From assembly GCA_029239875.1 (NCBI GenBank), contig JARBUD010000008.1, forward strand, positions 62,001-126,000: a stretch of DNA of 64,000 nt, given 5' to 3'. This stretch comes from Xanthobacteraceae bacterium (GTDB taxonomy: Bacteria > Pseudomonadota > Alphaproteobacteria > Rhizobiales > Xanthobacteraceae). Below, in pieces: positions 1 through 64,000 of the stretch. How positions within the stretch are numbered: position 1 is the stretch's first letter; each line of letters starts with the position of its first letter. Position numbers and translations under genes: made by a program. The notes under the pieces are model-generated. The model was not told the origin of the DNA. It did not search any database and worked only from the letters and a program-made list of their open reading frames with translations.

Positions 1-115
1 AATACGGCCCGGCGCTGAAAGCGGCGCCGGTTGATCGCGTTTCCCGACCGACACCGCCGACACGGCGCGTTGTCGCGCCACGCCTCCCCTTGCCGCCCCG
101 CCATGGAGATTTCCC

Positions 116-1507
116 TTGAGCATCGCCACGCATCGGGAGGCGGACGCCTCTCCCCTCGCCGCCGACGCGCCGACAGCCGCTGCCGGCGCCCCGCGCCAGA
201 GCCTCACCGTCGTCGATGGCGTCGCCATACTGGTCGGGCTAGTGGTCGGCATCGGTATCTTCCGCACGCCGCAGATCGTCGCCGCGAATGTGGGGAGCGA
301 ATGGGCCTTCATCGCGGTGTGGATCGCCGGCGGCGCCATCACCCTGATCGGCGCCTTCATCTATGCCGAACTCGGCTCCGCCTACCCCAATACGGGCGGC
401 GAATACCACTATCTGCGCCGGGCCATCGGCCGGCCGGTGGCACTGCTCTTCGCCTGGGCAAGGCTGACCGTGATCCAGACCGGCGCCATCGCGGCGGTGG
501 CCTTCGTGTTCGGTGACTATGCGCAGGAAATCCTGCCACTCGGCCCGTTCGGCCCGGCCCTCTATGCAGCCGGGGCGATCCTCGTCTTCACCTTTGTGAA
601 CCTGATGGGTTCGAAGCAGAGCCGGGGCATGCAGCTCGCCTTCTCCGTCCTCACCGTACTCGGGCTCGTCGTCATCGCCGGCATCGCCCTCGGCCTCGGC
701 GAGCCCGCGGCCGCGCCGCCGCCGGCGGCCGAGACTGGGCCGATGGGGGCCATCGGCCTCGCCATGGTGCTGATATTGCTCACCTATGGCGGCTGGAACG
801 AAGCCGCCTACCTCTCCGCCGAGATGCGCGATGTGAAGCGCAACATGCCTCGCGTGCTGGTGGCGAGCATCCTCACCATCCTGGCACTCTATCTGCTCAT
901 CAACCTGGCCTATCTCCACGTCCTCGGGCTCGAAGGGCTGCGCGACAGCGACGTGGTCGCCGCCGACACGCTGCGGCGCGTCCTCGGCCCGGGCGCCTCG
1001 CTGATCGTGGCGCTCGCCGTGTGCTTCGCGGCGCTGAGCACGCTCAACGCCACCATCTTCACCGGCGCGCGGCTCTATTACTCGATCGGCCGCGACCTGC
1101 CGCTGTTCGGGCGCATCGGCCTGTGGGAGGGGCGCGCCAACATGCCGGTCAACGCCATCCTCGCCCAGAGCGTCATCGCGCTCATGCTGGTGGGTTTCGG
1201 CGCCGGCACGCGGGTCGGCTTCCAGGCCATGGTGGAATACACCGCGCCGGTGTTCTGGTTCTTCCTGCTGCTGGTCGGCATCTCGTTCTTCCTGCTGCGC
1301 CGGCGCGATCCGGGGCGCGAGCGCGCCTTTCGCGCGCCGCTCTATCCGCTCACGCCGGCGATCTTCTGCCTGACCTGCGCCTATCTGCTCTATGCGAGCC
1401 TGGTCTATACGGGCCTCGGCGGGCTGGTCGGCATCGGCGTGCTGCTCGCCGGCCTGCCCTTCGTGCTCATCGGCCGGCGGCCGCGGGCCGCGCTACGGCA
1501 GGGATGA
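116..1507 (+). CDS. APC-superfamily amino acid permease
   Basis: Inner-membrane amino acid/polyamine transporter of the APC superfamily, 463 residues, about twelve hydrophobic helices. The first helix starts near residue 32 and carries the family's glycine-rich unwound segment (GLVVGIGIF, residues 37-45), followed by a cytoplasmic loop with GGEYHY. The start is TTG at 116, chosen because GGAG lies seven bases upstream and the N-terminus fits; an ATG at 103 is in another frame. It faces, tail to tail, the arginine-deiminase genes that begin 13 bp away on the other strand, so it may handle a related amino acid, but the substrate cannot be read from sequence. The family call is firm; the substrate is open. 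Confidence 0.85.
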   Translation: MSIATHREADASPLAADAPTAAAGAPRQSLTVVDGVAILVGLVVGIGIFRTPQIVAANVGSEWAFIAVWIAGGAITLIGAFIYAELGSAYPNTGGEYHYLRRAIGRPVALLFAWARLTVIQTGAIAAVAFVFGDYAQEILPLGPFGPALYAAGAILVFTFVNLMGSKQSRGMQLAFSVLTVLGLVVIAGIALGLGEPAAAPPPAAETGPMGAIGLAMVLILLTYGGWNEAAYLSAEMRDVKRNMPRVLVASILTILALYLLINLAYLHVLGLEGLRDSDVVAADTLRRVLGPGASLIVALAVCFAALSTLNATIFTGARLYYSIGRDLPLFGRIGLWEGRANMPVNAILAQSVIALMLVGFGAGTRVGFQAMVEYTAPVFWFFLLLVGISFFLLRRRDPGRERAFRAPLYPLTPAIFCLTCAYLLYASLVYTGLGGLVGIGVLLAGLPFVLIGRRPRAALRQG

Positions 1508-1520
1508 ATCGGCGCCTCGT

Positions 1521-2951
1521 TCAGACGGTGATCCGCCCGGTCGCCAGGCCGTAGAGCGCCAGCACCGCGCCCCCGGCGGCGATAGCGAAGAGAAGCAGTT
1601 CGGCCGCCGTGAAGACCCGGTGGCCGCGCTCCTTCTGCGCGATGACGAATAGCGCCGTGCCGGGCGCGTAGATCACCAGCGACAGCAGCAGGAACTTCAG
1701 CCCGCCGGCATAGATCAGGCCGGCGGCGTAGACCGTCGCCAGCAGCGCACGTACGAGGTCGGCGCGCCGTCCCTTCGGCCGCGCCTCGTAGCTCTCGCCG
1801 GTCCAGGCAAGCTTCAGCGCATAGGCGGCGACGAGCAGGTAAGGCAGCAGGATCATCGACGACGTCAGCTTGATCGCCATCAGGAACGCCTGCTCGGAGA
1901 ACAGCGTCAGGATGAGGAAGAGCTGCACCAGGAGGTTGGTCAGCCAGAGCGCAGCGGCGGGCACGCCGTTGCCGTTCTCGCGTGCCAGGAAGGCCGGCAT
2001 GCTCTCCATCTTCGCCGCCGAGAACAGCACCTCGGCGGCGAGCAGCGACCAGGCGAGATAGGCGCCGAGCACGGAGATGATCAGCCCGATGCTGACGAAC
2101 ACCGCGCCCCACGGCCCGACCACGGCGGCGAGCACGCCCGCCATGGACGGATTGCGCAGCCCGGCGAGATCGGCGCGCGGCAGCACGCCGTAGGAGAACA
2201 TCGTCACCAGCACCAGGAGGCACAGCACGCCGAGGAAGCCGAACAGCGTGGCGAGGCCGACATCCTCGCGCCGCCGCGCATAGCGCGAATAGACGCTGGC
2301 GCCCTCGATGCCGACGAAGACGAACACCGTCACCAGCATGGTGCCGCGCACCTGCGCGAACAGGCCCTCGCCCTCCAGCCCTGGCCCGCCGAGGAAATTG
2401 GCGGCGAAGACATCCGCCTTGAAGCCGATGCCGACGAAGACCAGGAAGATCAGGATCGGGATGATCTTGGCGACTGTGACGACGGTGTTGACGCCCGCCG
2501 CCTGCTTCACGCCGCGCAGGATCATGAAATGCACGATCCACACGCCGAGCGAGGAGACGGCGACGGCGATCACCGTGTTGCCGTCGCCGAAGACCGGGAA
2601 CAGCGCGCCGAGCGTCGACTTGATCAGCACCCAGTAGGACACGTTGCCGAGGCAGCACACCGTCCAGTAGCCGAGCGCCGAGAGGAAGCCGGGATAATTG
2701 CCGAAGCCGGCCTTGGCATAGGCATAGACGCCGGAATCGAGCTCCGGCTTGCGGCGCGCCAGCGTCTGGAACACGAACGCTAGCATCAGCATGCCGCCGC
2801 CCGCGATGGCCCAGGCGACGAGCGCGCCGAGCCCGCCGGTGGCACGCCCGAAGGTCTGCGGCAGCGAGAAGATGCCGGCGCCGACCATCGAGCCGACCAC
2901 CATGGCGGTGAGCGTCGGCAGGGCGAATTTCTGTTGCGCCGGCTCGGTCAT
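1521..2951 (-). CDS. arcD: Arginine/ornithine antiporter (ArcD type), copy 2
   Basis: APC-superfamily basic amino acid antiporter. In this family ArcD exchanges extracellular arginine for cytoplasmic ornithine, driving the arginine deiminase pathway without spending proton motive force. The N-terminus has the ArcD-like stretch TAMVVGSMVGAGIF and the protein is hydrophobic throughout (476 residues from ATG at 2951; a GTG at 2972 would add seven). It follows arcA by under 30 bp on the same strand, so the two are probably cotranscribed. It is a clear paralogue of the antiporter at 4240-5673, sharing long blocks such as FVFVGIEGASVYSRYA and AYLAWSLLAAEVLFSAAK with small changes. One copy may be tuned to another exchange (agmatine, lysine or citrulline); sequence alone does not decide. 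Confidence 0.85.
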   Translation of the reverse strand: MTEPAQQKFALPTLTAMVVGSMVGAGIFSLPQTFGRATGGLGALVAWAIAGGGMLMLAFVFQTLARRKPELDSGVYAYAKAGFGNYPGFLSALGYWTVCCLGNVSYWVLIKSTLGALFPVFGDGNTVIAVAVSSLGVWIVHFMILRGVKQAAGVNTVVTVAKIIPILIFLVFVGIGFKADVFAANFLGGPGLEGEGLFAQVRGTMLVTVFVFVGIEGASVYSRYARRREDVGLATLFGFLGVLCLLVLVTMFSYGVLPRADLAGLRNPSMAGVLAAVVGPWGAVFVSIGLIISVLGAYLAWSLLAAEVLFSAAKMESMPAFLARENGNGVPAAALWLTNLLVQLFLILTLFSEQAFLMAIKLTSSMILLPYLLVAAYALKLAWTGESYEARPKGRRADLVRALLATVYAAGLIYAGGLKFLLLSLVIYAPGTALFVIAQKERGHRVFTAAELLLFAIAAGGAVLALYGLATGRITV

Positions 2952-2976
2952 TGCGGGTCCCGACGAGGGCACCCGC

Positions 2977-4212
2977 TCAGAAATCCACCGGATCGCGGAT
3001 GATCGGGCAGGTCATGCAGTGGCCGCCGCCGCGCCCGCGGCCGAGCTCGGAGCCGTCGATGGTGATCACCTCGATGCCCGCCTTGCGCAGCAGGGTGTTG
3101 GCATAGGTGTTGCGGTCATAGGCGAAGACCACGCCCGGCGAGGCGCAGACGAGGTTGGCGCCGCTGTCCCATTGCGTGCGCTCGCGCATGTAGTCGTTGC
3201 CGCCGGTCTCGACGACGCGGACCTCCTTGAGGCCGAGCGCCTCCTTCACCGTCTCCACCAGCCCCTTGTCCCTGGAGAGCTCGACGCCGCCCTTGCCATC
3301 CGGCCGATAGGAGAAGCATTCGATCTTGTCGACGATGTCGGGGTAGATCAGCACGCAGTCGCGGTCGGCGAAGGTGAACACCGTGTCGAGATGCATCGCC
3401 GCGCGCAGCTTCGGCATGGCGGCGACGATGACGCGCTCCGCCCCGCCCTTCTCGAACAGCGCCGCCGCAGCCTGGCTGATGGCCTGGCGCGAGGTGCGCT
3501 CGCTCATGCCGATCAGCACGTTGCCCTTGCCGATCGGCATCACGTCGCCGCCTTCCAGCGTGGCGAGGCCCCAATCCTTGGTCGGGTCGCCCCACCAGAC
3601 GTTCACCTTGCCGGCGAAGTCCGGATGGAACTTGTAGATCGAGGTGGTGAGGATGGTCTCCTCGTGCCGCGCCGGCCAGTAGAGCGGGTTGAGCGTCACG
3701 CCGCCATAGATCCAGCAGGTGGTGTCGCGGGTGTAGAGCGTGTTGGGCAGTGGCGGCAGCAGGTACTCGTTGACGCCCGCCGCGTCGCGGATCAGCGCCA
3801 GCGTCTCGCCACCTATGGTCTCGGGGAATTCGTAGGTGGAGAGGCCGCCAATCAGCGTCTCCGCCAGCTGGCGGTTCGGCAGGCCCTCCAGATAGGAGCG
3901 CACCTCATCGACAAAGCCGAGGCCGATCTGGTTCGGCGCCACCTGGTTGTCGAGGATCCACTTCTTGGCCTCCGGGACGGCGACCGTCTCGGTAAGCAGA
4001 TTGTGCATCTCCACCACCTCGATTCCGCGGTCGCGCATCTTGGTGGTGAAGTCGAAATGGTCGCGCTTGGCGACGTCGACCCATAAGACGTCGTCGAACA
4101 GCAGCGCATCGCAATTGCTGGGCGTCAGGCGCTGATGCGCACGACCCGGCGCACAGACCATGACCTTGCGCAGCTGGCCGACCTCCGAGTGGACGCCGAG
4201 ACTGGTTTCCAT
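2977..4212 (-). CDS. arcA: Arginine deiminase
   Basis: Hydrolyses L-arginine to L-citrulline and ammonia, first step of the arginine deiminase pathway; cytoplasmic. The 411-residue length is standard. Family hallmarks are present: the N-terminal [17 protein letters not shown], the NTLYTRDTT substrate loop, the [10 protein letters not shown] acidic site, the MHLDTVFTF histidine/aspartate pair and the C-terminal [11 protein letters not shown] carrying the nucleophilic cysteine (residue about 402). A GGGAG ribosome site precedes ATG 4212. It sits between two arcD-type antiporters in an arcD-arcA-arcD row. The usual partners arcB (ornithine carbamoyltransferase) and arcC (carbamate kinase) are absent from this window, so ATP production from carbamoyl phosphate depends on genes elsewhere. 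Confidence 0.96.
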
Positions 4213-4239
4213 GGCGGGTCTCCCGATGGCTTTTCTTGT

Positions 4240-5673
4240 TCAGGGGGTGATGAGGCCGGTGGCGAGCCCATACGCGCCGACGGCGCCGCCGATGAGCGTG
4301 ATGATGAAGATCGCCAACTCGATCGGCGTGAACAGGCGTGCCCGCTGCTCGCGCCGAGCCCAGAAATAGAGGATCGTGCCGGGCACGAAGAGCACCGCCA
4401 CCAGCAGCACATATTTCAGGCCGGCGGCCACGAACATGAACAGGGTGTAGACGACGGCGATCCAGGCGAAGATCTGGTCGCGTCCGCGCTCGCCGGGGGT
4501 GGTCTCATAGCCGACGCCGCTGCGGGCCAGCAGCACGCCATAGCCGGCGACGAGAAGATAGGGCAGCAGCGCGGTGACGCTGGTCATGTCCAGCATGAAG
4601 TTGAAGGCGTCGCGCGACCAGTAGGTCGAGATGACGAACAGCGAGACGACGATGTTGGTCAGCCAGAGCGCATTGGCCGGCACGCGGTTGGGATTCTGCG
4701 CCGCGAACAGCCGCGGCATGTCGCTCGACTTGGCGGCGGCGAACAGCACCTCGGCGCAGATCAGCGACCATGCGAGATAGGCACCGAGCACCGAGACCAG
4801 CACGCCGATGGAGATGAACACCGCGCCCCAGTGCCCGACCACCAGTTCGAGCGCGCCGGCCAGCGAGGGATTGGCGACCCCGGCGATGGCCGCGCGCGGC
4901 GCCGTCGCGTAGGGGAGCAGCGTGACCGCCACCATCAGGCCGGTGACGCCGATGAAGCCGAGGATGGTGGCGACGCCGACATCGGACCGTTTCTTGGCAT
5001 AGCGCGAATAGACGCTGGCGCCCTCGATGCCGATGAACACGAACACCGTGATCAGCATGGTGTCGCGCACCTGCGCCACCAGCGTCTTCTCCGGCATGCC
5101 GACGCCGCCGAAGAAGTTTTCGGCGAACTGCGCGTAGTTGAAGAAGAAGACGAAGGCGAGGACCGCCACCAGGATCGGCACGATCTTGGCGATGGTGACG
5201 ATGGTGTTGACGAAGGTCGCCTGCTCGACGCCGCGCAGGATCATGAAATGGAACAGCCAGATGCCGACCAGCGATACGATGATCGCGGTGGCACTTGAGC
5301 CGTCGCCGAAGATTTCGGGGAAGAAGCGACCGAGCGTCGAGCCGATCAGCACCCAGTAGAAGACGTTGCCGAGGCAGCTGCCGAGCCAGTAACCGAAGGC
5401 CGAGAGGAAGCCCATATAGTCGCCGAAGCCGGCCTTGGCATAGGCGAAGACGCCGGCATCGATGTCGGGCCGCTTCGAAGCCAGCGCCTGGAAGACCCGC
5501 GCCAGCATGTACATGCCGGTGCCGGCGATGGCCCAGGCGATGATGGCGCCGAAGGGACCTGTCGCGATGGCGAAGCGGCCGGGAAGGTTGAAGATACCGG
5601 CCCCGACCATCGAGCCGACGACCATGGCGGTCAGTGTGGGAAGCGGGAGTTTATCCGCCTGAGGGGCCGCCAT
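4240..5673 (-). CDS. arcD: Arginine/ornithine antiporter (ArcD), first gene of the arc row
   Basis: Second APC-type arginine/ornithine exchanger, 477 residues, about twelve membrane helices. It opens with LPLTPTLTAMVV-like sequence and the GAGIFNLP first-helix motif of ArcD proteins. The start ATG at 5673 has AGAGG six bases upstream. It is the promoter-proximal gene of the minus-strand run arcD-arcA-arcD; 27 bp separate it from arcA. A candidate FNR/Anr-type site lies about 85-98 bp upstream (see that entry), which would fit oxygen-limited induction as known for pseudomonad arc operons. Paired with the downstream paralogue this gives two exchangers around one deiminase, an unusual dosage or specificity arrangement. 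Confidence 0.88.
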   Translation of the reverse strand: MAAPQADKLPLPTLTAMVVGSMVGAGIFNLPGRFAIATGPFGAIIAWAIAGTGMYMLARVFQALASKRPDIDAGVFAYAKAGFGDYMGFLSAFGYWLGSCLGNVFYWVLIGSTLGRFFPEIFGDGSSATAIIVSLVGIWLFHFMILRGVEQATFVNTIVTIAKIVPILVAVLAFVFFFNYAQFAENFFGGVGMPEKTLVAQVRDTMLITVFVFIGIEGASVYSRYAKKRSDVGVATILGFIGVTGLMVAVTLLPYATAPRAAIAGVANPSLAGALELVVGHWGAVFISIGVLVSVLGAYLAWSLICAEVLFAAAKSSDMPRLFAAQNPNRVPANALWLTNIVVSLFVISTYWSRDAFNFMLDMTSVTALLPYLLVAGYGVLLARSGVGYETTPGERGRDQIFAWIAVVYTLFMFVAAGLKYVLLVAVLFVPGTILYFWARREQRARLFTPIELAIFIITLIGGAVGAYGLATGLITP

Positions 5674-5757
5674 CTTACGCCTCTTGAACGCTGGAGGAAC
5701 GTGATCGGCTCAATTGATAGATCAAGATTCGAATAGATTTACCGTATTCGTAATCGT

Positions 5758-5771
5758 TTGCATGTAATCAA
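5758..5771 (-). promoter_or_regulatory. Candidate FNR/Anr-type site upstream of arcD
   Basis: On the minus strand this reads TTGATTACATGCAA: a perfect TTGAT half-site, four bases, then TGCAA against the consensus ATCAA (8 of 10 fixed bases). It lies in the AT-rich 308-bp gap (5674-5981) between arcD and the patatin gene; I see no other gene in that gap. FNR-family control of arc operons is established in other proteobacteria. That this site works here is inference. Confidence 0.4.
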
Positions 5772-5981
5772 AATACGATCGTCTTGTCACCCACGATCTG
5801 TAATGCTGCGAATGCGAACAGTAATTGGAATAATGCGTACCAGAGCCAACTTCTCTTTGGCATGATCGGCGGTCTATTCGACAAGCTCGGGAGCGGCGAA
5901 GGCGGCGGGCGCTCTTCCGGATATTGCGGCGCAGCATGAGCGGCGATACGGTGCGACGATCCAGCCCGGGGAGACCGGCCT

Positions 5982-7088
5982 ATGCCACGTCGAACGCCTG
6001 CGACCCGCTCGCGCCGGCCCTCGGGAACGAGCGACGCTCCTTCCCCGGGCACTGAGCCGGCAACGGATGCACCCCGCGCGCCCGTTCTCATCGACCTCGC
6101 TTTGCAGGGCGGCGGATCGCATGGGGCCTTCACCTGGGGCGTGCTCGACCGCCTGCTGGAGGAGGACTGGCTGCGCATAGACGGTGTCTCCGGCACCTCG
6201 GCCGGGGCGATGAACGCGGCGGTGATGGCGGACGGCTACGCGGCCGGCGGCGCGCCGGGCGCGCGCGCGGCGCTAGACGCCTATTGGCGGCTTGTGGCCG
6301 AGGCGGCGCGCTTCAGCCCGTTCCAGCGCGGCCCGCTCGACATCTTCTTCGGCCGCTGGACGCTCGACCATTCGCCCATGTTCATCGCCATGGACCTGAT
6401 GTCGCGGCTCTATTCGCCCTACGACCTCAACCCCGCCGGCACCAATCCGCTGCGGGAGATCCTGGAGAAGGCGATCGACTTCGACCGGCTGAAGACCTCG
6501 CCGATCAAGGTCTTCATCACCGCCACCAATGTGCGCACCGGGCGCGGCCGGGTGTTCCGAAACGCCGAGATCACGCCCGACGTGCTGCTCGCCTCCGCCT
6601 GCCTGCCGACCCTGTTCCAGGCGGTGGAGATCGACGGCGAGAGCTATTGGGACGGCGGCTATTCCGGCAACCCGACCATGACGCCGCTGGTGCGCGAGCT
6701 CGATTCCGACGACACCATCCTCATCCCGATCAATCCGATCGAGCGCCCCGGCACGCCGCGCAGCGCCGCCGAGATCCTGAACCGGCTCAACGAAGTGTCG
6801 TTCAACTCGGCGCTGCTGAAGGAGCTGCGCATGATCGCCCTGCTGCGGCAGGTGGCCGATCCCGGCCATAGCGAGGGCGCACAATGGGCGAAGATGCGCA
6901 TCCATCTGGTGCGCAACGAGATCATGGCAACGCTCGGCTATTCCTCGAAGCTCAATGCCGGCTGGGACTTCCTCTCCATGCTGCGCGAAGAGGGGCGCAA
7001 GGCGGCCGACGCCTTCCTCGAAGCCGACGCCGACAATATCGGCAGGCGCTCCTCGGTCGATCTCGACGTGCTGCTGGAAGGGGTGTGA
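5982..7088 (+). CDS. Patatin-like phospholipase family protein
   Basis: Serine acyl hydrolase with the patatin fold, 368 residues. After a basic, probably disordered N-terminus (residues 1-25) come the glycine-rich oxyanion motif LQGGGSHGAF (about 39-48), the nucleophile elbow GTSAG (about 70-74) and the catalytic aspartate in DGGYSGNP (about 225), so the Ser-Asp dyad is intact. No signal peptide. The next gene, three bases after the stop, is a GntP-type permease, so they form an operon. In related alphaproteobacteria a patatin-like gene is often found with 3-hydroxybutyrate dehydrogenase and a GntP permease, pointing to polyhydroxybutyrate or lipid turnover. The dehydrogenase is absent here, so that role is only suggested. 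Confidence 0.87.
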   Translation: MPRRTPATRSRRPSGTSDAPSPGTEPATDAPRAPVLIDLALQGGGSHGAFTWGVLDRLLEEDWLRIDGVSGTSAGAMNAAVMADGYAAGGAPGARAALDAYWRLVAEAARFSPFQRGPLDIFFGRWTLDHSPMFIAMDLMSRLYSPYDLNPAGTNPLREILEKAIDFDRLKTSPIKVFITATNVRTGRGRVFRNAEITPDVLLASACLPTLFQAVEIDGESYWDGGYSGNPTMTPLVRELDSDDTILIPINPIERPGTPRSAAEILNRLNEVSFNSALLKELRMIALLRQVADPGHSEGAQWAKMRIHLVRNEIMATLGYSSKLNAGWDFLSMLREEGRKAADAFLEADADNIGRRSSVDLDVLLEGV

Positions 7089-7091
7089 GCC

Positions 7092-8543
7092 ATGGGCCTG
7101 ATCGGCATCCTCCTCGGCCTCGGCCTGCTCATCTGGTTCGCCTATCGCGGCTGGAGCGTGCTGCTGCTCGCCCCGCTCTCGGCGCTGCTCGCCGCCCTGC
7201 TCTCGGGCGAGCCGCTGCTCGCCAACTGGACGCAGACTTTCATGGGCAGCGCGGCGAGCTTCGTCGGCCAGTTCTTCCCGCTGTTCCTGCTCGGCGCGCT
7301 GTTCGGCAAGCTGATGGAGGATAGCGGCTCCGTCACCGCCATCGCCGAATTCATGACCGCGAAGCTCGGCGCCGAGCGCGCCATCCTCGCCGTGGTGCTG
7401 GCCGGCGCCATCGTCACCTATGGCGGCGTGAGCCTGTTCGTCGCGCTGTTCGTGCTAGCGCCGATGGCCGAAGCGCTGTTCCGCGTCGCCGACATACCGC
7501 GCCGGCTGATGCCGCCGGCCATCGCGCTCGGCACCTTCACCTTCACCATGATGGCGCTGCCCGGCACGCCGGCGATCCAGAACGCCATCCCCATGCCGTT
7601 CTTCGGCACCACGCCGTTTGCCGCGCCGGGGCTCGGCATCATCGCCTCCGCCATCATGCTCGGCTTCGGCCTGTGGTGGCTGGCGCGGGTCGAGGGGCGC
7701 GCGCGCGTCTTAGGAGAGGGCTTCGACGGCCTCGGCCCGGACATGCAGGCCGTGCTCGCCGACCCGGTGCTGCGCGAGCGGGCGACTGTGACGCGCGAGT
7801 TCGACCCGGCGGAGATCGAGCACGGCCATCTCAGCGTGGAGCGCCCCTCCATCGTGCTGGCCGGCCTGCCGCTGGTGCTGGTGATCCTCGTCAACCTCAC
7901 GATGTCCTTCGTCGTCCTGCCGCGCCTCGACTTCTCCTTCCTCGCCGAGCCGCGCTGGGGCGGGATTACCTTCTCGGCCGTGAGCGGCGTGTGGTCGGTC
8001 GCGGTGGCATTGATTGTCGCTATTATTGCCACCATCGTCATTAACCGGCGTCGTCTGCCGAAACTGCGCGCAACCATGGACGCCGGCGCCAACGCCTCGG
8101 TGCTGCCGATCTTCTCGGTGGCGAGCCTCGTCGGCTTCGGCGCGGTGGTGGCGGCGCTGCCGGCCTTCGCGCTGGTGCGCGACTGGGTGCTGTCTATCGG
8201 CGGCGGGCCGCTGGTCTCGCTGGCGGTGGCGACCAACATCCTCGCCGCGCTCACCGGCTCGGCCTCGGGCGGCCTCACCATCGCGCTCGACGCGCTCGGC
8301 GCCACCTATCTCCAGCGCGCCGGCGAGCTCGGCATCGATCCGGCGCTGCTGCACCGCGTGGCGGTGATGAGTGCGGGCACGCTCGACAGCCTGCCGCACA
8401 GCGGCGCCGTGGTCACGCTGCTGGCGGTCTGCGGCGTGACGCCGAGACAGAGCTATCTCGACATCGTCATGGTCGCTATCGTCGGTGCCATAGTGGCGCT
8501 GGTGGCAGTCATCGCGCTCGGCTCGCTGGCCGGCAGCTTCTGA
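7092..8543 (+). CDS. GntP-family permease
   Basis: Inner-membrane carboxylate:proton symporter of the GntP type, 483 residues, about twelve helices. Typical stretches include the GALFGKLMEDSGS segment near residue 70, TYGGVSLFVALFVLAPMA near 113-130, the MMALPGTPAIQNAIPM segment near 155, and the C-terminal TGSASGGLTIAL and DSLPHSGAVVTLL motifs near 395 and 435. GntP proteins carry gluconate or other hydroxy acids, and a branch carries 3-hydroxybutyrate. The partner patatin gene three bases upstream favours a hydroxybutyrate-like substrate, by association only. Family call firm, substrate uncertain. Confidence 0.86.
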   Translation: MGLIGILLGLGLLIWFAYRGWSVLLLAPLSALLAALLSGEPLLANWTQTFMGSAASFVGQFFPLFLLGALFGKLMEDSGSVTAIAEFMTAKLGAERAILAVVLAGAIVTYGGVSLFVALFVLAPMAEALFRVADIPRRLMPPAIALGTFTFTMMALPGTPAIQNAIPMPFFGTTPFAAPGLGIIASAIMLGFGLWWLARVEGRARVLGEGFDGLGPDMQAVLADPVLRERATVTREFDPAEIEHGHLSVERPSIVLAGLPLVLVILVNLTMSFVVLPRLDFSFLAEPRWGGITFSAVSGVWSVAVALIVAIIATIVINRRRLPKLRATMDAGANASVLPIFSVASLVGFGAVVAALPAFALVRDWVLSIGGGPLVSLAVATNILAALTGSASGGLTIALDALGATYLQRAGELGIDPALLHRVAVMSAGTLDSLPHSGAVVTLLAVCGVTPRQSYLDIVMVAIVGAIVALVAVIALGSLAGSF

Positions 8544-8572
8544 CGCACCGTGGCGATGCTCTTGCCGGAGGA

Positions 8573-9781
8573 ATGATGGCGACGATCCAGATCTCCGGTC
8601 TTCTGACCTTCACCGTCGCCATATTGGTGTTCTTCGCCGGGTCCGGGCTCAATCGCCTGATCGCGCCCCTGCGCGCCTGGAACATTCCGGAGGCTGTCAC
8701 CGGTGGCCTCCTCGCCGCGCTGGTGACGCTCGCGGCCTACCGCCTGCTCGGGGCCGAGATCAGCTTCGCGCTCGAGGCGCGCGACATGCTGCTGCTCTAT
8801 TTCTTCACCGGCATCGGCCTCAATGCCCGTCTCGACGACCTGATCTCGGGCGGGCGCCCGCTGATCATCCTGCTGGCGCTCACCATCGTCTTCCTGTTCA
8901 TCCAGAACTTCATCGCCATCGGCGCCGTCGCCGCGCTCGGCCTGCCGGAGGGGCTGACCGTCTTCCTCGGCTCGGCCTCGCTGATCGGCGGCCACGGCAC
9001 GACCATCGCCTGGGCGCCGCTGATCTCCCAGCGCTTCGGCGTGCCCAATGCGATGGAGATCGGCATCGCCTCGGCCACGCTCGGCCTCGTGCTGGCGAGC
9101 CTCGCCGGCGGCCCGATCGCCCGCCACCTGATCGGCCGCTACAAGCTGCAGGGTCCCGCCTATGGCGACGCCGTGGTCGGCCTGCCGGCCAAGGCGGAGC
9201 ACTCTCCCGCCGACGACATCAGCCATGTCAGCCTCTTGCGCACCGTGCTGGCGCTGAACCTCGCCATACTGATCGCCTTCGGCCTCGAAGGCGCCATCGA
9301 GGAGACCGGCATCAAGCTGCCGATGTTCGTCGTCTGCCTGCTGGTCGGCATCGTGCTGACCAACACCGTCCCGCGCCTTTTCCCGCGTCTCCTGTGGCCG
9401 ACGCGCACCCGCGCGCTGGCGCTGGTCTCCGACCTCTCGCTCAACATCTTCCTCGCCATGTCGCTGATGAGCATGCAGCTCTGGACCATAGGCGGGCTCG
9501 GCCTCGCGCTGGTCGTCGTGCTGGCGGTGCAGACGGCGGCGGCGGTCGCCTACATCGTCTTCGTCGTGTTCCCGCTGATGGGGCGCGACTACCAGGCCGC
9601 GGTCATCGCCGCCGGCTTCACCGGCATCAGCCTGGGCGCCACGCCGACCGCCATCGCCAACATGACGGCGGTAACCAAGACCCACGGCGCGGCGCCCCGC
9701 GCCTTCATCATTTTGCCGCTGGTCTCGGCCTTCTTCATCGACCTCGTCAACGCGGCCGCGATCGGCTTCCTGGCCCGCTGA
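8573..9781 (+). CDS. gltS: Sodium/glutamate symporter GltS
   Basis: Na+-driven glutamate uptake carrier of the ESS family in the inner membrane, 402 residues. The two inverted halves are visible: the first holds YFFTGIGLNAR (near 80) and GSASLIGGHGTTIAWAPL (near 135-152), whose GGHGT is the first re-entrant loop; the second holds AVIAAGFTGISLGATPTAIANM (near 340-361; GxSLGATPTA), the matching loop of the second half. Two adjacent ATGs (8573 and 8576) follow GGAGGA; the second has better spacing. It starts 29 bp after the GntP permease, so it may belong to the same transcription unit. The small YXWGXW gene follows after 21 bp. Confidence 0.93.
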   Translation: MMATIQISGLLTFTVAILVFFAGSGLNRLIAPLRAWNIPEAVTGGLLAALVTLAAYRLLGAEISFALEARDMLLLYFFTGIGLNARLDDLISGGRPLIILLALTIVFLFIQNFIAIGAVAALGLPEGLTVFLGSASLIGGHGTTIAWAPLISQRFGVPNAMEIGIASATLGLVLASLAGGPIARHLIGRYKLQGPAYGDAVVGLPAKAEHSPADDISHVSLLRTVLALNLAILIAFGLEGAIEETGIKLPMFVVCLLVGIVLTNTVPRLFPRLLWPTRTRALALVSDLSLNIFLAMSLMSMQLWTIGGLGLALVVVLAVQTAAAVAYIVFVVFPLMGRDYQAAVIAAGFTGISLGATPTAIANMTAVTKTHGAAPRAFIILPLVSAFFIDLVNAAAIGFLAR

Positions 9782-9802
9782 CCCTCACTGCAAGGAGTTC
9801 CG

Positions 9803-10135
9803 ATGCTCTCCCGACGCTCTCTGTTCAAGGGCCTCTTGGCCGCCGCCCTCGCCGCGCCGGCCGGCGCGCTCCTCTCCTCCACCGCCGATGCGCAATGGGG
9901 AGCGCCCGGCCCGCGCATGGCGCCGCCCGCGCCGCGCCGCGAGCCGCGTCCGGCGCCGCGCCGGGGCTTCACCTGGGTGCCCGGCCACTGGAACTGGAGC
10001 GCGCGCCGCGGCTGGGTCTGGTCGCCCGGCTTCTGGGAGGAGAACCGCCGCGGCTTCACCTATGTCGGCCCGCGCTGGGTGCTGCGCCGCGGCCAGTGGG
10101 TGTTCGAGCCCGGCCGCTGGGTCCGCTCCTGGTAA
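9803..10135 (+). CDS. Small Tat-exported YXWGXW-type repeat protein
   Basis: A 110-residue exported protein. The N-terminus SRRSLFKGLLAAALA is a twin-arginine-like signal, with a probable cleavage after AQA-like residues near 30. A Pro/Arg-rich linker (about 34-52) leads into tandem aromatic repeats, WVPGHWNW, WVWSPGFW, YVGPRWV and WVFEPGRWV, of the YXWGXW class common in proteobacterial periplasm. AAGGAG lies six bases before ATG 9803. The molecular role of this class is unknown; dense Trp/Arg repeats suggest cell-envelope or polymer binding. It is the last plus-strand gene before a strong stem-loop and a convergent hydrolase gene. Confidence 0.72.
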   Translation: MLSRRSLFKGLLAAALAAPAGALLSSTADAQWGAPGPRMAPPAPRREPRPAPRRGFTWVPGHWNWSARRGWVWSPGFWEENRRGFTYVGPRWVLRRGQWVFEPGRWVRSW

Positions 10136-10147
10136 CGAGAGAAAGCG

Positions 10148-10172
10148 CCCGGCGCCGTCAGTCGGCGCCGGG
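10148..10172 (-). terminator. Stem-loop terminator between convergent genes
   Basis: A perfect 9-bp inverted repeat (CCCGGCGCC / GGCGCCGGG) with a 7-base loop straddles the stop codon of the DUF900 gene. Read on the minus strand it is followed by CGCTTTCTCTCG, a T-rich tail. It probably ends the hydrolase transcript and may also serve the plus-strand genes ending at 10135. Confidence 0.6.
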
Positions 10173-11375
10173 ATCCTCGACCGTCCCGCTCATGGTGCGG
10201 CCGAAGCTCTCCATCTGCCCCTGATAGGTGCGGCGCGTCGCCGGGTCGACCACCGCGATGGGCGCGCTGATGGCGAGGCCCGCCGCGCTGCCCACGGTCT
10301 GGCCGACGCCCATGGCGCCGGCGGCGATGCGGTCGCCGAGGCTCACCTCCGAATCCGTCACCGTCTGCCCGTTCACCAGCCGCGTGCCGATGAGCTGCAC
10401 CACCTCCGGCGAGGAGGCGAAGCGGTCATGGTTGAGCGCGTCGCCGCCGCGCATCTTGGTGAGGTCGATCACCACGATGCCGGACTTCTCCAGCTCGGCG
10501 TAATATTTCTGCGTGTCGATCAGGCCGAGCCGGTCGACGCCACCGGCGATGCGGCGCGAGACCTGCAGCGCGCGGTCGTCCTGCGAGACGAACAGCGTGA
10601 AGCGCGCCTTCGGCCCGTTCAGCGCCCGCCATTGCGAGGCGAAGACGTCGACGTCGACATCCGGCGAGGCGAGGATGACGTTGCTGATCTTGGCCGGCAG
10701 CTTGCCGCGCCGGATCGCCATCTGCCGCAGCCCCTCCATCGCCAGCCACGCGCCCATGGAATGGGCCATGACGGTGACGTCCTCGACGCGCGGGTCGCTC
10801 GCCACCTGCCAGACCGCCTCCTCGAAGGCGTCGCGCGAGAAGATCGTGCTCTCGCGGTCGAACAGATAGTCGAAGACGCGGGCGCGCGACGGCCAGGTGA
10901 ACAGCACCGGCGCCACTTCCGAGCGGGAATCGTGGACGATCTGGGCGAAGCGGTAGACCGAGTCCTCGAAGCGGTTGTTGTAGCCGTGCACGAAGATCAG
11001 CACCCGCCGGCTCGGCGGCAGGTGCGAGTCGAGCCAGCCCTTCGCCGCCTTCACGCTGGGGAGCGGCTGGACGTTGAGCGTGGCGAAGTCCGTCTCGGGA
11101 TTGGGCGGCAGGCGGCGCGGCCACTGCACCTGCCCAACCTCGCGCCGGCTGTCCGGCGGGATCGAGACGGTGAAGGCGTTCAGCGAGACTCCCTGCCCGC
11201 GCTCCCCGGTATAGCGGACGCCTTCGTCGGGGGAAGGCGCGCGGGTGGTGGCGACCAGCAGGTCGACCTTCGTCGCCTCCGGCACCGCCGCCTCGACCGG
11301 CGTGAGCACGCCCACCGGCCGCCCGGCGCAGCCGGCGGTCAGGAGCGAAGCCAACAGGAGTACGATCAGACGCAT
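10158..11375 (-). CDS. DUF900-type alpha/beta hydrolase lipoprotein
   Basis: Predicted envelope-anchored alpha/beta hydrolase, 405 residues. The N-terminus is a lipoprotein signal with lipobox LTAGC (cysteine about 16). The hydrolase core shows RVLIFVHGYNNRFEDSVYRF (oxyanion HGYN, about 124-143), TWPSRARVFDY, and the nucleophile elbow AHSMGAW (about 206-212); ASPDVDVDVF supplies an acid, and NHDRFASSPEV carries a histidine that could complete the triad. DUF900 proteins are widespread esterase-like enzymes of unknown substrate. It stands alone between convergent genes and the AI-2E permease. The hydrolase call is good; the natural substrate is unknown. Confidence 0.78.
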   Translation of the reverse strand: MRLIVLLLASLLTAGCAGRPVGVLTPVEAAVPEATKVDLLVATTRAPSPDEGVRYTGERGQGVSLNAFTVSIPPDSRREVGQVQWPRRLPPNPETDFATLNVQPLPSVKAAKGWLDSHLPPSRRVLIFVHGYNNRFEDSVYRFAQIVHDSRSEVAPVLFTWPSRARVFDYLFDRESTIFSRDAFEEAVWQVASDPRVEDVTVMAHSMGAWLAMEGLRQMAIRRGKLPAKISNVILASPDVDVDVFASQWRALNGPKARFTLFVSQDDRALQVSRRIAGGVDRLGLIDTQKYYAELEKSGIVVIDLTKMRGGDALNHDRFASSPEVVQLIGTRLVNGQTVTDSEVSLGDRIAAGAMGVGQTVGSAAGLAISAPIAVVDPATRRTYQGQMESFGRTMSGTVEDPGAD

Positions 11376-11468
11376 CTACCCTCCGCCCGGCAAAAGTCGC
11401 TGACGGCAAGGCAGCAATAGCGCGCCGCCGGCGCTCTGGCCAGACTCGGCCTTTCCGGCGGCGGGCGC

Positions 11469-12509
11469 TCAGGACGTCGCGACGGCCTCGGCCGGCCTTT
11501 CCTCGCGTCCGGAGAGAAGCCGCGCGATCCAGCGCGTCTCTTCGCCTTCCTCGCAGAAGGTGAGCACGGCGATCACGATCGGCACGCCGATGAAGGCGCC
11601 GGAGATGCCCCACATGAAGGCCCAGAAGAACACCGACAGCAGCACCAGGAAGGGCGACATGGCGAGCGCCCTCCCCGCCACGCGCGGCTCGATGTAGCTG
11701 CCGCTGAAGAACTGGATGACGTTCATGGCCGCGAACACCAGCACAGCGGTCTCCCAGGAGCCGAACTGCGCCAGCGCGAAGAAGGTCGGCAGCAGCGTCG
11801 CCACCAGCGGGCCGATGAAGGGGATGTAGTTCAGCGCGAAGGCGATGACGCCAAAGGCGAGCGCCAGATCGAGGCCCAGCGCCGCGGTAAGCGCCCAGAC
11901 GAAGAGGCCGGTGAGCACGCTCATCACCGTGCGCACCATCATGTAGGTGCGGAACTTCGCCGCCGTCGCCGCACTGGCCCGCACCAGCCGTCCGCCCGCC
12001 TCGCCGGCCGCCAGCAGCTTGTCGCGCACGATGTCGGCCTCGAGCAGGCCAAGCATCACATAGATCATCGTCACCACGGCGAAGCCGAGCATGCCGTTCA
12101 CCCGGCCAGCCAGCCCCTGGAAGACACCGATCAGCCAGCCGGCGCTGAACGTGTCGGCCAGCGTGCCGGCGGAATAGAGCCCGTGCCCTTCCAGCCACGT
12201 CGCGGTCTCGACATAGAGCGCCTGGAACCGCCCGGCATTGGTGACCAGCCAGCGCCCGGTCTGGCTCAGTCCCCACACCGTCGCATAGCCGACGGCGAAC
12301 ACGGCGAAGATGGTCACGACAAGGGTGATCGCCATGGCGGCGAGCCCCGGCAGGCGGCGCTGCAGCCGGTCCTGCAGCGGCCAGACGAGCGCCATGACGA
12401 ACAGCGCGAAGGCGACCGGCGCGATCACCGACCGAGCGAGATAGATCGCCCCGCCGGCGAGAACCACCGTGCAGATGCCGAGCAGGATGCGGTTGACGCG
12501 CGCGCTCAT
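11469..12509 (-). CDS. AI-2E family transporter (PerM/YdiK type)
   Basis: Polytopic inner-membrane protein of the AI-2E exporter/PerM family, 346 residues. Two N-terminal helices are followed by a soluble amphipathic region (about 85-140) and a C-terminal bundle containing the family segment ALNYIPFIGPLVATLLP (about 226-242) and SGSYIEPRVAGRALAMSP (about 268-285). Members export small molecules or ions; the autoinducer-2 link holds only for a few, so no substrate is assigned. The C-terminal tail is hydrophilic. The same-strand hydrolase lies 93 bp downstream. Confidence 0.85.
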   Translation of the reverse strand: MSARVNRILLGICTVVLAGGAIYLARSVIAPVAFALFVMALVWPLQDRLQRRLPGLAAMAITLVVTIFAVFAVGYATVWGLSQTGRWLVTNAGRFQALYVETATWLEGHGLYSAGTLADTFSAGWLIGVFQGLAGRVNGMLGFAVVTMIYVMLGLLEADIVRDKLLAAGEAGGRLVRASAATAAKFRTYMMVRTVMSVLTGLFVWALTAALGLDLALAFGVIAFALNYIPFIGPLVATLLPTFFALAQFGSWETAVLVFAAMNVIQFFSGSYIEPRVAGRALAMSPFLVLLSVFFWAFMWGISGAFIGVPIVIAVLTFCEEGEETRWIARLLSGREERPAEAVATS

Positions 12510-12612
12510 GGGTACCCTTAAGCTTTCGTCCGAACATAGCCGGATTAGCGAAAGGCGCGGTACCGATAAGCCGGCCTACCCACAGCTTGGCGACGCATTC
12601 ATTCTCGGGCTT

Positions 12613-13020
12613 TCACCCCGCATGCGCCGCATCGGCCGCGGCCTGCGCGACCGCGAGATCCTGCGCGACCGCGCCGCCGGAGACGCCGACGGCGCCGAGC
12701 AGCACGCCGTCCGCGTCACGGATCGGAATCCCGCCGGCGAAGACGACGAGCCCGCCATTGGTCTGCTCGAGCCCCGGCGAGGTGCCGCCCGGCTTCGAGA
12801 ATTCGCCGATCTCCTCGGTGGTCATGCCGAACAGCGCGGCGGTGCGGGCCTTGCCGAGCGCGATGTCGAGCGAGCCGAGCAGAGCGCCATCCATGCGCAG
12901 GAAGGCCTTGAGGCGGGCCGCCTCGTCCATGACGGCGATGTTCATCGGCACGCCGATGGCGGCCGCGGCCGCACGGGCGGCGGCGAGAGCGTGGTCGGCG
13001 CTGTGCTGGGAGATGCTCAT
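12613..13020 (-). CDS. GlcG/HbpS-like heme-binding-family protein
   Basis: A 135-residue protein of the GlcG/HbpS superfamily, a small profilin-like fold that in some bacteria binds or degrades heme and elsewhere accompanies small-molecule oxidation enzymes. Hallmarks are the VMDEAARLKAFLRMDGA stretch (about 29-45), AxGKARTAALFGM (about 54-66), and the GGxPIRDADGVLLGAVGVSGG segment (about 96-116). There is no signal peptide, so it is cytoplasmic. The start at 13020 has GAGGAG upstream. It lies 60 bp after an SDR gene on the same strand, separated by a 9-bp stem-loop. No heme-ligand claim can be made from sequence alone. Confidence 0.75.
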   Translation of the reverse strand: MSISQHSADHALAAARAAAAAIGVPMNIAVMDEAARLKAFLRMDGALLGSLDIALGKARTAALFGMTTEEIGEFSKPGGTSPGLEQTNGGLVVFAGGIPIRDADGVLLGAVGVSGGAVAQDLAVAQAAADAAHAG

Positions 13021-13044
13021 GGGAAGTGCTCCTCGGGAGAAAGG

Positions 13045-13071
13045 GGCCGCGGCGATGGGACTGCCGCGGCC
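13045..13071 (-). terminator. Intercistronic stem-loop between SDR and GlcG-like genes
   Basis: A perfect 9-bp inverted repeat (GGCCGCGGC / GCCGCGGCC) with a 9-base loop lies ten bases past the SDR stop. On the minus strand the stem is followed by CCTTTCTCCC. It could terminate part of the transcription or stabilise the SDR message; the ribosome site of the downstream gene is just beyond it. Confidence 0.45.
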
Positions 13072-13080
13072 GACGAACCG

Positions 13081-13887
13081 TCAGATGCGGTTCTCCCAGG
13101 CGGCCAGCTGGTGCGCCTTGAGCATGTCCTCGATGACCTTGGGCACGACGTTGCGGAACTTGCCATCGTCGGCCGGGACGATGTCGATCATGCGCTCGAT
13201 CATCTCCGTCGGGTCCATCTTGCCTTCCGGCGTGGCGAAGAAGTCGTCGAAGCCCTTGCGCAGCTCGGCGCGCTTGGTGAAGTGCTTGGTGTCGTCGAGC
13301 CAGCGGAACGGGTTGTCCGCCATGGTCTCGTTGTAGCCGGTGTAGTAGGCGCCGGGATTGATGGTCTGCACCTTGATGCCGTAGGCCACGAGCTCCTGCT
13401 GCATCGCCTCGGCGAACGCTTCCAGCGCGTGCTTGGTCGAAACATAGGTGCCCCAGTTGGCGGGGGTGAACAGGCCGCCCATCGACGAGGTGAACACCAC
13501 CTTGCCCGTCTTGCCCTCGCGCACCCACTTCTGCACGACGCCCTGGGTCAGCGTCAGCGGCAGGAAGACATTGATCTCGTAGTTCTTGCGCACGAGATCC
13601 AGCGGAATCTCCCAGACCGGCCCGGCCTCGCCCATGCCGGCATTGTTCCACAGCACGTCGATGTCCCAGCTCTGCGCCTGCGCGATGTCGTAGGGGTCAG
13701 TGAGGTCGAGCCGCTCGACGCGGAAGCTGTTGAGGCCGAGCCGCTGCGCCTCCTCGCGCAGCGGGGTGACCTGCGAGGACACCTGGGCGGTGGCGATGAC
13801 GCTGTGGCCGTTCCTGGCCATGCCGAGGGCCGCGGCCTTGCCGAAGCCCGAGCCGGCGCCGGTGATGAGGATGGTCTTCGTGGTCAT
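13081..13887 (-). CDS. SDR-family NAD(P)-dependent oxidoreductase
   Basis: Classical short-chain dehydrogenase/reductase, 268 residues from ATG 13887, which has AAGGAAA upstream (an in-frame codon at 13932 would add a poor N-terminus). Cofactor motif TGAGSGFG (residues 8-15), NNAG (about 86-89), catalytic serine in FTSSMGG (about 135), and YVSTK (about 150-154) are all present, so the catalytic tetrad looks intact. It is followed by a GlcG-like gene on the same strand. Substrate unknown; oxidation of a hydroxyl or reduction of a carbonyl is expected. Confidence 0.85.
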   Translation of the reverse strand: MTTKTILITGAGSGFGKAAALGMARNGHSVIATAQVSSQVTPLREEAQRLGLNSFRVERLDLTDPYDIAQAQSWDIDVLWNNAGMGEAGPVWEIPLDLVRKNYEINVFLPLTLTQGVVQKWVREGKTGKVVFTSSMGGLFTPANWGTYVSTKHALEAFAEAMQQELVAYGIKVQTINPGAYYTGYNETMADNPFRWLDDTKHFTKRAELRKGFDDFFATPEGKMDPTEMIERMIDIVPADDGKFRNVVPKVIEDMLKAHQLAAWENRI

Positions 13888-14040
13888 GGGGATTTCCTTC
13901 GTTGTCCGCGGCGGGGGAGCCGTCGGGAACAAAGGTATCCGGGGCAGGAACGAGCGCCGTCCGGCGGTTACGCCGAGTATCGTCAGGTTGCGGCGATCCG
14001 GGGCGGCCGAGCGCGAGTCCGCCGCCCTCCTTCTCGATCC

Positions 14041-17000
14041 TCAGAAGCTGACCTTCAATGTCGCGTTGAAGGAGTTCTGCGTGGTGCCGTCGCCGAACTG
14101 GCCGGCATAGGCGAGGCCGAGGGTGGTGGCCTCGGCGAGCGACAGGTCGAGCCCGGCCTCGACCAGCACCGCATCCTCGGCGAGCGGCACGCCGGTGACA
14201 GTGAACGGGATCGAGCCGAGGAAGGCCTGCGTCGCCCGCGGCGTTACATCGCCGAAGGCGTGTTGCCAGCCCACCGTGCCGCGCAGCGTCGCCGCCAGCG
14301 AGCCGATGGTAACCTCCTTCGCCAGCCGGAGGCCGAGCGTCGAGAAGGTCGTGTCCATGCCGGAGCCGGAGGCGGTCAGCGCCGCCGCACCACCCGCCTC
14401 GCCGAAGCCGTTGGTGTCGAGGCTGACATAGGCGAGGCCGGCGAAGGGCTCGAAGGAGGCGAAGACGGTCTCGATACGGTAGCCGAGCTCGCCGAAGGCC
14501 TGGAAGGTGCCGGCGTCGTAGTCGGCCTTCAGCTGGTCGGCGAAGCCCTCGAAAGCCACCGAGCGCGAACTCTCCACGTCCTGCCAGGTGTAGGCGAGAC
14601 CGGTGCGCAGGCCGAGCGCACCCCACTGGTTGCCGGCATAGGCGCCGACGGTCCAGTCGTCCGACGAGCCGGACGCGTTGCGGCCGTCGAAATCGAAGCT
14701 GGTATAGCCATAGCCTCCGACCACGCCGAGCCGCCAGCCGGCCCCGATGGGCGCGTCGGCACCGATGAGGAAGCCGCCGGTGTCGGAGGTGAGTCCCGCC
14801 GCATTGGCGTTGCCGTCCATGTCGGTCCAGGCGCCGTAGCCGGTAGCCCAGAGCGCGAGCGCCTCGGTGGTAGCGGGCGCGGCGACCGCCTTGAGCGCCA
14901 TCCCCGCCTCCGTACCGCCCGGCCCGGTGGGCGCGGCATAGGCCAGCGTCTCGCCGGCGGCCGGCATATAGCTCACCACCGGCGCGCTGGAGGCCCCCAC
15001 CCCGCCAAAGGCGGCGCGCAGGCGATCCGTCACCGCCCGGCGTGTGAACACGCTGTTCTGGATGAACAGCGACTGCACCGAGGCGTGCATGTCGCCCGAG
15101 AGCTGGTCGAAGGCGGCCCGAGCCGAGGCGTAATTCGGCAGGAACAGCAGCGCGTTGTACAGCCCCAGCGTCGGCCCTGCTTGAGGCAGCGTATCCAGTG
15201 CCGCCGCCGTGGCGAACTGGTTCGGGGTCAGCGCGGCGGCGGTGAAGGCCTGATCCACCGCGATGGTGATGGTCACGCTGTCGCCGGTGCCGCCGAGATC
15301 GGCAGCAAGGAAAGGCGTCCCCGAGACCGCCGCGTCGAAGGAACCGTCTACGCCGCCCTCGGCGGTAAGGATGGTGTAGCTCTGGCCGGTGACGTAGCTC
15401 GCCCGCGGATCGAGCGCGGTCACCTCCACCGTGCCGCCCTCGAGGATCGCCTGGCCGCTGGCGGCGATCAGGTCGCTCGCTCCCGAACCGGCGATCTCCA
15501 CCGCATAGGTCGAGCCGGAAGCAAAGCTGATGTCGCCCGCCACATTCAGCGTACCCGGCGAGTTGCCCGGCGCCACCGTGCCGCCCGAGGCAACGCTCAC
15601 CGGCCCGACGGTGCCGGCGCCTCCCAGCGTGCCGCCAGTGAGCACGTCGACCGCTCCGCCCAGCGTGCCGTTCACCGCCAGCAGGCCCTGCGCCACCGTG
15701 GTGGCGCCCGAGAAGGCCGAGCCGTCACCGGTGAAACTGAGCGCCGCGGCGCCGGTCTTGGTGAAGGCTCCGAAGCCCGACAGAGTGCCGGCATAGGCGG
15801 CATCCGCCTTCTGGTCGAAGGTGAGGCCGGCTCCGGCCGCGATGGAGACGTCGCCGGTGAACAGCGCCGCGTCGGCGGTGAGCCCGCCGGCCTGCACGTT
15901 CCACTCGACGTCCGAGACGCCCGACAGCACCAGGTCGCCGCCGCCGAGCTTGGCGAGGACGCCCTCACCCGTCACGTCGCCCGCGAGCGACAGCACTGTG
16001 CCCGCCGCCACGTCGAAGCCGCTGGCGCCGGCCACGCCCACGTTGCGTACGCTCTCAAAGCTCGCGGTGGTCGAGAGCATGCCGCCTTCGAAGACGAGGC
16101 CGCCCGAGGCGGCGCCGAGACTGGCGTCGGAGGCGACCTGGACGATGCCATTGGCGAAGATCGTCCCGCCCTCATAGGTGTTCGCCCCGGACAGCACCAG
16201 CGTGCCGTAGTCGAGCTTGACCAGCCCGCCGGCGCCGGAGATCGTGCCGGCGAGGGTCAGCGTGGTGGCGAAGCCGACATCGATCCCGGCCGCGCCGGTC
16301 AGCGTCACCGCACGCTCCGAAGTGAAGCTCGCCGTGGTCGCCAACGTGCCGCCGCCGATGGAAAGCCCGCCTTCCGTCGCCCCGAGATTGCCATCGGAGG
16401 CGACGCTCAGCGTGCCGCCGGTGATGCTGGTCCCGCCGGAATAGGTGTTCAGTCCGGTCAGCACGGCGGTGCCGCCGCCGACCTTAGCGAGGCCGGACGG
16501 TCCGCTGCCGTCGGCGATCGCCGAGCCGATGGTGACGGTGACGCCGCCATCGACCGACAGCGTGCCGGTGCTCCCCGTCGCCGGTGCGATCGCCAGCGTG
16601 CCGCCGGTGACCTCATAGCCGTCGGTCTTGAACTGCAGCGTGTCGAAGCTCTGCGTGCCCGCGACGGTCACCGTGCCGGCCGCGCCCATGAACACCCCGA
16701 CCGAGCCCAGCCACGGCCCGTTGATGTCCGCCGAGCCCGGCGCCCCGGTCCAGTTGGTGTTGCCCGCGTTCCAAGTGCCGGCGCCACCATCGACCGTGCC
16801 GTTGCCGGTCATGTCCGTCCCGTCCCAGAACTGCAGCGTCTGGCCGGCGCCAAGGACGGCGAGATTGATCTGGTTGGGGATGCCGAACTCCAGCGAGGAC
16901 GAGGCTACGGTGAAGCCACCGGTGCCGGTGATCTCGACATCGGCGAAGCCGCCGCTTCGCGAGCCGTATTCGAACAGCCCATAGAAGCCGCCGGCTGCGA

Positions 17001-19599
17001 CGCTTGCCTCCAGCGTGCCGTCCAGGGCCAGGACTCCCTCGACGACGATATGGTCGTTCGCCGGCCCGCCGACGACGCCGGGACCGTTCAGCTCGAACTT
17101 CGTGGTCGAGCCCGATCCCAGCGTCAGATTGCCCTCGAAGGTGAGCGTGCCCGGGCTGTTGCCCGCCGCCAGCGTGCCATCCACGGTCGCGTTGCCGCTG
17201 ATCGTGCCTGACCCGCCCAGCGTCCCGCCGAGCTCCACCTCGACCGTCCCGCCCAGCGCGCCGCTGCCCCCGGCGCCGACCAGCAGTGTGCCTGCCGACA
17301 CCGTCGTCGTGCCGGTGAAGCCGGAGCTGTCGCCGGTCAAGGTGACGACGCCCGCCCCCTGCTTGGCGAAGTCGCCGGCACCGGAGAGCACGCCGCTATA
17401 GCTCGTCTCGCCGGTGCGGTTGAAGGCGAAGGTGGCGCCGGCAGCGACGCTCACATCGCCGGTGAAGGTGCCCGCGTCTGCGCCGGCGCCGATCTGCAGC
17501 GTGCCCTCGTTCACCGCCGCATCGCCGGTGAAGCGGTTGTCGCCGGCAAGGACCTGCGTGCCCGCGCCCTCCTTGACGATGCCACCCGTGCCCTCGATCG
17601 CGCCGAAATAGTGGATCGAGCCGCTGGCATGGTTGAGGGTCAGCGTGCCGCCGCCGAGGCTGACCAGCGCGTCCTCCTCGCCGATCAGCGAATCGATGGT
17701 GATGCTGTTGCCATCGAGATCGAGCTTCGCGGTGCCGAACAGCGACAGGTCAGTGCGGTCACCGAGCACGCCGCCGGCGCCGATCTTGATGGTGCCTTCG
17801 TTGACGACGAGCGATTGGAAGTCGTTCTCGCCGGTCAGCGTGGTGATGCCGGTACCTTGCTTGCTGGCGAAGATGGTGTCGCCGTCGATAGTACCGCCGA
17901 AGGTGGTATTGGTGTCGTCCGTGCCCCAGACGAAGAATAGTAGCGAGCTGTTCTGGCCGGTGATGGTGCCCTCGCCGGCGATCGAGCCGACGCTCGCCTG
18001 CCGGAAGAAGTCGAACGGGCTCTGCGGCGTGCCGTCGAGCAGGAGCGTCGCGCCGGCATCCACCGTGAGCGCCGTCGTGCTGTTCAGTGCCTCGTTGGAG
18101 AGGACGGCCAGCGTGCCGCTCTCAAGATGCGTCGCCCCCGTGTAGTCGTTTGTACCGGAAAGAACGACCAGCGAGCCTGTGCGCACTGTGAGCCCGCCGG
18201 CGCCCGTGATGTCGCCGGACAGCGTGACCCCACCCTGACCGCCGGTGTCGATGACGCCGCCGCCGGGGCCGAGCGTGAAGTCGCGACCCGTGTTGAAGGT
18301 CGAGTTCCACTTCAGCACGCCGCCATCGCTGAGAGTCACCCCACCGGCCGCATCGCCGAGCGCGCCGTTGTTGCCAATCTGCAGCGTGCCGCCGGAGACG
18401 GCCGTACCGCCCAAATAACTGTTGGCTCCCGTGAGGGTGAGTACCTGGCCGCTCACGTCGACTACCACGGCGGCCGTGCCGGTGATGGCATTCGCGACGG
18501 TGGCGTCGATACCGTCCAACTCGAAGGTCAGGGTCGTGCCGACGCCGCTGGTGGCGATATCGCCGGTTAGGCTCCAGCCGCTCTGGAGCCTCAGGTTGTT
18601 AGTGCCGCCGGTGAAGTTGAGCGCCTCTGCCCGCGTCAAGCCGTCGCCGGCAAGGCCGCCGGAGATCGCACCCGAAGTGGTGATGGCAAGCCCCGCACCC
18701 AGGATGCCGGCCCCGCCCGCGCCGTGTGCGCCGGACTGGGCCGTCCCAAGCCCACCGCTGCCGCCATTACCGCCAATGATCGACCCGGTGTTGGTGATCG
18801 TCAGACCCGACCCGCTGACGCCGACACCGCCGTTGCCGCCGGCGCCGCCTGTCGACGCCGCGTCAACGAAGGCGTCACCGCCCGCACCGCCGCTGCCGGC
18901 CTGGATCGTGAAGCCATTGACGAGACTGGCGCCACTGACGCCGAAGGCGATGCCGCTGCCGCCGCTGCCGCCGCTGCCACCGAAGTATGCGTCGACGCTC
19001 CCGCCGCCGGCACCGCCATCGCCGGCGGAAATATTTCCCGATGTGGTAACGGAAACCGCTGAGGTGACGCTCGCCCCGAAACCGCCGGCCCCGCCGCCGC
19101 CTCCGACACCAGCGCTACTGCTTCCACCGCCATTGCCGCCATTGCCCCCGGTGAGCGGACCAATGGCGCCGGATGTCGACACGACTGCGCCATGGGCGCC
19201 GCCGCCGCCACCGCCGCCAATTTCCCAGTCGCCGGTCTGCCCGTCTTCACCGTTGCCGCCGGCCACCATTGCACCGACGCCCCCAGCGCCGCCGACGCCG
19301 CCCGGCGCATTACCGTTGCCGCCATCGCCGCCCGTTGCGCCAGCCCCACCGCCCCCGCCGGCGCCAAGCGAGAATCCACCGGCCCCGGCGCCACCGGCGC
19401 CGGCAAGCGAATCCGCGCCGCCGACAGCTCCGCCGGCCCCCGCGCCGCCGTCCGCCAGGGCGGAGCCGGAGCCTATCGCCAAGCACGCAATGGCGATACA
19501 GAGTGCGGACGAACTGCCGAGTAGCACCCGCCACCGGCGCCTCAGCCCGCCCGCCCCCTGCGCGCGCCGCCCCGCCTTCAGCCCCGCCGAAACTTTCAT
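14041..19599 (-). CDS. Giant Gly-rich autotransporter (type V secretion)
   Basis: A 1852-residue surface protein. Residues 1-49 form an extended signal peptide ending SALADGG. Residues about 50-330 are an extraordinary Gly/Ala-rich stretch of GGAGG-type turns. The middle (about 330-1480) is a beta-helix passenger with many autotransporter-associated strand repeats (TLSGANTYEGGT-like) and two long copies of a GGTLGGxGTI…APGNSPGTL unit near residues 800 and 1390. The last about 280 residues are the autotransporter beta-barrel, starting WATGYGAWTD and ending with the terminal aromatic NATLKVSF needed for outer-membrane insertion. I see no protease or lipase site, so adhesion or aggregation is the likely role. 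Two DNA dyads lie upstream, and a LuxR-type gene lies on the same strand just before it. Confidence 0.9.
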   Translation of the reverse strand: MKVSAGLKAGRRAQGAGGLRRRWRVLLGSSSALCIAIACLAIGSGSALADGGAGAGGAVGGADSLAGAGGAGAGGFSLGAGGGGGAGATGGDGGNGNAPGGVGGAGGVGAMVAGGNGEDGQTGDWEIGGGGGGGAHGAVVSTSGAIGPLTGGNGGNGGGSSSAGVGGGGGAGGFGASVTSAVSVTTSGNISAGDGGAGGGSVDAYFGGSGGSGGSGIAFGVSGASLVNGFTIQAGSGGAGGDAFVDAASTGGAGGNGGVGVSGSGLTITNTGSIIGGNGGSGGLGTAQSGAHGAGGAGILGAGLAITTSGAISGGLAGDGLTRAEALNFTGGTNNLRLQSGWSLTGDIATSGVGTTLTFELDGIDATVANAITGTAAVVVDVSGQVLTLTGANSYLGGTAVSGGTLQIGNNGALGDAAGGVTLSDGGVLKWNSTFNTGRDFTLGPGGGVIDTGGQGGVTLSGDITGAGGLTVRTGSLVVLSGTNDYTGATHLESGTLAVLSNEALNSTTALTVDAGATLLLDGTPQSPFDFFRQASVGSIAGEGTITGQNSSLLFFVWGTDDTNTTFGGTIDGDTIFASKQGTGITTLTGENDFQSLVVNEGTIKIGAGGVLGDRTDLSLFGTAKLDLDGNSITIDSLIGEEDALVSLGGGTLTLNHASGSIHYFGAIEGTGGIVKEGAGTQVLAGDNRFTGDAAVNEGTLQIGAGADAGTFTGDVSVAAGATFAFNRTGETSYSGVLSGAGDFAKQGAGVVTLTGDSSGFTGTTTVSAGTLLVGAGGSGALGGTVEVELGGTLGGSGTISGNATVDGTLAAGNSPGTLTFEGNLTLGSGSTTKFELNGPGVVGGPANDHIVVEGVLALDGTLEASVAAGGFYGLFEYGSRSGGFADVEITGTGGFTVASSSLEFGIPNQINLAVLGAGQTLQFWDGTDMTGNGTVDGGAGTWNAGNTNWTGAPGSADINGPWLGSVGVFMGAAGTVTVAGTQSFDTLQFKTDGYEVTGGTLAIAPATGSTGTLSVDGGVTVTIGSAIADGSGPSGLAKVGGGTAVLTGLNTYSGGTSITGGTLSVASDGNLGATEGGLSIGGGTLATTASFTSERAVTLTGAAGIDVGFATTLTLAGTISGAGGLVKLDYGTLVLSGANTYEGGTIFANGIVQVASDASLGAASGGLVFEGGMLSTTASFESVRNVGVAGASGFDVAAGTVLSLAGDVTGEGVLAKLGGGDLVLSGVSDVEWNVQAGGLTADAALFTGDVSIAAGAGLTFDQKADAAYAGTLSGFGAFTKTGAAALSFTGDGSAFSGATTVAQGLLAVNGTLGGAVDVLTGGTLGGAGTVGPVSVASGGTVAPGNSPGTLNVAGDISFASGSTYAVEIAGSGASDLIAASGQAILEGGTVEVTALDPRASYVTGQSYTILTAEGGVDGSFDAAVSGTPFLAADLGGTGDSVTITIAVDQAFTAAALTPNQFATAAALDTLPQAGPTLGLYNALLFLPNYASARAAFDQLSGDMHASVQSLFIQNSVFTRRAVTDRLRAAFGGVGASSAPVVSYMPAAGETLAYAAPTGPGGTEAGMALKAVAAPATTEALALWATGYGAWTDMDGNANAAGLTSDTGGFLIGADAPIGAGWRLGVVGGYGYTSFDFDGRNASGSSDDWTVGAYAGNQWGALGLRTGLAYTWQDVESSRSVAFEGFADQLKADYDAGTFQAFGELGYRIETVFASFEPFAGLAYVSLDTNGFGEAGGAAALTASGSGMDTTFSTLGLRLAKEVTIGSLAATLRGTVGWQHAFGDVTPRATQAFLGSIPFTVTGVPLAEDAVLVEAGLDLSLAEATTLGLAYAGQFGDGTTQNSFNATLKVSF

Positions 19600-19639
19600 G
19601 GTCGCCCCGCCGCCGCGCCCGCAAGGCGCAGATTCTCAA

Positions 19640-19654
19640 TAATACCCGGTATTA
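19640..19654. promoter_or_regulatory. 15-bp palindrome in the autotransporter promoter region
   Basis: TAATACC-C-GGTATTA, perfect 7-bp arms around one base, 41-55 bp upstream of the autotransporter start, in an AT-rich patch of otherwise GC-rich DNA. The position suits a repressor or activator site, but the binding protein is unknown. Confidence 0.4.
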
Positions 19655-19680
19655 CCCTAGCGGCACGCGCCTGATCCGCC

Positions 19681-19700
19681 CATCCTCTGAACAGAGGATG
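19681..19700. promoter_or_regulatory. 20-bp dyad between luxR-type gene and autotransporter
   Basis: CATCCTCT-GAAC-AGAGGATG, perfect 8-bp arms with a 4-base centre. Neither strand shows a T-run after it, so an operator is preferred over a terminator. Size and symmetry match the roughly 20-bp boxes of LuxR-type regulators, and a LuxR-type gene ends 40 bp away. A hairpin ending the luxR transcript remains possible. Confidence 0.4.
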
Positions 19701-19739
19701 CACTCCTTTAGATCAATGTTCCTGCTCAATAAAATGCGC

Positions 19740-20567
19740 TCACCCGCCCGGGTTCAGCCACAGGCTCATCAGTCCGGCTCGGCTCTTCACACCGAATTTG
19801 CGGAAGATACTGGTGACGTGCTGATGAGCGGTTGAGGTCGCCACCTCCACCTGCTGGGCGATCTCCTTCTCCGTCGCCTTGGTGAGCAGCAGCTGCAGCA
19901 CCCGCCGCTCGGTCGGGGTGAGCGGCGCGGACCCCATCAGGAGCCCGCTGCTCAGCAGCAGATGGCGGTGGAACCACTTGATACCGCGCAAGGCGGCGGC
20001 AAGCAGGGCGATCTCTTCGTCGGCGAAGGTCCGGCGTGAGTAGAAGCCGAAATGCGATTCGCAGTCATTGTTCAGCGGAAAGGCGACGAACACCGCGTCG
20101 TTCGTGCCGACCGAGCCGTAGTGCTGGCGGTAGAACGCGCCCTCAAACCATTCGGCGGGCAGCTCGCGCCGGAAGGAATAGGTGCGGAAGCTGCCGACGC
20201 CGCGCATCGGCAGGAGGAAGGACGGATCGATCTCCCGGCGGTCCCAGACCCGCAGGATCTCCTTGAAGTGCCCTTCGTCCGGGTGCGGCTCGATGGGATG
20301 CAGCGCCTGCACGGCGCCGACGCGCCAGCCCTGAAGGGCGTCCTTCGCATTGCTGCCGTCGAAGCGTATCGCGCCGGCCCAGGTCGCGTTCCATGCCCCC
20401 ACTCGGTCGGCGAGGCGTGCCATGAGATGCGCCGCGGCCTGATGGGACTGGCTGACATGGAAGTCCGACAGATCGTCCCACAGGCGGTAGACGTCTTCCA
20501 TTTGCATGAGGGCTGCTTTGGCGGGGGGCGATTCTTCCGCCGGCGAGTATGGGTGAGATGACGGCAC
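19740..20567 (-). CDS. LuxR-type transcriptional regulator (solo)
   Basis: A 275-residue regulator with a C-terminal LuxR/GerE helix-turn-helix: LTPTERRVLQLLLTKATEKEIA…VATSTAHQHVTSIFRKFGVKSRAGL (about 215-262). The upstream about 200 residues form a sensor domain I do not recognise as a receiver (no phospho-acceptor pattern) or a standard acyl-homoserine-lactone domain. No synthase gene is nearby, hence solo. The start is uncertain: GTG 20567 or ATG 20507, neither with a strong ribosome site. It follows betC by 19 bp on the same strand, so it may be read through from choX-betC. The gene downstream is the giant autotransporter, whose promoter region holds two dyads, making it a plausible target. 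Confidence 0.8.
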   Translation of the reverse strand: MPSSHPYSPAEESPPAKAALMQMEDVYRLWDDLSDFHVSQSHQAAAHLMARLADRVGAWNATWAGAIRFDGSNAKDALQGWRVGAVQALHPIEPHPDEGHFKEILRVWDRREIDPSFLLPMRGVGSFRTYSFRRELPAEWFEGAFYRQHYGSVGTNDAVFVAFPLNNDCESHFGFYSRRTFADEEIALLAAALRGIKWFHRHLLLSSGLLMGSAPLTPTERRVLQLLLTKATEKEIAQQVEVATSTAHQHVTSIFRKFGVKSRAGLMSLWLNPGG

Positions 20568-20586
20568 GCGGGAATATTCCGAGCGC

Positions 20587-22101
20587 TCATTCGCCGCGCG
20601 GGTACCGCTGCGACTCCTCGAGGATATTCAGGTCCATGTGGTTGCGCATGTAGCGCTCCGACGCCTTCTGCAGCGGCTGGAAGTCCCACGGGTAATAGGC
20701 CCCGTTGCGCAGCGCCTCATAGACCACATGCCGGCGGGCCTGGCTCGCCCGCACTTCGGCATCGAAGCGGCCGAGGTCCCAGCGCGCATTCATCGCCGCT
20801 GCCATCCGGACCATGATGTCGGCGCAGGCCGGATCCTGGGCGCGGTTGGCGAGCTCGTGCGGATCCTCGTCGAGATTGGTCAGCATCGGCGGATCGATCT
20901 CGCACAGGCTGAGCTTCCACGGCCCGTCGCGCAGCGCCACCAGCGGCGCGTAGGAGCCTTCCGCGGCATATTCCATCGGCACCGCAGAGCGCGTGCCCTC
21001 CCCGCGCGCCAGCGGCACCAGGCTCTCGCCATCGGTCCAGGGCATGACGCCCGACAAATCGAGCGCGGCGAGGTCCGCGAGCGTCGGCAGCACGTCGAGC
21101 GTCGAGACCGGCCGGTCGATCCGCCCCGCCGGCAGGCCGGGCGCGGCGATCATCAGCGGCACGCGCGCCGAGCCCTCCAGGAAGTTCATCTTGAACCACA
21201 ACCCGCGCTCCCCGAGCATGTCGCCATGGTCGGAGACGAAGACGATGACGGTGTCGTCCGCCATCCGGCAGCGCTCGAGGATGTCGATCAGCTCGCCGAT
21301 CTTCTCGTCGATATAGGAGATATTGGCGAAATAGGCGCGGCGCGAGCGGCGTACGTCCTCCTCCGTCACATGGCTCGCCGCATGGTCGCTCGCCAGCATC
21401 AGGCGCTGGGAATGCGGGTCCTGTGCCTCGAACGGGATCGGCGCGACCACGGGGTCGAGCGCCGGGCAGTCCTCATAGAGGTCCCAGAAGCGCTTGCGCG
21501 CGACATAGGGGTCATGTGGGTGGGTGAAGCTCACCGTCAGGCACCAGGGCCGCCCGTCGTGCCCGCGGGCGAGATCATAGAGCTTGCGGCCGGCGTGGTA
21601 GGCGACCTCGTCGTCATATTCGAGCTGGTTGGTGATCTCCGCCACCCCCGCGCCGGTGACGGAGCCGAGATTGTGGTACCACCAGTCGATGCGCTCGCCG
21701 GGCTTGGTGTAGTCCGGCGTCCAGCCGAAATCGGCCGGGTAGATGTCGGTGGTCAGCCGCTCCTCGAAGCCGTGGAGCTGGTCCGGTCCGACGAAGTGCA
21801 TCTTGCCCGACAGGCACGTGTGATAACCGGCGCGGCGCAGATGATGTGCGTAGGTCGGGATATCCGAGGTGAACTCCGCTGCATTATCGTAGACGCGGGT
21901 GCGGCTCGGCAGCTGGCCCGACATGAAGGAGGCCCGTGCCGGCGCGCAGAGCGGGCTCGCCGTATAGGTGTTGGCGAAGCGGGCGGAACGCGCGGCCAGT
22001 GCCTTCAGATGCGGCGCGTGCAGGAAGTCGGCCGGGCCGTCCGGGAACAGCGTCCCGTTCAACTGGTCGACCATGAAGACGAGGATGTTGGGACGCGTCA
22101 T
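20587..22101 (-). CDS. betC: Choline-sulfatase
   Basis: Hydrolyses choline-O-sulfate to choline and sulfate, supplying choline for glycine betaine synthesis and a sulfur source. 504 residues, typical of BetC. The sulfatase signature appears as LCAPARASFMSG (about 51-62), whose cysteine becomes formylglycine; the metal-binding start NILVFMVDQLNG (5-16) and the VSDHGDMLGERGLWFK segment (about 288-303) are also present. No signal peptide, consistent with a cytoplasmic enzyme. It sits 69 bp after choX with a stem-loop between, and a divergent LysR regulator of the choline-sulfate type follows choX on the other side. Chain of evidence strong. Confidence 0.94.
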   Translation of the reverse strand: MTRPNILVFMVDQLNGTLFPDGPADFLHAPHLKALAARSARFANTYTASPLCAPARASFMSGQLPSRTRVYDNAAEFTSDIPTYAHHLRRAGYHTCLSGKMHFVGPDQLHGFEERLTTDIYPADFGWTPDYTKPGERIDWWYHNLGSVTGAGVAEITNQLEYDDEVAYHAGRKLYDLARGHDGRPWCLTVSFTHPHDPYVARKRFWDLYEDCPALDPVVAPIPFEAQDPHSQRLMLASDHAASHVTEEDVRRSRRAYFANISYIDEKIGELIDILERCRMADDTVIVFVSDHGDMLGERGLWFKMNFLEGSARVPLMIAAPGLPAGRIDRPVSTLDVLPTLADLAALDLSGVMPWTDGESLVPLARGEGTRSAVPMEYAAEGSYAPLVALRDGPWKLSLCEIDPPMLTNLDEDPHELANRAQDPACADIMVRMAAAMNARWDLGRFDAEVRASQARRHVVYEALRNGAYYPWDFQPLQKASERYMRNHMDLNILEESQRYPRGE

Positions 22102-22125
22102 GCCAGGCTCCGCCGCGCAGAAGGT

Positions 22126-22151
22126 GGACGGGCACGCCGTGGCGCCCGTCC
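22126..22151 (-). terminator. Intercistronic stem-loop between choX and betC
   Basis: GGACGGGC / GCCCGTCC, perfect 8-bp arms with a 10-base loop, between the binding-protein stop and the betC start. No T-run follows on the minus strand. A stem-loop here is typical after a highly expressed periplasmic-binding-protein gene, where it protects the upstream message and lowers readthrough. Confidence 0.45.
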
Positions 22152-22170
22152 GCAGTGTCGGGAGGCTGGA

Positions 22171-23112
22171 TCAGAGCCCGAGCGAGGCCTTCACCGCCGG
22201 CAGGCCGGGCTTGCCGTCGAAGGTGGTGACGCCGGCGAGCCAGGGCTCGAGCGCCGCCGGATTGGCCTTCAGCCACGCCTTAGCGGCGGCAGCCGGCTCC
22301 AGTCCCTCGTCCAGGATGTTGCCCATCATGGCGTTCTCGATGGAGAGGTCGAACTTCAGGTTCTTGAAGAAGGTCGCCGCGTTCGGGCACTGCGCGGACC
22401 AGCCGGTGCGCGCGAGGGTGCGCACGTCGGCGCCACCGAAGTTCGGGCCGAAATAGGCGTCGCCGCCAGAGAGATAGGTGATGTCGAAGGTCTCGTTCAT
22501 CGGGTGCGGCGCCCAGGCCAGGAACACGATCCAGCCCTTGCCATTGCCCGAGCGCTTGACCTGCGCCAGCATCGCCTGCTCGCCGGATTCCACCACCTTC
22601 CAGCCCTTCAGGCCGAAATCGTTGGCGTCGATCATCTTTTGGATATTGGCATTGGCCGGCGCGCCGGGCTCGATGCCGTAGATCTGGCTGCCGAACTTGT
22701 CGGCATTGGCGACGAGGTCCTTGAAGTCCTTCACGCCGGCCTCGGCGACATAGTTCGGCACGGCGAGGGTGAACTTGGCGCCGGTCAGGTTGGTGCCCAG
22801 CACCTCCACCGCCTTCGCCTCGTTGAGCGCGTCCATGAACTTCTGCTGCGCCGGCATCCAGTTGCCGAGGAAGACGTCGAGGTTGCCGTTCTTCATCGAT
22901 TCGTAGCCGATCGGCACCGAGAGCGTCTTCACGTCCTGCGTGTAGCCGAGCCCGCTCAGCAGCACGCCGGCGATGGCGTTAGTGGAGGTGATGTCCGTCC
23001 AGCCGGGGTCGGACATGCGGATGGTCTTGCAGGCGGGCGCGTCGGCAGCATTCGCGGCACCGGCGGAGAGGAATAGGGAGAGGGCGCATGCGGCCCTTAC
23101 GAAGCGATTCAT
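22171..23112 (-). CDS. choX: Choline ABC transporter substrate-binding protein
   Basis: Periplasmic choline-binding protein of an ABC importer, 313 residues, signal peptide ending ANAA near residue 23. The mature part is of the ProX/ChoX type: SDPGWTDITSTN (aromatic cage, about 34-45), IGYESMKNGNLDVFLGNWMP (about 68-87), YGIEPGA, and FLAWAPHPMN (about 197-206), where the tryptophans and Asp suit a quaternary ammonium ligand. It is the first gene of choX-betC on the minus strand. The permease and ATPase genes (choW, choV) are not here, so this receptor must work with subunits encoded elsewhere. Confidence 0.92.
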   Translation of the reverse strand: MNRFVRAACALSLFLSAGAANAADAPACKTIRMSDPGWTDITSTNAIAGVLLSGLGYTQDVKTLSVPIGYESMKNGNLDVFLGNWMPAQQKFMDALNEAKAVEVLGTNLTGAKFTLAVPNYVAEAGVKDFKDLVANADKFGSQIYGIEPGAPANANIQKMIDANDFGLKGWKVVESGEQAMLAQVKRSGNGKGWIVFLAWAPHPMNETFDITYLSGGDAYFGPNFGGADVRTLARTGWSAQCPNAATFFKNLKFDLSIENAMMGNILDEGLEPAAAAKAWLKANPAALEPWLAGVTTFDGKPGLPAVKASLGL

Positions 23113-23207
23113 GGTCGAACCTCTGGAAAGGGTGAGAGCCGAAACATTGCAAGAGGGCTGCCCTTTGGGTCTGTGGCCGCCTTGCCCCGAGCTTCATCAA
23201 ACCGTTA

Positions 23208-23247
23208 AATGGCAGCCGCTGTGAAGCTCCGTCTTTTCAATGGCAGC
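23208..23247. promoter_or_regulatory. Direct repeats in the choX/LysR divergent promoter region
   Basis: AATGGCAGC occurs at 23208-23216 and again at 23239-23247, exactly 31 bp apart (three helical turns), and a shorter AATGGC follows at 23251. They fill the end of the 149-bp gap between choX and the LysR gene, close to the LysR start. Same-face repeats next to an autoregulated LysR gene suggest binding sites, unproven. Confidence 0.4.
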
Positions 23248-23261
23248 TCTAATGGCTCTTT

Positions 23262-24155
23262 ATGGCTGAGCGCCTTCTCGACCTTGGCTGGGTGCGGATC
23301 TTCGAGGCGGTCGGCCGCCTCGGCAGCCTGACCGCGGCCGCCCATGAGCTCGGCCTCTCCCAGCCGGCGGTCAGCTATACCGTGCGCAATCTCGAACAGC
23401 ACCTCGGCACCCCGCTGCTGGAGCGCGGCCATCGCGGCAGCACGCTCTCGCCCGCCGGTGAGCGGCTGCACCGCGCCGCCGGCGCCGCGGTGGCGGAGCT
23501 CGATGCGGGCGCACGCGCCATCCGGCGCATGAGCCGGCGACCGGTGGTTCGCCTCTTCACTGATTACGGCTTCGCCTCGTTCTGGATGATGCCGCGCGTG
23601 GCGCAGTTCCGGCTGGTGCATCCGGACACGGAGGTGCACATCATCGCCTCGGCGGCGGCAGATCCCGGTACCGACGAGGCCGAAGACGTCGCCGTGCTGT
23701 TCGGCACGCGGTCGGATTTCGGCGCGGGCGCCACGCAGCTCTTCGAGGAATGCGTCTATCCGGTGTGCAGCCCGCATTTCGCCGCCCGGCACGGGCTGAC
23801 CGACGATCCGCGCGCCATCGCCGGGCTGCCACTCCTGCATCTCGACAGCGCGCCGCATCCGCGCTGGTTCTCCTGGAGCGACTGGTTCGCGGCCATGCAT
23901 GTGGCGCGCGACCACGGACCCGGCGATCTCAGCCTGAACACCTACGGCCTCGTGGTGCAGGCGGCGATCGCCGACCAGGGCGTGGCGCTCGGCTGGGCCG
24001 GCCTCATCGACGGCGCCATCGCCGACGGCACTCTGGTCGCCGCCGGCCCGCCGCTCGCACGTGCCGAGAGCGGCTATTGGGTGAGGCCCGGCCCCGAACC
24101 GTCCACCCCCGCGCTGGACCTGATCGAGTGGATCATAAGCGCCGTGCGCCGCTGA
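23262..24155 (+). CDS. LysR-type regulator of choline-sulfate utilisation
   Basis: LysR-type activator, 297 residues. The N-terminal winged helix (about 8-67) reads LDLGWVRIFEAVGRLGSLTAAAHELGLSQ-like with recognition helix SQPAVSYTVRNLEQ; the rest is the periplasmic-binding-like effector domain of the GcvA/AmpR branch. Proteins of this kind next to betC and choX are known as choline-sulfate regulators. It is divergent from choX with a 149-bp shared promoter region holding direct repeats 31 bp apart. The effector is probably choline or choline-sulfate, by association. Confidence 0.88.
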   Translation: MAERLLDLGWVRIFEAVGRLGSLTAAAHELGLSQPAVSYTVRNLEQHLGTPLLERGHRGSTLSPAGERLHRAAGAAVAELDAGARAIRRMSRRPVVRLFTDYGFASFWMMPRVAQFRLVHPDTEVHIIASAAADPGTDEAEDVAVLFGTRSDFGAGATQLFEECVYPVCSPHFAARHGLTDDPRAIAGLPLLHLDSAPHPRWFSWSDWFAAMHVARDHGPGDLSLNTYGLVVQAAIADQGVALGWAGLIDGAIADGTLVAAGPPLARAESGYWVRPGPEPSTPALDLIEWIISAVRR

Positions 24156-24218
24156 CGGCAGGCGCCGTCGGGCGAGCCCTTGCAGGCTTAGACTTTCAGC
24201 GATTTCAGGCGATTTGGA

Positions 24219-24293
<75 letters not shown>

Positions 24294-24514
24294 GCCGACG
24301 GGCCGGCGGGCAGGGCCGCCGAGGCGCGGGGACCTTTGCCACAGCACGCCGGCCGGCGCAAGCACCGGGCATGCAATTCACGGCGCCGCGGTGGAAACCC
24401 CTCCGGAGGAAGCCTCCCCTTCCCCCGGCGCGCCGCCTTCATTAGGACTGGCGCACAAGGACATGCGCGCGCCGGCACCTTCGGTACCCTCGGGCGTGCG
24501 GGCGGGAGAGCGGG

Positions 24515-24721
24515 ATGAGCGGCACGGACGACGCCGCGCGCGCCGAGCGGCTGGCGGCGGCGCTGCGCGAGAACCTCAAGCGGCGCAAGGCGCAGATGCG
24601 TGGTCGCCAGGCGGAGAGCGTGGAGCCTGCCACGCCTGCACCGGATGCCGGCGCGGCGGGCAGGGACCCGTCCGACGCCGTCGCGTCGGTCCATCCGCCC
24701 AAGCCCGGCCGGGCGGACTGA
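24515..24721 (+). CDS. Small conserved charged protein upstream of murA
   Basis: A 68-residue protein. Residues 7-30 are an Arg/Lys-rich amphipathic helix (AERLAAALRENLKRRKAQ), the rest a Pro/Ala-rich tail. Similar short proteins beginning this way sit before murA in many Hyphomicrobiales; function unknown. GGGAG-like sequence precedes ATG 24515. The helix could bind nucleic acid or a partner protein, but nothing in the sequence decides. Confidence 0.65.
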   Translation: MSGTDDAARAERLAAALRENLKRRKAQMRGRQAESVEPATPAPDAGAAGRDPSDAVASVHPPKPGRAD

Positions 24722-24928
24722 GCCGGCCCGCGTTGTCGCGCTGCGTAACACGCGCTAGAGCTTTAAGGGGATAAGGGCGGCGGCGCCACGAATCGGCCCC
24801 ATCGTCCCTTCATGCCGCTTCAGGGGAGGCGGCGGGCGCGCGACTTTGGTCGTTCTTGCGCCCGAACAGGCCGCGCGCCATCTGCCGCGAAGCTCGACGG
24901 CTTGGCTGGGAAGGGAGTGTTGAACCTC

Positions 24929-26218
24929 ATGGACCGCATCCGCATCGTCGGTGGCAATCCGCTCACCGGGTCGATCCCGATTTCCGGCGCCAAGAACGCC
25001 GCCCTGCCGCTGATGATCGCGGGCCTGCTCACCGACGAGAAGCTGGTGCTGCACAATGTGCCGCGGCTCGCCGACGTGTCGCAGCTGCAGCGGATCCTCG
25101 GCAACCACGGCATCGACATCACCGTGAACGGCAAGCGCCGCGGCGACGACGCCTATGCCGGCCAGACGCTGGAAATCGACGCGCGGGTGATCGTCGATAC
25201 CACCGCGCCCTATGAGCTGGTGTCCAAGATGCGCGCCAGCTTCTGGGTCATCGGCCCGCTGGTGGCGCGCATGGGCGAGGCCAAGGTCTCGCTGCCCGGC
25301 GGCTGCGCCATCGGCACGCGGCCGGTCGACTTCCATCTCGACGCGCTGCGCGCGCTCGGCGCGGAGATCGAGATCGACGCCGGCTACGTGCTCGCCCGCG
25401 CGCCCAAGGGGCTGAAGGGCGCGCATATCCTGTTCCCGAAGGTCTCGGTCGGCGCCACCCACACGGCGATGATGGCGGCGAGCCTCGCGGAAGGCGAGAC
25501 GATCCTCGAGAACGCCGCGCGCGAGCCGGAGATCGTCGACGTCGCCGACTGCATCAACGCCATGGGCGGGCGCATCGAGGGCCAGGGCACCTCGACCATC
25601 CGCATCACCGGCGTGCCGCGCCTCAAGGGCGCGCACCACTCGGTGCTGCCGGACCGCATCGAGACCGGCACCTATGCCATGGCGGTGGCGATGACCGGGG
25701 GCGACGTGATGCTCTCCGGCGCCCGCGCCGACCTGCTCGATTCCGCGCTAGACACGCTGCGCGAATGCGGCGCCGAGGTGACAGTGTCGAACGAGGGATT
25801 GCGGGTGAAGCGCAACGGCGCCGGCATCTCGCCGGTCGAGGTGACCACCGCGCCCTTCCCCGGCTTCCCGACCGATCTTCAGGCCCAGCTGATGGCGCTG
25901 ACCACGCGCGCGCGCGGCACCTCGAAGATCACCGAGACCATCTTCGAGAACCGCTTCATGCATGTGCAGGAGCTCGCCCGGCTCGGCGCCCGCATCCATC
26001 TCGACGGCGAGATCGCCACCATCGAAGGCGTCGAGAAGCTCAAGGGCGCACCGGTGATGGCGACGGATCTGCGCGCCTCGGTATCGCTGGTGATCGGCGC
26101 GCTCGCCGCCGAGGGCGAGAGCATGATCCACCGCGTCTACCATCTGGACCGCGGCTTCGAGCGGCTGGAGGAGAAGCTCTCCGCCTGCGGCGCCGAGATC
26201 GAGCGGCTGGCGGGCTGA
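24929..26218 (+). CDS. murA: UDP-N-acetylglucosamine 1-carboxyvinyltransferase
   Basis: Transfers enolpyruvate from phosphoenolpyruvate to UDP-GlcNAc, first committed step of peptidoglycan synthesis; cytoplasmic. 429 residues from ATG 24929 (AAGGGAG upstream); the frame is open further upstream, but the conserved start [12 protein letters not shown] fixes it. Motifs: [11 protein letters not shown] (20-30; Lys22-Asn23), [21 protein letters not shown] (about 95-115), the loop [15 protein letters not shown] with catalytic cysteine (about 117-131), [12 protein letters not shown] (about 232-243) and FPTDLQAQ (about 306-313). Being Cys-type, it should be of the fosfomycin-sensitive kind. It leads the core block murA–DUF2948–hisD and onward. 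Confidence 0.97.
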
Positions 26219-26246
26219 GCGATAGGCATCAAAGCAGAAGGCGTGG

Positions 26247-26269
26247 ATGGCCGGGCCAAGCCCGGCCAT
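26247..26269. repeat. Short palindromic intergenic repeat
   Basis: ATGGCCGGGC-CAA-GCCCGGCCAT, perfect 10-bp arms around three bases, 29 bp after murA. This exact type of palindrome, flanked by GCGTGG, is very common between genes in Hyphomicrobiales. Here it may also end the murA transcript, though no T-run follows. Confidence 0.7.
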
Positions 26270-26396
26270 GAAGACAGAAGAGCGACGCTCTCTATTTGAA
26301 GCCGCTGCAGTTCCCAGCTTCTAAGTTCTTTCCCGCCCCTTGCCGTCCGCCTGTCGCAGCGCCATCTGGGCGGCAGATGACTGCGGAGTGACGAAA

Positions 26397-26915
26397 ATGG
26401 CCGGTCTCAAGCTGATTGCGCTCGACGCCGAGGATCTCGCGGTCCTCTCGGTGCATCTGCAGGATGCGGTGGTCTCGGTCGGCGAGATGACCTTCCTGCC
26501 GAAGGAACACCGCTTCGTGCTGCTCGCCAACCGCTTCGACTGGGAGAAGGCGATCCAGGCGGAAGCGATGGCGGATATCGACCCCTCCCCCGCCGGCCCG
26601 GGCCTCGCTTTCGCGGCAGCCCCCTTAGCAGCCCCTGTGGCATCGGCCACGCCCTGCGTGCGCCGCCGCTCCGGGCTGCGCTTCGAGCGGGTGCTGAACG
26701 CGCGGGTGCGCGGCATCGATCTCAAGCAGAAGCAGGGTGTCCTGAACCTGCTGGCGCTGAAGTTCGACGAGATCGATGCGCCATCCGGCACCGTCACCTT
26801 CCTGTTCTCCGGCGGCGGCGAGGTGCAGCTCGACGTCGAATGCATGGAGGCAGGGCTGGAGGATCTGGGTCCCGCCTGGGACGCTAAGGGCACGCCCTGC
26901 CACGACGTCGAGTGA
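26397..26915 (+). CDS. DUF2948 family protein
   Basis: Conserved alphaproteobacterial protein of unknown function, 172 residues from ATG 26397 (GGAG nine bases upstream). The core is LKLIALDAEDLAVLSVHLQDAVV (residues 4-26) and FLPKEHRFVLLANRFDWE (about 32-49), then an Ala/Pro-rich insert (about 60-85), and a C-terminal half with RRSGLRFERVLNARVRGIDL and LNLLALKFDE. No signal or membrane segment; probably cytoplasmic. The fixed position between murA and hisD is typical of the order but tells nothing firm about role. Confidence 0.85.
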   Translation: MAGLKLIALDAEDLAVLSVHLQDAVVSVGEMTFLPKEHRFVLLANRFDWEKAIQAEAMADIDPSPAGPGLAFAAAPLAAPVASATPCVRRRSGLRFERVLNARVRGIDLKQKQGVLNLLALKFDEIDAPSGTVTFLFSGGGEVQLDVECMEAGLEDLGPAWDAKGTPCHDVE

Positions 26916-26927
26916 ATCCATAAAGCT

Positions 26928-27055
26928 GTCATCCCGGCCGAGCCCACAGGTCTCGCCTTCGGCAAGCCCGAGGACAGGCTCCGCGAGAGCCGGGATCGCG
27001 TCCCGTCCTCTTCGCGCGGACGATCCCGGCTCGGCCTATGGCCGTCCGGGATGAC
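26928..27055. repeat. Composite palindromic intergenic repeat
   Basis: Bounded by GTCATCCCGG (26928) and its inverse CCGGGATGAC (ending 27055). Internal pieces include AGAGCCGGGATCG and CGATCCCGGCTCGGCC, inverted to each other, and TGGCCGTCCGGGATGAC. This mosaic is a familiar Hyphomicrobiales intergenic element, unrelated to coding. It fills most of the gap before hisD. Confidence 0.65.
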
Positions 27056-27155
27056 GGAAGAAGGTACGCCTCTTGTGTTCCGCGAGCCCGGTTGCGATAG
27101 GTCGAGCTGACGGCGGCGCGCGTGGCGTGCCGCTCCCGTGCCCGCAGGACCCGAC

Positions 27156-28448
27156 ATGCCGCTCCGCCTCGATACCGCCTCGCCCGAATTCAAAGCGCGC
27201 TTCACGGCCTTCCTCGGCACCAAGCGCGAGGTCTCGCAGGATGTGGCGCAGGCGGTGGCGCGCATCGTCGACGAGGTGCGCACGCGCGGCGACGCGGCGC
27301 TGATCGACTTCTCCCGGCAGTTCGACCGCGTCGACCTCGGCGCGCTCGGCATCCGCGTCACCGACGCGGAGATCAACGCTGCCGAGAAGGCGGCCGATCC
27401 GGCGGCGCGCGAGGCGCTGGCCTTCGCGCATGAGCGCATCCGCTCCCATCACCAGCGCCAGCTCCCCGAAAGCGGTCGCTATGTCGACGCCGCCGGCGTC
27501 GAGCTCGGCCATCGCTGGACCGCGGTCGACGCGGTCGGGCTCTATGTGCCCGGCGGCACGGCGGCCTATCCCTCCTCGGTGCTGATGAACGCGGTCCCGG
27601 CCAAGGTGGCCGGCGTGAAGCGCGTCGTCATGGTGGTGCCGGCGCCGGACGGGCAGATCAACCCGCTGGTGCTCGCCGCGGCGAAGCTCGCCGGCGTCAA
27701 CGAGGTCTACCGCGTCGGCGGGGCGCAGGCGGTCGCGGCGCTGGCCTATGGCACGCAGAGCGTCGCACCGGTCGCCAAGATCGTCGGGCCGGGCAACGCC
27801 TATGTGGCGGCGGCCAAGCGGCATGTCTTCGGCACGGTCGGCATCGACATGGTCGCCGGCCCGTCCGAGGTGCTGGTGATCGCCGACGGCGCGCAGAACC
27901 CGGACTGGATCGCCGCCGACCTGCTGGCGCAGGCCGAGCACGACACCGCCGCCCAGTCGATCCTGATGACCGACGACGCCGCGCTCGCCGATGCCGTCGT
28001 CGCGGCGGTCGAGCGCCAGCTCGCCACCCTGCCGCGCCGCGACATCGCCGCAGCGAGCTGGGCCGAGTTCGGCGCGGTGATCAAGCTCGGGAGCCTCGAC
28101 GAGGCGCCCGCGCTGGCCGACCGCATCGCGCCCGAACACCTCGAGATCATGGCGACGGATGCCGAGGCGCTGGTCGAGCGCATCCACCATGCCGGCGCCA
28201 TCTTCATCGGCGCCCACACGCCGGAAGCCATCGGCGACTATGTCGGCGGCTCCAACCACGTGCTGCCGACCGCCCGCTCGGCCCGCTTCTCCTCGGGGCT
28301 GAGCGTGCTCGACTTCATGAAGCGCACCTCGATCCTGAAATGCGGCCCGGAGCAGCTGCGCGCGCTGGGACCGGCGGCGATCGCGCTCGGCGAGGCGGAA
28401 GGGCTTGGCGCCCATGCCCGCTCGGTCGCGATCCGGCTCAACCTCTGA
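27156..28448 (+). CDS. hisD: Histidinol dehydrogenase
   Basis: Oxidises L-histidinol to L-histidine in two NAD+-dependent steps, last enzyme of histidine synthesis; zinc-dependent, cytoplasmic. 430 residues from ATG 27156 with AGGA upstream. Signatures: VDAVGLYVPGGTAAYPSSVLMNAVPAKVAG region (about 124-152; GLYVPGG), VAKIVGPGNAYVAAAKR, the long family signature around DMVAGPSEVLVIAD and LLAQAEHD (about 230-270), GGSNHVLPTARSARF with zinc/catalytic histidines (about 364-378). Followed after 9 bp by the UPF0262 gene, so an operon of housekeeping genes starts here. Confidence 0.96.
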   Translation: MPLRLDTASPEFKARFTAFLGTKREVSQDVAQAVARIVDEVRTRGDAALIDFSRQFDRVDLGALGIRVTDAEINAAEKAADPAAREALAFAHERIRSHHQRQLPESGRYVDAAGVELGHRWTAVDAVGLYVPGGTAAYPSSVLMNAVPAKVAGVKRVVMVVPAPDGQINPLVLAAAKLAGVNEVYRVGGAQAVAALAYGTQSVAPVAKIVGPGNAYVAAAKRHVFGTVGIDMVAGPSEVLVIADGAQNPDWIAADLLAQAEHDTAAQSILMTDDAALADAVVAAVERQLATLPRRDIAAASWAEFGAVIKLGSLDEAPALADRIAPEHLEIMATDAEALVERIHHAGAIFIGAHTPEAIGDYVGGSNHVLPTARSARFSSGLSVLDFMKRTSILKCGPEQLRALGPAAIALGEAEGLGAHARSVAIRLNL

Positions 28449-28457
28449 CGGCGCGCC

Positions 28458-28955
28458 ATGGCGGAGGGCGAGGATCCGCACGCCGCGACACGCCACCTCT
28501 GCGCGGTGACGCTGGACGGCGCTTCCATCGGCCGCTCCAACATCGACGTCGAGCATGAGCGGGCCGTCGCCATCTACGACCTGGTCGAGGAGAACAGCTT
28601 CGCGCCGCGCGGCGACGAGGCGCCCGGCCCCTATTGCCTCGCCATCTCGCTGACCGAGGGCCGCCTGGTGCTCGACGTCACCCGCAAGGACGGCGCGCCT
28701 GTGGTGCAGCACCATCTTTCGCTGAGCCCGCTGCGGCGGGTGGTGCGCGACTATTTCCTCGTCTGCGAGAGCTATTATTCGGCGATCCGCACGGCGAGCC
28801 CGTCGCAGATCGAGGCCATCGATATGGGCCGGCGCGGCCTGCACAATGAAGGCTCCGAACTGCTGCGCGAGCGGCTGAAGGACAAGATCGCCCTCGATTT
28901 CGGCACGGCGCGGCGGCTGTTCACGCTGGTCTGCGCGCTGCACTGGAAGGGCTGA
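28458..28955 (+). CDS. UPF0262 family protein
   Basis: A 165-residue member of an alphaproteobacteria-restricted family without known function. Recognisable segments are [19 protein letters not shown] (about 34-52), [20 protein letters not shown] (about 90-109) and [19 protein letters not shown] (about 118-136). Soluble, no motif that suggests catalysis. The stop is two bases from the GTG start of the phosphatase gene, so translation is likely coupled. The family's steady position after hisD suggests a housekeeping role. Confidence 0.88.
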
Positions 28956-28957
28956 GC

Positions 28958-29449
28958 GTGGCCACGTCCGCCCAGTCGTCGCTGCTCGTCGGGCCGGCCG
29001 TGCCCGGACGCAAGGAGCGTCCGCAATCGGTGCTGTTCATGTGCGGGCAGAACAGCGTGCGCTCGCCCATGGCGGCGGTGCTGGCGAAGCACCTGTTCGG
29101 CCGCTCGCTCTATGTCGGCTCGGCCGGGGTGGTGAAGGGCGAGCCGGACCCTTTCGTCACGGCCGCCATCGACGAGGTGGGGCTCGACCTGCACCGCCAC
29201 CGGCCGCAGACGCTGGAGGAGCTGGAGGAGAATGAGGGGCTCGCCTTCGACCTCGTCATCACCCTCTCGCCCGACGCCCATCACCGGGCGCTGGAGCTCA
29301 CCCGAACCAACGCCATCGACGTCGAGTACTGGCCGACGCCGGACCCGACGCTGGTCGCCGGCAATCGCGAGCAGCAGCTCGACGCCTATCGCGCCGTGCG
29401 CGACGAATTGGAGGCGCGCATCCGCGCCCGCTTCCAGCGCCATGTCTGA
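28958..29449 (+). CDS. Low-molecular-weight phosphatase family protein
   Basis: A 163-residue protein of the low-molecular-weight protein-tyrosine phosphatase/arsenate reductase superfamily. The P-loop CGQNSVRS (about 30-37) gives the CX5R nucleophile, and WPTPDPT (about 127-133) supplies the general-acid aspartate. The GTG start at 28958 follows the UPF0262 stop by two bases. No arsenic genes are near, so phosphatase is the better guess; its targets are unknown. Context is the housekeeping block hisD–UPF0262–this gene–maf–yacG. Confidence 0.85.
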   Translation: MATSAQSSLLVGPAVPGRKERPQSVLFMCGQNSVRSPMAAVLAKHLFGRSLYVGSAGVVKGEPDPFVTAAIDEVGLDLHRHRPQTLEELEENEGLAFDLVITLSPDAHHRALELTRTNAIDVEYWPTPDPTLVAGNREQQLDAYRAVRDELEARIRARFQRHV

Positions 29450-29566
29450 GATCGGTCGCAGGCTGGGGGTCTACGTGAGAAGTTCGTTCAGTTTTTCCCG
29501 GACATGCTCTAGCTTGCCGGCCGATTGCACCGCCGGGCCGTCGTCCGGCGGAAGAGGAGTTGTTGC

Positions 29567-30190
29567 GTGAGCGCCCGCCCCAAACTGGTGCTGGCCTCGG
29601 GTTCGCCGCGCCGGCTGGCGCTGCTCGCCCAGGCCGGAATCGAACCCGACGCCCTGCTGCCGGCCGATATCGACGAGGCGCCCGAGCGCGGCGAGCTGCC
29701 GCGACGCCTCGCTTTGCGCCTCGCCCAGCAGAAGCTCGCCGCCGCCGATGCGCGCCGCAAGGCTGGCAATGAGCATGACGGGGCCTATCTCTTGGCGGCG
29801 GACACGGTGGTGGCGGTCGGCCGTCGTATCCTGCCCAAGCCCGACCTCTCCGAAGAGGCGGCGGACTGCCTGCGGCTGCTCTCGGGCCGCGCCCACCGCG
29901 TCTATACCGGCCTCGCGCTGATGACGCCGAAGGGCGGCGTGCGCACGCGCCTCGTCGAGACGCGGGTGCGCTTCAAGCGGCTGTCGCGCGAGGAGATGGA
30001 CGGCTACGTCGCCTCGCGCGAATGGCTGGGCAAGGCCGGCGGCTATGCCATCCAGGGCCTCGCCGGCGTGTTCGTGGTCAAGCTGGTCGGCTCCTACACC
30101 AATGTGGTCGGCCTGCCGCTGGCCGAGACCGTGGCGCTGCTCGCCGGCGAGCGGTTCCCGGTCTACCAGCGCTGGGGCAACCCGGAGTGA
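29567..30190 (+). CDS. maf: Maf-family nucleotide pyrophosphatase
   Basis: Maf/HAM1-fold enzyme that hydrolyses non-canonical or excess nucleoside triphosphates to monophosphates. 207 residues from GTG 29567, chosen for GAAGAGGAG upstream and because the family starts right before [10 protein letters not shown] (residues 5-14). The metal-binding aspartate segment [16 protein letters not shown] (about 81-96), [13 protein letters not shown] (about 108-120) and [16 protein letters not shown] (about 157-172) are intact. The 117-bp gap before it contains no gene; in many Hyphomicrobiales infA occupies this place. Confidence 0.93.
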
Positions 30191-30212
30191 ACTCTAACAA
30201 GGGAGGGGAAGC

Positions 30213-30434
30213 ATGAGCGCTGACGCGCCCTCCAGTGCCGACAAGAACGCCGGGACCTGCCCGATCTGCGGCAAGCCCTCGGTGGAGAAGTACAAGCCCT
30301 TCTGCTCCAGCCGCTGCGCCGACGTCGACCTCCACCGCTGGCTGACGGGGGCCTATGCCATTCCCGTCACGGAAGACGACGACGAGGACGGCGAGGAGCC
30401 CTCCCTCGCCCCCAAGCCGCCGCGCGAGGACTGA
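30213..30434 (+). CDS. yacG: Zinc-binding DNA gyrase inhibitor YacG
   Basis: A 73-residue zinc protein of the YacG family, shown in E. coli to bind GyrB and inhibit gyrase. Four ligands are visible: CPIC (residues 16-19) and CSSRC (about 31-35), followed by the family's ADVDLHRWL helix. The acidic tail DDDEDGEE is typical. GGGAGGGGAAGC precedes the ATG. It closes the hisD–yacG block, 22 bp after maf. Confidence 0.92.
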   Translation: MSADAPSSADKNAGTCPICGKPSVEKYKPFCSSRCADVDLHRWLTGAYAIPVTEDDDEDGEEPSLAPKPPRED

Positions 30435-30589
30435 GCGGTCGCCGGCGACGCGGCGGTCATGCCGCCGTCATGCGGCGCGCCGGCCCCTTGGGGAAAGGAC
30501 GGATTTTCGCCCTCCGCAGATATGGACAGGGCGCGGCCGAGACTCTATAACCCGCCCGCTCCGCATGGCCTTGGGCCGTTGCCGGCTAC

Positions 30590-30665
30590 GCCCAGGTAGC
30601 TCAGTTGGTAGAGCATGCGACTGAAAATCGCAGTGTCGGCGGTTCGACTCCGTCCCTGGGCACCA
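30590..30665 (+). tRNA. tRNA-Phe(GAA)
   Basis: 76 nt including encoded CCA. Acceptor GCCCAGG pairs with CCTGGGC, D arm TAGCTCAGTTGGTAGAGC, anticodon stem TGCGA/TCGCA with loop CTGAAAA giving anticodon GAA, T arm CGGCG-GTTCGACTC-CGTC. It marks the break between core genes on the left and the catabolic clusters on the right. Confidence 0.96.
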
Positions 30666-30930
30666 TTTCCCCGCTTTAGGTGGCTCTGGGAAGCTCAAAA
30701 AGCGGGAAATTTCCTCAACTTAGCTGAATTCGAGGCTCGCGGCGGCTCTCTGGGGCTCGTTGGCATTTGGGAAATTTGTTGGCATTCACAGATGCCAGCG
30801 CGCCCAACAAAGGGTGCCTGCCATGCCAGCGACAAATGTCCGTCCGGCAAGCCAACCCTGCCACGGACAAGTTAGGTCCATCGAGCAAGCAGGCCGATTT
30901 CGTGCCGACAGGGACCGGAGGAAAAGCGCC
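30666..30930. other. Gene-free stretch after tRNA-Phe, possible island edge
   Basis: 265 bp without a credible gene. It is less GC-rich than its surroundings in the first 100 bp and holds a direct repeat, GTTGGCATT at 30759-30767 and 30778-30786. Short open frames here show no recognisable protein. A tRNA followed by a scar and then by lifestyle genes is the usual look of an integration site, but no integrase is present in the window. Confidence 0.35.
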
Positions 30931-31878
30931 TCAGGTCAATTCGGCCCGTTCCGGCTTTGCGGGGGAGGATTCCGTCGCCGTGTCGCCGGTGAACGACCCA
31001 CGGGTCTTGATCGCCGCGTCGATTGCTATGAGGCGGGCCGCGGAGTCCGCGTGCAGCCGCTCGACCATCCTGCCGCCGAGCGTGATGACGCCCTTGTCCG
31101 CGTTCTCCGGCAGGGTGAAGGCTTCGACGATCGCATGCGCCTCGGCGACGTCGTCGTCCGCAGGGGCGAATAGGTGGTTGGCCATGGCGATCTGCGAGGG
31201 ATGAATGAGCGTCTTGCCGTCGAAGCCGAGCTGGCGGCCCTGGGCGCATTCGCGCGCGAACCCGTCCATGTCCGTGAAGGCATTGTAGACGCCGTCGAAC
31301 GCCGAAAGCCCATGAGCGCGGGCGACCAGCACGGTGTTCAGCAGCCACGGCACCATGGCCGCACGATCATCGCCGGCCAGCACTCGGGTGTCCTTGGCGA
31401 TGTCGTTCGTGCCGAGCACGAGGCCGGTGAGCCGATCGTCGGCCAACTTGCCGCCCTCGCGCACGATCTCGCGCAGGTCGAGCAGGCCGAGCGGGGTCTC
31501 GATCATCGCCCAGAGCTGGAGGTCCGGCCTCGCCCCTGCGGTGCGAAGGAAGCGATAGGCCTCGCCGATGTCGCGGGGGGACTCGACCTTGCTGAGCACC
31601 ACGATGTCGGGACCGGCCCCCGCCACCGCGGCGAGGTCGTCTTCAAACCACCGGGTCCCCCGTGAATTGACCCGGATGGCGACCTGGCGAAAGCCGTAGC
31701 CACCCGCCGACACGGCGCGGCAGGCGCTCTCGCGTGCCTGCGGCTTCATCTCGGGAGCGATGGAATCCTCGAGGTCGATGATGAGGGCGTCGACATCGAG
31801 CTCGCGTATCTTCTCGAGCGCCCGCTCCTTGATGCCGGGCACGTAGAGGACGCTGCGCAGGGGGCGGTCGCCGTTCAT
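30931..31878 (-). CDS. CitE-like CoA-ester lyase (HpcH/HpaI family)
   Basis: TIM-barrel C–C lyase of the CitE/malyl-CoA lyase type, 315 residues. Members cleave (S)-citramalyl-, malyl-, methylmalyl- or related 3-hydroxyacyl-CoA to a shorter CoA ester plus a keto acid. Motifs: RSVLYVPG (8-15), DALIIDLEDSI with the Mg-binding acids (about 30-40), IRVN, MIETPLGLLDL (about 137-147; metal-binding Glu), LVLGTNDIAKD (about 171-181). The ATG overlaps the tctA stop (ATGA, 31875-31878), so it is cotranscribed with tctCBA. With a FAS1-like hydratase and carboxylase in the same cluster, it is the likely final lyase. The exact substrate is not readable. Confidence 0.85.
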   Translation of the reverse strand: MNGDRPLRSVLYVPGIKERALEKIRELDVDALIIDLEDSIAPEMKPQARESACRAVSAGGYGFRQVAIRVNSRGTRWFEDDLAAVAGAGPDIVVLSKVESPRDIGEAYRFLRTAGARPDLQLWAMIETPLGLLDLREIVREGGKLADDRLTGLVLGTNDIAKDTRVLAGDDRAAMVPWLLNTVLVARAHGLSAFDGVYNAFTDMDGFARECAQGRQLGFDGKTLIHPSQIAMANHLFAPADDDVAEAHAIVEAFTLPENADKGVITLGGRMVERLHADSAARLIAIDAAIKTRGSFTGDTATESSPAKPERAELT

Positions 31879-33401
31879 CGCGACACCTCCGTCTCGACGC
31901 CCGGCCGGATATCCCGCTCGCCGCGCCGGCGGCGCCATGTCAGCAGGTTCTGGATCAGGGGCGCAACGAAGATGACGGCCGCCAGGACGAGGCAGATCGC
32001 GGAAATCGGCTCCCTGAGGAACACGCCCATGTCGTCGCCGGACATGACGAGGCTGCGGCGGAAGTTCGATTCCATCATGTAGCCCAGCACCAGGGCCAGC
32101 ACGATGGGCGCCGGCTCGATGTCGACCTTCGACAGGAGATAGCCGACGATGCCGAAGCCGACCGCGACCCCGATCGCGAAGATGTCGTTGGATTCCGAAT
32201 AGGTCCCGAGCAGGCAGGTCGCCGCAACGATGCCGGTCACGACCGACGCCGGGATCGTCGTCAGCCGCACCCATAGGCGCGAGCCGAACAGGCCCAGCAG
32301 CACCATGAAGGGCATGCCGACAAGCAGCGCGATGTAGATCGAATAGGGAATCTCGGGGTGCTGCGTGAAGATCAGCGGCCCCGGCCGCACGCCCTGGATG
32401 GCGAGCGCACCGACGAGGACGGCCGTGCTCGCCTTGCCGGGAATGCCCAGCGCAAGCATGGGCGCGAGCGCGCCGGGCATGCAGGCATTGTTGGCGGTTT
32501 CGGCGGCGACAACGCCTTCCGGATTGCCCTTGCCGAAGGTCTCCGGCGACTTGGAGAGGCGCTTCTGGACCGAATAGGCGGTGATGGACGCGATCGTCGC
32601 GCCGGCGCCGGGGATCACGCCCAGAATGTAGCCGATGAAGGTCGAGCGCACGAGATTGCCGGCGTGCGGCTTCAGGAGGCCGAACTGGGCGGTGAGTCCG
32701 GGCAGTTCCTTCAGCGGGGTCACGCGGTCGCCCGGCGACTCCAGCATGCGCAGCACCTCGGAAAGCGCGAACAGGCCGATCAGGGCGGCGATGAAGGGGA
32801 AGCCGCCGAGCAGATTGTCGGTGAAGACGTAGCGCATCACGCCGTCAACGGGGTCGGCGCCCACGGTGGTCAGCAGCAGCCCGAAGAGAAGCGCGATGAA
32901 GCCGCGCAGGATCGAATGGCCCGCCAGCGTCGAGATCAGGCTGAGACCGAGCACGGCGAGGGCGAAATACTCCGTCGGGCCGAAGGCGAGCGCGATCTTG
33001 GTCATCCACATGACGGTGAAGATCAGCAGCAGGGTGCTGATGATCGATCCCACGGCGGAGCCGAGGATCGACAGGGTCAGCGCCTCGCCCGCCTCGCCGC
33101 GCTCGCGCATCGGGTAGCCGTCCAGCGCCGTTATCGCGGAGGAAGGTTCACCCGGCGTGTTCATGAGGATGGCCGGAATGGCGCCGGAATATTCCGAGGC
33201 CATGTAGAGGCTCACCAGCATGACGACCGACACCACCGGGTCGAGCCCGAAAGTGAAGGGAATGAGCAGGGCCATGCCGACGCCGGCCGACAGGCCGGGA
33301 AGAGCGCCGACGACGTAGCCGATGACCACGCCGCCCAGAAGCCCGGCCATCACCTGCCAGGAAGAGAAAGCCGAAAGACCCGCTAGGAATCCATCGATCA
33401 T
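31875..33401 (-). CDS. tctA: Tripartite tricarboxylate transporter, large permease TctA
   Basis: Large membrane subunit of a TTT carrier, 508 residues, about eleven helices. Family blocks: VVIGYVVGALPGLSAGVGMALLIP region (about 24-48; GLSAGVG), YMASEYSGAIPAILMNTPGEPSSA segment (about 66-90; MNTPG), and a repeat of the same theme near residues 262-345 (GVIPGAGATIAS…MPGALAPMLALGIPGKASTAVL). TTT systems use sodium or proton gradients with a periplasmic receptor to take up carboxylates such as citrate, tartrate or sulfonated analogues. Eight bases follow tctB; its stop overlaps the lyase start. Confidence 0.94.
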   Translation of the reverse strand: MIDGFLAGLSAFSSWQVMAGLLGGVVIGYVVGALPGLSAGVGMALLIPFTFGLDPVVSVVMLVSLYMASEYSGAIPAILMNTPGEPSSAITALDGYPMRERGEAGEALTLSILGSAVGSIISTLLLIFTVMWMTKIALAFGPTEYFALAVLGLSLISTLAGHSILRGFIALLFGLLLTTVGADPVDGVMRYVFTDNLLGGFPFIAALIGLFALSEVLRMLESPGDRVTPLKELPGLTAQFGLLKPHAGNLVRSTFIGYILGVIPGAGATIASITAYSVQKRLSKSPETFGKGNPEGVVAAETANNACMPGALAPMLALGIPGKASTAVLVGALAIQGVRPGPLIFTQHPEIPYSIYIALLVGMPFMVLLGLFGSRLWVRLTTIPASVVTGIVAATCLLGTYSESNDIFAIGVAVGFGIVGYLLSKVDIEPAPIVLALVLGYMMESNFRRSLVMSGDDMGVFLREPISAICLVLAAVIFVAPLIQNLLTWRRRRGERDIRPGVETEVSR

Positions 33402-33409
33402 GGCGCACC

Positions 33410-33919
33410 TCAGGGCAATGGGATGGAGAGGATCATCTCAAAGACGATCTTGCTGAACAGCAGGAAGCCCGCGACATAAGCGAGGATGTGCAGGGGGCGA
33501 CGGCAATCGGCGACCCAGAGCAGGGCCGCGAGGAAGACGCCCATGGTCGGGTAGTAGCCGAGGTGGCGCATGGCGGGTGCAAAGGCCAGCATCAGCCCCA
33601 TGCCCGCTATGACGTGCAGCGGCCGGCCGATGGTCACCAGATGCCCGCTCGGCGGACCGAACAGATGCACGAGGCCGTTGGCCAGAAGCACCAGAGCGCC
33701 GATGCCGAGCAACAGCGCGATGCCGCGCGGGAAGGTCGCGGCGCCGACGCCATAGCCGCCGCCGTCGTCGATGTCGGCGCCGAGCACCCAGAACGTGACG
33801 GCGAACGCCAGGAGCGCGGCCCCGGCAAGGGCGTCTCCCAGTTCCAGGCGGAAGGTGAGATCTTTGTGCTCCGCGGAGATGTCGACGGTCGGCTCATCGT
33901 GTTGAGTTGCCATGGTCAC
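33410..33919 (-). CDS. tctB: Tripartite tricarboxylate transporter, small permease TctB
   Basis: Small membrane subunit of the TTT carrier, 169 residues with four predicted helices (about 31-50, 65-88, 100-120, 126-165) and the family's poorly conserved sequence. Start GTG 33919 has GAGAG seven bases upstream; ATG 33913 is the alternative. It lies between the receptor gene tctC and tctA in the order tctC-tctB-tctA-lyase, all on the minus strand. Confidence 0.88.
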   Translation of the reverse strand: MTMATQHDEPTVDISAEHKDLTFRLELGDALAGAALLAFAVTFWVLGADIDDGGGYGVGAATFPRGIALLLGIGALVLLANGLVHLFGPPSGHLVTIGRPLHVIAGMGLMLAFAPAMRHLGYYPTMGVFLAALLWVADCRRPLHILAYVAGFLLFSKIVFEMILSIPLP

Positions 33920-33989
33920 GGTCAGGCTCTCTCGGTCGAATGCCGGAAGGAGGAGGCCGCCGCGCGGCCTCCGGCGGATCGCTCGACGG

Positions 33990-34961
33990 TCAGCGCGTCA
34001 GCCCGAGCGTCGTCATCCATTCCTTGGTGACGGCGTTCTCCCGCTGGGCGTTCGCGGTGAAGTCCGCCGGCCCCTGGAAAGCGGGAATCAACGCCGATTC
34101 CTCCATGTAGGCCTTCAGCTCGGGCGTCTCGAGGGCCTGCTTGACCGCCTCGGCGAGCTTGGCCTTGATCGGCTCGGGAATACCCTTCGGGCCGATGATG
34201 CCGCGCATCTGCTGCCACGAGGTGTCGGCGGCGTAGCCCTGCTCCTTCAGGGTCGGCACATCCGGGAACTGCGGCACCCGCTTGTCGGACATGACCGCGA
34301 CGACCCGGAGATTGCCGGCCTGCACATGGGTCTTGACGAGGTCGACATAGGCGATCGCGACTTCGGCATGGTTGCCGAGCGCCGCGGTCACGGCGTCGCC
34401 GACGCTGTCGAAAGGCACCCAGCGCACCTTCTTGCTGTCGAGATCGGCGGACTTGGCCATGATCTCCCAGGCGAAATGCCCGCCCGATCCGCGCACGAAG
34501 CCGGCCATCACCACGCTGCCGGGCTTGGCATTGGCGGCCTCGACGAGGTCCTTCATGGACGTGATCTTGCTGTCCTTGTTGACCACGATCAGGTACGGCT
34601 CGTTCACCAGCCGGGCGATCCAGTCGAAGCTGTCCACCTTGTACTGCTTCAGGGTCTGGTTGAACGCGCCGATATGGGTCGAGGTGACGGCGCCGATGGT
34701 GTAGCCGTCCGGCTTGGCGGCTGCGAGCTCGGCCAGCTGGGTGGCCCCACGCCCGCCGGGCTTGTTCTCCACGACCAGCGGCACGCCGAGGATCTTCTCC
34801 ATCGCAATGGCGAGCTTGCGCGCCATTACGTCGGTCGCGCCGCCGGGCGAGACATGGAGCAGATAGCGGATCGGCTTGTCGGGAAAGTCGGCCCTGGCGC
34901 CCGCCGGCATGATGGCGATAGCGGCGGCAATGGCGGCCGTTCGAAGCAAGAACTTCAGCAT
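33990..34961 (-). CDS. tctC: TTT transporter periplasmic receptor (Bug/TctC)
   Basis: Periplasmic solute receptor of the Bug family, 323 residues from ATG 34961 with AGGGAG upstream (the frame is open further but lacks a signal). Signal peptide MLKFLLRTAAIAAAIAIMPAG-like, cleaved near ARA-DFP. The mature start DFPDKPIRYLLHVSPGGATDVMAR (about 26-49) is the Bug signature, and VVENKPGGRG (about 65-74) and AALGNHAEVAIAY follow. It captures a carboxylate for TctAB. A 428-bp gap separates it from the divergent enolase-superfamily gene. That gap has no gene but holds a palindromic operator at 35275. Confidence 0.93.
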   Translation of the reverse strand: MLKFLLRTAAIAAAIAIMPAGARADFPDKPIRYLLHVSPGGATDVMARKLAIAMEKILGVPLVVENKPGGRGATQLAELAAAKPDGYTIGAVTSTHIGAFNQTLKQYKVDSFDWIARLVNEPYLIVVNKDSKITSMKDLVEAANAKPGSVVMAGFVRGSGGHFAWEIMAKSADLDSKKVRWVPFDSVGDAVTAALGNHAEVAIAYVDLVKTHVQAGNLRVVAVMSDKRVPQFPDVPTLKEQGYAADTSWQQMRGIIGPKGIPEPIKAKLAEAVKQALETPELKAYMEESALIPAFQGPADFTANAQRENAVTKEWMTTLGLTR

Positions 34962-35274
34962 GATCGTTCTCCCTAGTTTTTTCGGAGGCCCTTTTATTTC
35001 GGGCTCTATCCTGGCCTTCGGCTGAACCTTTCCAAGTATCCTTCGGCTCATCGCACGACGATTGGCGTCGCTCGTGCGTGTAGTGCTTCAACCAATATTA
35101 CCTACGCCGCCCGACATAAGGCGAGTGTGCATGGGCATGGGTAGCAGGCAAGCCGTTCGACAATTCGGCGGCGACGGAAATGCCTGCCACGACGCGGCTC
35201 CTCCGTCACTATTTCACGACGCCGAACCTATCGACGCCGGGACGAATGATCCACGTTGCGCACCTTAAAAGTTC

Positions 35275-35294
35275 GTAGTAGCAATAGCAACAAC
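35275..35294. promoter_or_regulatory. Candidate TrmB-type operator, site 2
   Basis: GTAGTAGC-AATA-GCAACAAC, an imperfect 20-bp palindrome (6 of 8 arm positions paired), 96 bp before the enolase-superfamily gene and 314 bp before tctC. It matches the site at 42874-42893 on the other side of the cluster under the shared form GTWGTWGY-N4-RCWACWAC, and identity extends outside the arms. The only regulator gene within the cluster is the TrmB-type one, so it is the first candidate to bind. Confidence 0.5.
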
Positions 35295-35389
35295 TAATCG
35301 GAAAGCGCCTGAGAATGTCATTGGCGGCTGAACGCCGCGCGCCGGAAAAGGCGTGTCGGCGCAGACGCCGAAATCGAGGAAACGCCACC

Positions 35390-36466
35390 ATGAGCCGCCT
35401 GCGACGCATCCGTCTCAGCCGCCTTCGGCTGCCATTGATCCGGCCCTATCGCCTGTCCTACCGGACCTTCGATGAATTCGAGCCGTACCTGGTCGAGGTC
35501 GAGGACAGCGACGGCCGCACGGGCTTCGCCGATGCCCACATATCGCCCGGCTCGAGCTCGGAAACCCGGGAGGGCGGCTGGGCGTTCTGCCTCGCCAAGA
35601 TGGACGCGATCATCGGCAAGGCGCCGGAGGATGCGAAGGAGATCGTCCTTGCCGACTTCGCGAAAAGCAAAGTCGCCGCCACCGCGCTCACGGCCGCCAT
35701 CGAGGTGCTCGAAGGCAGCGAGTTGCTCGATGTCACCGACACCCGCAGCCAGCCGCTTCTGACGCCGATCAATGCGTTGGAGCCGGAGGCGATCGCCGCC
35801 GAGGTCGAGAAATGGATCACTGAGGGTTTTCGCACCTTCAAGGTGAAGGTCGGCAAGGATGTCGAGGCCGACCTGGCGCGCGTCGCCGCCATCCAGCAGG
35901 TCGTGTCCGGGCGCGCGACGCTGCGCCTCGACGCAAACCGCGCGTTCAGCCGCGAACAGGGCATCGCCTTCGCCTCGCGACTCGATCCCGCCGGCATCGA
36001 GCTGTTCGAGCAGCCCTGCGATTCCGACGACTGGGAGGCGAATGCCGCGGTCGCCGCGGCCTCGACCGTGCCGCTGATGCTCGACGAGCCCATCTGCACC
36101 CTCGGAGACATCGAGCGCGCCGCGCAGATCGAGAAGGTCGGCTTCTGCAAGCTCAAGCTCAAGCGCTTCGGCAGCCTCCAGCGCCTGGCCGACGGCCTCA
36201 ACGCCGTCCGGGCACACGGCATGAGCCCGGTATTGGGGGACGGCCTGGGCAGCGAGGTGCAGGGCTGGCTGGAAGCCTGCGTCGCGCGCGACACGGTCGA
36301 CAATGCCGGTGAGTTCAACGGCTTCCTGAAGCCGAAGACCGGGCTGTTCGCGAACCCGCTTCCCTTCGAGAGCGGCGAGGTCCGCATGCCCGCCGGCTAT
36401 CGCCCGCAGCTCGATCGCGCGGCGGTCGAGCGTGCCACCATAGCGACCCACGACGTAGCCGCCTGA
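35390..36466 (+). CDS. Mandelate racemase/muconate lactonising enzyme family protein
   Basis: Enolase-superfamily enzyme, 358 residues from ATG 35390 (GAGGAAA upstream). The capping domain covers about 1-125. In the barrel, TFKVKVG (about 150-156) gives the catalytic KxK lysine, RLDANRAF (about 182-189) the first metal aspartate, ELFEQPCD (about 205-212) the second metal acid, LMLDEPIC (about 230-237) the third, and KLKLKRFG (about 254-261) the opposite lysine, the MLE-subgroup arrangement. Reactions are proton abstraction next to a carboxylate: racemisation, cycloisomerisation or dehydration. First gene of a plus-strand run with carboxylase and acyl-CoA synthetase, so it probably prepares the substrate acid before CoA activation. 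Confidence 0.85.
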   Translation: MSRLRRIRLSRLRLPLIRPYRLSYRTFDEFEPYLVEVEDSDGRTGFADAHISPGSSSETREGGWAFCLAKMDAIIGKAPEDAKEIVLADFAKSKVAATALTAAIEVLEGSELLDVTDTRSQPLLTPINALEPEAIAAEVEKWITEGFRTFKVKVGKDVEADLARVAAIQQVVSGRATLRLDANRAFSREQGIAFASRLDPAGIELFEQPCDSDDWEANAAVAAASTVPLMLDEPICTLGDIERAAQIEKVGFCKLKLKRFGSLQRLADGLNAVRAHGMSPVLGDGLGSEVQGWLEACVARDTVDNAGEFNGFLKPKTGLFANPLPFESGEVRMPAGYRPQLDRAAVERATIATHDVAA

Positions 36467-36505
36467 CGCGCCGGTCGCGCCTCGATCGGAGACGTCCTCA
36501 GCAAG

Positions 36506-38056
36506 ATGCAGGATTCAAAGATGCCTCACGACGTAATGCTTGAGAAACTCGATGAGCGCCGCACGCAGGCGCGGCGCATGGGCGGGCCGGAAAAGCTGGC
36601 CAAGCGCGCCGAGCGCGGCCAGCTCAATGCCAAGGAGCGGATGGACGCTCTCGTCGACCCCGACAGCTTCTTCGAGGTCGGGCTGCTCGGCGCTTCCGGC
36701 GTGTTCGACGCGGATATCGAAGCGACGCCCCGCGACGGCAAGATCACCGGCTTCGGCAGGATCGAGGGGCGGGACGTCGGGGTGGTGGTGAACGACTTCA
36801 CCACCAAGGGCGCCTCCACCAGCGCCACCAACTCGAAGAAGATGGGCTACATCCGCCGCACCTGCACCGAACGGGGCATGCCCTTCATCCATATCGGCGA
36901 ATCCACCGGCGCGCGCCTTCCCGACGCCATGGGCTCGAAGGGAATGGGCGCGCTGCTCGGCAACGACACGACCCAGTTCAAGCGCATGCGGGAGACTCCG
37001 TGGGTCGCGGCGGCGCTCGACACCTCGTTCGGCTCGTCTGCCTGGCTTTGCTGCTGCGCCGATTTCGCGGTGATGAAGAAGGGCTCGATCATGTCGGTGT
37101 CGAGCCCGCGCCTCGTTTCCATGGCCATCGGCGAGAAGGTCGACCTCGAAGAGCTCGGCGGCTGGCGGCTGCATGCCGAGCAGACCGGCCTCATCGACTA
37201 CTTCGTCGACACCGATGCCGAGGCGATGGCCGTGATACGCCGGTTCCTCTCCTACATGCCCGGCCACAATGGCGAGCTCGCGCCCGGCGCGGCCGTCGCC
37301 GAGGGGTCGGGCGAGGACCAGGACCGCATCCTCGCCGTGCTGCCGGAGAAGCGCACGCAGGTCTACAACATGAAGAAGATCATCGAGGTGATCTTCGACC
37401 GCGACAGCTTCTTCGAGATCAAGGCCCGCTTCGGCAGGTCGGCGGTGGTGGGTCTTGCCCGGCTCGACGGGCAGGCGGTGGGCGTCATCGCCAACAACCC
37501 GCAGGTAGGCGGCGGCGCGCTCTCGGCGGAGGCCTGCCGCAAGATCATCGATCTCACCGTGCTGTGCGACAGCTTCAACCTGCCGATCGTGCGCCTCGTC
37601 GACACGCCGGGCTTCGTCGTCGGCACCGAGGCCGAGCGGCGCGGCGCGCCGGGACACATCATGAACTTCATGAACGCCACCTGCCTGACCACGGTGCCCT
37701 CGGTCACCGTGCTGTGCCGCAAGGCCTATGGGCGCGCCTATGTCGCGATGGGCGGCGGCGCCCACAACGACGCGATGATCGCCTGGCCGACCGCCGAGGT
37801 GAGCTTCATGGACCCGGTGTTCGCGACCAACATCGTCCACAACCTCACCGCCGGGCAGGAGGGCTTCGAGGACGCGCTGGCGCATATCCAGAAGGACCTC
37901 GAGATCTGGGACATGGCCCGCATCTTCTCGGCGCAGGACGTCGTGAAGCCTCAGGAAACCCGCGCCTGGGTCATCCGCATGCTGGACATCCAGCGCCGCC
38001 GGCGCTCGGGCGGCGTAGGCCAGCACCTGATGCGCACGTGGCCGACGAGCTTTTGA
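36506..38056 (+). CDS. Acyl-CoA carboxylase, carboxyltransferase subunit
   Basis: Carboxyltransferase component of a biotin-dependent acyl-CoA carboxylase (PccB/MccB/GcdA class), 516 residues. Two crotonase-like halves are visible: the N half with RMDALVDPDSFFEVG (about 44-58), DFTTKGAS and the oxyanion segment ESTGARLPDAMGSKG (about 131-145), and the C half with GVIANNPQVGGGALSAEACRKI-type sequence (about 328-349), VDTPGFVVGTEAE (about 365-377), and GRAYVAMGGG (about 410-419). ATG 36521, with AGGA upstream, is an alternative start. Biotin carboxylase and biotin carrier are encoded on the other strand at 41.2–42.8 kb, completing a three-gene enzyme. The acyl-CoA substrate is not deducible. 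Confidence 0.9.
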   Translation: MQDSKMPHDVMLEKLDERRTQARRMGGPEKLAKRAERGQLNAKERMDALVDPDSFFEVGLLGASGVFDADIEATPRDGKITGFGRIEGRDVGVVVNDFTTKGASTSATNSKKMGYIRRTCTERGMPFIHIGESTGARLPDAMGSKGMGALLGNDTTQFKRMRETPWVAAALDTSFGSSAWLCCCADFAVMKKGSIMSVSSPRLVSMAIGEKVDLEELGGWRLHAEQTGLIDYFVDTDAEAMAVIRRFLSYMPGHNGELAPGAAVAEGSGEDQDRILAVLPEKRTQVYNMKKIIEVIFDRDSFFEIKARFGRSAVVGLARLDGQAVGVIANNPQVGGGALSAEACRKIIDLTVLCDSFNLPIVRLVDTPGFVVGTEAERRGAPGHIMNFMNATCLTTVPSVTVLCRKAYGRAYVAMGGGAHNDAMIAWPTAEVSFMDPVFATNIVHNLTAGQEGFEDALAHIQKDLEIWDMARIFSAQDVVKPQETRAWVIRMLDIQRRRRSGGVGQHLMRTWPTSF

Positions 38057-38067
38057 GGGGGCTGATC

Positions 38068-40263
38068 ATGACCATTCAGGATACCCACGCGCTGCGCGCG
38101 GCCCGCGGGGAAGCGCTCATCGCCGAGGCTCGCGCCAACGGGCGCGGCAGCCTGGACGAGGCGGCCGGCAAGGCGCTGCTGGCCGATTTCGGCGTGCGCG
38201 TGCCGCGTTCGCGCTTCGCGGCGAATGCCGTTCAGGCGGCTGAGATCGCCGGCGAGCTCGATGGCCCCTTCGTCGTGAAGGTCGTCTCGCCCGAGATCCT
38301 GCACAAGTCCGATGCCGGCGGCGTCGCCCTTCGCCTGGCCGACCCCGACGCCGTCGGCGCGGCGGTCGAGGCGATGGCCGCGAAGCCGCTGATCGCCGCC
38401 GCCAAGGTCGATGGCTGGCTGGTCGAGGAGATGATGCCGTCCGGCCGCGAAATCGTCATCGGCGGCTATCGCGATCCCCAGTTCGGCCCGATGATCATGG
38501 TCGGGCTCGGCGGCATCTTCGTCGAAGTGCTGCGCGACATCTCCTTCCGCATCTGCCCGATCGAGGCGAAGGATGCCGAGGAGATGCTGGCCGAGCTGAA
38601 GGGCCATGCCCTGCTGGAGGGCGCGCGGGGCGAGGCGGGCATCGACCAGGCGGCGCTCGTCGACGTCATGCTGCGCATCGGCGGCATCGATGGCCTGCTG
38701 ATGCGCCACCGGGCCGACATAGCGGAGCTCGACCTCAATCCGGTGATCACCTCGCCGAACGGCGCCGTCGCCGTCGACGCGCGGGTGATCCTGACGGAGC
38801 AGGCGGAAACGGACGCTCCTTCCGAGGCGTCGGATGCGTCCCCGCTCGAAGTTTTCCGCCCGCTGTTCGAGCCGCGCACCGTGGCGGTGCTCGGCGCTTC
38901 GACCAAGGACGTCGCCATCGCCAACACCTTCATCCGCCGGATGAAGGCCTTCGGCTATGCGGGCAGCATCTACCCGATCCATCCGGCGGCCGACGAGATC
39001 GAGGGCCTGAAGGCATATCCGAGCCTCGCCGAGACGCCCGAGCCGGTGGACTACGCCTATATCGCCGTCGGTGCCGAGCGCATTCCCGGCATCCTCGCCG
39101 CCGCGGGCGGGCGCTGCCGCATCGCGCAGGTCATCTCTTCCGGCTTCGGTGAACTCGAGGAGGGTAAGGCGCTTCAGGACGCGCTCGTCGAGGGCGCCCG
39201 CGCGGGCGGGGCGCGGATCCTGGGGCCGAACTGCCTCGGGACCTATTCTCCTCGCGGCGGCCTCACCTTTCCGGCCGACGCACCGAAGGAAGTCGGCACG
39301 ATCGGCATCGTCTCGCAGTCGGGCGGACTGACGACGGACATCATCAAGCGCGGAGAATGGCGGGGCCTGCGCTTCAGCGGCGCGGTGACCATCGGCAACA
39401 GTGCCGATGTGAAACCGCATGAGCTGCTGGCCTACTACCTCGCCGATCCGCAGACCCGGGCCATCGGCATCTACATGGAGGACGTGAAGCACGGGCGTGC
39501 CTTCTACGAGCAGCTGAAGAAGGCGAACAAGCCGGTCGTCATCCTCAAGGGCGGGCGCTCGGTGCTCGGACGATTGGCGGCCGCCTCGCACACCGGCGCA
39601 CTCGCCGGTGACGAGAAGGCATGGGAGGCGCTGCAGAAGCAGACTCCTGCCGTCCTGGTCGCCACCGTCGACGAGTTCATCGACCTGCTGCTGGCGCTGC
39701 AGCATTTCGACCTCCACCCCGACCATCCCACCCGCACCGTCACGCTGTTCGGCAATGGCGGCGGATCGAGCGTGCTGGGCACGGACGCCTTCGCGGGCGC
39801 GGGGCTGGAGGTCGCGCCCTATGGCGAGGAAGCACGCCACCTGCTGGAGGCGATGAAGCTTCCGCCGGGCACCAGCGTCGCCAACCCGATCGACACGCCG
39901 GTGCGCACGCTGCAGGAGAAGGACGGCTTCGTGGCCGGCGAAATCCTCGACATCGTCTATGGCCACGCCCATCCCGATGCCGTGCTGATGCACCTCAACC
40001 TGTCGGCTTTCGTCGGACGAGGTTCGGTAGACCCGATCGACAACCTGTTCACGGTGGTGGGGCAGACCAAGGAGAAATGGCCGGGCGGGCCGCATTTCGC
40101 CCTGGCCCTGCGCACGGACGGCTCGGCGGCGCTCGACGATCGCCGGCGCCATTATCGCGAAAAGGCCCGCGCCATCGGCGTGCCGGTTTTCGACGAGATC
40201 GCCCCGGCGGCGAAGGCTCTCGCCGGCATCGGGCATCTCGAGCGGCGACTGGGCGGACGTTGA
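38068..40263 (+). CDS. ADP-forming acyl-CoA synthetase, beta-alpha fused
   Basis: Nucleoside-diphosphate-forming acyl-CoA synthetase, 731 residues, start ATG 38068 just after the carboxyltransferase gene. It makes an acyl-CoA from acid, ATP and CoA, giving ADP and phosphate. The ATP-grasp (beta) part comes first (about 25-245; FVVKVVSPEILHKSDAGGV, GLGGIFVEVLRD), then the CoA-binding Rossmann part (about 260-390; EPRTVAVLGASTKDVA, ILGPNCLGTYSP) and the ligase part with the phosphohistidine loop AASHTGALAGD (about 507-517). This order is reversed relative to the alpha-beta layout of E. coli PatZ-like proteins. Context says it activates the acid brought in by TctABC. Confidence 0.88.
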   Translation: MTIQDTHALRAARGEALIAEARANGRGSLDEAAGKALLADFGVRVPRSRFAANAVQAAEIAGELDGPFVVKVVSPEILHKSDAGGVALRLADPDAVGAAVEAMAAKPLIAAAKVDGWLVEEMMPSGREIVIGGYRDPQFGPMIMVGLGGIFVEVLRDISFRICPIEAKDAEEMLAELKGHALLEGARGEAGIDQAALVDVMLRIGGIDGLLMRHRADIAELDLNPVITSPNGAVAVDARVILTEQAETDAPSEASDASPLEVFRPLFEPRTVAVLGASTKDVAIANTFIRRMKAFGYAGSIYPIHPAADEIEGLKAYPSLAETPEPVDYAYIAVGAERIPGILAAAGGRCRIAQVISSGFGELEEGKALQDALVEGARAGGARILGPNCLGTYSPRGGLTFPADAPKEVGTIGIVSQSGGLTTDIIKRGEWRGLRFSGAVTIGNSADVKPHELLAYYLADPQTRAIGIYMEDVKHGRAFYEQLKKANKPVVILKGGRSVLGRLAAASHTGALAGDEKAWEALQKQTPAVLVATVDEFIDLLLALQHFDLHPDHPTRTVTLFGNGGGSSVLGTDAFAGAGLEVAPYGEEARHLLEAMKLPPGTSVANPIDTPVRTLQEKDGFVAGEILDIVYGHAHPDAVLMHLNLSAFVGRGSVDPIDNLFTVVGQTKEKWPGGPHFALALRTDGSAALDDRRRHYREKARAIGVPVFDEIAPAAKALAGIGHLERRLGGR

Positions 40264-40269
40264 ACAACG

Positions 40270-40293
40270 AGGGGCGGTCCGAGGACCGCCCCT
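40270..40293. terminator. Bidirectional stem-loop between convergent genes
   Basis: AGGGGCGGTC-CGAG-GACCGCCCCT, perfect 10-bp arms and a 4-base loop, centred in the 57-bp gap between the acyl-CoA synthetase and the TrmB gene. No long T-run on either side, yet the stem is strong and placed exactly between the two stops. Confidence 0.6.
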
Positions 40294-40320
40294 ACGAGCC
40301 CGGCTGAACGTTCGGAAATG

Positions 40321-41232
40321 TCAGCTGAGACCGGTGCGCTTCTTGAACGAGGCGGCCTGTTCGGGCGAGAAGCAGGCGAGGCGCAGGTCGCGCAGATAGG
40401 GGCCGAACGCCTCGTCGATCTGCGGCCCCAGGCGGGCGAATATCTCCGCCATGTAATAGTCGTGGCGCACCAGCGATTCCGCCAGATTCACGATAGGTCC
40501 GTTGCGGGTATAGGCGGCGATCACCTCGCCCTCCACGGTCGCGGTCAGCGTCTCGACGTGATCGATCGACACGGTGAAAAGGTTGTCGGCCGTGCCCATG
40601 CGCACGCCATTGCCTTCGTGGATGTAGACCCGACAGGTCGGACCGAAGCGGAACTCTTCCGCATCCGGCCCGAACAGCACGATGAAGATCTCGATCCCGC
40701 GCGCCGCGGCCTTCCGCAGCGCCTCCTTGTGGCGGCGCAGGACCGTGTCGCTGGCCTTGATCCAGATCGAGGTGTCGCTTTCCTCGATCAGCGTGTCGAT
40801 CTTGGAGTGGACGCTGCCCTCTCCTCTGAGCATCCAGACATATTCGCCGTTGGACGAAGGCGCGATCGAGGAGAGGCGCTCGGAAAGATCCGTGCACAGC
40901 GCGCGTGTCTGGTTGGAAAGTGCGGCCAGGAAATCGTTGGGCGGTGCCGCCACATAGCGCACCGGGTTCTCGCTCACCGGAAGCACGGCGCCGCGTTGCG
41001 CCAATGCTTCCAGCGCGTGATAGGTGTTCGGGCGCGGGACATTGGCGCCTTTCGAGATCTCATAGGCGGTCGAGGGCGGCATGCGCAGCAACTGGATGTA
41101 GATCTTCGCCTCGTACTCGGTGAAACCGAGCCGCTTCAGGTCGGCGAGAAGGTCATCCGATTCATTTGCCGCTATGGCCAGCTTGCCTGCCAATGTGGTC
41201 TCCAATGACGCTTTTGCCCGGCGTGGCTTCAC
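40321..41232 (-). CDS. TrmB-type transcriptional regulator
   Basis: A 303-residue regulator with an N-terminal TrmB winged helix (about 28-82): LKRLGFTEYEAKIYIQLL, then SKGANVPRPNTYHALEALAQRGAV as recognition helix and wing. The rest is the TrmB effector domain, with a phospholipase-D-like fold pattern (SKIDTLIEESDTSIWIKASD, about 143-162). TrmB proteins are best known as archaeal sugar regulators and are uncommon in alphaproteobacteria. The GTG start overlaps the biotin carboxylase stop (GTGA, 41229-41232), so it is cotranscribed with the carboxylase genes and likely controls them through the palindromes at 35275 and 42874. Confidence 0.85.
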   Translation of the reverse strand: MKPRRAKASLETTLAGKLAIAANESDDLLADLKRLGFTEYEAKIYIQLLRMPPSTAYEISKGANVPRPNTYHALEALAQRGAVLPVSENPVRYVAAPPNDFLAALSNQTRALCTDLSERLSSIAPSSNGEYVWMLRGEGSVHSKIDTLIEESDTSIWIKASDTVLRRHKEALRKAAARGIEIFIVLFGPDAEEFRFGPTCRVYIHEGNGVRMGTADNLFTVSIDHVETLTATVEGEVIAAYTRNGPIVNLAESLVRHDYYMAEIFARLGPQIDEAFGPYLRDLRLACFSPEQAASFKKRTGLS

Positions 41233-42590
41233 GCGGCCAGGAGCCGCGTGCGATGGGCGTCGATGAAGCCCGTGTGGACGTCACCGCTGACAAAGTTCTC
41301 GTCGCCCAGACACGCCAGCAGGAAATGGCGGTTACTGCGGATGCCGTCAATGGAAAAGGCCCGCAGCGCCTCGACCGCGCGCCGGCGTGCCTCCTCACGG
41401 TCCTCGCCCCAGGCCACGACCTTGGCGACCATCGGATCGTAGAACGGCGTCACGACGTCCCCCTCGCGGTAGCCGCTGTCTATCCGCAGATGCGCCATGT
41501 CCACCGGTGGCCGGAAGGTGGCGAGAGGGCCCGGCGCCGGCATGAACATCTTTGCCGGATCTTCGGCATAGAGCCGGCATTCGATGGCATGGCCATGCGT
41601 CTTGATCTCGGCCTGCGGGATGAAGGCGAGCGAACCGCGCGCGAGCTCGATCTGCATGGCGACGAGATCGCGGCCGGTGATCATCTCCGTGACGGGATGC
41701 TCGACCTGGATGCGCGTGTTCATCTCGAGGAAGAAGAACTCGAAGCTCTCCGCGTCGACGATGAACTCAACCGTGCCGGCGCCGCTGTACCGCGTCGCCT
41801 CGCACAGCCTCACGGCGGCGGCCGCCATGGCGTCGGTGACGCGAGGCGGCAGGCCCGGCGCGCGGGCTTCCTCGATCACCTTCTGGAAGCGGCGCTGCAA
41901 CGAGCAGTCGCGCTCGAACAGGTGGATGGCACGGCCGTCGCCGAAGCCGAACACCTGGATCTCCACGTGGCGGGCCTTGGGTACGAAGCGCTCGAGGAAG
42001 ACCGCTCCATTGCCGAAGGATTTCTGCGCCATCGACTGGGTCGCCACGACGGTGTCGGTCAACTTGTCCGGGCCATCGACGCGCCGCATGCCGATGCCGC
42101 CGCCGCCGCCCGCCGCCTTGACCAGCAGCGGGTAGCCGACCGCCTCCGCAGCCTGCTCCAATCCTTCCAGCATGCCGGGCTCGAAGCGGGTGCTGCCCGG
42201 AACCACCGGCACGCCGGCGGCTTCCGCGATCTGCCGGGCGCGCTGCTTGTCGCCCATCTGGCGGATGGTCTCCGGCGAGGGGCCGATCCAGACCAGCCCC
42301 GCATCGATGACGCTCTGTGCGAATTCCGCATTCTCGGACAGGAAGCCATAGCCGGGATGGATCGCGTCGGCCCCCGTCTCGCGTGCGGCATCCAGCACCT
42401 TCTCCACGCGCAGATAGCTCTCCCGCGCCGGCGCGGGTCCTACGCCGACGGACTGGTCCGCAGCCTGGACATGGGCGCTGTCGGCGTCGGCGTCGGAATA
42501 GATGGCGACGTTCGCGAGGCCGAGAGCGCGGCTCGAGCGGAAGACGCGGCAGGCGATCTCCCCCCGATTGGCAACGAGAATCTTCTTCAT
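41229..42590 (-). CDS. Biotin carboxylase subunit of acyl-CoA carboxylase
   Basis: ATP-dependent carboxylation of biotin, 453 residues, standard AccC length. Motifs: KKILVANRGEIACRVFRS start (2-19), PGYGFLSENAEFA (about 79-91), glycine-rich ATP loop KAAGGGGGIGMRRV (about 158-171), FLEMNTRIQVEHPVTE with catalytic Glu/Asn/Arg (about 284-299) and the EC-RxxxE-like AIECRLYAEDP (about 330-340). It lies four bases after the biotin-carrier gene and overlaps the TrmB gene. As this cluster has its own carrier and carboxyltransferase, it is probably a dedicated catabolic carboxylase, not the essential AccC. Confidence 0.92.
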   Translation of the reverse strand: MKKILVANRGEIACRVFRSSRALGLANVAIYSDADADSAHVQAADQSVGVGPAPARESYLRVEKVLDAARETGADAIHPGYGFLSENAEFAQSVIDAGLVWIGPSPETIRQMGDKQRARQIAEAAGVPVVPGSTRFEPGMLEGLEQAAEAVGYPLLVKAAGGGGGIGMRRVDGPDKLTDTVVATQSMAQKSFGNGAVFLERFVPKARHVEIQVFGFGDGRAIHLFERDCSLQRRFQKVIEEARAPGLPPRVTDAMAAAAVRLCEATRYSGAGTVEFIVDAESFEFFFLEMNTRIQVEHPVTEMITGRDLVAMQIELARGSLAFIPQAEIKTHGHAIECRLYAEDPAKMFMPAPGPLATFRPPVDMAHLRIDSGYREGDVVTPFYDPMVAKVVAWGEDREEARRRAVEALRAFSIDGIRSNRHFLLACLGDENFVSGDVHTGFIDAHRTRLLAA

Positions 42591-42594
42591 CGAT

Positions 42595-42816
42595 TCAGGC
42601 CTCGATGCGGGCGACGACCGTGCCCTCGGTCACGGTGTCACCCTCGGCAACGAGGATTTCGATAATCGCGCCGTCCTCGGGCGCCGAGACCGGGATCTCC
42701 ATCTTCATGGACTCGAGGATCAGGATCACCTCCTCTTCGCCCACCTTGTCGCCGACCGCCTTCTCGATCTTCCAGACGTTGCCTGTGATCTCTGTTTTGA
42801 TGTCGACCTTTGCCAT
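42595..42816 (-). CDS. Biotin carboxyl carrier protein (short form)
   Basis: A stand-alone biotinyl domain of 73 residues from ATG 42816 (an ATG at 42846 is less likely). The biotin-accepting lysine is in ILESMKMEI (about 33-41), a variant of the usual EAMKM with Ser for Ala; GDKVGEEEV and EGDTVTEGTVVARIEA are the flanking hairpins. It lacks the extra N-terminal part of the fatty-acid BCCP, in line with catabolic carboxylases. First gene of the minus-strand run carrier–carboxylase–TrmB. Confidence 0.9.
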   Translation of the reverse strand: MAKVDIKTEITGNVWKIEKAVGDKVGEEEVILILESMKMEIPVSAPEDGAIIEILVAEGDTVTEGTVVARIEA

Positions 42817-42873
42817 CGTTTCCTCCGTGATGCCCGCTGCGGGCATTGACCTTCATTCTAGGGTGTCGCATTA

Positions 42874-42893
42874 GTAGTTGCAATGACAACTAC
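42874..42893. promoter_or_regulatory. Candidate TrmB-type operator, site 1
   Basis: GTAGTTGCAATGACAACTAC, perfect 7-bp arms (7 of 8 over the longer arm) in the 96-bp gap between the divergent biotin-carrier and hydratase genes. It matches the site at 35275-35294, read on the opposite strand, at about 20 of 25 positions, extending beyond the arms (TTA…CGA). It lies 58 bp before the carrier start and 20 bp before the hydratase start, good for blocking both. Confidence 0.55.
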
Positions 42894-42912
42894 GATAAGT
42901 GGGAGAAATGCC

Positions 42913-43743
42913 ATGGCGGGGCTCGACGCTTGGATCGGCCGCATGGAGACGTCGGTCGCGCGGCTCGATGGCTGGCCGCTCGCCGGCCTTCATGCGGCGC
43001 TGGACAACAACGAAGCAGTCGAAAGCGGGACGGCGCTGCCGCCGACCGGGCAGTGGCTCTATTTTCAGCCGCTCGCGCCGCAGTCTGGCCTCGGCCCGGA
43101 TGGGCATCCCGAGCGCGGAGGCTTTCTGCCGCCCATCGAACTGCCCCGCCGCATGTGGGCGGCGAGCGACATGACCTATCACCGTCCAATGTGCGTCGGC
43201 GACGAGGTCGAGAAGCGCTCGCGGATCGCCAATGTGTCGTCCAAGAGCGGGCGGACCGGCACGCTCGCCTTCGTCACCGTGGAGCACTCCTATCTCAGGA
43301 GCGGCATGCTGATGCTCTCCGAGACGCAGACACTGGTCTATCGCGAGGCGCCCTCGCCCGGCGAGCCGCCTCCCCCGCCGCAGCCGGCACCGGACGGTGC
43401 CCTCTGGTCGCACGTGGCGACGCCGGATTCCCGGCTGCTGTTCCGCTACTCGGCGGTGACGTTCAACGCCCACCGCATCCACTATGACGAACCCTATGCG
43501 CGGCAGGTCGAGGGCTATCCGGGGCTGGTCGTCCACGGGCAGCTGACGGCGACCTTGCTGATCGAGGCATTCCGCAGGGAACGGCCGACATTCGTGATCG
43601 GCGGCTTTTCGTTCCGGGCGATGCGGCCGGTCTTTGCCGGGACCACCATCCATCTCGAAGGCGGCGCCGACGGCGACGGGTATCGCCTGTGGGCGCGCGA
43701 CCAGGACGGCGCCGTAATCGTCGAGGCGAAGGTCCGTCCTTGA
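42913..43743 (+). CDS. FAS1-like/MaoC hydratase (mesaconyl-C4-CoA hydratase type)
   Basis: Hot-dog-fold CoA hydratase/dehydratase, 276 residues from ATG 42913 (GGGAG seven bases upstream). The N-terminal half is the FAS1-like dehydratase domain; the C-terminal half carries the hydratase signature, FNAHRIHYDEPYA…GYPGLVVHGQLTATLL (about 188-219), with the catalytic Asp/His pair. Relatives hydrate mesaconyl-C4-CoA or itaconyl-CoA to citramalyl-CoA, which CitE-like lyases then cleave. A CitE-like lyase lies in this cluster, so a hydratase–lyase pair is likely. Substrate chain not determined. Confidence 0.82.
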   Translation: MAGLDAWIGRMETSVARLDGWPLAGLHAALDNNEAVESGTALPPTGQWLYFQPLAPQSGLGPDGHPERGGFLPPIELPRRMWAASDMTYHRPMCVGDEVEKRSRIANVSSKSGRTGTLAFVTVEHSYLRSGMLMLSETQTLVYREAPSPGEPPPPPQPAPDGALWSHVATPDSRLLFRYSAVTFNAHRIHYDEPYARQVEGYPGLVVHGQLTATLLIEAFRRERPTFVIGGFSFRAMRPVFAGTTIHLEGGADGDGYRLWARDQDGAVIVEAKVRP

Positions 43744-43809
43744 GCGCTGCAACGAGCGGCTGATGCCCGTTCTTCGGCATCGGACCGCGGGCTGAAGAAG
43801 GGGAGAAGA

Positions 43810-44568
43810 ATGACGGACAATCGGGAACTCGCCGGCCATACCGCGCTGGTGACCGGAGCGGCCCGCAACGTGGGACGCGCCATCGCCGTGGCTCTGGCAC
43901 GAGCCGGCGCGAGGGTGGTGGTGCATGCGCGCTCCTCGGTGGACGCGGCGAACGAGACCGTGGCGCGGTGCCAGCAGGCATTCGGCGGCGCGGACGGGGC
44001 TTTCGCGCATTTCGCCGATCTGACCGACCCCGAAGCCGTGCGCGTCATGTTCGGGGAGGTCGAAGCGCGCTTCGGCGGGCTCGACCTCCTGGTCCACAAC
44101 GCCGCCGAGCGTGCGGACGGCCCCTTCGACGAGATCAGCTTTGCCGAATGGCACCGGATCGTCGGCAGCATCCTCGACAGCGCCTTCCTGTGCGACCAGG
44201 CGGCGCTGCCGCTGCTGAGGCGTAGCGCCGCCGCCGGCATCATCCATATCGGCGGCGTCGCCGCGCATGTGGGGGTCCGCCATCGCGCCCACGTGTCGGC
44301 GGCGAAGGCCGGCATCGTCGGGCTCACCCGGGCCCTCGCCGCCGAGCTGGCTCCCGAGCGGATCACGGTGAACTGCATCTCGCCGGCCCAGATGGAGACC
44401 GAGCGCAAGGGGCACCTGCCCGAGCATTTCCGGCAGCGCCCGGTGCCGCTCGGCCGGCCGGGACAGCCCGACGAACTCGCCAGCCTCGTCTGCTTCCTTG
44501 CCGGCCCCTCCGGCCGCTTCATCACCGGCCAGACCATCCATCTCAATGGCGGGTGGTACATGGGATGA
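43810..44568 (+). CDS. SDR-family protein lacking the usual catalytic residues
   Basis: Short-chain dehydrogenase fold, 252 residues. The cofactor loop is TGAARNVGRAIA (about 14-25; Asn where Gly is usual), HNAA replaces NNAG (about 95), the position of the catalytic serine reads HIGGVAAH (about 149-156), and the YxxxK site reads HVSAAK (Val where Tyr belongs, about 163-168). So the lysine stays while Ser and Tyr are gone. The fold end ITVNCISPAQME and GQTIHLNGGWYMG is normal. It follows the hydratase gene by 66 bp. It may bind NAD(P) for another chemistry or be regulatory; a normal alcohol dehydrogenase role is doubtful. Confidence 0.8.
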   Translation: MTDNRELAGHTALVTGAARNVGRAIAVALARAGARVVVHARSSVDAANETVARCQQAFGGADGAFAHFADLTDPEAVRVMFGEVEARFGGLDLLVHNAAERADGPFDEISFAEWHRIVGSILDSAFLCDQAALPLLRRSAAAGIIHIGGVAAHVGVRHRAHVSAAKAGIVGLTRALAAELAPERITVNCISPAQMETERKGHLPEHFRQRPVPLGRPGQPDELASLVCFLAGPSGRFITGQTIHLNGGWYMG

Positions 44569-44667
44569 GGTCGCCGGCAATCGCACTATCGACCGATCAG
44601 GAGTTTCGATCGTCGCGATCTCACACCAATATTAGACGCGATATAAACTAGACCTCACAGTCTCCTC

Positions 44668-47595
44668 ATGAGCATGCGTCAGGTTCGCGGGGCGAATTCC
44701 GCCCCATCGCAACAGCCGTTGTTGTCGCCACACGCACCCGAGGAAGGGGACGGTGTCGATACGTCGCCCGCGATCGGCGACAGGGTGGCGAAGACGACCT
44801 GCTATATGTGCGCCTGCCGCTGCGGCATCGAGGTGCACGTCCGCGACGGCAAGATCCGCTACATCAACGGGAACAAGGACCACCCGGTCAATCGCGGCGT
44901 GCTGTGCGGCAAGGGCAGTGCCGGCATCATGCAGCACTACAGCCCGGCGCGCCTGCGGAAGCCGCTTCTGCGCACCGGGCCGCGCGGTGCGGGCGAGTTC
45001 CGCGAGATCGAATGGGACGAAGCGCTTTCCATCGTCACCGAACGTCTCGGCCGGATCCGGGCCACCGATCCCAAGAAGCTCGCCTTCTTCACCGGACGCG
45101 ATCAGTCGCAGTCGCTGACCGGCTGGTGGGCCGCGCGGTTCGGCACGCCCAATTTCGCCGCCCATGGCGGCTTCTGCTCGGTCAACATGGCGACCGCCGG
45201 CCTTTACACGGTCGGTGGCGCGTTCTGGGAGTTCGGCGAGCCGGACTGGGAGCGCGCCAAGTACTTCATGCTGTTCGGCGTCGCCGAAGACCATGATTCC
45301 AACCCGATCAAGATCGGGCTCGGCAAGCTGAAGGCGCGGGGAGGCAAGTTCGTCTCCATCAACCCATGCCGCACCGGCTACAATGCGATAGCCGACGAAT
45401 GGATCGGCATCCGTCCGGGCACGGACGGGATATTCGTGCTCGCCCTCGTCCATGAGCTGCTCAGGGCCGGACGCGTCGATGTCGACTATCTCGCCCGCTA
45501 CACCAATGCGGCGGTGCTGGTGATCAAGGCGCCGGGCGAAGCGGATGACGGCCTTTTCGTGCGCGATGACGAAGGCCGCGTCCTCGCCTGGGACCGCGTG
45601 CGCCAGATGGCGGCGCCGCTCGACGACCCCGATCTCGCCCCGGCGATGACCGGCGGGTTCATCGTCGGCGGACGCTCATGCGTGCCGGTGTTCCAGCTCC
45701 TTGCCGAGCGCTATCTCGATGCGGCCTATGCGCCTGACGCGGCGGCGGAGCGCTGCGGAGTTCCCGCCGACAACATCCGTCGCATCGCCGCCGAGCTCGC
45801 CCATGTCGCCTTCGAGGAGGCGATAGAGCTTGCGGTGCCGTGGACCGACATGGCGGGCCGCCGGCACGAGACGATGCGCGGACGGCCGGTGGCCATGCAC
45901 GCCATGCGCGGCATCTCCGCCCATTCCAACGGCTTCCAGACCTGCCGGGCGATCCATCTGCTCCAGGTGCTGCTCGGCACGGTCGATGTGCCCGGGGGCT
46001 GGCGCTACAAGCCGCCCTTCCCGAAGCCGCCGCCGCCCGGCCCGAAACCCGCCGGGAAGGACGGGGGCAAGCCGGACACGCCCCTGTCGGGCATGCCGCT
46101 CGGCTTCGTGCATGCACCCGAGGACCTGCTGGTCGACGGCGACGGCCGTCCGGTGCGCATCGACAAGGCCTATTCGTGGGAGGCGCCCCTCGCCTCCCAC
46201 GGGATGATGCACACCGTCATCCGCAATGCCTGGGCGGGCGATCCCTACCGGATCGACACGCTGATGATGTACATGGCCAACATGGCCTGGAACTCGTCGA
46301 TGAACACCGACGAGACCATGAAGATGCTGACGGACACGGATGAGGCGGGCGATTATCGCATTCCCTTCTTCATCTATGCCGACGCCTATTATTCCGAGAC
46401 GGTGGCCTTCGCCGATCTGGTGCTCCCCGACACGACCTATCTCGAGCGCCACGACTGCATCAGCCTGCTCGACCGCCCGATCAGCCATGCCGACGGGCCG
46501 GGCGACGCCATCCGTCACCCGGTGGTCCAGCCCGACCGCGACGTGCGCCCGTTCCAGAGCGTGCTGATCGAGCTCGGCGCGCGGCTGGGGCTCCCCGGCT
46601 TCGTCACCGAGGACGGCAGCGCGAAATACCGCGACTACGCCGACTACATCGTCAATCACGAGCGCACGCCCGGCATCGGCCCGCTCGCCGGCTGGCGCGG
46701 CGAGAGCGGCGGAGACATCGGCCGAGGCCAGCCCAACCCTTCCCAGCTCGACCGCTACATCGCCAATGGCGGCTTCTGGCATCACAAGCTCGATCCCGAT
46801 CAGCGCTTCTACAAGATGGCTAACCCCGCCTATCTGGAATTCGCGCAGCAGATGGGTTTCGTGCTGAAGGTCGAGCCGGTGGTGTTCCAGCTCTATTCGG
46901 AACCGCTGCAGCGTTTCCGCCTCGCCGCGCGCGGCCACGGGCCGGTGCAACCGCCGGAATCCGAGCGCGCCCGCATCGAGGCGCATATGGACCCGCTGCC
47001 GATCTGGTACGCGCCGTTCGAGCAGGCGATGGTCAATCCGGCCGAATATCCGCTGGCCGCCATCACCCAGCGCCCCATGCACATGTACCATTCGTGGGGG
47101 TCGCAGAACGCCTGGCTGCGGCAGATCACTAGCCAGAACCGGCTCTTCGTTCATCACGATCTCGCAGCTGAACTCGGGTTCGCCGACGATGACTGGGTGT
47201 GGATCGAAAGCGTCAATGGCCGCGTCAAAGGACAGGTCCGCCTCGTGGAGGGCGTCGAGCGCAACACGGTCTGGACCTGGAACGCCATCGGCAAGCGCCG
47301 CGGCGCTTGGGCGCTGAAGGCAGACGCCGCAGAGAGCAATCGCGGCTTCCTGCTCAACCACGCCATCGGCGACCTGTTGCCGGCTGACGGCAGCGGAAAG
47401 CGCTACTCGAACTCCGATCCGGTGACGGGACAGGCGGCCTGGTTCGACCTGCGGGTGAGGCTGCGCCGCTGCGAGCCCTGCGAGGAGGGTTTCGCCGAGC
47501 CGAGCTTCGACGCCCTGCCCCTGCCGCCATCCATCCCTCCCGCGCCGGAGAAGCTCAGCTTCGGCGCCGAGTTCAGAAGGGCGTTCGGACGATGA
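44668..47595 (+). CDS. soeA: Membrane-bound sulfite dehydrogenase, molybdopterin subunit SoeA
   Basis: Molybdopterin-guanine-dinucleotide oxidoreductase, 975 residues, DMSO-reductase family. An N-terminal [4Fe-4S] site CYMCACRCG…CGKG (about 45-82) leads into the catalytic body, with the MGD-binding C-terminal domain (QRPMHMYHSWGSQNAWLRQITSQN region, about 802-825). There is no Tat signal, so it faces the cytoplasm, as established for SoeA, which oxidises sulfite to sulfate and feeds electrons to the quinone pool. The next genes are the four-cluster ferredoxin and DmsC-type anchor of SoeBC and a SulP carrier. Polysulfide or thiosulfate reductases are related alternatives, but lack of a Tat signal and the sulfate carrier favour Soe. 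Confidence 0.82.
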   Translation: MSMRQVRGANSAPSQQPLLSPHAPEEGDGVDTSPAIGDRVAKTTCYMCACRCGIEVHVRDGKIRYINGNKDHPVNRGVLCGKGSAGIMQHYSPARLRKPLLRTGPRGAGEFREIEWDEALSIVTERLGRIRATDPKKLAFFTGRDQSQSLTGWWAARFGTPNFAAHGGFCSVNMATAGLYTVGGAFWEFGEPDWERAKYFMLFGVAEDHDSNPIKIGLGKLKARGGKFVSINPCRTGYNAIADEWIGIRPGTDGIFVLALVHELLRAGRVDVDYLARYTNAAVLVIKAPGEADDGLFVRDDEGRVLAWDRVRQMAAPLDDPDLAPAMTGGFIVGGRSCVPVFQLLAERYLDAAYAPDAAAERCGVPADNIRRIAAELAHVAFEEAIELAVPWTDMAGRRHETMRGRPVAMHAMRGISAHSNGFQTCRAIHLLQVLLGTVDVPGGWRYKPPFPKPPPPGPKPAGKDGGKPDTPLSGMPLGFVHAPEDLLVDGDGRPVRIDKAYSWEAPLASHGMMHTVIRNAWAGDPYRIDTLMMYMANMAWNSSMNTDETMKMLTDTDEAGDYRIPFFIYADAYYSETVAFADLVLPDTTYLERHDCISLLDRPISHADGPGDAIRHPVVQPDRDVRPFQSVLIELGARLGLPGFVTEDGSAKYRDYADYIVNHERTPGIGPLAGWRGESGGDIGRGQPNPSQLDRYIANGGFWHHKLDPDQRFYKMANPAYLEFAQQMGFVLKVEPVVFQLYSEPLQRFRLAARGHGPVQPPESERARIEAHMDPLPIWYAPFEQAMVNPAEYPLAAITQRPMHMYHSWGSQNAWLRQITSQNRLFVHHDLAAELGFADDDWVWIESVNGRVKGQVRLVEGVERNTVWTWNAIGKRRGAWALKADAAESNRGFLLNHAIGDLLPADGSGKRYSNSDPVTGQAAWFDLRVRLRRCEPCEEGFAEPSFDALPLPPSIPPAPEKLSFGAEFRRAFGR

Positions 47596-48326
47596 CCTGC
47601 ATCCCCGCCGCGACCGAAAGGAGCCTCGGCCTCGTCATCGATCTCGACACCTGCGTCGGCTGCCAGGCCTGCGTGACGTCTTGCAAGGAATGGAACACGG
47701 GCGGCCATATGGCGCCGCTGACGGACATGAAGCCTTATGGCGGCGGCGTCGACGGCGTGTGGTTCAACCGGGTGCACACTCTGGAGCACATCACCGATGC
47801 CGGCGGGCGGACCGTGCATTTCCCGCGCTCCTGCCTGCACTGCGCGCAGCCGGCATGCGTCAGCGTGTGCCCCACCGGCGCCTCCTACAAGCGCACCTCC
47901 GACGGCATCGTGCTGGTGGACGAGGACAAGTGCATCGGCTGCAAACTGTGCAGCTGGGCCTGCCCCTACGGTGCACGTGAGTTCGACGTCGATGTCGGCG
48001 TGATGAAGAAGTGCACGCTGTGCGTCGACCGCATCTACAACGAGCACCTGAGCGTCGAGGATCGCGTGCCGGCCTGCGTCGCCGCCTGCCCGACCGGCGC
48101 CCGCCATTTCGGCGATCTCGGCGATCCGAATTCGGCTGCCTCGATCCTCGTCGAGGAACGCGGCGGCGTCGCCCTGATGCCCGAGCTGGGCTACGAGCCC
48201 ACCAATCGCTATCTGCCGCCCCGCGCGCGCTCGGAGAGGGCGCCCAAGGTGGCGGCTGCGGCGCTCGAAGACGCGGCGCCGCAGGGCGGCTTCCTCGGCT
48301 GGGTCGACCGCCTGCTGGCGAGATAA
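47592..48326 (+). CDS. soeB: Sulfite dehydrogenase iron–sulfur subunit SoeB
   Basis: Electron-transfer subunit, 244 residues, with sixteen cysteines in four clusters: CVGCQACVTSCKEWN (about 17-31), CLHCAQPACVSVCPTG (about 82-97), CIGCKLCSWACPYGA (about 116-130) and CTLC…CVAACPTGA (about 143-170). It passes electrons from SoeA to the membrane anchor. The ATG overlaps the soeA stop (ATGA, 47592-47595). A long Ala-rich tail follows the last cluster. Confidence 0.87.
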   Translation: MTCIPAATERSLGLVIDLDTCVGCQACVTSCKEWNTGGHMAPLTDMKPYGGGVDGVWFNRVHTLEHITDAGGRTVHFPRSCLHCAQPACVSVCPTGASYKRTSDGIVLVDEDKCIGCKLCSWACPYGAREFDVDVGVMKKCTLCVDRIYNEHLSVEDRVPACVAACPTGARHFGDLGDPNSAASILVEERGGVALMPELGYEPTNRYLPPRARSERAPKVAAAALEDAAPQGGFLGWVDRLLAR

Positions 48327-48329
48327 GAG

Positions 48330-49268
48330 ATGCACCCCGCCTATTCCGTCATCTTCTTCACCACGAGCACCGGCGCAGGCTATGGCCTGCTGGCGCTGCT
48401 CGGGCTCATGTCGCTCCTGGGCGTGCTGCCGGCCGGACTTTGGCCCGTTCTCGCCGGGCTGGGATTGGCGTTCGCGCTGATCGCCGGAGGACTGCTGTCG
48501 TCGACGGGGCATCTCGGCCGTCCCGAACGCGCCTGGCGCGCCTTCTCGCAATGGCGCTCCTCCTGGCTCTCGCGGGAAGGCGTGTGCGCGGTGCTCACCT
48601 TCGTGCCCGGCACGCTGTTCGGGCTCGGCTGGATAGTGACGCAGCGCCCCGAGGGGTGGGTGGCGGTGGCCGGCGGGGGCGCGGCGCTCGGCGCGGTGGC
48701 CACCGTCTATTGCACGGCCATGATCTACGCGTCGCTGAAGCCGGTGGCGCAATGGCACAGCCGGTTCACGCTGCCGGGATATCTGATCTTCGCCGCCATG
48801 AGCGGTCTTGTCCTGCTGAACGCAGTGTTCGCCGTCTTCGGCCAGGCCGCCAGCATACTAAGCATCGCAGCGGCGGTTCTGACGTTGGCCGGCTGGGCCT
48901 GGAAACGGGCGACCTGGCAGCACGACGACGCGTTGAACCTGCCCGCCACGGCCAACTCCGCCACGGGCCTGGCGGGCGGCAGGGTGCAGAGCATCGAGTG
49001 GCCCCATTCGGAAGAGAACTACCTGCTGAAGGAGATGGGCTTCCGGGTCGCCCGCAAGCATCGCGACAGGCTTCGCCTCATCGCGCAAGCGCTCGCCTTC
49101 GCGGTGCCGGCGGCTCTATTGGCTATCGCCCCGCTGCTGCCGGTCCCGGCGGCAGTCGCAGCCGGCATAGTGGCAGCCCTCTGCCAGATCGCCGGCCTGC
49201 TGGTCGAGCGCTGGCTGTTCTTCGCCGACGCGAAACACACGGTCATGCTCTATTACGGGCGGACATGA
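48330..49268 (+). CDS. soeC: Sulfite dehydrogenase membrane anchor SoeC (DmsC type)
   Basis: Polytopic DmsC-type anchor of 312 residues, about eight or nine helices, starting YSVIFFTTSTGAGYGLLALLGL (about 4-25), with STGHLGRPERAWRAFSQWRSSWLSREG (about 51-77) as the conserved loop bearing the quinone-site His and Arg residues. It takes electrons to the quinone pool. Three bases follow the soeB stop, and the soeC stop overlaps the sulP start (ATGA). Confidence 0.85.
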   Translation: MHPAYSVIFFTTSTGAGYGLLALLGLMSLLGVLPAGLWPVLAGLGLAFALIAGGLLSSTGHLGRPERAWRAFSQWRSSWLSREGVCAVLTFVPGTLFGLGWIVTQRPEGWVAVAGGGAALGAVATVYCTAMIYASLKPVAQWHSRFTLPGYLIFAAMSGLVLLNAVFAVFGQAASILSIAAAVLTLAGWAWKRATWQHDDALNLPATANSATGLAGGRVQSIEWPHSEENYLLKEMGFRVARKHRDRLRLIAQALAFAVPAALLAIAPLLPVPAAVAAGIVAALCQIAGLLVERWLFFADAKHTVMLYYGRT

Positions 49269-51064
49269 CCGCCCCGCGTGTCGCCGAACTTGTCTCGCCG
49301 CGAACCCTGCCCGCGGATATGCTCGCGGGCTTCCTTGGAGCGGTGCTGGCGCTGCCGCAAGGCATCGCCTTCGCCGCGCTCGCGGGAATGCCGCCCGAAT
49401 TCGGCATCTACACTGCCATCGTGCCGTGCATCGTGGCGGCGCTGTTCGGCTCGAGCCGCTACGTCGTCTCCGGTCCGACCAATGCCAATTCGCTGGCACT
49501 GATGACCGCGCTTGTCCCGTTCGCCGCCCCAGGCAGCCCGGCGTTCATCGCGACGGCCCTGGCCGTGACCGCTCTCGTCGGCGCGATGCAGCTGTTGCTC
49601 GGCCTGTTCCGGCTCGGCTGGATAACGGACTTCATTTCCCCGTCCGTATTGACCGGCTTCATGAGCGGGGCGGCGCTACTGATCGGTCTCTACGCGCTCG
49701 TCGACGTGCTCGGGCTTCATCTTGACGGCGTGCATGGTGCCGCCGACACGCTCGCCGCCCTGGCCGCGCATGTCTCCGATGCCAGCCCCAGCGCCGTCAT
49801 CGTGGCAGCATCCACGCTTGTCGCGACAGCGGGGTTCGCGCGCCTCTCGCGCAAGCTGCCCTACATGCTGATGGGCGTCATGGTCGGCTACGGGACGAGC
49901 GAGCTCCTGGTCCGCAGCTTCGGCATGGCGGAAATGGCACGGGTGGGCGCGATACCCGCGGCGCTGCCGCCGCTCTCGCTGCCGCTGGTCCGCCTCGATC
50001 AACTGCCCGAGCTCATGTCGATCGCCGCGGCGCTGTCGATCGTCGCGCTCGGCCAGTCGGTGTCGATCACCAAGGCGCTGGCGCGCCGCTCGGGCGAATA
50101 TGTCGACGTCGACAGGGAATTCATCGGCCAGGGGCTGTCGAACGTCGCCGGCGCCTTCTTTTCCTCCTATGTCTCCTGCGGCTCGCTGAACCGCTCGCTC
50201 CCCAATTATCTCGCGGGAGCGCGCACGCCGATGGCGGCGGTGTTCTCGGCGGTGTTCCTGATCGGACTGGTCCTTGTGAGCCGGCCGGTGCTGGAGCGCC
50301 TGCCGCTGGCGGCCATCGGCGCGCTTCTGTTCTACATCGCCCTGGGACTGCTGGACCTGCAGCGCTTCCGCTGGCTGTGGCGTGCCGGGCGCGCGGATTT
50401 CATCGTCGCTCTGGTGACGCTCGGCGCCATGCTGACATTGCCGTTCCAGGACGCGATCCTGCTCGGCTGCGGACTGGCGCTCGTCGGCTATCTGCATCGC
50501 ACCGCGCATCCGGCGGTGCGTACGCTCGTGCCCGATCCGCGCTCGCCCGATCGGCCCTTCACGCCGCTGGAAGAGCTGGCGGGGCCTGCCGTCGAATGTC
50601 CTCAGCTCAAATTGGTGCGCGTGGAGGGATCGCTCTATTTCGGCGCCGCGGGCCATGTCGGCAAGCGTCTCCAGCACATGCGCTCGCGCTTCGGGCAGAA
50701 GCATCTGCTGGTCATGGTGAAGAGCATGAACTTCATCGACGTGGCGGGAACCGAGCTATGGACGCATGAGCTTGCCCAGCGCCGCGCGGAGGGAGGCGAC
50801 ATCTATTTCCATCGACCGCGTTCGGCCGTGCGGGACATCTGGGCGCGAACCGGCTTCATCGCCCAGCTGGGATCCGATCATGTCTTCGGATCGAAGCGGG
50901 AGGCCGTGGCGCAGATCTACAAGCGCCTCGACAAAGGCATCTGCGCGACTTGCACCGCGCGCATCTTCCACGAATGCGGGGATGCGCCCGCGGTCGAAGA
51001 AGACGCTCTCGCGTCTTCCGGTATCCGCGCGGGCGGCTATGATCGCGCAGAGGGAATGGGATGA
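49265..51064 (+). CDS. SulP-family sulfate transporter with STAS domain
   Basis: SulP anion carrier of 599 residues. Residues about 1-425 are the membrane part with two inverted halves (FGIYTAIVPCIVAALFGSSRYVVSGPTNANS near 45-75 is the first anion-site region); about 460-560 is the cytoplasmic STAS domain (LKLVRVEGSLYFGAAGHVGKRL; MVKSMNFIDVAGTELW). The start overlaps soeC and the stop overlaps lysR (ATGA at both ends). Most SulP proteins import sulfate or bicarbonate, but placed directly after a sulfite dehydrogenase this one may release the sulfate formed. Direction is inference. Confidence 0.87.
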   Translation: MTAPRVAELVSPRTLPADMLAGFLGAVLALPQGIAFAALAGMPPEFGIYTAIVPCIVAALFGSSRYVVSGPTNANSLALMTALVPFAAPGSPAFIATALAVTALVGAMQLLLGLFRLGWITDFISPSVLTGFMSGAALLIGLYALVDVLGLHLDGVHGAADTLAALAAHVSDASPSAVIVAASTLVATAGFARLSRKLPYMLMGVMVGYGTSELLVRSFGMAEMARVGAIPAALPPLSLPLVRLDQLPELMSIAAALSIVALGQSVSITKALARRSGEYVDVDREFIGQGLSNVAGAFFSSYVSCGSLNRSLPNYLAGARTPMAAVFSAVFLIGLVLVSRPVLERLPLAAIGALLFYIALGLLDLQRFRWLWRAGRADFIVALVTLGAMLTLPFQDAILLGCGLALVGYLHRTAHPAVRTLVPDPRSPDRPFTPLEELAGPAVECPQLKLVRVEGSLYFGAAGHVGKRLQHMRSRFGQKHLLVMVKSMNFIDVAGTELWTHELAQRRAEGGDIYFHRPRSAVRDIWARTGFIAQLGSDHVFGSKREAVAQIYKRLDKGICATCTARIFHECGDAPAVEEDALASSGIRAGGYDRAEGMG

Positions 51065-51999
51065 CGCTCGACCAGCTACGTATCTTCGTCGCAGTGGCAG
51101 AGCGGCAGCACGTCACGAAGGCTGCGCATGCGCTCAATCTCGCCCAGTCCGCGGCGAGCCATGCGATTGCCGCGCTGGAAGCGCGCCACAATACCACCCT
51201 GTTCAATCGCGTGGGCCGGCACATCGAGCTGACCGAGGCCGGGGCCGCCTTCCTGCAGGAGGCGCGGGCTGTGCTGGCGCGCGCGGAACGGGCCGAATTG
51301 ATGCTGGCCGAATTCGGCACCCTCATGCGCGGGACGCTCGCGGTGCAGGCCAGCCAGACGATCGCCAGCTACTGGCTTCCGCGCCATCTCGTGGCTTTCC
51401 GACGGGCTTATCCGCACATCGACATCCATCTCGCCGTCGGCAACACCACGCAGGTGGCGGCGGCGGTCGAGAGCGGCGCTGCCGATATCGGGTTCGTCGA
51501 GGCCGAGGTGGTCCACGGCCATTTCAAGGTGGTGCCGGTGGCACGCGATCAACTCATCGTCCTCGTGGCGCCCGGCCACCCCTGGGAAGGACGGACCGAC
51601 CTGACCGTCGCCGAGATGATGGCGGGCGAGTGGGTGCTGCGGGAGCCGGGCTCGGGGACCCGCTCGGTGTTCGAGGAAGCGATGCGGCCTCACATGAAGA
51701 GCGGGGCGGCGCTGCACGTCGTGCTGGAGCTGCCGTCGAACGAGGCGGTGCGCGCGGCGGTGGAGGCCGGCATGGGGGCGACCGCGCTCTCGGCTTCGGT
51801 CGCGGCACCGAGCGTGGAGGCCGGGCTGCTGCGCCATGTGCCGTTTCGGCTGCCCGAACGCGAGTTCCACCTGTTGCAGCACCGCGAACGCGTGCCCAGC
51901 CGGGCGGCGGCGGCGCTGGCGGACACCGTCCTCGGGCGGACTCCGGCGTCGTCGACGAAGGCGGTCAACGCTTGCGACGACAGCCGTGTGGTCACCTAG
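51061..51999 (+). CDS. LysR-type regulator of the soe operon
   Basis: LysR-type regulator, 312 residues. N-terminal winged helix (2-60: LDQLRIFVAVAERQHVTKAA, recognition helix AQSAASHAIAALEA) and an effector domain with GTLAVQASQTIASYWLPRHL near residue 92-111. The effector half resembles the CysL/CbbR group, whose ligands include small anions, so sulfite or sulfate sensing is possible. Its ATG overlaps the sulP stop, putting regulator and target in one transcript, unlike the usual divergent LysR layout. Two small dyads before soeA could be its site. Confidence 0.82.
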   Translation: MTLDQLRIFVAVAERQHVTKAAHALNLAQSAASHAIAALEARHNTTLFNRVGRHIELTEAGAAFLQEARAVLARAERAELMLAEFGTLMRGTLAVQASQTIASYWLPRHLVAFRRAYPHIDIHLAVGNTTQVAAAVESGAADIGFVEAEVVHGHFKVVPVARDQLIVLVAPGHPWEGRTDLTVAEMMAGEWVLREPGSGTRSVFEEAMRPHMKSGAALHVVLELPSNEAVRAAVEAGMGATALSASVAAPSVEAGLLRHVPFRLPEREFHLLQHRERVPSRAAAALADTVLGRTPASSTKAVNACDDSRVVT

Positions 52000-52052
52000 A
52001 GCGCGGCGTTGCGCACGGACTTCAGACTGCGAGGTCTATACGCGGCGGAATC

Positions 52053-52766
52053 CTAGACGTGCTGCCCACGATAGCGGGCGATCCGCTCATGCAGTCCGGC
52101 AGGGGCGAGCGAGCGCACCATCTCGGCGAGGTCCACATCACCCGTGTCTGCTCCGGTCAGCCGCAAGATGCGCCCGGGGGCGGCCGGCGGCAGCCCCTCA
52201 TGCGCGGCGAGCACGCGTCCGGCCGTGGCCAGCAGATCCGCCTCCTCGACGATGTGGGTCAGCAGACCGGTTCGTAGCGCCTCCGGCGCGTCGAGCGTAC
52301 GGTTCTCCAGCAGGATCGCGCGCGCCGTGTCGGTGCCCACCAGCGCCGCGAGCCGCCGCGTGCCGAGGGCGACGCCGAAGCGAAAGCCCGGAAAGCGGAA
52401 CTTTGCCCTGGGCGTGCCGAGCCGATAGGTGCAGGCCGCGACCAGATCGGCCCCGGCGCCGAAGGCGGCACCGTCGATCAGGGCAAACGAGACAACGGGC
52501 GCCGTGCTCACCGCCTGGAGCAGCAGCTCGATATGGGCGAAGCGCAGCAGCAGGTCGCCCTCGCTCTGCGATTCCACGCCGGTGAAATCGAAGCCGCCGC
52601 AGAAAACCCGTCCCTCGGCGCGGAAGGCGAAGGGCGCGCCTTCGGCAGCGGCGCCGGCGACACCCGCGGCCAATGCGGCGACGCTGGCCGAATCGAGCGC
52701 GTTTGCCTTCTCCGGCCGGGACAGGGTCAGCAGGCGCAGCCCTTCGGGAACGTCGGTCTGCGTCAT
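52053..52766 (-). CDS. Crotonase-superfamily protein without the canonical acid/base glutamates
   Basis: Enoyl-CoA hydratase/isomerase fold, 237 residues. The two oxyanion-hole segments are clear: GRVFCGGFDF (about 52-61) and GAAFGAGADL (about 98-107). By hand alignment, the place of the first catalytic Glu (PEI in rat hydratase) reads FPGFRFG and the second reads TARAILL, so both are lost. A hydratase role is therefore doubtful; isomerase, hydrolase or decarboxylase chemistry is possible. The ATG shares one base with the CoA-transferase stop (TGATG). Last gene of the operon LLM–flavin reductase–CoA-transferase–crotonase. Confidence 0.8.
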   Translation of the reverse strand: MTQTDVPEGLRLLTLSRPEKANALDSASVAALAAGVAGAAAEGAPFAFRAEGRVFCGGFDFTGVESQSEGDLLLRFAHIELLLQAVSTAPVVSFALIDGAAFGAGADLVAACTYRLGTPRAKFRFPGFRFGVALGTRRLAALVGTDTARAILLENRTLDAPEALRTGLLTHIVEEADLLATAGRVLAAHEGLPPAAPGRILRLTGADTGDVDLAEMVRSLAPAGLHERIARYRGQHV

Positions 52767-53971
52767 CACAGGGCCTTCACATGGCGGCGCGGGTTCCATT
52801 CCCGGAAGACCTCCTCGTTGTGCTCGCCCAGTTGCGGCGGACGGCGTTCGATCTCGAAGGCGTAACCGGTGAAGGCGATCGGGAAGCCGACGGTATCCGC
52901 CGTCGCGCCGTTCGGCAGGGTCATCGGCTGCACCCAACCCATTTCGCGCACATGCGGGTCCGCGAGAATGGCGGCGAAGTCGTTGATCGGGGCGCAGGGC
53001 ACGCCCTGGGCGTCGAACTCGGCCAGCCATTCCTGCGCCGGCCGTGTGGCAAAGATCGGCTGAAGGATAGCGGTCAGCGCCGCCTGGTTCCTGGCGCGCA
53101 GCGACTGCGTGGCGAAGCGGGGATCGTCCGGCAGGTCGGGGCGCCCGACAATGGCGCAGGTGTCGCGCCAGAGCTTGTCGTTGCCCGCCGCAATGGTGAA
53201 GGCCTTGTCGGCCGCCTGGAAGCCGGCATAGGGCGCGTTGCGCGGATGCGCCGAGCCGAGCCGGCGCGGCGCCTCGCCGGTGCCGAAATACTCGCTCGTC
53301 TGCAGGGCGGAGATACCGAGCAGCGAGCCGAGGATCGAGCAGTCGACATGCGCACCTTGTCCTATGGCGCGCGCACGCATGACGGCCGCGAGGATGACAT
53401 AGGCGGCGTAGAGCCCGGTGACGAAATCCCCGACCGGCACGCCGCATTTGACCGGAGGGCCGTCGGGCTCGCCGGTTACGCTCATGACGCCGCTCATCGC
53501 CTGCACCGTGACGTCGAAGGCGCCTTTCTGCGCATAGGGCCCGTTCTGACCGTAGCCGGTGATCGAGCAGTAGACGAGGCGTGGATTGCGGGCCTTGAGG
53601 TCCTCATAGGCGAGCCCCGCCCGGGCAAGTGCACCGGGGCGGAAATTCTCGACGAATACGTCGGCATTCTCGACCAGCTCGTAGAGGCGCTCCACGTCGG
53701 CCCGGTTCTTGATGTCGAGCGCGACGGAGCGCTTGTTGCGATTGAGCGAGGAGAAATTGCCGCTGAACACATCCTCGGCCCCATCCGGCCCCGGATGCAG
53801 CGGCGGCCAGCCGCGCATGCCGTCGCCCCCGTCGGGACGCTCGACCTTGACGACGTCGGCGCCGAGATCGGCCAGCAGGCAGCCGGTGAAGGGACCCGCC
53901 GCGATCTGTGCGAATTCGAGCACGCGCAGCCCGGCAAGCGGCTTCGCCAGCGTGGTTTCAGGGGCGTTCAC
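52766..53971 (-). CDS. CaiB/BaiF-type (class III) CoA-transferase
   Basis: Family III CoA-transferase, 401 residues, GTG start at 53971 overlapping the flavin reductase stop (GTGA). Motifs: LAGLRVLEFAQIAAGPFTGCLLADLGADVVKVE (about 12-44 in parts), GDGMRGWPP, the SLNRNKRSVALDIK loop, and GAFDVTVQAMSGVMSVTG (about 151-168) with the catalytic aspartate. It moves CoA between carboxylates, commonly from succinyl- or acetyl-CoA. Within this operon it would load CoA onto the acid left after monooxygenase and dehydrogenase steps. Specificity unknown. Confidence 0.92.
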   Translation of the reverse strand: MNAPETTLAKPLAGLRVLEFAQIAAGPFTGCLLADLGADVVKVERPDGGDGMRGWPPLHPGPDGAEDVFSGNFSSLNRNKRSVALDIKNRADVERLYELVENADVFVENFRPGALARAGLAYEDLKARNPRLVYCSITGYGQNGPYAQKGAFDVTVQAMSGVMSVTGEPDGPPVKCGVPVGDFVTGLYAAYVILAAVMRARAIGQGAHVDCSILGSLLGISALQTSEYFGTGEAPRRLGSAHPRNAPYAGFQAADKAFTIAAGNDKLWRDTCAIVGRPDLPDDPRFATQSLRARNQAALTAILQPIFATRPAQEWLAEFDAQGVPCAPINDFAAILADPHVREMGWVQPMTLPNGATADTVGFPIAFTGYAFEIERRPPQLGEHNEEVFREWNPRRHVKAL

Positions 53972-54480
53972 GCGACCATCCTTTCACGTTCCAGCGCGGC
54001 GTAAGTGCCGCGGTGATAGAGCAGCGGCTCGCCGCCGAAGACGTGCACATGGTCGACGGCCCCGATGATGATGGTGTGGTCGCCGCCCGGGCAGATCTCG
54101 GAGACGGAGCATTCGGCGGCAGCGACAACGCCTTCGATCAGCGGGCTGCCGCGCCGGCCGCGGCGATGGGCGATGCCGGCGAATTTGTCCTCCTGCTTGG
54201 AGGCGAAGAGGCGCGAGAGCTCCATTTGCTCACGGGCAAGGAAGTGGAGCCCGAAATGCCCACTGGCGAGCAGCGCGCCGAGCGTGTTGGAGCGATGGTC
54301 GAGGCAGATCAGGAACAGCGGCGGGGTCAGCGACAGCGAGGTCACCGCGTTGATGGTGACGCCGTGGAGCGGGCCATCCGGATGGGCGGTGGTGACGACG
54401 GCGACGCCGGTGGGGAAATGACCGGCGAAGGCGCGCAGCTCGCCGGGCGAGAGCGGCGGCGTGGCGTGCGGTTCGGACAT
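53968..54480 (-). CDS. Flavin reductase (RutF/HpaC-like)
   Basis: A 170-residue NAD(P)H:flavin oxidoreductase of the flavin-reductase-like domain. Segments: FAGHFPTGVAVVTT (about 19-32), GVTINAVTSLSLTPPLFLICLD (in parts, about 40-61), GDHTIIIGAVDHV (about 134-146) and EPLLYHRGTY (about 150-159). It supplies reduced flavin to the LLM monooxygenase encoded 28 bp upstream, forming a two-component system. It overlaps the CoA-transferase start by four bases. Confidence 0.9.
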   Translation of the reverse strand: MSEPHATPPLSPGELRAFAGHFPTGVAVVTTAHPDGPLHGVTINAVTSLSLTPPLFLICLDHRSNTLGALLASGHFGLHFLAREQMELSRLFASKQEDKFAGIAHRRGRRGSPLIEGVVAAAECSVSEICPGGDHTIIIGAVDHVHVFGGEPLLYHRGTYAALERERMVA

Positions 54481-54508
54481 GGGGGCCTCCTTTGAGTTCG
54501 ATGCGCGC

Positions 54509-55675
54509 TCAGGCGGCAGCGGCGAGCGGATGCTCGAGGCGCAGCCCGGCTTCGCGCATCAGCGGCAGCACGCGCGCACCGAAGAAATCGAGGTCGGGGA
54601 TGAAGTCGTAGAAATTGACCTGGACGCCGTCGCAGCCGGCCTGCTTCAGCCGCTGGAATCCTTCGACCACCTGGGCAGGAGTGCCGACGATGTGGACATT
54701 GCCGCCGACGGTCCATTGCTCCCGCGTGGCCGCCTTCCACGACGTCTGATCCCCGCCGACGAAGGTCCGGTAGAAATTCTCCGCCGCGACCGGATCCTGA
54801 TGGCGCAAGATCGCATCATATTGCGCCCAGGCCTCCGCCTCGGTCTCGCGGCAGATGACGTGCGGGTTGATGAGCGTGCGCACCTCCCTCCCCTGCTCGG
54901 CCGCCGCTTTCTTGATGGCGGCGTTGTGGGCGGGCAGCGCCTCGCAGGCGCGGTCGAGATTGGCGCCGGCCGGGCTGGTGACGAAGATCAGGTCCGAGTG
55001 CTTCACGGCATAGGCGAGGCCGGCGCCGGAAGAGGAGGCGTTGACCAGCAGGCACTTGTTGCCCGCGGGCTTGGGGGCCACGAAGGCCCCCTTGGTCTTC
55101 CAGAAGCTGCCTTCGACGGTGAGGTTCTCGTCCTCCGCCCAGAGCCGCTTCATCATGGTCACGAATTCGTCCGCCATGACGTAGCGATGATCGTGCTCGA
55201 TCGGCTCGAGCCCGAACATCTCGAACTCGCTGCGCTTGTAGCCGGTGACCATGTTGAGGCCCCAGCGGCCGCCGCTCATCTCCGACAGCGTCGCGCCGAA
55301 CTTGGCCAGTTGCAGCGGGTGCCAGCCATAGAGGATGTGGACAGTGGAGACGAGCAGGATGCGCTTGGTCAGCGCGGCGAGACCGGCGGTGACCAGCAGC
55401 GGATCGGTCGCCATCTCGCGGAACTTCATCTCGCCGCCATAGCCGCCCTTGCCCATCCATTGGGCGAGGCCGAAGACGAGGTCGAAGCCCAGCTTCTCCG
55501 CCATCACCGTGCAGCGGGCATTGTAGTCGAAGGTCCAGGACGTGCCGCGCGGCGCGGTGGACGGGCTCCAGGCACCCGACTGGATCGGCAGGAACAGCCC
55601 GAGCATGAGAGGCTGGCGCTTGGCGGCTTCGATCGGTGAAAGTCGGGAGGCGTTGTCCGACAGCGTGTCCAACAT
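54509..55675 (-). CDS. LLM-class flavin-dependent monooxygenase (RutA/SfnG-like)
   Basis: Bacterial-luciferase-fold FMNH2-dependent monooxygenase, 388 residues, ATG 55675 with AAAAGGAG upstream. TSWTFDYNARCTVMAEKLGFD (in parts, about 43-63), STVHILYGWHPLQLAKFGATL, SGGRWGLNMVTGYKRSEFEMFG (in parts, about 132-153) and the C-terminal DLDFFGARVLPLMREAG match the branch holding RutA and the dimethylsulfone monooxygenase SfnG more than plain SsuD, by eye. Such enzymes break C–S or C–N bonds. The flavin reductase follows directly, then CoA-transferase and crotonase. A complex operator lies 105-130 bp upstream. The sulfite dehydrogenase next door and the sulfonate-type ABC transporter favour an organosulfur substrate. 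Confidence 0.85.
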   Translation of the reverse strand: MLDTLSDNASRLSPIEAAKRQPLMLGLFLPIQSGAWSPSTAPRGTSWTFDYNARCTVMAEKLGFDLVFGLAQWMGKGGYGGEMKFREMATDPLLVTAGLAALTKRILLVSTVHILYGWHPLQLAKFGATLSEMSGGRWGLNMVTGYKRSEFEMFGLEPIEHDHRYVMADEFVTMMKRLWAEDENLTVEGSFWKTKGAFVAPKPAGNKCLLVNASSSGAGLAYAVKHSDLIFVTSPAGANLDRACEALPAHNAAIKKAAAEQGREVRTLINPHVICRETEAEAWAQYDAILRHQDPVAAENFYRTFVGGDQTSWKAATREQWTVGGNVHIVGTPAQVVEGFQRLKQAGCDGVQVNFYDFIPDLDFFGARVLPLMREAGLRLEHPLAAAA

Positions 55676-55779
55676 GCGTCTCTCTCCTTTTTGACTGAGT
55701 GTCGGGTTCGTCGAGCGGTTGCCGGCAGCGTTTCGTTGGCAACCACGGCGCTACGGAAACGATAGAGTGCAAGTAAATC

Positions 55780-55805
55780 GATTGAAAACGATAGTTTTCG
55801 ATCAG
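55780..55805. promoter_or_regulatory. LysR-type operator A upstream of the monooxygenase operon
   Basis: Inverted repeat GATTGAAAAC-GATA-GTTTTCGATC (9 of 10 arm positions paired), 105-130 bp before the LLM start. The same arrangement, ATTGAAA…CGAT…TTTCGATCA, recurs at 57504-57528 with 21 of 25 identical bases. Each copy is followed by ATATTCGAT a few turns away (here 55808-55816). Interrupted dyads of this size are typical LysR-type sites. Confidence 0.6.
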
Positions 55806-55840
55806 ATATATTCGATATAGTCGATGTTCTCGTCTCGAGA

Positions 55841-55877
55841 AAAAGGGTCGAGGGGCGAACGGATCGACCCCTCGACC
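55841..55877 (-). terminator. Rho-independent terminator after the MFS gene
   Basis: GGTCGAGGGG / CCCCTCGACC, perfect 10-bp arms with a 12-base loop (55846-55877). On the minus strand the stem is followed by CTTTTTCTC. It stands 19 bp past the MFS stop and separates that gene from the monooxygenase operon, which therefore needs its own promoter. Confidence 0.75.
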
Positions 55878-55895
55878 GAAGACCCGCGCCGAGGA

Positions 55896-57275
55896 TCAGG
55901 CGGAGGGCGAAGCGACGCGGGGGGCGACGGGGGAGCGGTCGTCCCGCACCCAGCCTTCATTGGTGGCGTAGTCGTCCTGCGACCGGTCGCGCAGGAACAG
56001 GGCCGAGGTGAAGCTGATTCCGGCGATGACCGCGATGTAGGTGCTGATGGCCGCCGACGTGCCGTAGGTGTGCAGCAGGAAGGCGGCGATCATCGGCGCA
56101 GGACCGCCTGAAGTGATCGAGGCGAGCTGGTAGCCGATCGACGAGCCCGAGTAACGCACGCTCGGCGGAAAGCTCTCGGCGATGAAGGCGGCCTGCGGCG
56201 CGTACTGCATGTCGTGGATCGGCAGCGACAGCAAGATCGCCAGGACGATGAGGAAGGGAATCCGCGTATCCAGCATCCAGAAATACGGGAAGGCGAAGGC
56301 CAGCATGGTGAAGGCGCCGATCAGATACATCCGCTTGCGGCCGATGCGGTCGGAGAGATAGCCGAAGAACGGCGTGGTGAAGAGCGAGAGCGCCGCTGCC
56401 GCCAGCACGCAATTGAACAGGAACGAGCGTTCGAGCTCGAGATTCTTGGTGCCGTAGGACAGCAGGAAGGTGGTGAAGAGCACGAAGGGTGCCTGCTGCC
56501 CGGTGCGGATCAGGCAGGTGAGCAGGATCTCGCGCCAATAGCCGCGCACCGCTTCCAGCACGGGCGTGCGGGCGATCTGCTTCTTCTCCTGCATCTGCTG
56601 AAAGACCGGGGTCTCCAGCACGCCGAGGCGGATATACAGGCCGACGACGATCAGGAGCGCGCTGATCAGGAAGGGAATGCGCCAGCCTATGCTCTCGAAC
56701 CATTCCGGCGTGCCGGCATAGGAGGTGATCGTCAGCGCCGCCACGGCGAGCAGCATGCCGAGAGGCGAGCCGAACTGCGGCCAGGAGGCTGCGAGGCCGC
56801 GCCGCTTGTTGAACTTCGACCATTCGGTCGCCACCGCGATGGCGCCGCCCCATTCGCCGCCGACGCCAATGCCCTGCAGCATGCGCAAAGCCGTCAGCGC
56901 GACGGCCCCCCAGATGCCGATCTGGTCATATGTCGGCACCAGGCCGATGAGCACCGTACTGACACCCATCAGCAGCAGGGTGGCGACCAGCGTGCCCTTG
57001 CGGCCGATGCGATCGCCGAAATGGCCGAAGATGATCGCGCCGAGCGGCCGGGCGGCGAAGCCGAGAAAGAAGGTGGAGAAAGCCAGGAGCGTCGCGGAGT
57101 ACGGATCCTGCGACGGGAAGAAGAGCTTTCCGAATACGAGCGCGGCAACGAGGCCGTAGAGATAGAAATCATACCATTCGATCATCGTGCCGACGGTCGA
57201 GGCGATAACGGCGCGGCGCGCATGACGCGCGGAATCGACGTCGCTCGAGGGCGACGTCCGCAGCTGCGAGACCAT
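55896..57275 (-). CDS. MHS-type MFS metabolite:proton symporter
   Basis: Major-facilitator transporter, 459 residues from ATG 57275, chosen for GGGAGGAACAG immediately upstream; the open frame starts earlier without a ribosome site. Twelve helices. Metabolite:H+ symporter features: VIASTVGTMIEWYDFYLYG (in parts, about 27-45), GHFGDRIGRKGTL (loop 2-3, about 90-102), LQGIGVGGEWGGA (about 133-145) and FGYLSDRIGRKRMYLIG (about 298-314). Relatives take up shikimate, dicarboxylates, aromatic acids or betaines. It lies between the monooxygenase operon and a divergent LysR gene, so it probably imports the substrate or a co-metabolite. Confidence 0.88.
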   Translation of the reverse strand: MVSQLRTSPSSDVDSARHARRAVIASTVGTMIEWYDFYLYGLVAALVFGKLFFPSQDPYSATLLAFSTFFLGFAARPLGAIIFGHFGDRIGRKGTLVATLLLMGVSTVLIGLVPTYDQIGIWGAVALTALRMLQGIGVGGEWGGAIAVATEWSKFNKRRGLAASWPQFGSPLGMLLAVAALTITSYAGTPEWFESIGWRIPFLISALLIVVGLYIRLGVLETPVFQQMQEKKQIARTPVLEAVRGYWREILLTCLIRTGQQAPFVLFTTFLLSYGTKNLELERSFLFNCVLAAAALSLFTTPFFGYLSDRIGRKRMYLIGAFTMLAFAFPYFWMLDTRIPFLIVLAILLSLPIHDMQYAPQAAFIAESFPPSVRYSGSSIGYQLASITSGGPAPMIAAFLLHTYGTSAAISTYIAVIAGISFTSALFLRDRSQDDYATNEGWVRDDRSPVAPRVASPSA

Positions 57276-57503
57276 CTGTTCCTCCCAAAGCGCTCCTTTG
57301 CGGAGCGTGTTTCTCGTCCCAGGCACGCTGCCGGCGCCGGCCCTCCGTTCGTCGGAGCATAGGCTGGCCTTTGACGCCGTGTCCGCGTTGGCGTGCGCGG
57401 ACACGGCGCCTCGCGACGTCGGCGAGCGCGTTTTCATCTTGTTGTTGTTCAGACGAGATGCGTGGCAACCCGTCCAAACGCAGCCTAGGCAGAGGAGTTT
57501 TTT

Positions 57504-57528
57504 ATTGAAAGCGATTGATTTCGATCAA
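57504..57528. promoter_or_regulatory. LysR-type operator B in the MFS/LysR intergenic region
   Basis: ATTGAAAG-CGAT…TTTCGATCAA, the second copy of the operator found at 55780, 39-63 bp before the LysR start and about 230 bp before the MFS start. The inner part, TTGATTTCGATCAA, happens to equal an FNR consensus, but conservation over the whole 25 bp with copy A argues for the LysR protein. ATATTCGAT follows at 57540-57548. Confidence 0.6.
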
Positions 57529-57566
57529 TACTGTACGGGATATTCGATGATAGGGGGCGTGCTTCA

Positions 57567-58469
57567 ATGAATTTCCGCCAACTGGAGACCTTCATCGAGA
57601 TCGTACGCCTCGGAAGCTTCGCAGCTGCAGCAAACAAGCTTCACGCAACGCAGTCGACGATTTCGGCCCGCATCCAAGAACTGGAGAGCGATCTCGGCGT
57701 GGTGCTGTTCGATCGCAGCCAGCGCAAGGCCACGGTGACGGCCAAGGGGCGGGAACTGGTGGGCTATGCAGAGCGCGCGCTGCATCTGCATGACGAAATC
57801 CGCCAGCAGATCGCGCCGCGCCAGTCGCTCTCGGGTACGGTGCGGGTGGGCGTGGCCGAACTCGTCGCCATGACCTGGCTGCCGCAGCTCGCAGCGACGG
57901 TGCATGAGCGCTACCCCAACATCAGCCTGGAACTCGACATCTCGCTGACCGCCCCGCTGCGCGCCCGCCTGCTTTCGGGCGAGCTCGACATCGTGTTCAT
58001 TCCCGGCGACGCCTTCGATCCCTCGCTGGTCGCCCATCCGCTCGGCTCGGTCGCCTTTCGCTGGATGGCGGGCGCCGACTATGCGCTGCCCGCCCGGCCG
58101 CTTGCGCCGGCGGACTTCGCGGATCTGCGCATCCTCTCGCTCGGGGAGAACTCGATCCATTACCAGACCATTTCGTCGTGGATCGACGAGAGCCGCTCCG
58201 CCCAGCGCCCCGACCTGTGCAACAGCATGACGGTGGTCTCGACACTGACCGCCGCCAATGTCGGCGTCAGCCTGCTGCCGCCCTGCTGCTATGGCCCGGA
58301 GATCGAGGAAGGGAAGCTGCGCGTGCTGGCGACCGATCCGGAGCCGGCGGCGGTGCCTTTCTCCTGCGTCTACAAGCGCCGGCGGCTCGCCACGCTGCAG
58401 GAGATCATCGCCGAGACCGCCATGGAGATCAGTTCCTTTCCCGGCGCCGGGGCACCCCTTCCCTCTTAA
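57567..58469 (+). CDS. LysR-type regulator of the monooxygenase/MFS genes
   Basis: LysR-type regulator, 300 residues. DNA-binding domain 2-60 (FRQLETFIEIVRLGSFAAAA, recognition helix TQSTISARIQELES); the effector domain begins near SGTVRVGVAELVAMTWLP (about 90-107). It is divergent from the MFS gene over a region that holds operator B; operator A, the near-identical copy, fronts the LLM operon. That makes it the likely common activator. The ligand is unknown, presumably the pathway substrate or an intermediate. Confidence 0.87.
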   Translation: MNFRQLETFIEIVRLGSFAAAANKLHATQSTISARIQELESDLGVVLFDRSQRKATVTAKGRELVGYAERALHLHDEIRQQIAPRQSLSGTVRVGVAELVAMTWLPQLAATVHERYPNISLELDISLTAPLRARLLSGELDIVFIPGDAFDPSLVAHPLGSVAFRWMAGADYALPARPLAPADFADLRILSLGENSIHYQTISSWIDESRSAQRPDLCNSMTVVSTLTAANVGVSLLPPCCYGPEIEEGKLRVLATDPEPAAVPFSCVYKRRRLATLQEIIAETAMEISSFPGAGAPLPS

Positions 58470-58758
58470 GCGGATGCGTGACCTCCAAGACGCCAGCGCG
58501 GGCGGCTCGCTTCCTCGGCGACGAAGGTGATCGGGCGAAGCGAGCGCGTCGTCGCTGCAATTGTCGTCCAGGGACTAAGAAGCAGCGCTCCAGCTTCAGC
58601 CCGCATCCGCCGGCTTGCCGATTGCGGCACCACCGAGCATGGCCCGCCCACACGATGACACGCCGCCCGGCCGCAGCAGCCGGAATGTCGCCCCGCCCCC
58701 CTCGGACAGCATATGAACGGCAAACGGGATCTCCTGGTCCCCTGGCAAGGGCAGCTGT
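58470..58758. other. Gene-free stretch between LysR and ABC transporter operon
   Basis: About 290 bp before the promoter of the ABC operon. Open frames on both strands have no ribosome site and no recognisable protein. I see no terminator with a T-run and no clear mobile-element end. It may be a scar of a lost gene. Confidence 0.4.
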
Positions 58759-58786
58759 TTGACAATGTTTTATCTAATGATATTAT
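58759..58786 (+). promoter_or_regulatory. Sigma70-type promoter of the ABC transporter operon with overlapping dyad
   Basis: TTGACA (58759-58764), 16 bases, then TATTAT (58781-58786): six of six and five of six matches to consensus. The -10 is enclosed by AATGA-TATTAT-TCATT, a perfect 5-bp dyad (58776-58791), where a repressor could sit. The ATPase gene starts about 100 bp downstream. Confidence 0.6.
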
Positions 58787-58890
58787 TCATTGAATGACCG
58801 ATCTCAAACGCTCGCAGGCGAGCGGCGGAGTGGGCGTGCTGTCACGCGCTTCTTCCGTTGTCGGCGCCCGTTGTTCCAGAAGGGCAGTTT

Positions 58891-59676
58891 ATGAGCTTGA
58901 TCGATATCCGAAACCTGTCGAAATCCTTCGTTACGCGAGGACGATCGCCCCTCTTCGCCATCGAAGGCCTTAATCTTTCGATCGAAAATGGCGAGTTCTG
59001 CTGCCTGCTCGGCCCGTCCGGCTGCGGCAAGAGCACCGTGCTCACCATGCTCGCCGGGTTCGAGCAGCCGACCGGCGGCGAGCTCCTCCTCGCCGGCCGC
59101 CCGATCGCGGCGCCCGGACGGGATCGGGCCGTGGTGTTCCAGGGCGACGATTCCCTCTACTCCTGGCTGACGGCGCTGGAGAACGTCGAATTTGGCTTGA
59201 AAATACAGAACGTTCCGAAGGCGGAACGTCGCGAGCGGGCGCTCAAATACATCGATATGGTCGGCCTGATGCGGGCGAAGGACCGCTATCCCAGCGAATT
59301 GTCCGGCGGCATGAAGCAGCGCATCCAGATCGCGCGCGCTCTGGTCGGCGAGCCGAAGATCCTGCTGATGGACGAACCGCTCGGCGCGCTCGATGCGCAG
59401 ACCCGCGAGGTCATGCAGTTCGAGCTGCGGCGAATCTGGGAACAGACCGGGACGTCCGTCGTCTTCATCACTCACGATATCGACGAGTCGATCATCCTCG
59501 GGACGCGGATCGCGGTGATGACCGCGGGCCCGTCGGCGCATCTGCGCGAGCAGTTCGACGTCACGCTCGGTGATGATCGCTCGCGTACCAATCCCGAATA
59601 CACGCGTCTCTACGAGCGCATCCATACCATCGTGCGGGAAGAGGTTGAGAAATCCCGCCGCGCGGACCTGCGGTGA
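58891..59676 (+). CDS. ABC transporter ATP-binding protein (nitrate/sulfonate/taurine type)
   Basis: ATPase of an importer, 261 residues from ATG 58891 (AGAAGGG upstream). Walker A GPSGCGKST (about 42-50), Q-loop VVFQGDDSLYSWLT (about 79-92), signature LSGGMKQR (about 135-142), Walker B ILLMDEPLGALD (about 155-166) and switch histidine FITHDIDE (about 190-197). The SsuB/TauB/NrtD-type group. First gene of ATPase–permease–receptor; the stop overlaps the permease start. Metabolic setting favours a sulfonate or related organosulfur ligand. Confidence 0.9.
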   Translation: MSLIDIRNLSKSFVTRGRSPLFAIEGLNLSIENGEFCCLLGPSGCGKSTVLTMLAGFEQPTGGELLLAGRPIAAPGRDRAVVFQGDDSLYSWLTALENVEFGLKIQNVPKAERRERALKYIDMVGLMRAKDRYPSELSGGMKQRIQIARALVGEPKILLMDEPLGALDAQTREVMQFELRRIWEQTGTSVVFITHDIDESIILGTRIAVMTAGPSAHLREQFDVTLGDDRSRTNPEYTRLYERIHTIVREEVEKSRRADLR

Positions 59677-60515
59677 TCGACATGGCCAGTTCCTCCAGCA
59701 CTTCCTCACGCCCGGGCGCCGCTGCCAAGCCGGCCCCTGTCGACGGCTTTCGCCTCGCCAGTGCGGTCTCCGGCTTGCTGCCCTATCTGATCGGCTTCGC
59801 GAGCCTGTTCCTCGCCTGGCATGTCTTCGCGGTCTATGTGCTGAAATCGGCGCTGTTCCCGCCGCCGCTGGCGGTGCTCCACCGCTCGATCGAGCTCATC
59901 GCCGATGGATCGCTGATCGAGAACATGGCGATCAGCCTGCAGCGCATCCTGATCGGCTTTGTCCTGGGCTCGGTCGCCGGAGTCGTCATCGGCCTCGCCA
60001 TCGGCACCTTCACGACGGTCCGCAAGATCGTCGAGCCGTGGACGGAGCTGCTGCGCTTCATCCCGTCCGTCGCGATGATCACCATCGCGGTGATCTGGTT
60101 CGGCATCGGGGAGAACTCGAAGATCTTCCTGATCATCTACACCACGATCTTCATCGTGATCCTCAATACCGCGGCAGGCGTCGCCTCGATCACGCCCAAC
60201 AAGATCCGCGCCGCGCAGATGCTCGGCGCCAGCCGCTGGCAGAGCTTCATCTACGTCGCGCTGCCCGCCACCGTTCCCTACATCCTGACCGGCATGCGCA
60301 TCGCCATGGCCAACTCCTTCACCACCATCGTGGCGGCGGAGATGGTGGCCGCCAGCGCCGGCCTCGGCGTGATGCTGTGGAACGGGCGCCTCTTCATGCA
60401 GGTCGAGGACATCTTCGTCTCCCTGCTGGCGCTGTGCTTCCTCGGCTTCGTGACGGACCGGATCTTCCGCTTCGGCATCGTCAAGTTTGCCGGTCGCTAC
60501 TCACCCATCATCTAA
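59673..60515 (+). CDS. ABC transporter permease (SsuC/TauC type)
   Basis: Inner-membrane permease of the same importer, 280 residues, about six helices. The cytoplasmic EAA-type coupling loop is visible around KIRAAQMLGASRWQSFIYVALPATVPYILTGMRIA (in parts, about 173-208), typical of SsuC/TauC/NrtB. GTG 59673 overlaps the ATPase stop; ATG 59682 is an alternative. The N-terminal 25 residues are polar and Ser/Pro-rich. Confidence 0.9.
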   Translation: MIDMASSSSTSSRPGAAAKPAPVDGFRLASAVSGLLPYLIGFASLFLAWHVFAVYVLKSALFPPPLAVLHRSIELIADGSLIENMAISLQRILIGFVLGSVAGVVIGLAIGTFTTVRKIVEPWTELLRFIPSVAMITIAVIWFGIGENSKIFLIIYTTIFIVILNTAAGVASITPNKIRAAQMLGASRWQSFIYVALPATVPYILTGMRIAMANSFTTIVAAEMVAASAGLGVMLWNGRLFMQVEDIFVSLLALCFLGFVTDRIFRFGIVKFAGRYSPII

Positions 60516-60531
60516 AACAAGAGGGGAAAAG

Positions 60532-61503
60532 ATGATGACCTTCAAGAAAATCGTTGCAGGACTACTTCTTCTGGCGGCGGCGGCCTCGACTTCCGCCCGC
60601 GCCGAAACCAACAAGATGACCATCGGCACCGGCGTCGATCCCGCCTTCTCGGCGTTCTACGTCGCCGACAAGATGGGCATCTTCAAGAAGAACGATCTCG
60701 ACGTCGAGCTCAAGACCGGCCCGAGCGGCTCGGCCATGGTCGGGCTGCTGATCCAGAACCAGATGCAAGGTGCGTTCGGGGCCGAGCAGGCCGGCATCCT
60801 CAACTCGACGCTCGATCCCAATGTGAGCGTCATCGCCGAGGGCGCCGCGCTGCAGCGCTGGTTCGCCATCGTCGGCAAGAACGTCGGATCGGTGGAGGAT
60901 CTGAAGGGCAAGAAGATCGGCGTCGCCCGCGGCACCGGCAGCGAGATTTTCTGGCTCGCTCTGGTCGACAAGCTCGGCCTGAACGTCAAGGATTACGACG
61001 TCATCCAGGTCGACGCACCGGAGATGATCGCCGCACTCGAGCGGGGCGACATCGACGCCTACAGCGCCTGGGAGCCGTGGGTGTCGAAGGGGCTGGCCGC
61101 CATTCCCGGCACCAAGATCGTGCGCGACAATGAGGGCGTCATCGAGGGACGGGTGTATTTCTACGTCAACGACGCCTGGGTGAAGGCCAATCCCGAGGCG
61201 GCGAAGCGGTTCACCAAGGCTCTGGTCGAGGCGACCGCGGTGATCAACGAGCAGCCGGCCGAAGCGACCAAGATCATCGCCTCCTTCCTGAAGCTCGACG
61301 AGACGATGCTGTCCGGCATGCTGAAGAAGATCCGCTTCGACGTGCGCCTCGACCAGCAGTCGGTCGACAATCTGGCGATCGGCGCCAAGCAGCTCGAGGC
61401 GGCGAAGAAGCTGCGCAAGCCGGTGGACTGGCAGCAATTCGTGAAGCCGGAACTGCTGCGTTCGGTCGCCCCCGACAAGGTCGACTTCACGCTGCCGAAG
61501 TGA
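60532..61503 (+). CDS. ABC transporter substrate-binding protein (SsuA/TauA/NMT1-like)
   Basis: Periplasmic receptor, 323 residues, signal peptide ending ARA near residue 22. The mature part follows the SsuA/NMT1 pattern: IGTGVDPAFSAFYVADKMGIFKKNDLDVEL (in parts, about 29-58), KGKKIGVARGTGSEIFWLALVDKLGL (in parts, about 124-149), ALERGDIDAYSAWEPWVSKG (about 168-187). GAGGGGAAAAG precedes two adjacent ATGs. This family binds sulfonates, nitrate, taurine or pyrimidine precursors. Neighbours favour an organosulfur compound. Confidence 0.88.
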   Translation: MMTFKKIVAGLLLLAAAASTSARAETNKMTIGTGVDPAFSAFYVADKMGIFKKNDLDVELKTGPSGSAMVGLLIQNQMQGAFGAEQAGILNSTLDPNVSVIAEGAALQRWFAIVGKNVGSVEDLKGKKIGVARGTGSEIFWLALVDKLGLNVKDYDVIQVDAPEMIAALERGDIDAYSAWEPWVSKGLAAIPGTKIVRDNEGVIEGRVYFYVNDAWVKANPEAAKRFTKALVEATAVINEQPAEATKIIASFLKLDETMLSGMLKKIRFDVRLDQQSVDNLAIGAKQLEAAKKLRKPVDWQQFVKPELLRSVAPDKVDFTLPK

Positions 61504-61587
61504 AGTAGGTCAGCCACACCCTGTTCACGCCGTGCCGAAAGCGAAGGGCCGGGCATCCTAGGGGTGACCGGTCCTTTTTCGTGCCGG

Positions 61588-62481
61588 TCAGTCGATCGGC
61601 GCGGCGAAGGCCGGCGTGATCTGGCTGGCGATTTCCAGATGATGCTTCAGCAGCGAGGCCGCCCATTCCCGCTGGTCTTCGAGCAGGGCATCGATGATGG
61701 CCACGTGCTCACCGATGCGCTTGCGGATGCGCGCGCGATCCAGGGCAAGCTGCTCGTTCAGGCGCCTCAACCGGCTGTGACGGCGCACCGCCTCGATGAT
61801 GAACGAGTTGTGCGAGAAGCCGGCCAGCGTCTCGTGGAACGACGCGTTGAGCTCGAAAAGCTGCCGCGCATCGGACGAGGACGCCATGCTCATCTGGTCC
61901 TCGCGCATCTGCCGCAGCAGCGGCTTATCGGCGAGGAAGGTCGGTTCGAGCATCGACTGGGGTTCGATCAGTATGCGGAACCGATAGCTGTCGCGATAGG
62001 TTTCGGGGCTGTTCAGCGTCGGCAGAAAATACCAGCCGTGACCGGGGGCGGGCTCGACGACGCCGTCCAGCGACAGCCGGTTCAGCACCCGCAGCAATTG
62101 CGAGCGCGGGACGTCGTAACGCCGCATGAACTCGGCTTCGGTGAACTGTTCCGGCACCAGATCGCGGGAACGGTCGCGGGAGATCGCGTCCAATAATTGC
62201 TGATCGGCGGATTTGGGAATCAGCGCGCTCGCCGACCCGAGCTCCGGCATCCTGTCCGGCGCGAAATAACCCCGCTCCGCTTGGGTGAGAAAGCCGCGCG
62301 TCGACAGGAACTGCATCACCGCCCGCACCGGCGAGCGGGAGACGCGGAATTCCTTGCACAGCTGCTCTTCCGTCACGCGCTGCCCCGGCGGGAAGCGGGC
62401 CGCGACCAGATAGCTCGCCATCCGCGCGGCCAGCTCGGCCTGCTTGGCGCTCAAGCGCGGCTCTTCGTCGTTTGCACTCAT
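61588..62481 (-). CDS. GntR/FCD-type regulator with tandem winged helices
   Basis: A 297-residue GntR-type regulator. The first winged helix is at about 13-74 (PGQRVTEEQLCKEFRVSRSP, recognition helix to RGFLTQAERGYF). A second one follows at about 92-153 (TEAEFMRRYDVPRSQLLRVLNRL…VEPAPGHGWYF). The FCD ligand domain is at about 160-290, with metal-site histidines in SFHETLAG, GEHVAIIDAL and LLKHHLEIA. Doubling of the DNA-binding part is unusual. It is divergent from the aldehyde dehydrogenase gene with a 22-bp palindrome between, its likely operator. Confidence 0.85.
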   Translation of the reverse strand: MSANDEEPRLSAKQAELAARMASYLVAARFPPGQRVTEEQLCKEFRVSRSPVRAVMQFLSTRGFLTQAERGYFAPDRMPELGSASALIPKSADQQLLDAISRDRSRDLVPEQFTEAEFMRRYDVPRSQLLRVLNRLSLDGVVEPAPGHGWYFLPTLNSPETYRDSYRFRILIEPQSMLEPTFLADKPLLRQMREDQMSMASSSDARQLFELNASFHETLAGFSHNSFIIEAVRRHSRLRRLNEQLALDRARIRKRIGEHVAIIDALLEDQREWAASLLKHHLEIASQITPAFAAPID

Positions 62482-62584
62482 TTTGAACCAGATGCCACCG
62501 TCGACTGCTGCAATCTAAAACAGTCTGCCTCAAAAGACATACCAAAAATCAGGCGACAGGATGCAGGGCGGTTGACACATGAAT

Positions 62585-62606
62585 GTATAATATGATGATA
62601 TTGTAC
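62585..62606. promoter_or_regulatory. Candidate GntR operator before the aldehyde dehydrogenase gene
   Basis: GTATAATAT-GATG-ATATTGTAC, 8 of 9 arm positions paired, in the 142-bp gap between the GntR gene and the aldehyde dehydrogenase gene, 18 bp before the latter's start. It contains TATAAT-like bases, so binding would block the promoter. Confidence 0.55.
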
Positions 62607-62623
62607 GAAATAGGAGTGCCGCC

Positions 62624-64000
62624 ATGAAGCTGTCGCGTAGCCAGCTGCTCGATGAAAAGACCTTGTTCGGAAACAGCGGGATCGACGAGAGCGGGCCACG
62701 CTTCGCGGTCAGGAATCCGGCGACGGGCGAGCTTCTCGCATCCCTGCCGAACATGAGCGGCCGGCATGCCGCGGCCGCGATCGAGCGCGCCCACGCCGCC
62801 TGGCCGGCCTGGCGCGGCCAGCTGGCGCAGGAGCGCGCAAATCTGCTCTGGCGCTGGCACGCCCTCATCGTCGGGAACCAGGAAGAGCTCGCCGCGATCA
62901 TGACGGCGGAGCAGGGCAAGCCCCTGGCCGAGGCGCGGGGTGAGATCGGCTTCGCCGCGCGTTTCGTCGAATGGTGCGCGGAGGACGCCAAGCGCGTCTA
63001 TGGCGACATCATTCCCTCGCCGCAGCAGGGCTGGCGCACCTTCGTGCTCAAGGAGCCGGCGGGCATCGCCGCCCTCATCACGCCCTGGAACTTCCCTGCG
63101 GCGATGGTCACCCGCAAGGCGGCGACGGCGCTGGCGGCGGGCTGCCCGGTCGTGCTCAAGCCGTCCGACTTCACGCCGCTCTCGGCGATGGCGCTGGTAC
63201 GGCTCGCCATCGAGGCCGGCATTCCCACCGATGTCTTCGGTCTGGTCACCTGCGATCGTGAGCATGTGGCGGAGGTCGGCACGCAGCTGGCGACCCATCC
63301 CGATGTTCGCGTGGTCAGCTTCACCGGCTCCACGGCCGTCGGCAAGCACCTGATGGCGCAGGCCGCGTCCACGGTGAAGAAGGTGAGCCTGGAACTCGGC
63401 GGCAACGCGCCCTTCATCGTGCTGGCCGACGCCGACCTCGACAATGCGGTCGCCGAGGTCGTCCGCTCGAAGTTCCGCAATATGGGCCAGGCCTGCGTCG
63501 CCGCGAACCGGATCTTCGTCCACGATTCCATCTACGACGCCTTCGCGCAGCGGCTCGTCGAAGCGGCCAAGGCCCTGCGCATCGGCGACGGCGCCGAGGA
63601 AGGCGTCGAGCAGGGGCCGCTGATCAACGAGGCGGCGATCGCCAAGGTCGAGGCGCATATCCGTGTCGCGTGCGAACGCGGCGCCGTCGTGCTGTGCGGC
63701 GGCGAGCGTCATGGACACACGGGCAATTTCTTCCTCCCGACCGTCTTGTCGGAGGTCGGCATGGGCACCTTGTTCGACGAGGAGGAGACGTTCGGCCCGG
63801 TCGCCCCGCTCTACCGCTTCTCGGACGTCGACGAGGTGGTCGCCCTCTCCAACGACAGCCGCTACGGCCTTGCCGCCTATGTCTTCGGACGCGACATCCA
63901 AAAGGTCTGGCGCGTGGCCGAGGCGCTGGAGGTCGGCGTCGTCGGCATCAATGCCGGCGTCGTCGGATCGGAAGTCGCTCCCTTGGGCGGGCGCAAGGAA
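62624..64000 (+). CDS. NAD(P)-dependent aldehyde dehydrogenase, runs off the window
   Basis: Aldehyde dehydrogenase of the succinate-semialdehyde dehydrogenase group; 459 codons are present without a stop, so the last few tens of residues are outside. ATG 62624 has AGGAG seven bases upstream. Motifs: ITPWNFPAAMVTRK (about 146-159), cofactor loop SFTGSTAVGKHLM (about 228-240), catalytic Glu in LELGGNAPFIV (about 253-263), catalytic Cys in FRNMGQACVAANR (about 284-296) and EETFGPVAPLY (about 387-397). It oxidises an aldehyde to the acid. An aldehyde is what FMNH2-dependent desulfonation of an alkanesulfonate yields, so it fits the module to its left. Confidence 0.9.
   Translation, partial: MKLSRSQLLDEKTLFGNSGIDESGPRFAVRNPATGELLASLPNMSGRHAAAAIERAHAAWPAWRGQLAQERANLLWRWHALIVGNQEELAAIMTAEQGKPLAEARGEIGFAARFVEWCAEDAKRVYGDIIPSPQQGWRTFVLKEPAGIAALITPWNFPAAMVTRKAATALAAGCPVVLKPSDFTPLSAMALVRLAIEAGIPTDVFGLVTCDREHVAEVGTQLATHPDVRVVSFTGSTAVGKHLMAQAASTVKKVSLELGGNAPFIVLADADLDNAVAEVVRSKFRNMGQACVAANRIFVHDSIYDAFAQRLVEAAKALRIGDGAEEGVEQGPLINEAAIAKVEAHIRVACERGAVVLCGGERHGHTGNFFLPTVLSEVGMGTLFDEEETFGPVAPLYRFSDVDEVVALSNDSRYGLAAYVFGRDIQKVWRVAEALEVGVVGINAGVVGSEVAPLGGRKE

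Follow-up and report, generated by a model that had tools for sequence, protein, structure and literature searches.

A mobile gene block linked to sulfite genes in a Xanthobacteraceae bacterium, with a possible role in the breakdown of a sulfur-bearing acid

Leucine breakdown runs through methylcrotonyl-CoA carboxylase, methylglutaconyl-CoA hydratase and HMG-CoA lyase. Itaconate and methylsuccinate degradation in Pseudomonas and Cupriavidus is assigned, in the cited passages of PMC12290011, to a cluster of ict, ich, ccl, mcd and mmgE, from which the CoA transferase is missing in some bacteria. Organosulfonate genes of Ruegeria pomeroyi act on taurine, cysteate and sulfolactate and include CuyA, SuyAB, SoeABC and the sulfite exporter CuyZ, with SoeABC listed as a sulfite dehydrogenase beside pta and tauR (cited passages of PMC4334477). 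In Salmonella, YeiH was described as the main driver of sulfite resistance, and YeiE was described as binding sulfite (cited passages of PMC12880088).

In the window, by which we mean the whole 64,000-nucleotide stretch of Xanthobacteraceae DNA that was analysed, positions 30931-44568 held exactly 12 genes in four strand runs (lyase-TctABC, ENO-CT-ACS, regulator-BC-BCCP and MaoC-SDR), with intergenic gaps of -4 to +70 bp inside each run. Every gene named in the first-pass annotation was found in its place, and a TrmB-type regulator was added. The genes of this block and of the adjoining sulfite module were as follows.

30931..31878, minus strand: CitE/HpcH-type CoA-ester lyase (LYASE; Pfam PF03328, 126 bits)
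31875..33401, minus strand: TctA, large permease of a tripartite tricarboxylate transporter (508 aa ORF adjoining TctB and TctC)
33410..33919, minus strand: TctB (Pfam PF07331, 46.8 bits)
33990..35051, minus strand: TctC, periplasmic binding protein (Pfam PF03401, 147 bits)
31875-35051, minus strand: the TctABC run as a whole
35390..36466, plus strand: enolase-superfamily enzyme, muconate-lactonizing subgroup (ENO; Pfam PF13378)
36506..38056, plus strand: acyl-CoA carboxylase carboxyltransferase (CT; Pfam PF01039, 308 bits)
38068..40263, plus strand: ADP-forming acyl-CoA synthetase (ACS), single chain, ATP-grasp domain first (PF13549, PF13380, PF13607)
40321..41232, minus strand: TrmB-type regulator (PF01978, 72 bits)
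41229..42590, minus strand: biotin carboxylase (BC; NCBIfam PRK08591, 558 bits, cut-off 597)
42595..42816, minus strand: biotin carboxyl carrier protein (BCCP), ESMKMEIP motif (PF00364, 65 bits)
42883..43743, plus strand: MaoC/FAS1-like hydratase (MAOC), paralog of itaconyl-CoA hydratase (208 bits to 8khg)
43810..44568, plus strand: SDR dehydrogenase, FabG-like (PF13561, 173 bits)
44668..49268, plus strand: SoeABC-type cytoplasmic sulfite dehydrogenase, three genes, adjoining sulfite module
49265..51064, plus strand: in-frame stretch of 599 aa, whose product we take to be a SulP-family anion transporter
51061..51999, plus strand: YeiE-like LysR regulator (NCBIfam YeiE, 205 bits, cut-off 480)
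52766-53971, minus strand: CaiB, outside the block

The block resembled the itaconate/methylsuccinate cluster, as described in the passages cited above, in its CoA activation, MaoC-type hydratase and CitE-type lyase, but it had an ADP-forming synthetase in place of the CoA transferase, a biotin carboxylase, ENO and a tripartite transporter in addition, a hydratase and lyase that are separate paralogs, and adjoining sulfite genes. With leucine breakdown it shared the logic of carboxylation, hydration and cleavage, but its CT was nearer to propionyl-CoA carboxylase (PCC) than to MCC, its hydratase was of the MaoC rather than the crotonase type, and its lyase was CitE-type instead of HMG-CoA lyase. 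Models for HMG-CoA lyase, acyl-CoA dehydrogenase and CoA transferase matched none of the 12 genes in the NCBIfam and Pfam searches (TctA and BC were covered by NCBIfam only, TctB and BCCP by Pfam only), in agreement with the first-pass view that the first two enzymes are absent and a synthetase replaces the transferase. Its broader claim, of an import, activation, carboxylation, hydration and cleavage set matching neither leucine nor itaconate breakdown, was supported as well; no description of such a pathway was found in the open-licence literature searched, consistent with its being called undescribed. The SDR, which had been called odd, proved to be FabG-like (203 bits, cut-off 222). TctA, TctB and TctC stood together as in a tripartite tricarboxylate transporter; TctA matched no NCBIfam model, and its counterpart on a Sulfitobacter plasmid is annotated 'tripartite tricarboxylate transporter permease'. 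ACS scored 435 bits against the acetate-CoA ligase model (cut-off 1200).

Co-occurrence of the gene set, which had been proposed as a check, was conserved beyond chance across 45 related loci collected by a non-exhaustive pattern scan. By tblastn, CT was found in 45, ACS in 43, ENO in 37, BCCP in 36, BC and TctC each in 35, TrmB in 32, TctA in 29, TctB in 20, LYASE and SDR each in 16 and MAOC in 12, many of the loci being truncated. CT, ACS and ENO were the most constant genes, and the lyase and hydratase were less so. Genome G427, of the same genus, held all 12 genes at 90-99% identity at a different genomic site, and the block boundaries are therefore real. A complete island was also present on the Sulfitobacter plasmid, with IS elements within the surrounding 20 kb, and comprised AbrB, a YeiH-type exporter, lyase, TctABC, metK, ENO, CT, ACS, regulator, BioY, BC, BCCP and MaoC. 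The gene set, its compact and conserved order, its unity and its movement are thus shown.

Genes around the block were called by a custom codon-usage script, which makes neighbour tallies approximate; the script recovered CT in 42 of the 45 loci, hence 42 CTs in the residue alignment, and CaiB, BioY, SulP, mutase, FdrA and similar neighbours were recognised by eye, without a model. Aconitase genes of one family occurred in 11 of the 45 loci, the single copy tested being AcnA above the cut-off, and metK copies occurred in some blocks; no role in our best explanation accounts for either. The idea that AcnA stands in for MaoC was dropped because G395, G396 and G409 carry both. Cysteine counts gave no support to the idea that MetK is a copy resistant to Michael acceptors; the MetK proteins near the Roseibaca and Jannaschia blocks have an insert in common and may be housekeeping copies.

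The most informative neighbours were sulfite genes, a link to sulfur that the first-pass annotation had not drawn. In the window, SoeABC, SulP and the YeiE-like regulator stand after the block; elsewhere SorA, YeiH or TauE adjoin it. SoeA, SorA, YeiH or TauE was present in 13 of 22 block neighbourhoods (798 kb from 21 genomes, five stretches being shorter than 40 kb) vs none of 29 comparison stretches (455 kb, a smaller total, drawn from other CT, itaconate-type and lyase loci and not from random sites), a count that is post hoc because these families were picked after they had been seen. The remaining 9 of the 22 neighbourhoods had none of the four, and SulP was also found in 3 of the 29 comparison stretches. 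In 9 of 28 genomes YeiH was found no more than 9 kb from CT, at about one YeiH copy per genome, where chance would place about 0.14 of some 30 copies within 10 kb (an estimate for 30 copies, genomes of 4.4 Mb and a window of 20 kb). Within the genus, SoeA was found in four of five genomes with the block and in none of 20 without it (Fisher p 0.0004). G427 carries the block and had no SoeA at E up to 1e-100, nor did any sulfite query match within its 40-kb stretch; in the same order, five genomes had SoeA without a close CT. Genome samples differed among these counts (30 for the hydratase-lyase search, 28 for YeiH, 24 each for Xsc and SoeA), each including some but not all of the block-carrying genomes, and G421 and G438 of the SoeA survey are apparently G386 and G410 of the others.

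The arrangement and assignment of these genes varied. SoeA homologues adjoined the block in G385, G386, G410 and G428, the SoeABC-SulP order being kept in G385 and G428 and not in G386, and they stood 1-2 kb from an above-cut-off Xsc in four of six genomes with both (G390, G397, G403 and G409). Against solved chains, SoeABC of the window matched only thiosulfate reductase, and its SoeA matched no NCBIfam SoeA model; the top NCBIfam match of the YeiE-like regulator, at 206 bits, was a different LysR family. SorA was above its curated cut-off in the Alsobacter block (714 vs 600), while in Microvirga pakistanensis MaoC was directly followed by a SorA-like gene (255 bits) and a SorB-like one (28 bits), neither of which reached its cut-off. 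The YeiH tested with TIGR00698 scored 128 bits (cut-off 232.6). TauE followed BC in two Advenella and stood beside the lyase in Pollutimonas; SorA followed MaoC or TctA, YeiH stood beside the lyase, and some sulfite genes were inside the strand runs of the block.

The block is linked to sulfite genes, and the linkage of sulfite oxidation or export genes by which we judged organosulfonate clusters was present here (13/22, with SoeABC in the window). Like the organosulfonate genes described in the cited passages on R. pomeroyi, its catabolic genes stand next to genes of the sulfite dehydrogenase and sulfite/sulfate exporter families; unlike them, it carries no known desulfonating enzyme and relies on CoA- and biotin-based chemistry. 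Among its 12 genes no known C-S-cleaving enzyme was found. Release through sulfopyruvate, sulfoacetaldehyde and Xsc was rejected as a general route, since Xsc was above cut-off in only 9 of 24 genomes, the window's own not among them. A sulfopyruvate-decarboxylase-like gene in locus L050 (124 bits vs 221.5) was a lone hint.

In our preferred reading, to which we give an even chance, the block is mobile and serves the catabolism of an imported organic acid with multiple charges, most likely sulfur-bearing (a sulfonate being the simplest case), with release of sulfite. Sulfur is probable because the block travels with sulfite-disposal genes in many relatives. Judging from their families and relatives, TctABC would import the acid; ENO would deprotonate the acid beside a carboxylate, leading either to its racemisation or to loss of a beta-leaving group such as sulfite; the ADP-forming synthetase would form the CoA thioester; and BC, BCCP and CT, whose enzyme class follows from homology, would carboxylate the thioester at a putative site on a putative substrate. 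The MaoC hydratase would then add water and the CitE-type lyase split the product into a 2-oxo acid and an acyl-CoA, which may be acetyl-CoA, an order of carboxylation, hydration and cleavage that we infer. Freed sulfite would either pass to SoeABC or SorA for oxidation or leave the cell through YeiH, TauE or SulP, probably under a YeiE-like sulfite sensor.

Across 27 orthologs of ENO the KxK motif (K151, K153), D181, E207 and K256 were invariant and D232 was kept in at least 90%; ENO thus has the KxK, D/E/D metal ligands and second catalytic Lys of the MLE subgroup, also when aligned to 1jpm. Its AlphaFold model (pLDDT 92) was nearest to MLE, N-acylamino acid racemase and dipeptide epimerase, a fold search that resolves the subgroup only, with 18-24% identity among the best 50 matches. 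Dipeptide epimerases are marked by a DxD motif near the C-terminus; ENO has GEFNG at that place, and this function was rejected. ENO probably racemises a polyanionic acid or catalyses an elimination from one.

A more specific form of the sulfonate reading is possible but tentative: a new organosulfonate route in which a sulfonated di- or tricarboxylic acid enters through the tripartite transporter and is racemised or stripped of sulfite by ENO, after which it is activated with CoA, carboxylated by the biotin-dependent enzyme, hydrated and cut in a retro-Claisen reaction. The gene set for this route includes neither Xsc, SuyAB or CuyA nor an oxygenase. Sulfosuccinate, sulfoacetate, 3-sulfopropionate and sulfomethylsuccinate were considered on paper and none accounts for the carboxylation; no sulfonate considered makes that step necessary.

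It is rather unlikely that the block encodes a variant of the breakdown of itaconate, mesaconate or methylsuccinate. In such a pathway, activation and hydration to a citramalyl-CoA-like ester would precede cleavage to acetyl-CoA plus pyruvate, the carboxylase would have its function elsewhere, and the sulfite genes would be chance neighbours. A CitE-type lyase is present, and the nearest solved relative of MAOC is itaconyl-CoA hydratase (8khg); moreover, MAOC was the sole hydratase match in the window's own genome, where neither a second hydratase nor a separate hydratase-lyase pair was found. However, 7 of 30 block-carrying genomes held a separate hydratase adjoining a lyase (five of the seven were inspected in trees or neighbourhoods), which makes plain itaconate less likely as the substrate, although the acid may be one of the branched or unsaturated C4-C6 acids proposed for screening in the first-pass annotation. 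Block-linked hydratases formed their own clade (16 of 17, support 100/99), itaconate-type lyases fell on another branch than the block lyase, and scores were far under cut-off for Ich/RipB (NF038241, 20.6 bits vs 340) and RipC_Ccl (NF038242, 142 bits vs 375). By these trees and scores the block hydratase and lyase are paralogs of the itaconate enzymes, not members, and an itaconate operon proper was rejected. The variant also leaves CT and BC, counted among the most conserved genes, without a role.

The same pathway could also act on a sulfur-free acid, the sulfite genes being companions because the hosts are sulfur-oxidising and share gene islands. G427 and the nine neighbourhoods without sulfite genes agree with this, but several unrelated kinds of sulfite gene recur across hosts, also inside the strand runs, and the YeiH linkage is far above chance; we consider a sulfur-free acid unlikely.

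The carboxylase bears on the two remaining alternatives. The first-pass annotation would have been overturned by an ordinary PCC, with which the block carboxylase shares its fold family and kinds of subunit (BC, BCCP, CT). By sequence it is distinct: the genome has its own PCC at C7, which scored 955 bits against the solved PCC 6ybp and has what by eye is a mutase-like gene close to it; the block CT was 32% identical to this PCC, and the PCC specificity position, which we take to be D422/D407, was Asp in that PCC and Val in 42 of 42 aligned block CTs. It also differs in its three separate genes and other neighbours, and an ordinary PCC was rejected. Val was likewise present at this position in the genome's third CT, C62.

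In a tricarboxylate route, the chemistry of which is our own proposal, itaconyl- or mesaconyl-CoA would be converted through aconityl-CoA and citryl-CoA to acetyl-CoA and oxaloacetate, following leucine logic with a carboxylate replacing the methyl group. The transporter type, the aconitase genes and the best NCBIfam match of the lyase (citE, 154 bits, far under cut-off) point that way. Against it, CT was closer to the alpha-carboxylating PCC (272 bits) than to MCC (at most 161 bits) or geranyl-CoA carboxylase (152 bits). Itaconyl-CoA could more simply be hydrated directly, the sulfite genes are left without explanation, and the term aconityl-CoA did not occur in the papers listed by one literature search; we regard this route as improbable. 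That the carboxylase is in effect a PCC, finishing propionyl-CoA released by a beta-methylmalyl-CoA-type lyase, is very doubtful, for although PCC is the nearest solved structure to CT and the block lyase is interspersed in the tree with six unlinked lyases (one adjoining a MaoC-type gene near succinate dehydrogenase genes, by eye), the genome's own PCC, the Asp to Val change and a block with neither mutase nor epimerase speak against it.

Sister clusters were found on Cupriavidus necator N-1 pBB2 and a Variovorax SRS16 plasmid and in L065 and L066, with two CT genes, a CaiB CoA transferase, BC, BCCP, and TctC or TAXI-TRAP carriers. They share import, CoA activation and carboxylation with the block (CT about 50-57% identical; MaoC in pBB2) but differ in their two CTs and in a CoA transferase replacing the synthetase, and neither ENO nor sulfite genes were seen in the stretches examined. 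Their annotated names go no further than enzyme class.

If the preferred reading of a sulfur-bearing acid is true, alpha- and betaproteobacteria would share a horizontally spread pathway feeding on an acid that has so far not been counted among bacterial substrates, using a biotin carboxylase of no assigned function, returning its sulfur as sulfite or sulfate and adding a carboxylating route to known sulfonate breakdown. It would give functions to an ENO group, a CT subfamily and a TctC group that have so far been named generically. In the sulfonate form, the acyl-CoA carboxylase would have a new specificity, and ENO could be the first sulfo-lyase of the enolase superfamily. Should the sulfur part prove wrong, the block still represents a conserved pathway that can be tested.

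The genes named for window positions 30931-44568 in the first-pass annotation were all present, exactly as listed, and were arranged in runs of alternating strand:

first run, minus strand: lyase, TctA, TctB and TctC
second run, plus strand: enolase-superfamily enzyme (ENO), acyl-CoA carboxylase carboxyltransferase (CT) and ADP-forming acyl-CoA synthetase (ACS)
third run, minus strand: TrmB-type regulator, biotin carboxylase (BC) and BCCP
fourth run, ending at 44568, plus strand: MaoC hydratase and SDR

Within a run, neighbors ranged from a 4-bp overlap to a gap of at most 70 bp. The TrmB-type regulator had been absent from the annotation’s list, and the SDR, described there as odd, was an ordinary FabG-like enzyme. 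A tRNA-Phe gene (30590-30665) ended 266 bases before the block; tRNA genes are common insertion sites of mobile islands.

An ordinary propionyl-CoA carboxylase (PCC), set beforehand as the case that would refute an undescribed pathway, was ruled out, as the window’s genome encodes its own PCC at C7 (955 bits to 6ybp, the solved PCC from Methylorubrum extorquens), and the presumed PCC specificity residue, Asp in that enzyme, was replaced by Val in every one of the 42 block CTs aligned. With this Val and only 32% identity between the block CT and the genome’s own PCC, assignment to a known carboxylase pathway was rejected. A third CT of the same genome, C62, also carried Val at this position. 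Among solved structures, the block CT matched PCC at 272 bits, methylcrotonyl-CoA carboxylase at 161 or less and geranyl-CoA carboxylase at 152; being closest to PCC, its sequence speaks for alpha- over gamma-carboxylation but is no proof of it.

The MaoC hydratase aligned at 208 bits to the solved itaconyl-CoA hydratase. Against the curated itaconate models, the hydratase scored 20.6 bits (RipB, cut-off 340) and the lyase 142 bits (RipC/Ccl, cut-off 375). In a hydratase tree of 33 rows, 16 of 17 block-linked copies, from alpha- and betaproteobacteria, formed one clade (support 100/99), with one Paralcaligenes copy outside it. A quick tree placed the itaconate-type lyases (n=5) on a separate branch (support 100), while block lyases interleaved with six unlinked lyases, one of which adjoins a MaoC-type gene. 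A hydratase search of 30 genomes showed that seven of them (G393, G394, G398, G400, G401, G402 and G406) have a second hydratase, lying within ~2.1 kb of a second lyase and away from the block. The stretch between them, inspected in five of the seven, contained a CaiB-type gene in G400 and G402 (by eye), an MmgE/PrpD-type gene in G394 and neither in G398 and G401. The window’s own genome had no hydratase beyond the one in the block. The under-cut-off scores, the separate clade and these second pairs led us to reject an itaconate operon, and the earlier claim that the parts are unlike those of itaconate breakdown held on the scores, the hydratase clade and the lyase branch. The published itaconate route requires activation, a hydratase and a lyase, and its MmgE/PrpD protein is a methylsuccinate isomerase with a proposed enolate mechanism (PMC12290011). 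Purely by analogy with that isomerase, ENO might racemize a substituted succinate.

All catalytic lysines of the two-lysine machinery (K151, K153, K256) were present in ENO, as were the three metal ligands (D181, E207, D232); the dipeptide-epimerase DxD motif was absent. Invariant basic residues (K254, K258, R259) flank catalytic K256 and would suit a strongly negative substrate. The predicted fold (pLDDT 92) came closest to those of muconate-lactonizing enzymes, of N-acylamino acid racemases and of dipeptide epimerases, with 18-24% identity among the matches listed, so the model names no substrate.

A pattern-based scan across the genome collection retrieved 45 loci with a CT 61-99% identical, spanning, in a grouping made partly from knowledge of organism names, Hyphomicrobiales, Rhodobacterales, Rhodospirillales-type MAGs, Alcaligenaceae (Advenella, Pollutimonas, Paralcaligenes, Candidimonas) and a few gammaproteobacterial MAGs. 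Block carriers available as culture-collection strains include Ancylobacter mangrovi, Advenella kashmirensis, Microvirga makkahensis and Alsobacter soli. In tblastn searches, with many of these loci ending early at contig ends or at the 10-kb flank, all 45 had CT; the other counts out of 45 were ACS 43, ENO 37, BCCP 36, BC 35, TrmB regulator 32, lyase 16 and MaoC 12. When the flanks were extended to as much as 20 kb, our own gene caller located MaoC in 14 of 22 stretches and the lyase in 13. The block is a unit. It is also mobile, as indicated by a genome of the same genus (G427) carrying the entire block at 90-99% identity in another genomic setting, by a Sulfitobacter plasmid on which the block forms an island and insertion sequences occur within the 20 kb around it, and by seven ORFs taken from the window left of the block, none of which matched any of the 45 loci.

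Several loci carried further genes. Aconitase genes of one family occurred in 11 of 45 (L028, L031, L032, L033, L035, L037, L039, L043, L048, L056 and L057), the single one tested being AcnA by curated score. BioY-type genes, annotated as such on the Sulfitobacter plasmid, occurred in nine of 45, which fits a biotin enzyme. MetK genes stood at some blocks, most clearly in Sulfitobacter, two Microvirga and Pseudotabrizicola; the methionine adenosyltransferase gene overlapped or lay near the block at L158 17748-18914 (Sulfitobacter plasmid), at L034 and L061, and in G409. Both Aurantimonas blocks contained an MmgE/PrpD-family gene (L026 6173-7546, L027 6144-7517).

Directly after the SDR gene, the window had three genes for a molybdenum enzyme, followed by genes for a SulP-type transporter and for a YeiE-like regulator; the YeiE call scored under the NCBIfam cut-off. 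SoeA homologues lay 1-2 kb from an over-cut-off sulfoacetaldehyde acetyltransferase (Xsc) in four of the six genomes having both (G390, G397, G403, G409), and SoeABC of Ruegeria pomeroyi is given as a sulfite dehydrogenase, beside pta and tauR (PMC4334477); from these, a putative SoeABC is the best reading of the molybdenum enzyme. At loci L177 and L178, with genes partly recognized by eye, Xsc, a pta-like gene and SoeABC stood together in Paracoccus onubensis, and a Rhodobacteraceae MAG had Xsc and SoeABC plus acetate-kinase-like and TauE-like genes. Ancylobacter, Bosea sp. 117, one Xanthobacteraceae MAG and G428 all had SoeA adjoining the block. Across 25 genomes of the genus, SoeA was found in 4/5 with the block and 0/20 without it (p 0.0004); five more genomes of the order had SoeA without a close CT, and G427 had no SoeA and no match to any sulfite query near its block.

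Other hosts carried other sulfite-related families. The Alsobacter block had a SorA gene above cut-off (714 vs 600), Microvirga pakistanensis had SorA-like and SorB-like genes after MaoC, both under cut-off, and TauE-family genes occurred at the loci of two Advenella and Pollutimonas. YeiH, which drives sulfite resistance in Salmonella, where YeiE binds sulfite (PMC12880088), was found at nine loci. At ~1 copy per genome (Pfam PF03601; a single call by TIGR00698 fell under the NCBIfam cut-off), it lay within 9 kb of CT in 9/28 genomes, with ~0.14 expected within 10 kb. These families were selected after having been seen; at least one of SoeA, SorA, YeiH and TauE occurred in 13/22 block neighborhoods (up to 20 kb), none in the other nine, and none in 29 comparison stretches, three of which had SulP. 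Counting against a sulfonate as substrate, no known C-S-cleaving enzyme was among the block genes, Xsc was not general among block-carrying genomes, no sulfonate was found, on paper, for which carboxylation would be necessary, and the reading gives the aconitase and MetK genes no role.

Elsewhere in the window, a choline-sulfatase gene (20587-22101; 876 bits, cut-off 433), ~9 kb to the left of the block, is a further sulfur locus. On the right side of the YeiE gene, 52766-61503 encoded a CaiB CoA transferase, a flavin reductase, an SfnG/RutA-like monooxygenase (192 bits, cut-off 383), a metabolite/H+ symporter and an SsuA-like ABC transporter; this region may be a locus of its own for a sulfonate or sulfone. 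At L050, a sulfopyruvate-decarboxylase-beta-like gene (1278-1907; 124 bits, cut-off 221.5) lay near a CT-ACS pair on a 12-kb contig in which no ENO was found.

Most likely, the block works by importing an acid via TctABC, with the free acid serving as the substrate of ENO; the synthetase would then form a CoA ester using ATP, which BC-BCCP-CT would carboxylate, MaoC would hydrate and the block lyase would cleave, and sulfite would be oxidized or expelled. Cupriavidus necator N-1, Variovorax SRS16 and two further genomes had sister systems, with CTs ~50-57% identical to the block CT. Each of these CTs is accompanied by a second CT, BC, BCCP, a CaiB CoA transferase and binding proteins of the TctC or TAXI-TRAP type, with a MaoC gene as well in C. 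necator N-1, and the clusters seem to be further import-activate-carboxylate systems. Another locus, L069, had two CT genes in a pair, a BCCP gene and one synthetase half encoded separately, with FdrA-like, AllG-type, carbamate kinase-like and amidase-like neighbors by eye.

No publication describing the block’s gene set was found in our searches of an open-licence library. The block is a new combination of known enzyme families, and the case for a new organosulfonate route is credible but unproven.
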